27,547 bases of DNA from a virus. Position 1 is the first letter of the stretch; the number at the start of each line of letters is the position of its first letter. Below are positions 1 through 27,547 of the stretch, in pieces. The position numbers were made by a program, and so were the translations under genes. The DNA lies in the IMG/VR virus record IMGVR_UViG_3300048834_000491, positions 1 through 27,547 of that record; one strand, given 5' to 3'. The notes under the pieces were generated by a model. It did no database searches. It had not been told where the DNA came from and was given only the letters and a program-made list of their open reading frames with translations.

Positions 1-889
1 TAAAGTCCCCGAACATAAATCCCTGTTCGCCCAGCGTCAGGAGTGGGGTGTTGTACAGCGGGAGATAGGTATTCGAGTTCGCGCCCGCGTTGACGTTGAC
101 GCGCGGCGTGTTGGTCGTCCAGAACGCATTGTAGTCTTCGACCAGTTCCCCGGTCACGGTCGCCTGCACGCCGCAGCCGATGAACAGGCTGTTATAGACA
201 CCGACAATCTGCCCCGCCGCCAGCGCGGTTTGCACGCGCACGCCTTGCGCCCCGGTGAACTCGCAGTTGCGAGCGATAACACCACCCACGCGGTCGACGC
301 GAAGCGCAGCGCCTGTGCCGCTGCGGATAAAGATGCAGTTTTCCAATTCGTGCCCAACGTCGTTGAGCGTGGTCGAGTTATTGAACTGCACGCTGGCTTG
401 TGGCTGTCCGATGAACAGACACTGACGAATGCGATTGTTCAGCTGTGCCGCCCCGTTGACGACGATCCCGTTGGCAGGCGACATGAACACACACTGCTCC
501 ACAATCAGGTCAATCACGCCGCCTGCTGAAATGCCGTTGTTGGTCGCGCCCTCGAAGCGAATGCCGCGAAACGTGCGGTAGTGGTGCTGTACGCTGGCGT
601 TCGGGGAACGCGCCGCCGTCAGGTCGTCGTTGCTGCCCGAAAAGCGCACCGCGCCACCGACGCGGTCAGTGAGCAAGCCGCCCTCGTCCCCGACATAAGT
701 GATCGGGCTGCCACTCACGCCGCTCACGTCTGTCGTCAGCGTTTCGCGGTAGACACCGGGCGCAAGTACCACCGTATCGCCAGCCGCAACCGGGATGTCT
801 TCAGCGCCGTTGGGCGTCAGTTTGCGGGTCGCGTAGGTTTGCCCGTCATTGCTGTCGCTGCCACCGCTCCCGACATAATAAATTGCCAT
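1..889 (-). CDS. Parallel beta-helix (pectate-lyase-like fold) virion protein, C-terminus cut by window edge
   Basis: An open frame of 296 codons runs off the left edge without a stop. It starts at the ATG at 889, preceded by GAGAGGG. The N-terminus (MAIYYVGSGGSDSNDGQ) is the usual opening of right-handed beta-helix proteins, in which a short Gly/Asp-rich strand precedes the first coil. Repeated short strands with Cys, Asn and hydrophobic positions follow (IRFEGATNNGIS, IEQCVF-like, IRQCLFIGQ, LENCIFIRSG, IARNCEFTG), which is the ladder pattern of this fold. It lies 3 bp after the secreted-protein gene in the tail-fibre cluster, so a tail spike or fibre role, possibly carbohydrate binding or cleaving, is inferred. 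No catalytic residues can be assigned and the missing C-terminus could carry another domain. Confidence 0.8.
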   Translation of the reverse strand, partial: MAIYYVGSGGSDSNDGQTYATRKLTPNGAEDIPVAAGDTVVLAPGVYRETLTTDVSGVSGSPITYVGDEGGLLTDRVGGAVRFSGSNDDLTAARSPNASVQHHYRTFRGIRFEGATNNGISAGGVIDLIVEQCVFMSPANGIVVNGAAQLNNRIRQCLFIGQPQASVQFNNSTTLNDVGHELENCIFIRSGTGAALRVDRVGGVIARNCEFTGAQGVRVQTALAAGQIVGVYNSLFIGCGVQATVTGELVEDYNAFWTTNTPRVNVNAGANSNTYLPLYNTPLLTLGEQGFMFGDF

Positions 890-892
890 GCG

Positions 893-1342
893 CTACCCTC
901 TCAGTTCGTCTAGCAAGGCGTCGATGTTCGCCCGCGCCGTCGCGCCCCAATGCCCCGGATGTCCGTCCTCAAGCTCCTCAAGCGTGAAGATTGCCGGGAA
1001 GTACAAATCGGGTTGACCGGGCATTTCGTGAACCAGAATGTAGATGCTGCCATAGCTGTCGTCGCTGGTATCCAGCGTGATTCGGTATTTCGCCTTCGTG
1101 TTCGGCGGGAATGGGCTGTTGTGATACCACTCGTCGCGGTAGGCGGGTTCCAACTGCCAGTTTTCGATCTGCCGCAACAGTTCCGCGTCCGTGCTGCTCA
1201 TGCCGCGCACCCACACTTTGATGAACCCGCCGCCCGTCACGTCGCCAAGCGTGAATGTCTCCGTGCGGCGCGCCGCCGCGACGTTGACGCTCAACACGAG
1301 CGCGACGAACAGGTACGCGAAAAGAAGCACTTTCGTGTGCAT
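893..1342 (-). CDS. Small secreted protein of unknown function
   Basis: This 149-residue protein begins with a Lys near the N-terminus, a hydrophobic run (about residues 5-22) and an Ala-rich stretch ending AAARR. This is a typical Sec signal peptide with cleavage expected around residue 24. The mature part is acidic with many aromatic residues and shows no family I recognise. The ATG at 1342 has AAAGGC upstream. It sits between two beta-helix genes at the end of the tail cluster, with 3 bp to the next gene. A signal peptide is unusual for a virion component, so it may act at the host envelope (lysis, superinfection exclusion or surface modification); that role is inference only. No lipobox Cys is seen at the cleavage site. 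Confidence 0.7.
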   Translation of the reverse strand: MHTKVLLFAYLFVALVLSVNVAAARRTETFTLGDVTGGGFIKVWVRGMSSTDAELLRQIENWQLEPAYRDEWYHNSPFPPNTKAKYRITLDTSDDSYGSIYILVHEMPGQPDLYFPAIFTLEELEDGHPGHWGATARANIDALLDELRG

Positions 1343-1392
1343 GGTTTGCCTTTGGCTAGTTTTCGAGTGTTCCGAGTAATGCCATTACCTAC

Positions 1393-2451
1393 TCACTCCG
1401 ACACGTAGCCCGGTGAGACGTAGCCGACGCCTGCCAGTCCGACGGGCACGAAGTCGCCTTCCGGTGGCGTGCCTTCCGTAACGTAGCCGAATACCTGCGG
1501 GCGCGCCTGCTCACCCCAGCGGGCAATCTGCCGCCCGTCGAGCGTTTCAATGAGCGCCGGAGCCGTCGCGTTGTCGACGTCCGTCCAGACCGACTTGCCT
1601 AAGCCGCCCGCGCGATTCGGATGCACGTCCAGCCAGACGTCCGCCAGCGTCACCGGCGCGGAATTGGCGTTCGGATGCACCCACAGCAGGTAGCGCCCGG
1701 TCGGGTCGGCGGCGATGTTGACGCGGCTCAGGAAGACCGCGCCGTGCCCGTTGGTGGCGTTGAAGTCCGCTTTGAACAGGAAGCCCTGGTAGTCGGTGCT
1801 GCCCGTGAAGCGGTCGATGCGCAGTTCGCGCACGTTGCCCCAGGTCTGCACGAGGTCGGGGTGATTGTCCTTGAACGTCACCTGGTCGCGCGCATGAACG
1901 TGGTCGATGCGGATGTTCTGGAGCTGCACCGTCGCCTCAGGCGCGTCAATCTGGATGCCTTCGCTGATGTCCTCGCCGTCGAACAGCCAGCCCTCGCCGT
2001 GAAAGACGCCGCGCGTGTCGCGGATTAGCAAGCCTCGCCGCTGGTTGATGCTGGGGTTCGCGCCCTGGTGCGGAATGCGGACGTGCCCGCCGATGGCGAC
2101 GACGTTCCTGCCGCCGACAATCGCCAGCGCGCCGGGGATGATGTTCGGACACTCCAGGAGGTAATCGCGCGCAGGGTCGAGGTTCACCGTGCCCGGCGCT
2201 GTCACGACGCGGGTAATCGGGTCGACCAGCACCGGCGGGGCGTAGCGAAGTTTCACGGGCTGCGGGGGCGTCGGCGCGGGTTCCGGCTGGGGCAGGGGTG
2301 GGGATTCCAGCCGCGCAATGGTCTCACGCAGCTCATCCACCTGTTTGAGCAGCAGCGCTTTCTGGGTTTCCAGCAGTTCAATGGTCACACCGCGCCGGTC
2401 GTATTCGTCCAGCCACGCTTTGACCGCGGTCGTCAGTTCATCCGGCGTCAT
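1393..2451 (-). CDS. Coiled-coil plus beta-helix tail fibre/spike protein
   Basis: The protein has 352 residues in three parts. Residues 1-50 are charged with a heptad-like leucine pattern (LLETQKALLLKQVDELRETI), a probable trimeric coiled coil. Residues about 50-66 form a Pro-rich linker (PPLPQPEPAPTPPQP). Residues about 85-330 carry beta-helix-like strand repeats (ALAIVGGRNVVAIGGHVRI, LLIRDTRGVFHGEGWLFDG, VQLQNIRIDHVHARD). This layout of stalk, linker and beta-helix is common in phage spikes. The ATG at 2451 follows a GGTGCAGGG leader, and a copy of the repeated promoter element lies about 35-65 bp upstream. Enzymatic activity cannot be claimed. The C-terminus has repeated GYV motifs (VGYVSPGYVSE). 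Confidence 0.75.
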   Translation of the reverse strand: MTPDELTTAVKAWLDEYDRRGVTIELLETQKALLLKQVDELRETIARLESPPLPQPEPAPTPPQPVKLRYAPPVLVDPITRVVTAPGTVNLDPARDYLLECPNIIPGALAIVGGRNVVAIGGHVRIPHQGANPSINQRRGLLIRDTRGVFHGEGWLFDGEDISEGIQIDAPEATVQLQNIRIDHVHARDQVTFKDNHPDLVQTWGNVRELRIDRFTGSTDYQGFLFKADFNATNGHGAVFLSRVNIAADPTGRYLLWVHPNANSAPVTLADVWLDVHPNRAGGLGKSVWTDVDNATAPALIETLDGRQIARWGEQARPQVFGYVTEGTPPEGDFVPVGLAGVGYVSPGYVSE

Positions 2452-2485
2452 CCCTGCACCTCACTCTGCCTGCTTGTCTTATTTC

Positions 2486-2516
2486 AGCATGGCAGGAATC
2501 GGGGGCAGTTACGCGC
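2486..2516 (-). promoter_or_regulatory. Putative late promoter, copy a (weak match)
   Basis: Minus strand reads GCGCGTAA, 17 bp, then CATGCT followed by GAAAT. One base differs from the GCGCGTTA box and the -10 hexamer fits TANNNT poorly, but the spacing and the following GAA agree with the other copies. It lies in the 100-bp gap between the glycosyltransferase and the coiled-coil fibre gene. Confidence 0.45.
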
Positions 2517-2551
2517 TTCTGTGGTTGTGAGAGGGGTGGGGCGTTAGCGGG

Positions 2552-3955
2552 TTAGTGGCAGCGGTGGAGGCTGACCCCTGCGGGTTCGCGCCAGAGCGGC
2601 TCACCACAAACGGGTGGCGGCGCGGCGTTTGCCCAGGTGTTGATTTCCGCGAACAGGAAGTCGGCAGCTCCCACGCCGTCAATGGGGTACTGCTGGATAT
2701 AGACGGCGTCGGGACGGTTGAGTTGCAGCGTCCAGAGCAGTGTCGGCTGGCGAATGTACACCGTCTCGTCGCCGTCGCGGTACCGTGCGATTGCATCCAC
2801 CATATCACTCGGATAGCGGTACGGGTGCTGGTAGTAATCTGCCAGCCCGACCACGCTTGCCAACGTGAACGCCGTCAGCACACACGCCAGCGTGAGCCGC
2901 GACGCTTGCGCCAGCACAGCGGCAGACAGCAGCGCCAGCGGAATAGCAACCGCGCTCAGGTGCAGCCATTTGAACATGCCGTCGCTGAACCGCGCGCCTG
3001 CCCACAGCATGGCATAGCTGACCGCCACCCACAGGAGCGGGAGTGCCAGCCCGTGTAATCGTCGGCGCTGGCGAACCGCGATCAGCAGCAGGGGCACGGC
3101 GACCCCTGCCATGAACAGCACTGTGCCGACCGACCAGCCCGGAAAGCCGTTGTGGAGCACGTTCAGTGCGTGGTAAAGGAAGTCCGACGCCGCTGGCAGC
3201 GTCTGTCCACGGCTAATCACATGGATGTCGCGGCGCAGGTACTGCATGTAAATCAGCAGCACCAGCGCCCCGTAGACAGGCACACGCCGGATGATCCAAT
3301 CGAGCCGATTCACCCGCCGTCCGCGTACCACCTGCACCAGCGTCAGGATGTCCTGCACGAACACAATCGGCATGGCGGCGACGTGGGTCAGCGCAACCAA
3401 CACCCCCGCCAGCATGTTCAGGCGCGGGCGCTTTTCCAGCCAGAACACCAGCGACAGCGTGGCGAACAGCGTCGCCAGCGCATACGGACGCGCTATCTGC
3501 GAGAACGTGACCGGGGCATACGCAAGTCCGACAAGCAGCGCCGTCATCAGCGCGGCCCGGCGTCCATAGAGTCGGAAGGCGGCGCGACTTGCCAGCGCCA
3601 CGGTGAGCACGCCTGCCAGCACCGAGAGCCAGCGCACGGCAAAGCGTCCGTCGAACAGCGTCTGATGGACGCTGGTCAGCAGGAGGTGCAGCGCATTGTT
3701 TGGCTCCGGCGACAGGATTTGTGTCAGCGTGTAGCCGGACGGATGCGCGAGATAGTAGCTGTTGACGTAAGACCACGTTTCGTCAATGTTCAGTTCGGGC
3801 GCAGTCAATCCGTGGAGGCGCAGCCCGAACGCAGTCAGCAGGACGGCGGTGAGGACGAGATAACGGACGTAGAGCGCGGACATGGGCAGGACGTTCTCGT
3901 AAACCAGCAAGCGCCTTGATCTTAATGCGGTTTTTGGCAGCGCAGGATTAAGCAT
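2552..3955 (-). CDS. GT-C fold membrane glycosyltransferase (PMT_2/GT39-like)
   Basis: The sequence resembles polyprenyl-phosphate-sugar-dependent transferases of the PMT_2/RgtA-like superfamily. It has a first membrane helix (about residues 30-47), then the acidic catalytic loop motif NIDETWSY with Asp58-Glu59, then an amphipathic segment, and the family-typical SQIARPYALATLFA stretch. About nine or ten hydrophobic helices follow and the C-terminus (about 370-467) is soluble. Such enzymes move a sugar from a lipid-linked donor to a surface glycan or protein on the outer face of the membrane. I chose the ATG at 3955 because it overlaps the upstream stop (TAATG) and has AAGG 7 bases before it. 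A start 60 bases further upstream is possible but would overlap the fibre gene. Its place between tail-fibre genes suggests modification of the host receptor; substrate unknown. Confidence 0.85.
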   Translation of the reverse strand: MLNPALPKTALRSRRLLVYENVLPMSALYVRYLVLTAVLLTAFGLRLHGLTAPELNIDETWSYVNSYYLAHPSGYTLTQILSPEPNNALHLLLTSVHQTLFDGRFAVRWLSVLAGVLTVALASRAAFRLYGRRAALMTALLVGLAYAPVTFSQIARPYALATLFATLSLVFWLEKRPRLNMLAGVLVALTHVAAMPIVFVQDILTLVQVVRGRRVNRLDWIIRRVPVYGALVLLIYMQYLRRDIHVISRGQTLPAASDFLYHALNVLHNGFPGWSVGTVLFMAGVAVPLLLIAVRQRRRLHGLALPLLWVAVSYAMLWAGARFSDGMFKWLHLSAVAIPLALLSAAVLAQASRLTLACVLTAFTLASVVGLADYYQHPYRYPSDMVDAIARYRDGDETVYIRQPTLLWTLQLNRPDAVYIQQYPIDGVGAADFLFAEINTWANAAPPPVCGEPLWREPAGVSLHRCH

Positions 3956-5511
3956 TACGTCGCCTTCGTCGTCGCCCAGTAATGCCAGCCGCCGTTTCTG
4001 CGACTGACGCGCCAAACCGTCGTGCCCGCGCCAGCGTCGTCGACTTCCCCCTGAAAGCCGTCATTTTGAGCGCCAAAGGCACTCGTCAATTCTGCGTCCG
4101 TTGGCGGGTTGCTCACGTTGGCGTCGCTCAACGCCAGTCCGCCGATCACCTCTTTCTTGTACCCGTAGATACTGAGGCGGGTCGTACTGGTGAATGTGCT
4201 GGTCGGGTCGTTGAAAATCTTCAGCCCGATCCGGTCAATTGCCCCGGTGTTCCGCCAGAAGAACGAGTAGAAGCGCACGTCCATGTTGGCGCTGTCACGC
4301 GCGACGACCATTTCAACCAGCACCCGCTTGTGGAAGCTGGTATCGCCCGGATTGAAGATCGTGATCTTGACGCTGGAAGCGTAGCCCGCTGGCGTCGAAG
4401 CGGACGACCCGCTGACGATAAAGCCGACCTGGTTGTTTGCCTCGGCGTTCACGGCGGCGCCGTTGCTGCCGCCGATGTTCTGCGTGTAGTAGTTGGTCGC
4501 CGTGGTGTCGAGCGCCCCGCCGCCCGTAGCGAACTCGATGTGACCACTGTCCGCCGTCGCGTTGACCGTGCTTTCGGCGTTCTCCAGAAACAGTTCGAGG
4601 CGGTCATAGTCGTCAAACGCGCTGTTCGACAAGTCATACTTGCCGCTCGTCGGCGCAAGGTTTTCGTAAAGCGGTGTGGCGGTGATGCGCTCCAGACTGC
4701 CGCTGCCACCGACGATGACCGGGTTGATGAACTCCAGCCCGTCTTCGGCAGATTTGACCCGCGCCAGCTTCAGCGCCTGCCCGCTGTACGATGCCGGCAC
4801 GTCGGTCAGGTCGGTGAACGCCCCGCCCCCGCCGCCCAGGTCCGCACTGTTGACGATCGCCCCGCTGGCCCGCTTGACGACCCGCAAGCCCTTTTGCTCG
4901 GTGATCTCGATGTCTTCTTCGTTATAGAACTGAAACTTATCCGTTGGGCTGCCGCTGTTGTGGCGCAGGGTAATCGTGTCGCCCGCGTCGGCAAACAGCC
5001 ACGCCTCGTCGCCCACCGCCAGCCCGGTCAGCCCGTCGCAGTCGTCCGTCGTGCTGCTTTCTGCCGCCAGCAGCAGGAAGCGGTCGTCGCCCGCGCTGGC
5101 GACCCCGCTGCTGATCAGCTTGATGACTGGGTCGCCAAAGGTCGGCGGGGGGACGACCGCGCCCCACTCCGGCACCGGGTACGCCGGCAAGTCCAGCCCG
5201 CCGCTCTCCGTGCCGTAGAGGCTGACCCCATCGAGCGGATCGAACTCGAACGCGACCAGCACCCCGCGCACGGTCTTGAACTTGCAGCGCACGTAGGGAT
5301 TCAGCGCCACGCGCGGCACGCAGACGGTGTGCTCAATCGCCAGACCGCGCTGCACCTGGCAGTACACGTAGCCAGGCTGTTCCGGCACGTGGAACTCATA
5401 GGACGTTCCGGCGCTGTTCTCCCGTCCCAGGTAGCCCCAGTCAAATTTTGCCTCGTCTTCGCGCTGCAGAAACCGGCGCAGCCCCGCAAGCGCCCCGTCC
5501 CGGCTTGGCAT
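3955..5511 (-). CDS. Tail fibre / receptor-binding-type protein
   Basis: The protein has 518 residues and sits directly after the hub gene. An N-terminal region (about 1-130) probably attaches to the hub. Around residues 232-263 lies the DLTDVPASYSGQ...KSAEDGLEF motif, often seen at the junction between fibre stalk and head domain. Residues about 280-465 are rich in Thr, Ser and Gly and look like a beta-sandwich ending in STTRLSIYGYKK. A short C-terminal module of about 50 residues (PPTDAELTSAFG to the Trp-rich end) closes it. GGGAG precedes the ATG and the gap to the hub gene is 13 bp. The function is inferred from motif and position; the ligand is unknown. Confidence 0.75.
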   Translation of the reverse strand: MPSRDGALAGLRRFLQREDEAKFDWGYLGRENSAGTSYEFHVPEQPGYVYCQVQRGLAIEHTVCVPRVALNPYVRCKFKTVRGVLVAFEFDPLDGVSLYGTESGGLDLPAYPVPEWGAVVPPPTFGDPVIKLISSGVASAGDDRFLLLAAESSTTDDCDGLTGLAVGDEAWLFADAGDTITLRHNSGSPTDKFQFYNEEDIEITEQKGLRVVKRASGAIVNSADLGGGGGAFTDLTDVPASYSGQALKLARVKSAEDGLEFINPVIVGGSGSLERITATPLYENLAPTSGKYDLSNSAFDDYDRLELFLENAESTVNATADSGHIEFATGGGALDTTATNYYTQNIGGSNGAAVNAEANNQVGFIVSGSSASTPAGYASSVKITIFNPGDTSFHKRVLVEMVVARDSANMDVRFYSFFWRNTGAIDRIGLKIFNDPTSTFTSTTRLSIYGYKKEVIGGLALSDANVSNPPTDAELTSAFGAQNDGFQGEVDDAGAGTTVWRVSRRNGGWHYWATTKAT

Positions 5512-5524
5512 CCCGTTAGCTCCC

Positions 5525-8500
5525 TTAAGTGAACGCGCTCAGATCGCCTTGAATGTTGGAGAAATAGCGCTGCCCGCCTACGTCTGTGAAGAAGGACGGG
5601 GCGTTAATGTTCACCCACGTCCCGCCGAGGTTGGTCGTGAACTTGCCGTAACCAAACGTCCCCGCGCGGTTCCAGGCGATGATCAAGCCGCTGTGCAGCG
5701 CGTAGCCGTTGAGGTTAATGCTGTAGTCGCTGGCGCTCGGCATCAGGCTGTTGTAGTAAGTGACATTGTCGCCACCGTCGATCGTCACCCCCACGCCCCG
5801 CTGCGTGGCGAAGTAGACCACGTCACCCAGGAAGGTGAAGCTCATCAGGCTCCAGCCTGCCAGGCACCCCATCGCGTGCGCTGCCCCGCCGCCGGCATTG
5901 ATAAATTCCTCGACCGACCACGTCCCGCCATCATTGACCGAGAGGTTCAGTCCGCCCCGATTGCCGCTTCCGCCCGCGATGTAGACTTGCTGGCTGCCGT
6001 CCCGGATGTTGAGCGTGCTCCCATCCTGGCGCGTGTAGGGCACATTCGGCTGGTAGGTGGTGATAATGTTGCTATCCGTTTGCAGGTCCGTCGCCACCAG
6101 CGACCAGCTCAGTCCGTGGTCGGTCGACTCGTAAATCGAATCGCCCGAAAACGGCACGCCGACGACCGCGTAGAGCACCCCTTCCCCGACCGCGACTTTA
6201 ATCGACGAGGCGCTCGGTCCGCCCGCGCCGCCTGCCGCCCCGCCGACGCCGACGACCGTGAAGCTGCTGCCCTTATCAAACGAGACCGCGACCGCGTTGT
6301 TTCCGCCCGCGATCAGAATCCAGTCTTCAAGGTAGGGCGACAGCAGGAGCTGGTTGCCATACTGCGCCGGGTCGCCGAAGATCGCGTCGTTGTCGGCGAT
6401 CTGCGTCCAGCTCGTAAACGACTCCATGCTCGGCAGGTGGTACAGCCCATCATCGGACAGGTGGAACCACTCGTCATAATTCCAGGGGTTCGCGCTGTCC
6501 CAGATGCCATTTCCGCTTAACCCGGTCGAGCGGTCGAGCCATACAAAGCTGCCGGTGCCCAGGTCGAAGCTGTACGACATCCCCACATGCGGACCGTTGG
6601 CGTCGGCGCTGTAGAATGCGACCGGCAGTTGGTCGACGCCGCCCCAGATCGGGATCGGGTTGACGACTGGGGGCACGGGACCCAGCACCGGTTCGCGGAT
6701 AATCACGCGCGGCGGTGGCGCGACCGGGCGCGGATCATCCTCCGCAATTGTGCCAAACGTCTCGCGCTCAACCGTCACCCGTTGAGTCAGGAAGCCGCCC
6801 GCGTCGTCGAGCGCGAACTGCACCTCGCTCGGCAAACAGCGCTCCGTGCTCAGCGTCTCGCTCAGCCAGTCGACCGCGTCCGCGCTGATAGTCACCGTCA
6901 CCCACTGCAGCAGCGCCGGCTCAATCCCGCCGTCCGCGCCGTGTGCCAGCGTCAGCCGCAGCAGGTGTTCGTGGGTGTTGCGGCGGGCATAGTCCTGCCC
7001 GAGCCGCCGGTAGAACTCGGGCGGGTTGCGCGCCAGCGACATCACGCTCAGGCGCTCCTCGCCGCTGCCCCGTCCGCGCACGCGCCCCGGCGCGATGCCG
7101 TCGACCTCCGGGGCAGCCGTCGTCACATCCGCCGCGTTGGTCGTGCTGACCAGCGCCGTGGTGCCCTTCAGCGACCCGACCGGCGGCTCCGGCTGCTGCC
7201 TGCGCTCCACGGTCGACCAGTCCGCTTCGGTAATCGCCGCCTGTACGGTTGCGGTGCGGTCGGCTTCCTCCTGGCGCAGCGGGTCAACAATCACCTGCAG
7301 GCGTCCCCGGCTGTCACAGGTCAGCCGGCGCCCATACGCCCGCGCCAGGTTGTCGCAGAGCGCATAGCAGGAATTGCCGCTGGTCGACCACTGTGTGAAC
7401 GGGTAGTTGTCGCCGTTCGTTAAATCGAGGGCGATGTCGCTGAACGCCGGTGCCCAGGTGTGCCAGACCAGCTCCCACCACAGGTAGCGGGGCAGGGTCG
7501 CCGATTCCATTTCATATGGGTGCGCTGCCGACGCCGCCCGCGCCATCCGGCTCGGCGCGCGCCGCATCTGCTTCAGCCGTCCCGCCACATCGACCGCCCG
7601 GATCGTTGTGTCGCGCTCGGTGTCGGTGCGCCCCGCCGCGCTGCTGCCCTCGATGCCGTCGAGCCAGCCCGCGAACTTGCACTCCCAGCCGCCCAGCGCG
7701 TCTTCCACCCCATTGAAGCGCTGTTTGACCAGCAGCATCACCACCGTGCCCGGCGGGTAGTCCGCCGGGTCGAGCCGTTCCTTCAGCCGCGCGGTCAGCA
7801 CCTGCCCGTCGACGGCGCGCGTCCAGCCGATGTTGTAGGCAGTCGCCAGCGGGGCGTTTTCGCCCGTCTCCTCCAGCGCCATCACGCAGAAACGTCGGGG
7901 AATCGCCCCGCGGCCCATTTCGTCGAAGCCGGTGCGCGTCACCCAGCGGTAGCCGGGCGGGAACTCGACCGTGATCGCGTCGTCCAGGCTGGTGCCGCTG
8001 GTGATCGTGCCGTCGCCAACGTCGTATTCCTTCGAGTTGGTGAACCAGTCCGGCGCGTCCGGCGACACGGTATACGCGCCACTGCCGTCGAAGGTCAGTT
8101 CGAGCACGTCGTCGCCGTCGACGAACCCCAACGTGCCTAGCCCGCCCGTATTGCCGACGTGCAGCACGGGTGGCATGAAGCCGCTGCTGCCCAGGTCGTA
8201 GTCCATCGAGACCGAGTTGGGGTAGGGGTTGGTCTTCGCCGGGCGCTCCCACATCTCGTACAAATCGAGCACCGTCACATAGGCGTTGTCGAGCAGCTCC
8301 ACTTCGCCCGCCCGCCGCCCGCGCGAACTGTAGCCGATGTAGAGCACCGTCGACGTCGCCACATCCTCGTAGGTCGTGCTGTCGGCGCGCACGTAGCTGC
8401 GCCCCAAATCCCACGCGCCTTCCGACGTGCCGATCAGCACGGTCATCCCGACCTGCAAATCGGTGTACGCCCCGGTCGTCACGTTGTCGAAGGTGATCTG

Positions 8501-8614
8501 TGCGGTCGGGTAGCTGGTGGTCGCCTGGTTGACGCGCGCGACGAACACGCGCCGGGGCTTCATGATCCAGAGCCAGCCTTCGGCGCTCTGCGGGTGGTCG
8601 CTCCAACTCGGCAT
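5525..8614 (-). CDS. Large tail hub/baseplate protein fused to BNR-repeat (sialidase-like propeller) region
   Basis: This 1029-residue protein lies at the hub position, two genes after the tape measure. Residues about 1-620 form the tail-hub-like part, a series of beta-rich domains without recognisable enzyme motifs. A Pro-rich linker follows at about 625-658 (PVAPPPRVII, GPVPPVVNPIPIW). Residues about 660-1029 carry repeated Asp-box-like motifs (SFDKGSSFT, STDHGLSWS, SVNDGGTWS, TIDGGDNV) spaced about 50-60 residues apart, as in BNR/sialidase beta-propellers. The start overlaps the upstream stop (TAATG), which suggests coupled translation. Asp boxes are structural, so glycan binding is possible, but no sialidase Arg triad can be demonstrated. 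Confidence 0.8.
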   Translation of the reverse strand: MPSWSDHPQSAEGWLWIMKPRRVFVARVNQATTSYPTAQITFDNVTTGAYTDLQVGMTVLIGTSEGAWDLGRSYVRADSTTYEDVATSTVLYIGYSSRGRRAGEVELLDNAYVTVLDLYEMWERPAKTNPYPNSVSMDYDLGSSGFMPPVLHVGNTGGLGTLGFVDGDDVLELTFDGSGAYTVSPDAPDWFTNSKEYDVGDGTITSGTSLDDAITVEFPPGYRWVTRTGFDEMGRGAIPRRFCVMALEETGENAPLATAYNIGWTRAVDGQVLTARLKERLDPADYPPGTVVMLLVKQRFNGVEDALGGWECKFAGWLDGIEGSSAAGRTDTERDTTIRAVDVAGRLKQMRRAPSRMARAASAAHPYEMESATLPRYLWWELVWHTWAPAFSDIALDLTNGDNYPFTQWSTSGNSCYALCDNLARAYGRRLTCDSRGRLQVIVDPLRQEEADRTATVQAAITEADWSTVERRQQPEPPVGSLKGTTALVSTTNAADVTTAAPEVDGIAPGRVRGRGSGEERLSVMSLARNPPEFYRRLGQDYARRNTHEHLLRLTLAHGADGGIEPALLQWVTVTISADAVDWLSETLSTERCLPSEVQFALDDAGGFLTQRVTVERETFGTIAEDDPRPVAPPPRVIIREPVLGPVPPVVNPIPIWGGVDQLPVAFYSADANGPHVGMSYSFDLGTGSFVWLDRSTGLSGNGIWDSANPWNYDEWFHLSDDGLYHLPSMESFTSWTQIADNDAIFGDPAQYGNQLLLSPYLEDWILIAGGNNAVAVSFDKGSSFTVVGVGGAAGGAGGPSASSIKVAVGEGVLYAVVGVPFSGDSIYESTDHGLSWSLVATDLQTDSNIITTYQPNVPYTRQDGSTLNIRDGSQQVYIAGGSGNRGGLNLSVNDGGTWSVEEFINAGGGAAHAMGCLAGWSLMSFTFLGDVVYFATQRGVGVTIDGGDNVTYYNSLMPSASDYSINLNGYALHSGLIIAWNRAGTFGYGKFTTNLGGTWVNINAPSFFTDVGGQRYFSNIQGDLSAFT

Positions 8615-9009
8615 TAGACGACCACCGTGAGTTTGCGCACCAGCAGCCGCACGTCGTAGTAGCGCAGCACGTCCCAGCGCTGGTCTTCACCGTTCTTCGG
8701 CTGCACCGCCTGCCCGTTGTAATCCGTGAACGTCACCCGGTCGCGTCCCGGCAGCCGGATCGTCACATTCGCCACTTTCGCGGTCGTCAGCCCCGCCCGC
8801 GCCAGCAGCAGCACATATTCCGGGGCGTCGAGCGCCCGGTAGTCCAGCTCCGCAAACGCCAGCCCGTCGTTGTAGACGGTCGTCGGCGTGTAAATCTCAC
8901 GCGGGTACTGGATGCCCGCGAAGTGCGGTTCGGTCGGCAGTGGCAGGTAGCCGGCGACGTTGTTGTGTCCGGGCGCGATCAGGATGCCGCGCGGCAGTGC
9001 GAGTCCCAT
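8614..9009 (-). CDS. Small tail protein between tape measure and hub
   Basis: The protein has 131 residues and no domain I can name with certainty. It starts at an ATG touching the tape-measure stop (TAAATG), with GGAGTGAAGG just upstream, and its own stop overlaps the hub start. It is predicted to be all-beta, with a hydrophobic C-terminus (LRYYDVRLLVRKLTVVV). In siphoviruses this slot holds the distal tail protein or a small baseplate adaptor. The protein is shorter than typical distal tail proteins (about 200-250 residues), so it may be an adaptor or a minimal version. The assignment rests on position. Confidence 0.6.
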   Translation of the reverse strand: MGLALPRGILIAPGHNNVAGYLPLPTEPHFAGIQYPREIYTPTTVYNDGLAFAELDYRALDAPEYVLLLARAGLTTAKVANVTIRLPGRDRVTFTDYNGQAVQPKNGEDQRWDVLRYYDVRLLVRKLTVVV

Positions 9010-11328
9010 TTAGCCTTCACTCCCCAAATCTTCCAGCGCCTGCCAGACCGCCATCCGCACTTCTTCTGGATCGCCGCCGTTCACATTCACCACCAGTGAA
9101 TTGACGCTGACCGAGCGACTGCCCGCGCTGCCGCCGTCCGCCTTAATCACCTTGCCCCAGTCATCGACCAGCGGCGGGAACTTCGGCTTGCCCCCTGGCG
9201 GCAGAATCTTGCCGGAGCCGCCCCCACCGGGGTTACCAATCTCGCCGACCACATCGCCCCAACGCGGGTCGGGCGTCGGCAGCCCGGTCCCACCGCCCAG
9301 CAGGTTGAGCAGCGTCAGCGCGATCCGCAGGTTGTCGATGAAGTCCTCGATGCGCCGGAAGAAGGGGGCAATCGTCACTTCCAGTTCGGCGAAGCGCGTC
9401 TCAAACCAGGTGATGATCGGCTCCAGGTGCGGCTGCACCTGCGCCCACAGGTTTTGCAGCGGCAGGGTGATGTTGTCGTAAATCCACTTTTCGACCGCGC
9501 GCAGCGCGTGCGCCACGTCATTGTTGAACCAGTCGACGATGTCCTGAACATACGGCTCGACCAGCCGCCAGATGCCCTGCAGCGGCTTGACGATGTAGGC
9601 ATCGATCCAGTTGGCAACGCTGGTCACCGCCCCTTGCAGGCTGTCCTCGCCGTCACCGGTCAGCCAGTCGATCAGCGGCTGCACCACCGGCTGCACGCGG
9701 CTCCAGATCATGCCGAAGTAATACTGGAAGTAGAAGCCGACCAGGCTCAGGTTCGCCGGCAGCGCCTCGACAAACAGGATCACCTGCTGGGCGATGCGGT
9801 TGATTTCATTCGCAAACGCCTCTGCCTGCTCGCGCCCCATGCCGAAGCCCTGCAGGATGCCCGCCACCCGGCTCGACCCATCCTCGAAAGCGGTGAAGAA
9901 GTTTCGCAGCGCCCCGCCCAGCCCGTTTTCGCCGATGTCAGCAAGGAAGTTTTGCAGGTGGTAACTGACGACTTCCAACCCGCCCAGCACGTCGACGCCC
10001 AGCACGCTGGCGAACGCCGCGAAGCCGACGACGGTCGCGGCAATCCCCGCCGCCACCATGCCGACCGGACCGAGCAGCAGGGCAAGCGCCGGTGCCATCA
10101 GCTTGATCGCCGTGCCGGCGAGCGTCAGCCCACCGCCGAGCGAGGCGACCGCCCCCACCAGCTGGATGATGCTGGCGGTCAGGTCGGGGTTCGCTTCGAC
10201 CCACTCACTGACCCGGTTGACAATCTCGGTCGCCCGTTCCAGAAACGGCTTCATCGCGTTCATCAGCGGGGTCATCGCCCGAATTTGCAGCGTCTCAATC
10301 GACCCGCGCAGCGCCTCGACCCGCCCACTGAACGTGTTCATGCGCGCCGCCGCCACTTCCGCCGCGCTCGCCGACCCGCCCATCAGCTCCAGCATGGCAG
10401 ACAGTGAGTCGGCGCTGGTCAGGGCGCTCAAGCCCATCTGCCCGAACGCCCCCGCCAGGTCCTGAATCGTGGCGATGCGCTGCTCTTCGGTCATGCCGTC
10501 CAGCCCGCGCCGGATGTCATTGAGCACGTCGATGATCGGGCGCACCTGCCCGGTCGCGTCATACATCGACGTGCCCAACCGCGCCCAGGCGGATTTGGTC
10601 GCGTCGGTGTCGCGGGTCATCGCCGTCAGCATCGAGCGCAGCTGTGTGCCCGCTTCCGCGCCCTTGATGCCGTTTTCGGCAAAGACCGCCAGAATCGCCG
10701 CCGTCTGCTCGACCGAGATGTTGAACTGCCGCGCAATCGGTCCGACGTTGCTGAAGCCCTGACCGAGCGATGCCATGTCCGCGCTCGACGCGCCCGCCGC
10801 CCGTGCCAGCGCGTCGACCACGCTCGCCGCGTCCTCGACCTGCAGCCCGAATGCCGCCAGGATGTCGGTCACCAGGTCGGCTGTCCTGCCCAGGTCTTCC
10901 CCGCTCGCCGCCGCCGCATCGAGCACTGCCGGCAGCGTCGCCATCGCCTCGCTCGCGCTCTGCCCGCTGGTCAGCAGCTGCAGGAAGGCGTCCGCCGCCT
11001 GCTGCGCGCTGAAGCTGGTGTCCGCGCCCATCTGCAGCGCGAAGTCGCTGATGCGCTGTAAATCCTCGCCGACGATGCCCGCCCGCGCCGAAATCTCCGC
11101 CATCGCGTTTTCAAAGTCGGACGCCACCTGCACGCCGCTGACGCCAAACGCCACCAGCGGGGCAGTGATCGCGCTGATGCCCAGCCCGACCCCCTGCATC
11201 GCCCCGCCGATGCGGTTCAGCCGCGCTTCGGTCGCATCCAGGTCGCCCCGGAACGCCCGCAGGACGCCGGTCGCCGAATCGCGCAGGTCCAATGTGCCAA
11301 ACAGGGATGCGACTTCGAGTGCTGACAT
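9010..11328 (-). CDS. Tail tape measure protein
   Basis: The protein has 772 residues. Residues about 50-350 match the phage tape-measure family (PhageMin_Tail/TIGR01760 type): ASDFENAMAEISARAG, the MGADTSFSAQQAADAFLQL helix, and FNISVEQTAAILAVFAENGI. A long hydrophobic segment (about 385-450, rich in Ala, Gly, Val) probably contacts the host membrane during DNA ejection. The C-terminus is Gly/Pro-rich. At about 0.15 nm per residue the tail would be roughly 115 nm. GGTGGGGT precedes the ATG. It starts its own transcription unit, with terminator and putative promoter immediately upstream. No lysozyme or peptidase domain is seen. Confidence 0.95.
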   Translation of the reverse strand: MSALEVASLFGTLDLRDSATGVLRAFRGDLDATEARLNRIGGAMQGVGLGISAITAPLVAFGVSGVQVASDFENAMAEISARAGIVGEDLQRISDFALQMGADTSFSAQQAADAFLQLLTSGQSASEAMATLPAVLDAAAASGEDLGRTADLVTDILAAFGLQVEDAASVVDALARAAGASSADMASLGQGFSNVGPIARQFNISVEQTAAILAVFAENGIKGAEAGTQLRSMLTAMTRDTDATKSAWARLGTSMYDATGQVRPIIDVLNDIRRGLDGMTEEQRIATIQDLAGAFGQMGLSALTSADSLSAMLELMGGSASAAEVAAARMNTFSGRVEALRGSIETLQIRAMTPLMNAMKPFLERATEIVNRVSEWVEANPDLTASIIQLVGAVASLGGGLTLAGTAIKLMAPALALLLGPVGMVAAGIAATVVGFAAFASVLGVDVLGGLEVVSYHLQNFLADIGENGLGGALRNFFTAFEDGSSRVAGILQGFGMGREQAEAFANEINRIAQQVILFVEALPANLSLVGFYFQYYFGMIWSRVQPVVQPLIDWLTGDGEDSLQGAVTSVANWIDAYIVKPLQGIWRLVEPYVQDIVDWFNNDVAHALRAVEKWIYDNITLPLQNLWAQVQPHLEPIITWFETRFAELEVTIAPFFRRIEDFIDNLRIALTLLNLLGGGTGLPTPDPRWGDVVGEIGNPGGGGSGKILPPGGKPKFPPLVDDWGKVIKADGGSAGSRSVSVNSLVVNVNGGDPEEVRMAVWQALEDLGSEG

Positions 11329-11352
11329 ACCCCACCTTTTCCCGTCACTTTC

Positions 11353-11383
11353 AGGCTAACGGGAAGGGCGGGCAGTAACGCGC
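11353..11383 (-). promoter_or_regulatory. Putative late promoter, copy b (tape measure)
   Basis: Minus strand GCGCGTTA, 17 bp, TAGCCT followed by GAAAG. It lies between the terminator after the chaperone genes and the tape-measure start. Copy d upstream of the decoration gene has the same spacing and an identical TAGCCTGAA. Confidence 0.65.
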
Positions 11384-11410
11384 TGCCGCTTCACAGGAGG
11401 GGGAGAAATG

Positions 11411-11434
11411 AAAACCGCGCTGCTGAGCGCGGTT
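11411..11434 (-). terminator. Rho-independent terminator after tail chaperones
   Basis: A perfect 9-bp stem, AACCGCGCT / AGCGCGGTT, with a 4-base loop, followed on the minus strand by TTTT then CATTTC. It lies 8 bp after the stop of the frameshifted chaperone product. Confidence 0.8.
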
Positions 11435-11441
11435 GGTCGGG

Positions 11442-11636
11442 TTACTTCTGGCTGTCTGCCCAGATGACCTGCATCAGGTCGTTGTAGTCGGCTTCCGGCA
11501 GCGCGTCAATCTCCGCCGGGGTCTTGTGCAGCAGCAGCGCCAGCCGCACCCGGTTGACGCGCTCGACTTCGTCCGGGTCCAGCGTCACCTGGGTCGGGAA
11601 TAAACGCTGCTGCACCAGTGCATAGCCTAACCCGTC
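11442..11636 (-). CDS. Tail assembly chaperone, -1 frameshift extension (gpT-like part)
   Basis: This stretch is open in the -1 frame relative to the preceding chaperone gene and has no start codon of its own at the right place. It is expected to be made only as a fusion after slippage at A AAA AAG (bases 11642 to 11636). The extension adds 64 residues (DGLGYALVQQ ... VIWADSQK), giving a fusion of about 178 residues. In lambda the G/GT pair works the same way: the short form coats the tape measure and the extension recruits tube subunits. Position directly before the tape measure fits. It ends 8 bp before a terminator. Confidence 0.85.
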   Translation of the reverse strand, partial: DGLGYALVQQRLFPTQVTLDPDEVERVNRVRLALLLHKTPAEIDALPEADYNDLMQVIWADSQK

Positions 11637-11977
11637 TTTTTTTCCCCCGGCGCGGGCGGGTTGATGGTGTCCATCAGGTTCTGGAACGCCGGCTCGCTCA
11701 TCTCGCCCATCCAGCCCGGCTGCTGCACGTCGATGCCGCGCGCCGCCCATGATGCCGGCAGCTCGACCACCAGCTTGGCGAACAGCGCCTCAATCGCGTC
11801 CCAGGCGGCTTCATAGGCTTCAGCGTCCAGGTCGCGCTGGGCGCGCTGGAGCTTCATCTGCAGAATGGCGACCGCTTTCGTGTCCTTGTGCAAAAAGCGG
11901 TCGCGGTCGATCACAATCGCTTCGCCGTTTTCAACTTCGAAGCGCATCACAGTGGCAGTGCGGTCGGGCGTCAGCAT
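11627..11977 (-). CDS. Tail assembly chaperone, short form (gpG-like)
   Basis: The protein has 116 residues, is helical and charged, and has the size and place of lambda gpG: after the tube protein and before the tape measure. Near its end the reading frame passes through GGG GAA AAA AAG and stops at TAG 7 bases later, so most ribosomes give the short form. The central part (about 40-75: AILQMKLQRAQRDLDAEA) is a likely coiled helix. The start ATG follows the tube-gene stop by 1 bp. It is not in the virion in known phages but helps assemble the tail around the tape measure. Confidence 0.85.
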   Translation of the reverse strand: MLTPDRTATVMRFEVENGEAIVIDRDRFLHKDTKAVAILQMKLQRAQRDLDAEAYEAAWDAIEALFAKLVVELPASWAARGIDVQQPGWMGEMSEPAFQNLMDTINPPAPGEKKTG

Positions 11978-11978
11978 C

Positions 11979-12398
11979 TTAGCTGTACACCCCGCCGGCG
12001 TACATGTCGACGCTCGGCGCGTCCGCGCCCTGCAGCGTCACCTGGAACGCGACCGGCGTCTTGCTGACGCTGACCGTGTGCGGCGCGCCGCTGACGATGC
12101 AGCTCTGGACGTGGCGCGGCTTGCCGCTGACTGCGCCTTCCGGTCCGTACTCGAAACTGACCGTCGCGCCGGGGCGCAGCTTCTGAATGTAGGTCGAGAC
12201 GACCGTGTCGTCGTAGCCGATCGTGACCGTGAAGGTCGTGTCGTTCAGTCCCGGCTTGCGCTGGACGTGGTCGACGCCCGCGCCCATCGTCGTGTCCTGC
12301 GTCGCATTCGACGGGCTGGGGTTGCATTCCTTAAAGAAGCTGCTCACCACCACCGCGTCGAACGCGAGGTAGATGTTGTTTTCCGCTAACTGTGCCAT
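11979..12398 (-). CDS. Major tail tube protein
   Basis: The protein has 139 residues. I take the ATG at 12398, which overlaps the tail-terminator stop (TGATG) and has AAAGGA 8 bases upstream; the longer open frame begins inside the upstream gene. The sequence is beta-rich (FTVTIGYDDTVVSTYIQ, ATVSFEYGPEG, VAFQVTLQGADAP), as in the short tube proteins of siphoviruses. Many copies form the hollow tail tube. The gene lies between the tail terminator and the frameshifted chaperones, its standard place. No added Ig-like domain is present. No sheath gene follows, which supports a siphovirus. Confidence 0.8.
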   Translation of the reverse strand: MAQLAENNIYLAFDAVVVSSFFKECNPSPSNATQDTTMGAGVDHVQRKPGLNDTTFTVTIGYDDTVVSTYIQKLRPGATVSFEYGPEGAVSGKPRHVQSCIVSGAPHTVSVSKTPVAFQVTLQGADAPSVDMYAGGVYS

Positions 12399-12826
12399 CA
12401 GGCGATCCTTTCCATCCGAAATCGGTATCGTGCGCCTTCGTGGTAGACCCACTGCCCGTCGACCAGTTCGACCAGGTGCAGCGCCTGCTCCTGCGAGCAG
12501 TGGCTGATCGACCACTCCGCCCCGCCGCTCAGGGCGTTGGCGCGGCTCTTGTCGGCGTCGTTCAGCAGTTCGCTGATGCGCCCCGCCAGCGTGAAGGCTT
12601 CCGCCAGCGTCAGGCTGAGCGCTTTCACGGTCAGGACAATTCCGGCATCCTGCGCCACGCTCTCGTTCAGCTCCCCGCCCGCCGCGAAGCCGTAGACCAC
12701 GTGCGGGCGTGCCGTGCCGCTCGGTGCCAGGTCGGGGTGGACGCGGTTCGCCCAGTCTTCCGAGCCGTCGCCGACCAGCCGGTCATAGACCGCGTCGTAG
12801 AGCGCCGCCAGCGCCGGGGTCGGCAT
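12398..12826 (-). CDS. Tail terminator / tail completion protein
   Basis: The protein has 142 residues. The N-terminal helix PALAALYDAVYDRLVGD, the central ...ARPHVVYGFAAGG strand and VLTVKALSLTLAEAFTLAGRISELLND resemble the DUF3168/gpU-like tail terminator group, which caps the tail tube and joins it to the head. Start and stop each overlap the neighbouring gene (TGATG at both ends), suggesting coupled translation within the connector-tail operon. The family call rests on pattern and synteny rather than a diagnostic motif. Confidence 0.75.
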   Translation of the reverse strand: MPTPALAALYDAVYDRLVGDGSEDWANRVHPDLAPSGTARPHVVYGFAAGGELNESVAQDAGIVLTVKALSLTLAEAFTLAGRISELLNDADKSRANALSGGAEWSISHCSQEQALHLVELVDGQWVYHEGARYRFRMERIA

Positions 12827-13188
12827 CAGCGGAGTATCCCGAAGTCCCGCGCGAACTGGGCAAACGCACCCCGCCGCCAGCGCTCGAAGACCGGGGCGAC
12901 GAACGGGCGGGCGGGCATCCGCTCCGTGCCGAGTTCCAGGTGCACCCCATATTCGACGCCGTCGTGAATCACCGCGCTCGCCTCCCCCACGGATGCCCAG
13001 CGCATCGACGCGCGCAGCGCCCCGGTATCCACGCCAGGCGGGTCGCCGGGCGGGCTGGGGGACGCGCCGAAGCTCTCGACGATTTCATTGGTCATCTCCT
13101 GCGCCGCCCCGCGCACGAGCGCATCCACCTGTCCCGGCGTGCTGCGGATCAGGGCATCGAGCACCCGCGTGTCTTTGCGTACACTCAC
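12826..13188 (-). CDS. HK97 gp10-like neck/tail component
   Basis: The protein has 120 residues. The block VDTGALRASM, then YGVHLELGTERMPARPFVAP, is the hallmark of the HK97 gp10 family (PF04883 type), which takes part in head-tail joining or tail completion. It starts at a GTG (13188) with GGAGGG 6 bases before it, one base after the upstream stop, and overlaps the next gene. The N-terminal half is helical and carries a Pro/Gly-rich loop before the motif (SPSPPGDPPG). Confidence 0.88.
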   Translation of the reverse strand: MSVRKDTRVLDALIRSTPGQVDALVRGAAQEMTNEIVESFGASPSPPGDPPGVDTGALRASMRWASVGEASAVIHDGVEYGVHLELGTERMPARPFVAPVFERWRRGAFAQFARDFGILR

Positions 13189-13189
13189 G

Positions 13190-13558
13190 CTAGTCCCTCC
13201 TGACGATGATCGCGCTGTGAAACGCTTCGTCGGTCAGCACGGTTTCGATGCGCACGACGTGGTAGGTCACGCCGTCGACCGTCACGCGCTGGTCCGCCGC
13301 CAGCGCCACCCCGCGCCGCACAATCAGCCGGAACTCGGTCTTCATCGTCTCCGCGCCGCCCGCCTCGGCAATCCCGCTGCCGTAGCGCTGCCCCGGCAGG
13401 ATGATGCGGCAGGGCAGGTTTTCCGCCACCACCGCCCACTCGTGCAGCGGTTCGCCATACGTGCCCTGGCTGGTCGTTTCCGCTTCCAGCAGGCAGCGCT
13501 GTGTCAGAAAGCGCTCGGTCGCGCCGCGCACCATCGCCAAGACCTGGCTTTGTACCAT
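13190..13558 (-). CDS. Head closure / head-tail joining protein
   Basis: The protein has 122 residues and is mostly beta. The C-terminal half (TEFRLIVRRGVALAADQRV followed by TVDGVTYHVVRIE) matches the small barrel of head-closure (stopper) proteins of the SPP1 gp16/HK97 gp7 type. These seal the connector after packaging and receive the tail. Its ATG overlaps the stop of the connector gene. It sits between connector and gp10-like genes, the conserved order in siphoviruses. Confidence 0.8.
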   Translation of the reverse strand: MVQSQVLAMVRGATERFLTQRCLLEAETTSQGTYGEPLHEWAVVAENLPCRIILPGQRYGSGIAEAGGAETMKTEFRLIVRRGVALAADQRVTVDGVTYHVVRIETVLTDEAFHSAIIVRRD

Positions 13559-13941
13559 CAGTCACAATCCTCCAGCAGGTCGGTGAAGATCGTCGGTTCG
13601 CAGCCGCGCACGCTGTCCGACCGGCGCACGCTGACGGCGGTCGCGGTAATCGCGGCGATGCCGAACTCCTGGCGCTTCTGCACCAGCATCCGCTCGTAGC
13701 CCTCGCGCGCGCTCTTGTGGTCGACCTGCAACCAGTCCGCGCGGAAGTTGGGCTGCGACAGGCGGGCGATGATGTACTTCAGCCCGCCGATCACTGCCCG
13801 CTGCCACGTCCCGGCTTCCGCCAGCAGCATCTCAATGTCCTCGTCTTCGAGGTAATGCTGCGCCTCCACCGTGTCGCCGACGTGGAAACGCACGCGGTCA
13901 CGGTCGCTGGGGGTGGCGGAAGGGGTGTAGGTGAATGCCAT
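13558..13941 (-). CDS. Head-tail connector (adaptor) protein, gp6-like
   Basis: The protein has about 127 residues, starting at MAFTYTPSATPSDRDRVRF; another ATG 15 bases upstream would overlap the preceding gene. The opening, then VGDTVEAQHYLEDEDIEMLLAE and a helical middle (AVIGGLKYIIARLSQ), is the pattern of phage adaptor proteins (HK97 gp6/SPP1 gp15 type), where the first segment binds a partner and the helices form a ring under the portal. The order connector, closure, gp10-like, terminator supports this. No strong ribosome site is seen at either start, so the start is uncertain. Confidence 0.8.
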   Translation of the reverse strand: MAFTYTPSATPSDRDRVRFHVGDTVEAQHYLEDEDIEMLLAEAGTWQRAVIGGLKYIIARLSQPNFRADWLQVDHKSAREGYERMLVQKRQEFGIAAITATAVSVRRSDSVRGCEPTIFTDLLEDCD

Positions 13942-13942
13942 G

Positions 13943-14320
13943 TTACGACTCGTCAATCAATAGGCTGACGACAAACGTGCCCGCGTCGCCCTGCGCTCCG
14001 GCGATGTTGATGTACCCATCCACCGGGATTTCGACCGGGATCGGCAGGTCGGTGCCGAATTCCAGCGCCGTCCCCGCCGTGTCCTGGGCTTCGGCGCGCG
14101 GGTAGTACCAGTCCGACGCGGAAATATCCGAATCGGTCAGAATGGTCAGTTCGGGGTCCGTCGCTTTCACCGTCACGTCGAGCGTGTTGGGCTGGCTGCC
14201 CACGTCGATGTGGACCGCCAGCACCTTGCCGCTCAGGACGACAGGCGTGTCGACGTTTCCGCTCGCGCTGCCCGCCGACCCCGCCAGTGTCACCGTCACC
14301 TTTTCCTTGCGCACCGCCAT
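13943..14320 (-). CDS. Probable virion structural protein, function unknown
   Basis: The protein has 125 residues, is acidic and beta-rich, with a short basic N-terminus (MAVRKEKVTVTL). The middle contains LTILTDSDISASDWYYPRAE and an end like VDGYINIAGAQGDAGTFVVSLLI, a pattern I associate with uncharacterised virion proteins encoded near major capsid genes. GGAAGGCAGG lies 5-14 bases before the ATG. Position between the head beta-helix protein and the connector suggests a head surface or neck component. I cannot assign a named family. Confidence 0.6.
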   Translation of the reverse strand: MAVRKEKVTVTLAGSAGSASGNVDTPVVLSGKVLAVHIDVGSQPNTLDVTVKATDPELTILTDSDISASDWYYPRAEAQDTAGTALEFGTDLPIPVEIPVDGYINIAGAQGDAGTFVVSLLIDES

Positions 14321-14338
14321 CGCTGCCTGCCTTCCGAT

Positions 14339-15250
14339 TTAGGTGCTCAGGACCGTGGGCACAATCGTGCCGCTCTCATCGACCGCGTTGACCGCGTAGT
14401 TCTCAATGCACAGGGCATTGCCGGGGTCAAATGCCGTCTCCGGCGCGGTCGCAAACAGCGTCAGCAGCGAGTTGTACTCGCAAATTCCGGTCGTGCTGTC
14501 GTGGTTGTCCACGGTCAGCCCGGCGGTAGTGTCGACGTTCTCGACCGTGCAGCGGCTGATGCGCAGGTTGGTCGACGCCGCCCCGCTGCCCGCGTTGCCA
14601 CTGACCGCCGCGGTCGTGAAGTCGCCGCGCAGCTCGCAGCCTTCCAGCACGCAGTCCACGGTCGCGTCGATGCGAATACCCGTGTTTGTGCCTGCCGTCG
14701 CGCTGGCGATAATCCGCACGCCTTCCAGCCTCACGCGGCTGGCGGCGTCGATGTCGAGGAATTGCAGGAACTCGAGGATCGCGCTGCCCGACCGCATTTC
14801 CACGTTGCGCAGGGTCACGTCGTCGCCCGTAATGGTGATACCGCTGACGATGTCTGCCACCGCGCCGACGCACAGCAGGTTCTCAATCAGCACATTTGCC
14901 GCGCTGACCGGGATGCGCCCCGCCGTGTTGGTGAAACTGAGCGTTGGGCGAAGCCCGCCCCAGCCCAGCCCGATGATGCTGATACCCGCCACGTCCACGA
15001 CCAGCGACGTTGCCGCGCTGATGTTTTCGGCGTGACCGGGCATGACGATGATCACGTCGCCCTTGCTGGCGGTGCACCTGCCGACCGCCGCGTCAATCGT
15101 CGCCAGCGGCGCGCCGGGTTCGTTTCCAGCATTGTCGTTGCTCCCCGTTCCACTGTGGACGAAGAACACGCTGCCGGTCGTCGGCGGGATGCCCGGCATC
15201 ACGGGCATCCCGAAGCTGCTCACCCCATTGGGGAATCTCGTTAGTCCCAT
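14339..15250 (-). CDS. Beta-helix virion protein following the major capsid gene
   Basis: The protein has 303 residues from the ATG at 15250, which has AAGGGGGG 4 bases upstream; the longer frame overlaps the capsid gene. The N-terminus MGLTRFPNGVSSFG, then SGTGSNDNAGNEPGAPLATI and GDVIIVMPGHAENIS, followed by VAGISIIGLG, are features of parallel beta-helix proteins found next to capsid genes in several phage groups. Strand repeats continue to the end (VLIENLLCVG, VTLRNVEMRS, VRLEGVRIIA, CVLEGCELRG, LRISRCTVEN). It is likely a head-attached fibre or decoration, or a glycan-binding spike; the exact role is unknown. Confidence 0.78.
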   Translation of the reverse strand: MGLTRFPNGVSSFGMPVMPGIPPTTGSVFFVHSGTGSNDNAGNEPGAPLATIDAAVGRCTASKGDVIIVMPGHAENISAATSLVVDVAGISIIGLGWGGLRPTLSFTNTAGRIPVSAANVLIENLLCVGAVADIVSGITITGDDVTLRNVEMRSGSAILEFLQFLDIDAASRVRLEGVRIIASATAGTNTGIRIDATVDCVLEGCELRGDFTTAAVSGNAGSGAASTNLRISRCTVENVDTTAGLTVDNHDSTTGICEYNSLLTLFATAPETAFDPGNALCIENYAVNAVDESGTIVPTVLST

Positions 15251-15260
15251 GATGCCCCCC

Positions 15261-16241
15261 TTAGCTTGGGTTGCTGCCGACGACGGCGCGGAAGTCACTC
15301 CAGCCGAAGCTGTAGCGCATCCGTCCGAAGAAGGAGCGCATCAGCGTGCGCGACACATCGTCGTCAACCCCAAAGATTGGATTGAGGCGGTTGATCCACT
15401 TGATGGTCATCAGCGCCATCGGTCCGTCAAGGACAAACCACTTCTTCCCGGTGATTGCCGGGTGAACGATGGTTTGCAGCCCGTCATGGGTGTTGTCACT
15501 GTTGTTGCCATCTTCCGGCGTCTTGTCCGAGCCGGTCAGTTGCAACGCCTTCTGGCGGTTGGCGCGCCCGACGAGCAGCGTCGTGCCCATTGCGTTGGTC
15601 AGCTCGCCGCGATCATCGCCCAGGCTTTCGAGCTTGACCAGCGCCGCTTCCAGGTTGGCGTCGGTCAGCGCCGCCGTCCCCATCGAGTTGTCCACCGCCG
15701 TCGCGTCGGTCTTGCTGCGCGGGTGGTCGGTGGCGACCAACGACTTGCCGTCATAGCCCACCACGGTGAAGGCGTTGTTGAAAATGCTGGCTTCGTCCTT
15801 GACCCGTTTGCGGGCGAACGACTGCCCCAGGTTGCTCGCCTTGTCGAAAATCCCGGCGTACTGCTGGTCTTCGAGCATCGTCCGCTCGACCTTGAAACCG
15901 AGCGTCAGGTGCGTGTGCGCATAGACGATCTCGTAGTCCTTGCTCGGCTCGGTGTAGTAGACCTGTCCGTTGAATTCCTGCGGGTCTTCGAAGCTGCCGA
16001 TGCGCTGGTCCGTTTCCTTCGCCTTATCGCTGGTGCGCACGCCCACGACGCGCCCCACAAGCATCTGCGGCACCTGCGCGTACTGCTGGAAGTAGATTGC
16101 CTCCAGCACCGGGTCGAGATCGACCAATTCGGCAAATTCGGCGCTGCCGACGTGCCAACTGCGCCGCTGGCTCAGGTTGACCTGTGCCTCGGCATCCTGT
16201 CGCCGGGAAGCCCGGCGGGCGAAACTGCGTTGAAGGTTCAT
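15261..16241 (-). CDS. Major capsid protein (HK97 fold, Mu gpT-like)
   Basis: The protein has 326 residues and follows scaffold and cement genes. Features of Mu gpT-like capsid proteins are present: an N-terminal arm rich in Arg, an early YFQQYAQVPQMLVGRVVGVR segment, the loop with VATDHPRSKTD, LEAALVKLESLGDDRGE in the spine-like helix region, and the C-terminal IVHPAITGKKWFVLDGP strand-turn. GAGGAGA precedes the ATG closely, in line with high expression. There is no obvious delta-domain propeptide; assembly probably uses the separate scaffold, perhaps with the ClpP-like protease. Confidence 0.9.
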   Translation of the reverse strand: MNLQRSFARRASRRQDAEAQVNLSQRRSWHVGSAEFAELVDLDPVLEAIYFQQYAQVPQMLVGRVVGVRTSDKAKETDQRIGSFEDPQEFNGQVYYTEPSKDYEIVYAHTHLTLGFKVERTMLEDQQYAGIFDKASNLGQSFARKRVKDEASIFNNAFTVVGYDGKSLVATDHPRSKTDATAVDNSMGTAALTDANLEAALVKLESLGDDRGELTNAMGTTLLVGRANRQKALQLTGSDKTPEDGNNSDNTHDGLQTIVHPAITGKKWFVLDGPMALMTIKWINRLNPIFGVDDDVSRTLMRSFFGRMRYSFGWSDFRAVVGSNPS

Positions 16242-16258
16242 TTCGTCTCCTCTCCCGC

Positions 16259-16660
16259 CTAGGTCTTCAGATAATGGGTGTTGTTGAACGTGACCAGCGT
16301 CGGCTCGTCCGCCGCGCTGTCCGCCACCACGATGAAATCGGCGTTGCTGCTGGTCGTCACGCCCATCCCGCCGCTGGCGAGGTCGAGCGTCGCGCCGGCT
16401 GCCCGCGCGTTCGCATCGACGACCGCGTAAATCGCGCCGGGGTTCATGATCGCGTAGACATACTCGCCGTCGTCGGCATTGTCCACGTCGTGGGTCGCCA
16501 CGCCGATGAACGCCTCGTCGTCGGAAGCGCCCGCGTCGGCTTCGCCGGATTCGAGATTGAGCATCTCGCCCTTGCTGAACACCTCGTCGTTCGCCACCAC
16601 AAACTTCTGGATGATGGGTTCAGAGCCGTCGACCGACCCCGCCCAGGTAAATCCCGCCAT
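16259..16660 (-). CDS. Capsid cement/decoration-like protein
   Basis: The protein has 133 residues, is acidic and almost all beta: FVVANDEVFSKGEMLNLESGEAD, AFIGVATHDVDNADDGEYVY, IMNPGAIYAVVDANARAAGATLDL. Such short Gly/Ala/Asp-rich barrels, encoded immediately before the capsid gene, act as stabilising trimers or cement on siphovirus heads. GAGGTG lies 5 bases before the ATG and the gap to the capsid gene is 17 bp. It shares the same kind of barrel pattern with the protein at 18741-19178, so this phage may have two cement-like proteins. Confidence 0.72.
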   Translation of the reverse strand: MAGFTWAGSVDGSEPIIQKFVVANDEVFSKGEMLNLESGEADAGASDDEAFIGVATHDVDNADDGEYVYAIMNPGAIYAVVDANARAAGATLDLASGGMGVTTSSNADFIVVADSAADEPTLVTFNNTHYLKT

Positions 16661-16663
16661 ACG

Positions 16664-17332
16664 TCACCTCTGCTTTTTACGGCGTGCCGCGACCTGCTCC
16701 GGAGTCAGCTTGTACCCCTGCGCATTTGCCGCAGCCGCCTGCTGTTTGTCTGCTTCCGTCACCTGCACCTGCGTGCCCCCACCAGACCCCCCGCCCGCTC
16801 CCGCGTCCAGATCGGGCGCGCGAGTGGCGGTCAGCAGTTCCCAGTTCGCATCCAGATAGGCGCTTACCTCGTGCGGCGGCAGCGTGGTCGGTATTAGCGA
16901 CCGCATTGCTTCCGGCACTCTGGCAATCCGGGCGTCGTTGCTGGCGCGAAACGCCTTTTCATAGGCTTCGGCGCGCTCCTTGAACGGCTTCAGGGCATCG
17001 GCTTCCTGACGTGCCTGCTCGGCAATCGTCTTGAACTGCCCCTGTTCGGTGAGGCGCGCCTGCTCGGCGGCTGCCTGAGCGTCCTGAAATTCCTTCAGCT
17101 TCGCTTCCGCCGCCAGCTTTGCCTGGTTGACCTCATCAAAGCGCGTCTTGGGAATCATGTGCTCAGTGTTTTGCGTCCCTGCAGACGAAGAATTCCCGTT
17201 GCTGCCGCCGTTCTGGTTCTGCTGCCCGTCGCCTTCCGTGTACCAGCGCCGCCGCTTCGTCAGGTCGATGCCTGCTTCCGCGTTTGTGCGCCGGTTCGCA
17301 ATGCGCCGGGTGCTGCTGGTCTGAGAGTGCAT
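16664..17332 (-). CDS. Capsid scaffolding protein
   Basis: The protein has 222 residues from the ATG at 17332, which has GAGGAA 4 bases upstream; a longer open frame lacks such a site. It shows the usual layout: a low-complexity Gln/Asn/Gly/Ser-rich N-terminus (about 30-60), a long charged coiled coil (about 65-130: KLAAEAKLKEFQDAQAAAEQ, QFKTIAEQARQEADALK) and a basic C-terminal tail (QVAARRKKQR) for binding the capsid subunit. Located one gene before the capsid pair, it would direct procapsid assembly and then be removed. It starts a unit after putative promoter c. Confidence 0.85.
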   Translation of the reverse strand: MHSQTSSTRRIANRRTNAEAGIDLTKRRRWYTEGDGQQNQNGGSNGNSSSAGTQNTEHMIPKTRFDEVNQAKLAAEAKLKEFQDAQAAAEQARLTEQGQFKTIAEQARQEADALKPFKERAEAYEKAFRASNDARIARVPEAMRSLIPTTLPPHEVSAYLDANWELLTATRAPDLDAGAGGGSGGGTQVQVTEADKQQAAAANAQGYKLTPEQVAARRKKQR

Positions 17333-17393
17333 GGGTTCCTCGCTTCGAGTTTTACGTGCAAACGGCACGATTGCGTCTGTTTGGTCTGACTTC

Positions 17394-17427
17394 AGAGTGT
17401 GGGGCAGGTCAGGGACGGTTAACGCGC
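17394..17427 (-). promoter_or_regulatory. Putative late promoter, copy c (non-standard spacing)
   Basis: Minus strand GCGCGTTA overlaps the last codons and stop of the minor head gene. A CACTCT followed by GAAGT comes 20 bp later. The box is exact but the spacing is 3 bp longer and the -10 is poor, so the copy may be weak or coincidental with the stop codon. Confidence 0.4.
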
Positions 17428-18459
17428 ATTGAGCAAATTACTCACGCTCGCCTGCCGAATCATCGCGCCGAACGTTCTATCTTGATACGGCTGCACGAAG
17501 TCCCGCAGGGTCGCCCGACCGCTGCGCAGCGCCTCGTATGCCGCATCGCCCGCCACCCGCCGCGCCCGTTCCTCGTCGAGCGATGCGAACCAGTCTTCGC
17601 CGGTCTGCACGCTGCGCGGTCTGCCGCGCACTTCCGGCAGCGCCACACAGCGCCCGGCGTGGTGGTCGAGCACGCGCTCCCCGACCGCCATCCGCGTCCC
17701 GTGTTCGGCAATGCACGCCAGGCACGTCCGGTCGTCGAGCGTGGCAATCCGAATCTGCCCGGTCAGGATGTCGGCATTGGCGCGGGCGTGAATCGCGCTG
17801 GCGTCCCGGTAGCTGTGCAGCATCAGCGTCCGCAGCAGGGTGTTTGCCTGGGCCACGCTCATCCCTTCCGCCACCCGCCGCACTTCGCGCGCCGTTTTCT
17901 CCGCCGACCAGCCCTCGACCATGCCACGCAGCGCCTGGTTGAACACGGTGTCGCGCACCCGCGCCGGGTAGCGCCGCAGCTCGTCCGCCCAGCCCGTGCT
18001 CGTGGCATAATTCACGAGCGCATTGACCGCTTCCGGGTCCGGCGTCTGCCAGTTCACACCAGCGGCAATCAACACTTCACGGTCGATGCCGCGCAGGGCG
18101 AGTTCGCGCGTCAGCCGCGCCGCCGCGTCGATGCCCGCCGCCTGTGCCTGCCCCGCGTCCGCGTCCATCCGCCGCGCATCCCGCCGCAGCGCCGTGTCCA
18201 GGTCCGCCAGCAGCGCCCGCAGCACCGGGTTATCGCTGTTCAGGCGTTCCCCGACTGCCGCCAGGCGCGCGGCTTCGGCGTCCAGTTCGCGCAGCCGCTG
18301 GGCGACGATGCCCTCGGTCACCGACACGCCGACCGCGCGCAGGGTCGCGCCTGCCGCCCGGCCATAGCCCCGGTCGAGCAGGTCGCGCACCAGCGTGTTC
18401 AGGTTGTTTGTGGATGGGGCAGGGAGGCGGGATTGGGTCACCGTTTTACCCGTGTGCAA
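17419..18459 (-). CDS. Minor head protein, SPP1 gp7 / Mu gpF type
   Basis: The protein has 346 residues. The C-terminal part (about 225-290) carries the Cys/His motif of the phage head morphogenesis family: LMLHSYRDASAIHARANAD, then LDDRTCLACIAEHG and HHAGRCVALPEV. The N-terminal 200 residues are helical. In SPP1 and Mu the protein binds the portal and is present in few copies, possibly aiding DNA exit. The start is a TTG (18459) with AAGG 5 bases upstream, 7 bp after the previous stop; no ATG fits better. The family usually follows the portal directly, but here other genes intervene. Confidence 0.88.
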   Translation of the reverse strand: MHTGKTVTQSRLPAPSTNNLNTLVRDLLDRGYGRAAGATLRAVGVSVTEGIVAQRLRELDAEAARLAAVGERLNSDNPVLRALLADLDTALRRDARRMDADAGQAQAAGIDAAARLTRELALRGIDREVLIAAGVNWQTPDPEAVNALVNYATSTGWADELRRYPARVRDTVFNQALRGMVEGWSAEKTAREVRRVAEGMSVAQANTLLRTLMLHSYRDASAIHARANADILTGQIRIATLDDRTCLACIAEHGTRMAVGERVLDHHAGRCVALPEVRGRPRSVQTGEDWFASLDEERARRVAGDAAYEALRSGRATLRDFVQPYQDRTFGAMIRQASVSNLLNAR

Positions 18460-18466
18460 GGCGACC

Positions 18467-18739
18467 TTAAGGTCGCACCTGATCGTCCGGGTTGCTCAGG
18501 GCATCGGCAGGCGCAGAGTCGTCGCCCGCTTCAACCTGCGGCACCACGTCCAACACCACGGGCTTCCCCTTCGGCGTGGCTGCCGGCAGCACGACCTGCG
18601 ACAGTCGTCCCTCACTGATGACCAGCGTCAGCCGCCCGTCGAGCGCCCCCGGCGTCATGCCTTCGGCTTCGGCGTGGCGAACCAGCCGCGCCACCGACCG
18701 CGCCATCCGCGCGGTAATCTCTGCGTGAAGGGCGTCCAT
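18467..18739 (-). CDS. Small unknown protein in head operon
   Basis: The protein has about 90 residues (MDALHAEITARMARSVARLV...). A GTG three codons upstream is an alternative start that would overlap the preceding gene. The first half is a basic amphipathic helix, the middle (RLTLVISEGRLSQVVLPAAT) is beta-like, and the C-terminus is acidic and Pro-rich. It lies 1 bp after the decoration-like gene and 7 bp before the minor head gene, so it belongs to the same transcript. I recognise no family; a small head accessory is the most that can be said. Confidence 0.55.
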   Translation of the reverse strand: MDALHAEITARMARSVARLVRHAEAEGMTPGALDGRLTLVISEGRLSQVVLPAATPKGKPVVLDVVPQVEAGDDSAPADALSNPDDQVRP

Positions 18740-18740
18740 C

Positions 18741-19178
18741 TTAGGCACCCGTCAGCGGCGCGGTGCCGCGCACGATCTTGAGGTTCATCTTCGACGCGGA
18801 TTTCGCCACGCCCAGGATGACCGGGTAATCGCCGCTGGCGAGGTCGTCCATCGGCGCGATGCCGCCCGCCGTCCCACTCAGGACGTACACGCCGGTGTCC
18901 GCCTGGTCAGACAGGCTCAGCGTCGCGCCTGGCGTGAAGTCGTCGTCTTCCTCGACAAACTCCAGTGGCTGCCCGTTCGACGCGCCGTGCAGGGAGATGC
19001 CCACGCACTTCGCGGTCGCGGCGCTCGCGTCGCAGTCTGCCAGCTTGAGCTTGTTGCTGTCGGCGCTGTCTTCATACAGCGTCTGTCCGGCGGTGATGGT
19101 CGCGCCGGCGGTGCCCCGGCGCTTCTTGGCGTTCGGTCCTGCTAAAACATTGGCTGCGGTCACGGAAATATCCGACAT
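18741..19178 (-). CDS. Decoration/structural-cement-like head protein
   Basis: The protein has 145 residues. The opening MSDISVTAANVLAGPNAK, then GTAGATITAGQTLYEDSADS, the ISLHGASNGQPLEFVEE segment and a closing LASGDYPVILGVAKSASKM form the pattern of a widespread small virion protein family of decoration type. Sequence is acidic and beta-rich. GGACAGGA precedes the ATG. It is the first gene after the strong terminator and putative promoter d, so it starts the head transcription unit. Function as decoration is inferred from composition and location. Confidence 0.7.
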   Translation of the reverse strand: MSDISVTAANVLAGPNAKKRRGTAGATITAGQTLYEDSADSNKLKLADCDASAATAKCVGISLHGASNGQPLEFVEEDDDFTPGATLSLSDQADTGVYVLSGTAGGIAPMDDLASGDYPVILGVAKSASKMNLKIVRGTAPLTGA

Positions 19179-19214
19179 GGTCCTGTCCTCATGCGTAGTC
19201 GATGCATTGCCTTC

Positions 19215-19245
19215 AGGCTAGAGCCAACGCGGGGCGCTAACGCGC
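19215..19245 (-). promoter_or_regulatory. Putative late promoter, copy d (head unit)
   Basis: Minus strand GCGCGTTA, 17 bp, TAGCCT followed by GAAGG. It lies directly after the bidirectional terminator and about 35 bp before the decoration-gene start. It matches copy b at every defined position. Confidence 0.65.
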
Positions 19246-19246
19246 A

Positions 19247-19284
19247 ACTAAAAAGCGCAGCCCGCTCTGTCTGCGCTTTTTAGT
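19247..19284. terminator. Strong bidirectional rho-independent terminator
   Basis: A perfect 14-bp inverted repeat, ACTAAAAAGCGCAG / CTGCGCTTTTTAGT, with a 10-base loop. The T-runs fit termination on either strand. It separates the tRNA/membrane-protein island from the head unit that begins at copy d. Confidence 0.88.
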
Positions 19285-19337
19285 CTTCTGCGTTGCTGCC
19301 GGCGTCGAGTCGCATCCCTCGATCTAAGTATGGCTAG

Positions 19338-19369
19338 AGGGTAGGGCGGGAATGGGGTGGAGAACGCGC
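19338..19369 (-). promoter_or_regulatory. Putative late promoter, copy e
   Basis: Minus strand GCGCGTTC (one mismatch), 18 bp, TACCCT. The next signal downstream is the bidirectional terminator about 55 bp further, so transcripts from here would be short unless they read through to the head genes. Confidence 0.45.
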
Positions 19370-19421
19370 TGAGCAACCGGATTCGGTAAAATGAAATCAT
19401 CGAAATATTCGGAGGGAAATC

Positions 19422-19859
19422 ATGTCAGCGGAAATCGCCTTAATCATCGCCATCGCCGCACTAGTCTTATCAGTTGCAACACCGTTGATCACGGCGATAG
19501 CTTCCCTGCGCGCCGCGGAAAAAGTGCGTGTAGAGACAATGAAACGAGAACAACAGGCTAGGATTGAGGCTAAAGAGGATGCGTTGGTGCTATTCTGGCG
19601 ACGGTCACTTGTTGCTTTAATTGAGTCCCGCAAAGATGCAGCCCGGGCTGCATCTCAAATTCAGCGAACCGAAGCTGTAAACATGGAACTCGCAGGTGCG
19701 TTTTCGAGTGCAAGGGGTATCCTGATGTCGATTGGTGATCATTCATCACACGTAGACGCAATGATGATTGGCGGCGACGAGGCTCAGTCGTTTTTGGCGA
19801 TAGACCGTGGTATGGAGCATCTTGGAAAACTAATAAATGCTGGACTAGGGGGCGAATAA
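19422..19859 (+). CDS. Small membrane-anchored coiled-coil protein on the opposite strand
   Basis: The protein has 145 residues. A single hydrophobic helix (about residues 4-28: EIALIIAIAALVLSVATPLI) is followed by a charged helical region (about 30-85: AAEKVRVETMKREQQARIEA) and a more neutral C-terminus. GGAGGG lies 5 bases before the ATG. It is one of the few genes not on the minus strand, and its composition and upstream region are visibly richer in A and T than its neighbours, as expected for a moron (an independently acquired gene). No family recognised. A membrane-bound role such as superinfection exclusion is only a guess. Inverted repeats follow its stop. Confidence 0.75.
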   Translation: MSAEIALIIAIAALVLSVATPLITAIASLRAAEKVRVETMKREQQARIEAKEDALVLFWRRSLVALIESRKDAARAASQIQRTEAVNMELAGAFSSARGILMSIGDHSSHVDAMMIGGDEAQSFLAIDRGMEHLGKLINAGLGGE

Positions 19860-19872
19860 GGTATGTGGTCAA

Positions 19873-19906
19873 ACGGGGCTAGGACTGTACGGAGTTTTCG
19901 CCCCGT
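19873..19906. repeat. Inverted repeat after the plus-strand gene
   Basis: Arms ACGGGGC / GCCCCGT (7 bp) with a 20-base spacer begin 14 bp after the stop of the membrane-protein gene. A second, 6-bp repeat GGCGGT / ACCGCC lies at 19920-19942. Neither has a clear T-run, so they may be weak terminators or merely structure. The rest of the non-coding stretch up to the tRNA (about 245 bases in all) holds only a 6-bp hairpin, AGGTCG / CGACCT, at 20016-20034. Confidence 0.4.
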
Positions 19907-20104
19907 CACAGTATTGGACGGCGGTTTCACGGTCTCACCGCCAACGGCTTGCTAAAATCATCGTATCGGGCGTAACTGCTGCCCAAACCGCCCGGCGCTC
20001 TCCCCTTGGCTGGGAAGGTCGCTTACGCCGACCTCACGCTTGCCATCATTCGGCGGAGGGTGACAAGTCCCTTGCTCCGCTACATGCCTTGCGCATCCGG
20101 CATG

Positions 20105-20180
20105 TGCCCCCGCCGGGATTTGAACCCGGAACCTTCCCATCTCAGTGAATGGGGTGCGCTGCCGATTGCGCCACGTGAGC
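20105..20180 (-). tRNA. tRNA-like gene with non-standard anticodon arm; isotype uncertain
   Basis: The 76 bases fold as a cloverleaf. The acceptor stem is GCTCACG / CGGGGGC (one G-T and one A-G mismatch). The D arm is GCGC-AATCGGCA-GCGC with the usual GG. The T arm is perfect, CCGGG-TTCAAAT-CCCGG. The discriminator base is A and CCA is not encoded. The anticodon stem CCCAT / ATGGG closes an 8-base loop (TCACTGAG) rather than 7, with one extra base on each side, so the anticodon cannot be fixed; CAC (Val) or another reading is possible. Putative promoter g lies about 90 bp upstream. It could be a functional phage tRNA, a frameshift-type tRNA, or a decaying copy. Confidence 0.78.
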
Positions 20181-20266
20181 ATCAATTCTAAACGTACTGG
20201 GCGGGCTAGGGTCGCCATCCGTCGGCGTCGCGGGCTTCCGGTGACGACCCACCGCCCATGTCCATC

Positions 20267-20297
20267 AGAATATCCCGCCCTTTCCCACCTAACGCGC
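20267..20297 (-). promoter_or_regulatory. Putative late promoter, copy g (upstream of tRNA)
   Basis: Minus strand GCGCGTTA, 17 bp, TATTCT followed by GATGG. This -10 hexamer is the closest to TATAAT of all copies. It begins right at the portal stop codon and points to the tRNA-like gene. Confidence 0.6.
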
Positions 20298-21694
20298 TAG
20301 TTCGCAAACGCCAGCGCAGGCTGCCGCTCGTCGTCCTGGGCATCGTCGAACGCGTCGAAATTGCCGGTCGAGCCGCGCAGCCGGTCGAGCCGCCGCGCCG
20401 CATCCGCGTCCTGCTCGGCAAGGATTTCGTCAATCTTGGTTTCGTCCCAGCCGTAGACCGGGGCGATCAGCCGCAGGAATTCCTTGCGCCCGACGCGGTC
20501 GGCAACCTTGAGCGCATTGTCGATCACCTCCGTGTCGTTGCGCACCTCCGGCTCGTCCCAGATGCAGTCCCAGGTCGGGCTTGCCGGGGCGCGGCGCGTG
20601 CCGTAGGCGTCCTGCACCCGCGCCGCCAGCATGATCACGTCTTCCCACGCATTGCCGCCCTTGACCTGGTAGCGCTTCAGCTTGCCGAGGAAGCCGACTT
20701 CGCGCTGCTTCAGCGCCTCGCCGCTGCTGGTGTCCGCGCCCAGGAATCGCGGCAGGGGCGTGCGGCTGATCGTGCCGATCTGGTCAATCACGAACTGCGC
20801 CTGCTGGATGAACGGCACCAACTGTCCCTGCGGCAGCACAAACGCATCGACCTTCTGGTCAGCGGGCGCTTCCGGAATCGTCACCCAGTCCCCCGGCGCG
20901 ACCGTGTCCGGCGGCGTGAAGCCCAGCGCCACCTTCAGTTGAAACGCCGTCAGCCCGCTGGTCATGATCATGTCGATCAGCGAGCGGTTCAGCGTGTCCT
21001 GCATCGGGATGACCGCCGCCAGTTCGCTGATGCCGCGCCCGTTCTTGCGGTTCGGCACCGCCACCACCGGCACGCCCAGCGGCTGCCCGCTGCGGTCGCG
21101 CCACTGCGGGGCGCTGGTCAGCGTCAGCTTGCCCTCGACCCAGGTGTACTTCTGCACCCGGTCCGGCAGATAGAGGTTGACCTGTTTGCCGTTCGGCTCG
21201 TCCCAGACCTTGATGGCGGCGATCATCGTCTTGCCCAGCCGGTCATACACTGGAATTAACCCGCACGCGCCATCCCATGCCGGTTCGTGGGCGAAGACGA
21301 CGCGCCGCTCGGCGTTGTCAAACGCCACCATCACGAAGCTGACGCCGTCGCGCACCGAGGCTTCGGTCACGTCCATCTGCAAGCCGTCGAAGCGGTTGGC
21401 TTTCAGCAGGTCCGCCGACCAGTTGCTTGCTTCGTCCCCCTCGCCGTCGATGCGGCTGACGCTCAGCCGGTCCGCCATCGCCTGCACGACCATGTCGCAG
21501 TAGTTGAGCACAATTTGCTCGGTGACGTCGGTCTTGATGTTGAGCGCCGCCCGCTGTTTGGCGGTCAGAAACGAGCGCTGCCGCCCCTCGGCATACTCGC
21601 GGTACAAGCGCACCAACGTGCCCCACTGCTGCATTTCCGCCGCCCAGGTGTCGCGCACGCGCCCGCCCAGCAGCGCCTGAAGTTCAGTTAACAT
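20297..21694 (-). CDS. Portal protein (SPP1 gp6-like)
   Basis: The protein has 465 residues and follows the large terminase with an 11-base overlap. The N-terminus (LVRLYREYAEGRQRSFLTAK, then LNYCDMVVQAMADRLSV) is typical of the SPP1 gp6-like portal family. A middle domain contains VPVVAVPNRKNGRGISELAA and MQDTLNRSLIDMIMTSGLTA, and the C-terminal clip/crown region has LPRFLGADTSSGEAL followed by helices and an acidic tail. Twelve copies would form the DNA entry ring at one capsid vertex. AAGGTGGTGAG precedes the ATG. Confidence 0.92.
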   Translation of the reverse strand: MLTELQALLGGRVRDTWAAEMQQWGTLVRLYREYAEGRQRSFLTAKQRAALNIKTDVTEQIVLNYCDMVVQAMADRLSVSRIDGEGDEASNWSADLLKANRFDGLQMDVTEASVRDGVSFVMVAFDNAERRVVFAHEPAWDGACGLIPVYDRLGKTMIAAIKVWDEPNGKQVNLYLPDRVQKYTWVEGKLTLTSAPQWRDRSGQPLGVPVVAVPNRKNGRGISELAAVIPMQDTLNRSLIDMIMTSGLTAFQLKVALGFTPPDTVAPGDWVTIPEAPADQKVDAFVLPQGQLVPFIQQAQFVIDQIGTISRTPLPRFLGADTSSGEALKQREVGFLGKLKRYQVKGGNAWEDVIMLAARVQDAYGTRRAPASPTWDCIWDEPEVRNDTEVIDNALKVADRVGRKEFLRLIAPVYGWDETKIDEILAEQDADAARRLDRLRGSTGNFDAFDDAQDDERQPALAFAN

Positions 21695-23225
21695 TGCTCA
21701 CCACCTTTGCTTCCAGTCGCTGCACGCCACCGGTGAATAAGCCGTATTTCACGGCGTCATACGGATCGTCGCCGCCATTGCCCTGGTCGTCCGTGTCGAC
21801 TTTCAGCACGTCTTCGGGGTTGTTCGGGTCGGCTTCGAGGTAGGGCATCGTCTCGATTAGCCGCTTGCAGTTTTCAGTGACCAACCAGCGCGGCGGGCTG
21901 GGCGGGTCAGCGTCCGGCTGTCCCAGCAGGCGGGCGATGTGATGCGCCCCGGCGACTCGGCTGCCCGGTCCCATCTGCGCGGCGGTGATCGACACACCGA
22001 GCGCCTTGTACTGCTCGGCGACCGACTGTTTCGCCGCGCCGGTCTTGCTGAAGACGTCCGACCCGGCATAGAACTTGTCGAGCAGCCCCAGTGTCAACCC
22101 GTATTCCGCCAACACCGCGCGCAGCTCCGGCACGATCTGCTCCGGGTAGTGCTTGCGGTGCGCCAGTTCCGCGAAGGTGTAAATCACCCCGTCGTCGCTT
22201 TTGGCGTGCAGGTAAATCACATTCCAGTGGTTGAAGCCGTAGTCCATGCTCGCCCACGTGCGCCACTGGCGGGGCGGGGTGAACGCCTTGACAACATGCA
22301 CGTCGTAGCGCCACTGGTCGAAATACGCCCCGGCGCTCACGTCCCAGTCGCCTTCCAGGTATGCCCGGCGCTCGACGCCAGTCAGCGATTCCAACGTGCC
22401 GCGATAGTCGGCGTTGACTGCCCGGTTGTCATCGACCGTCGCAAAGATGAACTTGCGCGTGCGGTCCGGCACGTCAGCATAGGTGCGCTCGTGGTCGATG
22501 AATCGCTGCTTGTATTCCTTATGCCCGACGCCGAGCGGGTTGGTCGTGTTGTACAGGCGGGGTCGCCAGCCGATTTTGCTGGTGCGCGCCGACTGGCGCA
22601 GCGCCTGATGCACGCGACCGCGCAGCTGCGTGGCTTCTTCGTTGGTGATGCCGTCATACTCAATCCCGGCGTAGTTCATGGCTTCCTTCTCGGTGCGGAA
22701 GTGCCCGATCAGGATGTACGAGCCGTTCGGGAATTCGACCCGCCCCCGCGTGTAGCGGTGGTCGACGTAGCGCAGCACCGCCATGATCAGGTCTTCAATC
22801 TGCTCCAGCGCCCGCTTGCCGGTCATGCGCAGGTAGAGCCACTTCAGCCCGTCATAGCGCCGGCAGTCGTCGACAGCCATCTGCGTGAAGACGCCGAACG
22901 ACTTCCCCGGTCCCTTCGCGCCGCCCATCCCCAGCTCCGGCGCGCCTTGCTCCACTCCCGCAATCGGAGTCGCGGTGTCGAGCTTGCGCGCCCATGCTGC
23001 GAATTCGAGCTGCTTCGGCTGCAGCACAATTCGCGCCCGCTCGAAGTTGGCAATCTGGTCGGGCGGGTTGCCCAGTCGGGCAATCGTTGCGCGGTAGGTA
23101 GCCCAGGACTGGTGCAGCGTCTCGGCGGGGTAGAACTTCGCCACCCGCTCGTCGAGATCACGCTGCAAGACCCGCCGCGCCAGCAGTCTGCCCAAGTCCC
23201 GCGTGTCGAGCGCAGCAGTGGACAC
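21684..23225 (-). CDS. terL: Terminase large subunit
   Basis: The protein has 513 residues, the normal size. The ATPase part has a Walker A-like loop GGAKGPGKS at about 101-109 and an acidic Walker B-like region near IEYDGITNEEATQ (about 187-200), followed by a coupling-type segment GWRPRLYNTTNP. The nuclease part begins at WASMDYGFNHWN (Asp328), continues through LGLLDKFYAGSDVF, and ends with DDPYDAVKYGLFTGG, which supplies the last acidic residue of the RNase H-like site. It packages DNA into the procapsid and cuts the concatemer. The start is GTG directly after the protease stop (TAAGTG). Confidence 0.93.
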   Translation of the reverse strand: MSTAALDTRDLGRLLARRVLQRDLDERVAKFYPAETLHQSWATYRATIARLGNPPDQIANFERARIVLQPKQLEFAAWARKLDTATPIAGVEQGAPELGMGGAKGPGKSFGVFTQMAVDDCRRYDGLKWLYLRMTGKRALEQIEDLIMAVLRYVDHRYTRGRVEFPNGSYILIGHFRTEKEAMNYAGIEYDGITNEEATQLRGRVHQALRQSARTSKIGWRPRLYNTTNPLGVGHKEYKQRFIDHERTYADVPDRTRKFIFATVDDNRAVNADYRGTLESLTGVERRAYLEGDWDVSAGAYFDQWRYDVHVVKAFTPPRQWRTWASMDYGFNHWNVIYLHAKSDDGVIYTFAELAHRKHYPEQIVPELRAVLAEYGLTLGLLDKFYAGSDVFSKTGAAKQSVAEQYKALGVSITAAQMGPGSRVAGAHHIARLLGQPDADPPSPPRWLVTENCKRLIETMPYLEADPNNPEDVLKVDTDDQGNGGDDPYDAVKYGLFTGGVQRLEAKVVSNVN

Positions 23226-23792
23226 TTAGCCGACCCGCCGCACTTCGGGCACGTCGCGGTCGAGGTCTGCCAGCGGGTGCGCCATGCCCAGCTTGATCAG
23301 CGTCGCGGCTTCGATCAGCTTGCAGCCGTTGCTGCCCGCGTCCTGCATCATGTCGAACCAGTGCGACGACGGCTTCCCGCTGATGCGTGCCAGCAGCTCG
23401 GAGATGATCTGTTCGGTCCGTTCCGATTCCAGCGTCAGCAGGCGCGCATCGCGGCTGTCGACCTTGTCCATGTCGGTCCATGCGACCTTGTGGATGCCGA
23501 TGCTGGCATTCGGCGAGACGTAGCGCCGCTGGCACGCCGTCCAGATCGCGCTGTGGCTCGAAATCGCCGCGCCCACCAGCAGACCGACGCAGTTGCCGTG
23601 CTGCTCGATCAAATCGACAATCGCCAACATCGACCGCGAACTGCCGCCATCGCCCCGACAGTAGATGCGGATTTCCTCGGCAGGGCGGTCGACCACCAGC
23701 GCCTCCAGCATCACTTCGTAAACCTCATGGCCGATGTCCTGCGGCAGCACGATCAGCCCGCGTTCCAGCAGCTTCTTCTGCGTGTCATTCAT
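23226..23792 (-). CDS. ClpP-like serine protease, probable head maturation protease
   Basis: The protein has 188 residues and a ClpP/crotonase-like fold pattern: IRIYCRGDGGSSRSMLAIVD (the Gly pair of the oxyanion strand at about 49-50), VGAAISSHSAIWTACQRR with the likely nucleophile Ser78, then SPNASIGIHKVAW with His101, and a later EAATLIKLGMAH helix as in ClpP. Phage members of this family process capsid or scaffold proteins. Its place between the two terminase genes is less usual than next to the portal or capsid. The start overlaps the small-terminase stop (ATGA). The third catalytic residue is not assigned. Confidence 0.82.
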   Translation of the reverse strand: MNDTQKKLLERGLIVLPQDIGHEVYEVMLEALVVDRPAEEIRIYCRGDGGSSRSMLAIVDLIEQHGNCVGLLVGAAISSHSAIWTACQRRYVSPNASIGIHKVAWTDMDKVDSRDARLLTLESERTEQIISELLARISGKPSSHWFDMMQDAGSNGCKLIEAATLIKLGMAHPLADLDRDVPEVRRVG

Positions 23793-24250
23793 AGCCGTTC
23801 ACTGTCCCGTATCTCGCGTAACCCGTCGACAAAATCGCGCAGCACCTCATCCAGCGTCTTGCCGCGCTCCTGCAAATAGGCGGCGACATCGTCGGGGATC
23901 AACGCCGCGCCGTCCTTGCCGGTGAATTCGCTCCGGCTCGACCAGCGTCCCTCGGTCGGGAAGTGGGTCAGCACGAACTTCGACGCCTCGAAGCTGCCTT
24001 TCTGCAATTCGTAGTTGATGTTGCGCTCGGCAAGCTCGAACATCTTGTCGCGCTGGAAGTCGACGTGCTCGCGCAGCCCGTAGCGGTCAATCCAGTTGTA
24101 GACCGTCTGCCGCGCCACGCCGAAGTGCTCGGCGGTCGCCGTCACGTTGCCGCCGTGCGCTTCCAGTGCCAGCCGCACGCTCTTGTGGTCGCGCCGCGGC
24201 GCTCGCGGCTTGCTCGTTTTGCCTGTTTTTGTGCTGCCTGTCCCTGCCAC
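23789..24250 (-). CDS. terS: Terminase small subunit-like DNA-binding protein
   Basis: The protein has 153 residues. A basic N-terminus (about 1-24) precedes a helix-turn-helix (about 25-58): GGNVTATAEHFGVARQTVYN-WIDRYGL, of the Fis/homeodomain-like type used by many small terminases to recognise packaging sites. A helical oligomerisation region and an acidic C-terminus (DEVLRDFVDGLREIRD) follow. The start is GTG at 24250 in a G-rich leader; no ATG is suitable. It is the first gene of the packaging operon and overlaps the protease gene. A plain transcription factor is the alternative, made less likely by its place before the large subunit. Confidence 0.8.
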   Translation of the reverse strand: MAGTGSTKTGKTSKPRAPRRDHKSVRLALEAHGGNVTATAEHFGVARQTVYNWIDRYGLREHVDFQRDKMFELAERNINYELQKGSFEASKFVLTHFPTEGRWSSRSEFTGKDGAALIPDDVAAYLQERGKTLDEVLRDFVDGLREIRDSERL

Positions 24251-24329
24251 CCGTCCAACCTGTCCACTCGAAGGGCGTTTCTTTTGCCCGATAATGCGAC
24301 TACACGAACATGGGTTCTCATGTGGATCG

Positions 24330-24361
24330 ACCGTAGCACAGGGGGGCGGGGTGTAACGCGC
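24330..24361 (-). promoter_or_regulatory. Putative late promoter, copy f (packaging operon)
   Basis: Minus strand GCGCGTTA, 18 bp, TACGGT. It lies 20 bp after a terminator and 80 bp before the small-terminase GTG, so it would start the whole packaging operon. Confidence 0.55.
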
Positions 24362-24381
24362 TGGTGAGCAGGGCGGGAATC

Positions 24382-24409
24382 AAAAACGCCCCCGGTGATG
24401 AGGGGCGTT
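24382..24409 (-). terminator. Rho-independent terminator after the collar gene
   Basis: An 8-bp stem AACGCCCC / GGGGCGTT with a 9-base loop ends on the minus strand in TTTTT, 27 bp after the tail-collar stop. It separates the early-side genes from the packaging operon. Confidence 0.82.
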
Positions 24410-24436
24410 CTGGGTGCGCTCAATCGGGACGACTTA

Positions 24437-24721
24437 CTATGCTTTGATCATATAGCGAAGTTCAGGGCTTGGGTTGTCCAGCTTCGGTACCCGGAACTGA
24501 CGGTCATTGACATCCTCATCAAACTTGGTGCCAATCGCCATAAAAAGGCGGGGGAATTCCTCACGTCCGATGATATTCCCGTTGCACCAGAGCCAGCCCA
24601 CCGGCGCATCATCTCCGCCGTAAAGCACCACACTGCCAGCGGGCAATCCAACTCGTCGCCCAAACGCAACCATTTCATCAACAAGACCGGGGTCAAGCGG
24701 GCTACTCTCGTCGTCATTCAT
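24437..24721 (-). CDS. Small tail-collar-domain protein
   Basis: The protein has 94 residues from the ATG at 24721, which has GAGG 8 bases upstream; an ATG 24 bases earlier has a poorer site. Residues about 28-94 match the phage tail-collar domain: GSVVLYGGDDAPVGWLWCNG, REEFPRLFMAIGTKF, DRQFRVPKLDNPS and the terminal YMIKA. In tail fibres this domain lies near the tip and can bind host glycans. Here it stands alone, on the right-hand side of the packaging genes, away from the tail cluster and with its own terminator, so it could be a free adhesin, a moron, or a separate tail part. Confidence 0.85.
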   Translation of the reverse strand: MNDDESSPLDPGLVDEMVAFGRRVGLPAGSVVLYGGDDAPVGWLWCNGNIIGREEFPRLFMAIGTKFDEDVNDRQFRVPKLDNPSPELRYMIKA

Positions 24722-24778
24722 GGGATTTTCCTCAGCTAATTTCATATTAATCTTAACCCATTCTTTTCAGTCGCGCAC

Positions 24779-25270
24779 CTACGCCACCTCGAACCACAGC
24801 CGCCAGACCAGCGGGTTATCCTCCCAGCGCGTCCCCGGCGTCGCGTTAATCGTCCGCCACAGCGCCTCATACTCCGCGACGCTGCCGACGCCTTCCGCCA
24901 GTGCCACCCGTTCGTCCATGTCGTGCAGTCGCACGCGCTCGATGGCAGTGATGCGGATGCGGAGGGGTTTATACCCGCATTGGCTCGCCAGCGTCTCAGC
25001 GACTTGTGCCGTTTCAGGCAGTCGATAAGTTACGATCTCGGTCGGGCGTAGCCAGTGCCACAACACCATTGCCGTCCGCTTCCCCCGCCCCGGCGACACG
25101 GCGTAATCCAGCCCGACCTGCCACTTCAGCCGCGTGTTCACGTCGCAGACCGACGTGATTGCCCCGAACGGTGCCTCATCGACACGGTGAACATAATCCC
25201 CATCCTTCATTACCCGCTGCGTGCAGGTCTTGCGTCCTGTGGCGATTTCCTCGACCTGTTTGAAGTACAT
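24779..25270 (-). CDS. ASCH-domain protein
   Basis: The protein has 163 residues. The N-terminal QVEEIATGRKTCTQRVMK and C-terminal RIRITAIERVRLHDMDERVA, ALAEGVGSVAEYEALWRTIN and a closing NPLVWRLWFEV match the ASCH fold (a PUA-related beta-barrel) common in phages. ASCH proteins are thought to bind RNA or modified nucleotides; some are hydrolases of acetylated cytidine. A specific activity cannot be assigned here. The start overlaps the upstream stop (TGATG), so it is coupled to the zinc-ribbon gene. Confidence 0.8.
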   Translation of the reverse strand: MYFKQVEEIATGRKTCTQRVMKDGDYVHRVDEAPFGAITSVCDVNTRLKWQVGLDYAVSPGRGKRTAMVLWHWLRPTEIVTYRLPETAQVAETLASQCGYKPLRIRITAIERVRLHDMDERVALAEGVGSVAEYEALWRTINATPGTRWEDNPLVWRLWFEVA

Positions 25271-25632
25271 CAGTGGCGCTCCTCAATCCGCCGAATGAGC
25301 AGCCCGCCCATTTCGACATATTCCCGATTTTCGCCTTTCGCCTTCTTTGGACGATACCACTCCCATTCCGGCTTCAGGTGTGGATCGACACGGTACATGG
25401 ACGATACGCTGCGCCCGTCGCATCCCGGCGTTGCACGGCAGTTGAGAAACATCGGCGTCGTGCCTTCGTCCCGGTCAATGGTCGTAATCACACCGCTGCA
25501 TGTGTCACAGGTGTACTGGTTAATGCGGGGAATCTCGAACGTCTTCGCTGGCGCAGCTTCGAGCATCTTAGTGATTTGCGCCGCTGTCGGTGCTGGCTTC
25601 TGCATTTGCAACCGCCGATTCTTCTTTGCCAT
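25270..25632 (-). CDS. Zinc-ribbon-like phage protein of unknown function
   Basis: The protein has 120 residues. A short basic N-terminus is followed by a metal-binding pattern: YTCDTCSGVITT with CxxC, then FLNCRATPGC with a second Cys pair (CxxxxxxC), and a C-terminal HLKPEWEWYRPKK stretch. This arrangement recurs in small phage proteins of unknown role. GAGGAAT lies before the ATG. It is followed by, and overlaps, the ASCH gene. Zinc binding is inferred from the four Cys residues. Confidence 0.7.
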   Translation of the reverse strand: MAKKNRRLQMQKPAPTAAQITKMLEAAPAKTFEIPRINQYTCDTCSGVITTIDRDEGTTPMFLNCRATPGCDGRSVSSMYRVDPHLKPEWEWYRPKKAKGENREYVEMGGLLIRRIEERH

Positions 25633-25657
25633 ATTCCTCAGCCTCTCTATGCCCCAC

Positions 25658-25912
25658 CTAAGCCGCCGCCACCCGGTAGCCGCGCCGTGCGCCCGTGCCG
25701 CCCAGCCGTTCCAGCACGCCCGCCCGCCACAATTTGCTCATGTCCCGGCGCAGCGTCTGCTCGCAGCGGTACTCGTCGAGGAACGCGCCGACCGTCTTCG
25801 GCAGCACGCCGCGTCCCTGGGGCACGTTGCGCTGGCGCTGGCGCACAATCTCGACGATGCAAAGCACATGGATGATTTCCTGTAGGGGTTTGTCGTGTAA
25901 ATAGCGCTCCAT
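25658..25912 (-). CDS. Small winged-helix-like putative DNA-binding protein
   Basis: The protein has 84 residues. Helices at the N-terminus (PLQEIIHVLCIVEIVRQRQR) and the middle (TVGAFLDEYRCEQTLRRDMS) precede KLWRAGVLERLGGTGARRGY, where a recognition-helix-like segment runs into a Gly-rich beta-wing. That order is the pattern of a winged helix. GAGGAG lies 5 bases before the ATG. It stands alone after a 76-bp gap that holds the inverted repeat GGGGA-CTA-TCCCC (25963-25975), a possible operator. It could regulate early genes; evidence is from pattern only. Confidence 0.6.
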   Translation of the reverse strand: MERYLHDKPLQEIIHVLCIVEIVRQRQRNVPQGRGVLPKTVGAFLDEYRCEQTLRRDMSKLWRAGVLERLGGTGARRGYRVAAA

Positions 25913-25962
25913 TCCACTCCTCGCACTTTGTCAGATGGTCAACGATTCGTCCTGGCGGCGGG

Positions 25963-25975
25963 GATAGTCCCCATT
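25963..25975. repeat. Short inverted repeat upstream of winged-helix gene
   Basis: GGGGA-TAG-TCCCC, 5-bp arms around 3 bases, lies about 50 bp before the winged-helix start. There is no T-run, so an operator is more likely than a terminator, but a chance occurrence is possible in GC-rich DNA. Confidence 0.3.
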
Positions 25976-25988
25976 CTATGCACCCAAA

Positions 25989-26228
25989 CTACAGGTACTT
26001 GCCGCCTGAATAACGCAGGTCGTCCTCTGTCATCGGGTCGTTGTCGATCATCACCTGTTCCATGCACGAACGACACAACCGCCCCGTAGTGTAATTGCAG
26101 CACTTCTCGCACAAGTTAATTCCGTCGCCCTCATCAGGCACATACGCCATCGTCCACTGATAGCAGACGTGGTTCCCGAAAGCGCGTTCCGTCAGGCGCT
26201 TCATAGTCCGGCGCTGTTTCGCGTTCAT
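25989..26228 (-). CDS. Small Cys-rich protein
   Basis: The protein has 79 residues. The N-terminus is basic (MNAKQRRTMKRLTERAFG), followed by HVCYQW and then LCEKCCNYTTGRLCRSCMEQ, where two CxxC pairs could hold zinc, and an acidic tail (DNDPMTEDDLRYSGG). The start overlaps the upstream stop (ATGA). No family recognised. Confidence 0.65.
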   Translation of the reverse strand: MNAKQRRTMKRLTERAFGNHVCYQWTMAYVPDEGDGINLCEKCCNYTTGRLCRSCMEQVMIDNDPMTEDDLRYSGGKYL

Positions 26229-26617
26229 AATTCGTCACTCCTCGGCGGGTTCCATTTGAGCATGTATCTGGCGTGGAACCGTTCGTCACTCACTACAGCG
26301 TCGAAACCAAGCATCTTCAGTTGCGCCTTGTCATCAGGAAACAGCGTCTTCTGAAAGCTGGCGTAGAACACGTTCGGCGTTGCCGTCTGGAATATGTCCC
26401 ACATCGACGGAATGCTGAGTGAAGCGATCCACTTGGTTGCAATCTCGGCGGTCATCACCTGCGGAATGCCGCCCTCGTGCGCGTATTTGTCGTGGAGGCT
26501 GTCAATCTCATCAAGCAGGTTGCGTACCACATCCAGAATGTCGGCGCGCGGCACGTCTATCTTGCCGTCCGCAATGTCTTCAACCCACTGGCGTAACTCA
26601 GTGTTCGCGCCCGTCAT
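26225..26617 (-). CDS. Unknown early-region protein
   Basis: The protein has 130 residues and is acidic, with a helical N-terminal half (LRQWVEDIADGKIDV, ILDVVRNLLDEIDSLHDKYA) and a more mixed C-terminal half rich in aromatic residues (FYASFQKTLFPDDKAQ). No conserved motif is recognised. Both ends overlap neighbours by four bases (ATGA), so three small genes from 26904 to 25989 are translated in a coupled series. Confidence 0.65.
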   Translation of the reverse strand: MTGANTELRQWVEDIADGKIDVPRADILDVVRNLLDEIDSLHDKYAHEGGIPQVMTAEIATKWIASLSIPSMWDIFQTATPNVFYASFQKTLFPDDKAQLKMLGFDAVVSDERFHARYMLKWNPPRSDEL

Positions 26618-26904
26618 GTTTCCACCCCATTGGGAATTAGACGCCTACCGGGAAGTAGCTCATCGACGTAGGGCTGAAGCGTGCCCCAATCCGCGTCGTT
26701 CAGGAGGTTGCACAGTCCGCAAATGACCTTCGCCTCCTCCTGCGTGTTGTTGATGTAGAGGACGGCATTCACGAGGTTGCAGACCGCCCAATCAGGCGTG
26801 CCGTCATGCTTCAGAACCTTCTGAACGTGGTACGATCCGCGCCTGATTCCGTGCCACTTGACGATCATCTTTAGCGTCATCGAGGCGTGTATTTCGTCTG
26901 CCAT
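26614..26904 (-). CDS. Unknown early-region protein
   Basis: The protein has 96 residues. A basic first third (MIVKWHGIRRGSYHVQKVLK) is followed by a stretch with a Cys pair (VICGLCNLLNDADWG) and no second metal pair. AAGGA lies before the ATG, and one copy of the 15-bp early motif lies 21 bp upstream. The function is not recognised. Confidence 0.65.
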   Translation of the reverse strand: MADEIHASMTLKMIVKWHGIRRGSYHVQKVLKHDGTPDWAVCNLVNAVLYINNTQEEAKVICGLCNLLNDADWGTLQPYVDELLPGRRLIPNGVET

Positions 26905-26925
26905 TAGTTCATCCTTTTCGCTGTC

Positions 26926-26940
26926 GATTACTTGCTTTAC
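26926..26940 (-). promoter_or_regulatory. Early leader motif, copy 1
   Basis: Minus strand GTAAAGCAAGTAATC, 21 bp upstream of an early-gene ATG. A second copy with one change precedes the zinc-ribbon gene at 27164. It may be an operator, part of a promoter, or a leader element. Confidence 0.4.
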
Positions 26941-26975
26941 CTTCGGTCGTCCCCATTATCTCGACCCTCGCGCTG

Positions 26976-27164
26976 CTAATTCCGAAAATATGCGTCACCA
27001 CCCCACAGGTGAGGATTGAGCGGTTCCGAATCATCATCATCTTCAGGAGCGTCTATAAGCTGCCCGCAAAGCCCGCATTGCAGTTCGCCTGATTCGTTGA
27101 AGATCATATCCCCCTCACCAAGCTGCTCCCCGCAGCTATCGCACACGCCATAGTCGTCGCCCAT
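26976..27164 (-). CDS. Small zinc-ribbon protein
   Basis: The protein has 62 residues from the second of two consecutive ATGs (27164), which has GGAGG 4 bases upstream. Two CxxC pairs, VCDSCGEQL and LQCGLCGQLI, about 20 residues apart, form a zinc ribbon, followed by an acidic run (PEDDDDSE) and a short end (LWGGDAYFRN). The longer open frame upstream is Arg/Cys-rich and a shadow of the neighbouring gene. It might bind nucleic acid or act as a small adaptor; no function is known. Confidence 0.7.
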   Translation of the reverse strand: MGDDYGVCDSCGEQLGEGDMIFNESGELQCGLCGQLIDAPEDDDDSEPLNPHLWGGDAYFRN

Positions 27165-27187
27165 CATTCCTCCACTGTTTTGATAAT

Positions 27188-27202
27188 GATAACTTGCTTT
27201 AC
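27188..27202 (-). promoter_or_regulatory. Early leader motif, copy 2
   Basis: Minus strand GTAAAGCAAGTTATC, 2 bp after the stop of the edge gene and 23 bp before the zinc-ribbon ATG. It differs from copy 1 at one of 15 positions. Confidence 0.4.
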
Positions 27203-27204
27203 GC

Positions 27205-27547
27205 CTACTCAAACATCCCGGTCTGCGTCGGCAGCACCTCTGTCGGTTCCTCGACCATGTCCCACGCCTGCCCCCACCAATGGGGCGGTTTGAGCGCCGC
27301 CTGGTACGCTTCCAGCGTCCTCGCTTCCGGCGGAAGCATCGGCATCCCCAGCAGCGCGAACAGGTCGCGTTCTTCCGCCACCCGCAGCCGTGCCCCGGTT
27401 GGCTCCCCCGCCGCATCACATTCGCGGAAGTAGCCCTCAGCGGGGCGGCACGGCGCTTTCTGGTAGATCAGCTGCTGCATCACGTACTGGTTGGCGTCGC
27501 CCGGTCCCGTCCGAAGCCAGAGCAGATAACCCCAGTTGTCGGCGTCG
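27205..27547 (-). CDS. C-terminal part of a DNA polymerase X / beta-like nucleotidyltransferase (N-terminus outside window)
   Basis: The frame is open to the right edge; 113 residues are visible. The segment NWGYLLWLRTGPGDANQYVM, then the strand region and ERDLFALLGMPMLPPEARTL, resembles the C-terminal thumb of polymerase-X-like proteins, where a W/Y..LLxRTGSxxHN helix is followed by a final EExIFxALGLPYxPPExR motif. The catalytic palm aspartates lie outside the window, so activity cannot be judged. In phages such proteins may repair or process DNA. An internal ATG at 27483 exists but would cut into the conserved segment. Confidence 0.6.
   Translation of the reverse strand, partial: DADNWGYLLWLRTGPGDANQYVMQQLIYQKAPCRPAEGYFRECDAAGEPTGARLRVAEERDLFALLGMPMLPPEARTLEAYQAALKPPHWWGQAWDMVEEPTEVLPTQTGMFE

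Follow-up and report, generated by a model that had tools for sequence, protein, structure and literature searches.

Copies of a short bipartite element are dispersed along the minus-strand late genes of the virus record IMGVR_UViG_3300048834_000491, which raises the question of what these copies do and which protein reads them. In the window (the whole 27,547-nt stretch analysed), the exact octamer GCGCGTTA occurs at five sites on the minus strand (24361, 20297, 19245, 17427 and 11383) and nowhere on the plus strand. Among 2000 dinucleotide-shuffled sequences, none had five exact copies on the minus strand, and four copies of GCGCGTTA-N17/18-TANNNT on that strand were reached in 0/2000 (expected number 0.004); a chance origin is therefore excluded. 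The copies, including two with one mismatch, and the genes around them are as follows (genes assigned with PHROGs, except for decoration and scaffold, which were assigned from position and homology to relatives).

24330..24361, minus strand: putative promoter element before TerS, GCGCGTTA-N18-TACGGT, with a terminator-like hairpin just ahead (about 24381-24409)
20267..20297, minus strand: putative promoter element immediately downstream of the portal stop codon, GCGCGTTA-N17-TATTCT, with a tRNA gene (20104-20180) downstream
19338..19369, minus strand: weaker element, the upstream one of two tandem elements ahead of the decoration gene, GCGCGTTC-N18-TACCCT
19215..19245, minus strand: putative promoter element before the decoration-like gene, GCGCGTTA-N17-TAGCCT, abutting a terminator-like hairpin (about 19250-19281)
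17396..17427, minus strand: element at the MuF end, before the scaffold gene, GCGCGTTA-N18-CACACT, with the MuF stop codon inside it
11353..11383, minus strand: putative promoter element before the tape-measure gene, GCGCGTTA-N17-TAGCCT, downstream of a terminator (11413-11434)
2486..2516, minus strand: doubtful copy before ORF 1393-2451, GCGCGTAA-N17-CATGCT, with an octamer mismatch
9010..24250, minus strand: late structural genes that the elements would serve
23789-24250, minus strand: TerS
23226-23792, minus strand: Clp-like protease
21684-23225, minus strand: TerL
20297-21694, minus strand: portal
18741-19178, minus strand: decoration (decoration-like)
17419-18459, minus strand: MuF
16664-17368, minus strand: scaffold
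15261-16241, minus strand: major head
9010-11328, minus strand: tape measure

The original prediction had described this element as a seven-copy late promoter family, and its description of the copies was accurate throughout: the coordinates and sequences of five exact and two one-mismatch copies, the TANNNT that five of the seven have at 17-18 nt (N18 at 24361 and 19369; N17 at 20297, 19245 and 11383), the CTGAA following 19245, 17427, 11383 and 2516 (CTGAT at 20297), the location at gene ends (20297 and 17427) or in gaps (all others), and the close succession of three copies (24361, 19245 and 11383) to terminator-like hairpins. Four of the five exact copies have the TANNNT, the exception being 17427. 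The downstream half keeps the A and the T that a sigma-70 -10 has at its second and sixth positions, and its distance of 17-18 nt from the octamer falls within the 16-18 nt of such promoters; these features are also conserved among relatives, and a scan of the window found no canonical promoter at the element sites. The mismatched copies at 19369 and 2516 were picked post hoc and are weaker, because one-mismatch matches show no enrichment over the whole window (32 seen against 40.6 expected). That at 19369 is a plausible element, judging from the presence of both halves and from the related contig G403, which likewise has two copies ahead of its decoration gene; that at 2516 is doubtful, being without support from relatives.

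A consensus, GNNCGTTA-N17/18-nAnnnT, is shared by about 25 related phage contigs (Anaerolineae/Chloroflexota), in which it precedes the small terminase, decoration, scaffold and sometimes the tape-measure gene. Counted by gene slot, with some near-duplicate contigs included, the element was found before TerS in 13/27 relatives (0 on the other strand), before the decoration gene in 30/55 (4/55), before the scaffold gene in 35/61 (3/61) and before the tape-measure gene in 5/32 (0), whereas control slots (MuF, MCP, 16259-like, adaptor) had it in 4/231 on the late strand against 5/231 on the other. Copies of each phage's own octamer were similarly uneven in ten phages, with 31 on the late strand and 2 on the other, and not equally frequent on both. 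The TerS-slot element is kept in G401/G404, G406, L163, L164, L006, L195 and G331, and the tape-measure one in G404 (42770), L175, L176 and L191; the copy after the portal gene (20297) is present, among relatives, only in the near-identical L111. The -10 consensus nAnnnT is mostly TAGGNT/TAGCCT, with GATAAT, GACAAT and GATACT among the scaffold-slot forms. These comparisons, in which diverged phages carry the element in the same late-strand gene slots and at the same spacing, strongly suggest a promoter family conserved by gene position, with a sigma-70-type -10 and a non-standard -35, as had been predicted.

The further claim that no copy lies in the early region held for the part that the window contains; since this is only about 3 kb, the claim otherwise depends on relatives. 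The near-complete relative G404 (43.5 kb) has four copies on its late strand, all at late genes, and a single copy on the other strand, within an integrase gene. Its immunity region contains perfect TTGACA-N18-TATAAT promoters at 26388+ and 28953+, and the genome therefore has a second, ordinary promoter class. On a MuF tree, read without its support values, the element is scattered over the branches, which is compatible with one or many gains. Searches for additional relatives gave none with the tape measure and distant matches only with the portal across the phylum. Eight TerL-linked Anaerolineae prophages (G216, G241, G259, G287, G296, G321, G352 and G369), having only TerL or TerL and one other gene in common, were uninformative.

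As to the recogniser, the original prediction had left the choice between a phage activator and an alternative sigma factor. The activator has gained specific evidence, in the form of the following gene, and searches of the phages turned up no sigma factor.

25658..25912, minus strand: candidate activator, an 84-aa winged-helix protein, recognition helix at residues 51-63 (EQTLRRDMSKLWR), AlphaFold pLDDT 87

This gene is located about 1.3 kb upstream of the putative TerS promoter, in the operon just before the terminase genes. The protein and the element co-occur (11/1/1/15, Fisher p = 6e-6, in a test which ignores shared ancestry), and three phages located via the protein alone had the element in the slots where it was expected (L163, L164 and the G331 prophage, the last within a 5.6-Mb chromosome). 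L212 has the protein and no element, on a contig without most of the slots, and G112 encodes a related protein on a 7-kb contig without a clear element. The predicted model has a classical winged-helix fold (nearest PDB chains PefI, Z 10.3, and IscR, Z 10.2, in fold lists that exclude no families); the PDB fold search returned generic winged helices only, with Foldseek E no better than 5e-3. By sequence, the family has no match in the PDB, no confident one in PHROGs and only a weak HTH_DeoR match in Pfam. Late regulators of Gram-positive temperate phages (RinA, ArpU and LtrC types) are encoded by a small gene just ahead of the terminase genes. The gene described here has the same position, and its product matched none of these three families in Pfam or PHROG. 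We consider the winged-helix protein the likely activator of the late promoters, with binding and activation inferred; it could also serve replication or regulate its neighbours, merely travelling with the late module.

Within one phage the octamer copies change in concert. The forms GCGCGTTA, GATCGTTA and GTTCGTTA can be set beside the proteins of the window, L006 and L195, respectively, and the L210-kind phages have GAGCGTTA. T at octamer position 3 is found in two lineages only, L006/L003 (GATC; counted as one phage kind, as their terminases match) and L195 (NTTC), and these are the phages with the most divergent recognition helices. In L195 (helix EGYIRRNM) an unbiased hexamer count placed TTCGTTA at the TerS and decoration slots, downstream of MuF and ahead of the scaffold gene. 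CGTTA is constant across the phages, as are helix residues R55 and R56. L187 and L191 (helix EGSLRRDM) have lost Q52, yet retain G at octamer position 3, and whether octamer position 2 is C or T shows no tie to D or Y57 in the helix. A strict rule linking octamer base 2 or 3 to helix residue 52 or 57 fails in G331, L187 and L191 and was therefore dropped.

Our preferred reading, which we regard as probable, is that the elements are late promoters whose -35 has been replaced by the site of a phage-encoded winged-helix activator. Host RNA polymerase would read them as promoters of the late genes, with its sigma touching the -10 (nAnnnT) and the -35 contact replaced by GNNCGTTA, bound by the small activator made from the operon immediately upstream of the terminase genes. 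Once the activator appeared, the separate units for terminase, for decoration, for scaffold and head, and for tail would all come on at the same time; several have a terminator immediately ahead of the promoter as insulation. The middle promoters of T4 provide a precedent, as there a MotA site replaces the -35 and the -10 is kept (sigma appropriation with AsiA; PMC6755090; PMC2988021). In the anatomy of the element the two systems are alike. They differ in that the MotA box, (a/t)(a/t)(a/t)TGCTTtA, lies 12 +/- 1 bp from the -10 (PMC2988021), whereas GNNCGTTA lies 17-18 nt away; in that MotA combines a double-wing DNA-binding domain with an activation domain and needs AsiA, whereas the candidate, as modelled, is a lone small winged-helix domain whose sequence is unrelated; and in that MotA serves middle genes, whereas here late genes of temperate Chloroflexota-type phages would be served. 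The best reading is thus a logic like that of T4 MotA, built from different parts. In Mu, one small phage DNA-binding protein, C, activates the dispersed late promoters lys, I, P and mom (PMC4461284); the likeness is one of promoter layout, and the element described here is, unlike those of Mu, a short asymmetric octamer at the -35 position.

Less probably by a wide measure, the late promoters could be read by a host alternative sigma (e.g. of ECF type) put to use by the phage, in which case the winged-helix protein would have another role. The geometry is sigma-like, with the octamer ending 17-18 nt from the -10, and the G331 host encodes about 26 domains of sigma region 4_2 that exceed the cut-off. 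Against this, 396 Anaerolineae genomes show no enrichment of the GCGCGTTA-form motif, and the G331 chromosome has three matches to GTGCGTTA-N17/18-TANNNT, one of them the prophage's own, versus seven for the control; a host-wide promoter or alternative sigma regulon was rejected on these grounds. ECF promoters, moreover, usually lack TAnnnT, and the concerted change of the octamer within single phages fits a phage-encoded partner better than a host sigma.

It is unlikely that the octamer is instead an operator, through which the winged-helix or another phage protein represses prophage late promoters by covering the -35. The phages are temperate, as integrases and HTH proteins of Cro/CI type in both G404 and G331 show, and a winged-helix protein sitting at the -35 could block sigma. 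However, the octamer takes the place of a -35 and does not overlap one; GCGTTA agrees with TTGACA at 2/6 positions, so that the elements, if unaided, would make poor promoters, and the gene sits in the operon before the terminase genes, away from the immunity locus.

The SPO1 late promoters, CGTTAGA(N17-19)GATATT, depend on gp33/gp34 (PMC3601020), and resemble the element in their late genes, several copies, CGTTA in the -35 core and similar spacing. A sigma-like late factor of this kind, too divergent for detection, seems very improbable. The scaffold-slot -10s do resemble GATATT; but the element has no GA after CGTTA, which lies about 2 nt closer to a -10 that is mostly TAGGNT, and no sigma-like gene was found. 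Among Pfam-detectable domains, sigma region 4 gave nothing over the cut-off in ten phage contigs including the near-complete G404, and a second sigma-region-4 family gave nothing over it in four of the ten and nothing at all in the G331 prophage. Just as improbable is a non-promoter site (a packaging, recombination or RNA signal) spaced along the late region. Several copies do lie at gene ends or stop codons; against this, the element keeps its -10 partner at a fixed distance, follows directly on terminators and is restricted to unit starts on the coding strand.

Chloroflexota phages are known almost wholly from metagenomes, and a literature search found no paper on gene timing in them. A class of late promoters whose code can be read, together with a named activator candidate and naturally occurring variants of each, constitutes a directly testable regulatory system, and the element offers a way to spot late operons in unannotated contigs. 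It is conceivable, though we hold it only tentatively, that one winged-helix domain of about 60-85 residues, with no co-activator, assumes recognition of the -35 and, in several lineages, has re-tuned its own site together with every late promoter of the genome, which would make it a minimal, naturally diversified promoter-specificity switch. The activator and its promoters may be a compact orthogonal pair.

Nearly all genes of the window, an entire IMG/VR contig of 27,547 bases with a G+C content of 0.64, lie on the minus strand, and the following features are referred to below.

Minus strand: a few small genes, TerS, Clp-like protease, TerL, portal, decoration-like protein, MuF
Minus strand, after MuF: scaffold, major head protein, head-tail genes, tape measure, tail genes
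25658-25912, minus strand: candidate activator, an 84-residue winged-helix protein (co-occurrence with the element, and model)

The phage records searched contained no near DNA match to the window. Uncultivated phages as well as Anaerolineae genomes encode relatives of its TerL, from which we infer that the host probably belongs to the Anaerolineae/Chloroflexota. A multi-helix membrane protein with a weak, below cut-off likeness to mannosyltransferases (PMT_2) is encoded inside the tail region (2552-4015, minus strand).

Seven minus-strand copies of a bipartite element (5' ends 24361, 20297, 19369, 19245, 17427, 11383 and 2516) had been described in the original prediction as a late promoter family, and on re-examination of the sequence all were found as described. 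The exact octamer occurs five times, always on the minus strand, and four sites make up a complete GCGCGTTA-N17/18-TANNNT element; these counts exceed those of every one of 2000 dinucleotide shuffles. Octamers with one mismatch are, taken together, no more frequent in the window than expected (32 against 40.6), so the two mismatch copies (19369 and 2516) are supported by their context only. Downstream of copy 20297 lies a tRNA gene (20104-20180, minus strand; Rfam score 48 bits) whose anticodon loop has 8 bases (TCACTGAG) and in which ARAGORN reads the four-base anticodon actg; it might be a frameshift-reading or a decayed tRNA.

The element recurs before the same genes in related phages. The two octamers of G002 (L004), before the decoration gene and between MuF and scaffold, occupy the slots of window copies 19245 and 17427. 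The contigs G404, G401, G402 and G406 carry octamers before TerS, decoration and scaffold (in G404 as GTGCGTTA in the scaffold slot), and the tape measure of G404 is also preceded by one. All relatives were surveyed by slot with the pattern NNNCGTTA-N17/18-nAnnnT.

Pattern upstream of late genes on the late strand and on the opposite strand (counts are not independent, some contigs being near-duplicates)
TerS: 13/27; opposite strand 0
Decoration: 30/55; opposite strand 4
Scaffold: 35/61; opposite strand 3
Tape measure: 5/32; opposite strand 0
Control slots (MuF, MCP, 16259-like gene, adaptor): 4/231; opposite strand 5/231

Directly ahead of most TerS- and decoration-slot copies there is a T-rich terminator-like hairpin. 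In four loci (L187, L191, L212 and L186) MuF is inverted relative to the remainder of the late operon, and the inverted MuF of L187 has its own element, GCGCGTTG-N18-TACCAT. On the plus strand of G406 (L140, 2776), GCGCGTTA-N17-TATCCT precedes a membrane/coiled-coil ORF on the same strand (2854-3705), which may be a late gene separate from the main block. Two octamer-free relatives, L121 and L126, share TTGACAC-ATryGT-TATAAT in the scaffold slot; its hexamer-like parts are only 7 nt apart, and it is perhaps another late signal.

The 84-residue DNA-binding protein is common to all element-bearing phages whose contig spans the region upstream of TerS, and in the initial comparison relatives without the element also lacked the protein. 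A search with the protein alone led to two loci, L163, with GCGCGTTA before TerS, decoration and scaffold, and L164, which has two copies of GTGCGTTA in the TerS slot and one in the decoration slot. When Anaerolineae genomes were searched with the same protein, the 5.63-Mb contig G331 proved to contain a prophage whose portal, MuF, scaffold and head genes belong to the window phage's family. This prophage has GTGCGTTA in the TerS, decoration and scaffold slots and no copy of it on the other strand of the late region. A later MuF-based scan comprised 80 loci. In L195, hexamers lying at the appropriate distance from TAnnnT were counted without bias, and TTCGTTA ranked first; it is located in the TerS slot, in the decoration slot, after MuF, and also upstream of the scaffold. 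Among contigs covering both parts, 11 have protein and element, one the protein only, one the element only and 15 neither (p = 6e-6, a value which ignores shared ancestry).

The protein is predicted with good confidence (pLDDT 87) to form a winged helix, with residues 51-63 (EQTLRRDMSKLWR) as the recognition helix. This fold is common (PefI, IscR, Fur); searches of PDB sequences and PHROGs gave no confident match, and an HTH model only a weak one. The CGTTA core is invariant across octamers, partly by construction of the search, although the L195 motif was found without presetting it.

First three octamer bases and recognition helix
GCG or GTG: EQTLRRDM (window, G404, G406, G002, L163, G331)
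GCG or GTG: EQTLRRYM (L164)
GCG or GTG: EGSLRRDM (L187, L191)
GAT: EATLRRYM (L006; L003 of the same kind)
NTT: EGYIRRNM (L195)

T at octamer position 3 is confined to the two lineages whose helices are most altered. Helix residues and octamer bases do not correspond one to one across the lineages compared, and the co-variation is suggestive only. The contigs of L208-L210, with octamer GAGCGTTA, do not reach the protein gene.

Two promoter classes are present in G404, a 43.5-kb contig with two integrase-like genes, a Cro/CI-type HTH protein and ParA. Both of its ends lie within a repeat located between two tail genes, and its gene order would fit a near-complete temperate phage with circular permutation. 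Copies of a repeat of about 26 bases (GTCGGGGGTGAGGCTTCTTTGCGCCC) lie in many places, in gaps and at gene starts, and also at both contig ends (L137). The immunity and rightward region has two perfect TTGACA-N18-TATAAT promoters, which fit recognition by a host RNA polymerase that carries an ordinary sigma factor; the late units have the octamer-class element. Since the latter lacks a -35 recognisable to ordinary sigma, another factor is probably required.

A host regulon was rejected, as the exact element with TANNNTG was no more frequent than its reversed control in 396 Anaerolineae genomes, and the G331 chromosome has three GTGCGTTA-N17/18-TANNNT sites, one being the prophage site, against seven in the control. 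The closest look-alike in sequence is the SPO1 late promoter (CGTTAGA-N17-19-GATATT), which depends on sigma-like proteins (PMC3601020); such proteins were not found in the phages scanned here. No sigma region 4 domain passed the cut-off in ten phage contigs, a related sigma region 4 family gave nothing over cut-off in four of these and matched nothing within the prophage of G331, and the scanned early proteins of G404 and G331 had no sigma match over cut-off. In G406 (L141, 11397-12893) the winged-helix domain begins a 498-residue protein whose second HTH has a weak, below cut-off likeness to sigma region 4 (17 bits).

The octamer occupies the -35 position and the -10 is retained at the normal distance. 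The best-supported reading of these sequences is that an activator supplies the upstream contact: the candidate protein would stand in at the -35, in the manner of MotA at the middle promoters of T4 (PMC6755090, PMC2988021). What the sequences show is the element with its spacing, strand and gene slots, the lack of enrichment in hosts and the co-occurrence with the protein; a transcription start at the element, binding by the protein and activation are inferred. In both systems a site, here a putative activator site, replaces the -35 and the -10 is kept; the MotA site, however, lies 12 +/- 1 from the -10 rather than 17-18 nt, and both site sequence and protein differ. The octamer system would therefore resemble the MotA system in its working without being a member of it. 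In its main point, the original reading as a late promoter family appears right, and the finding yields a specific, testable candidate regulator for that family.
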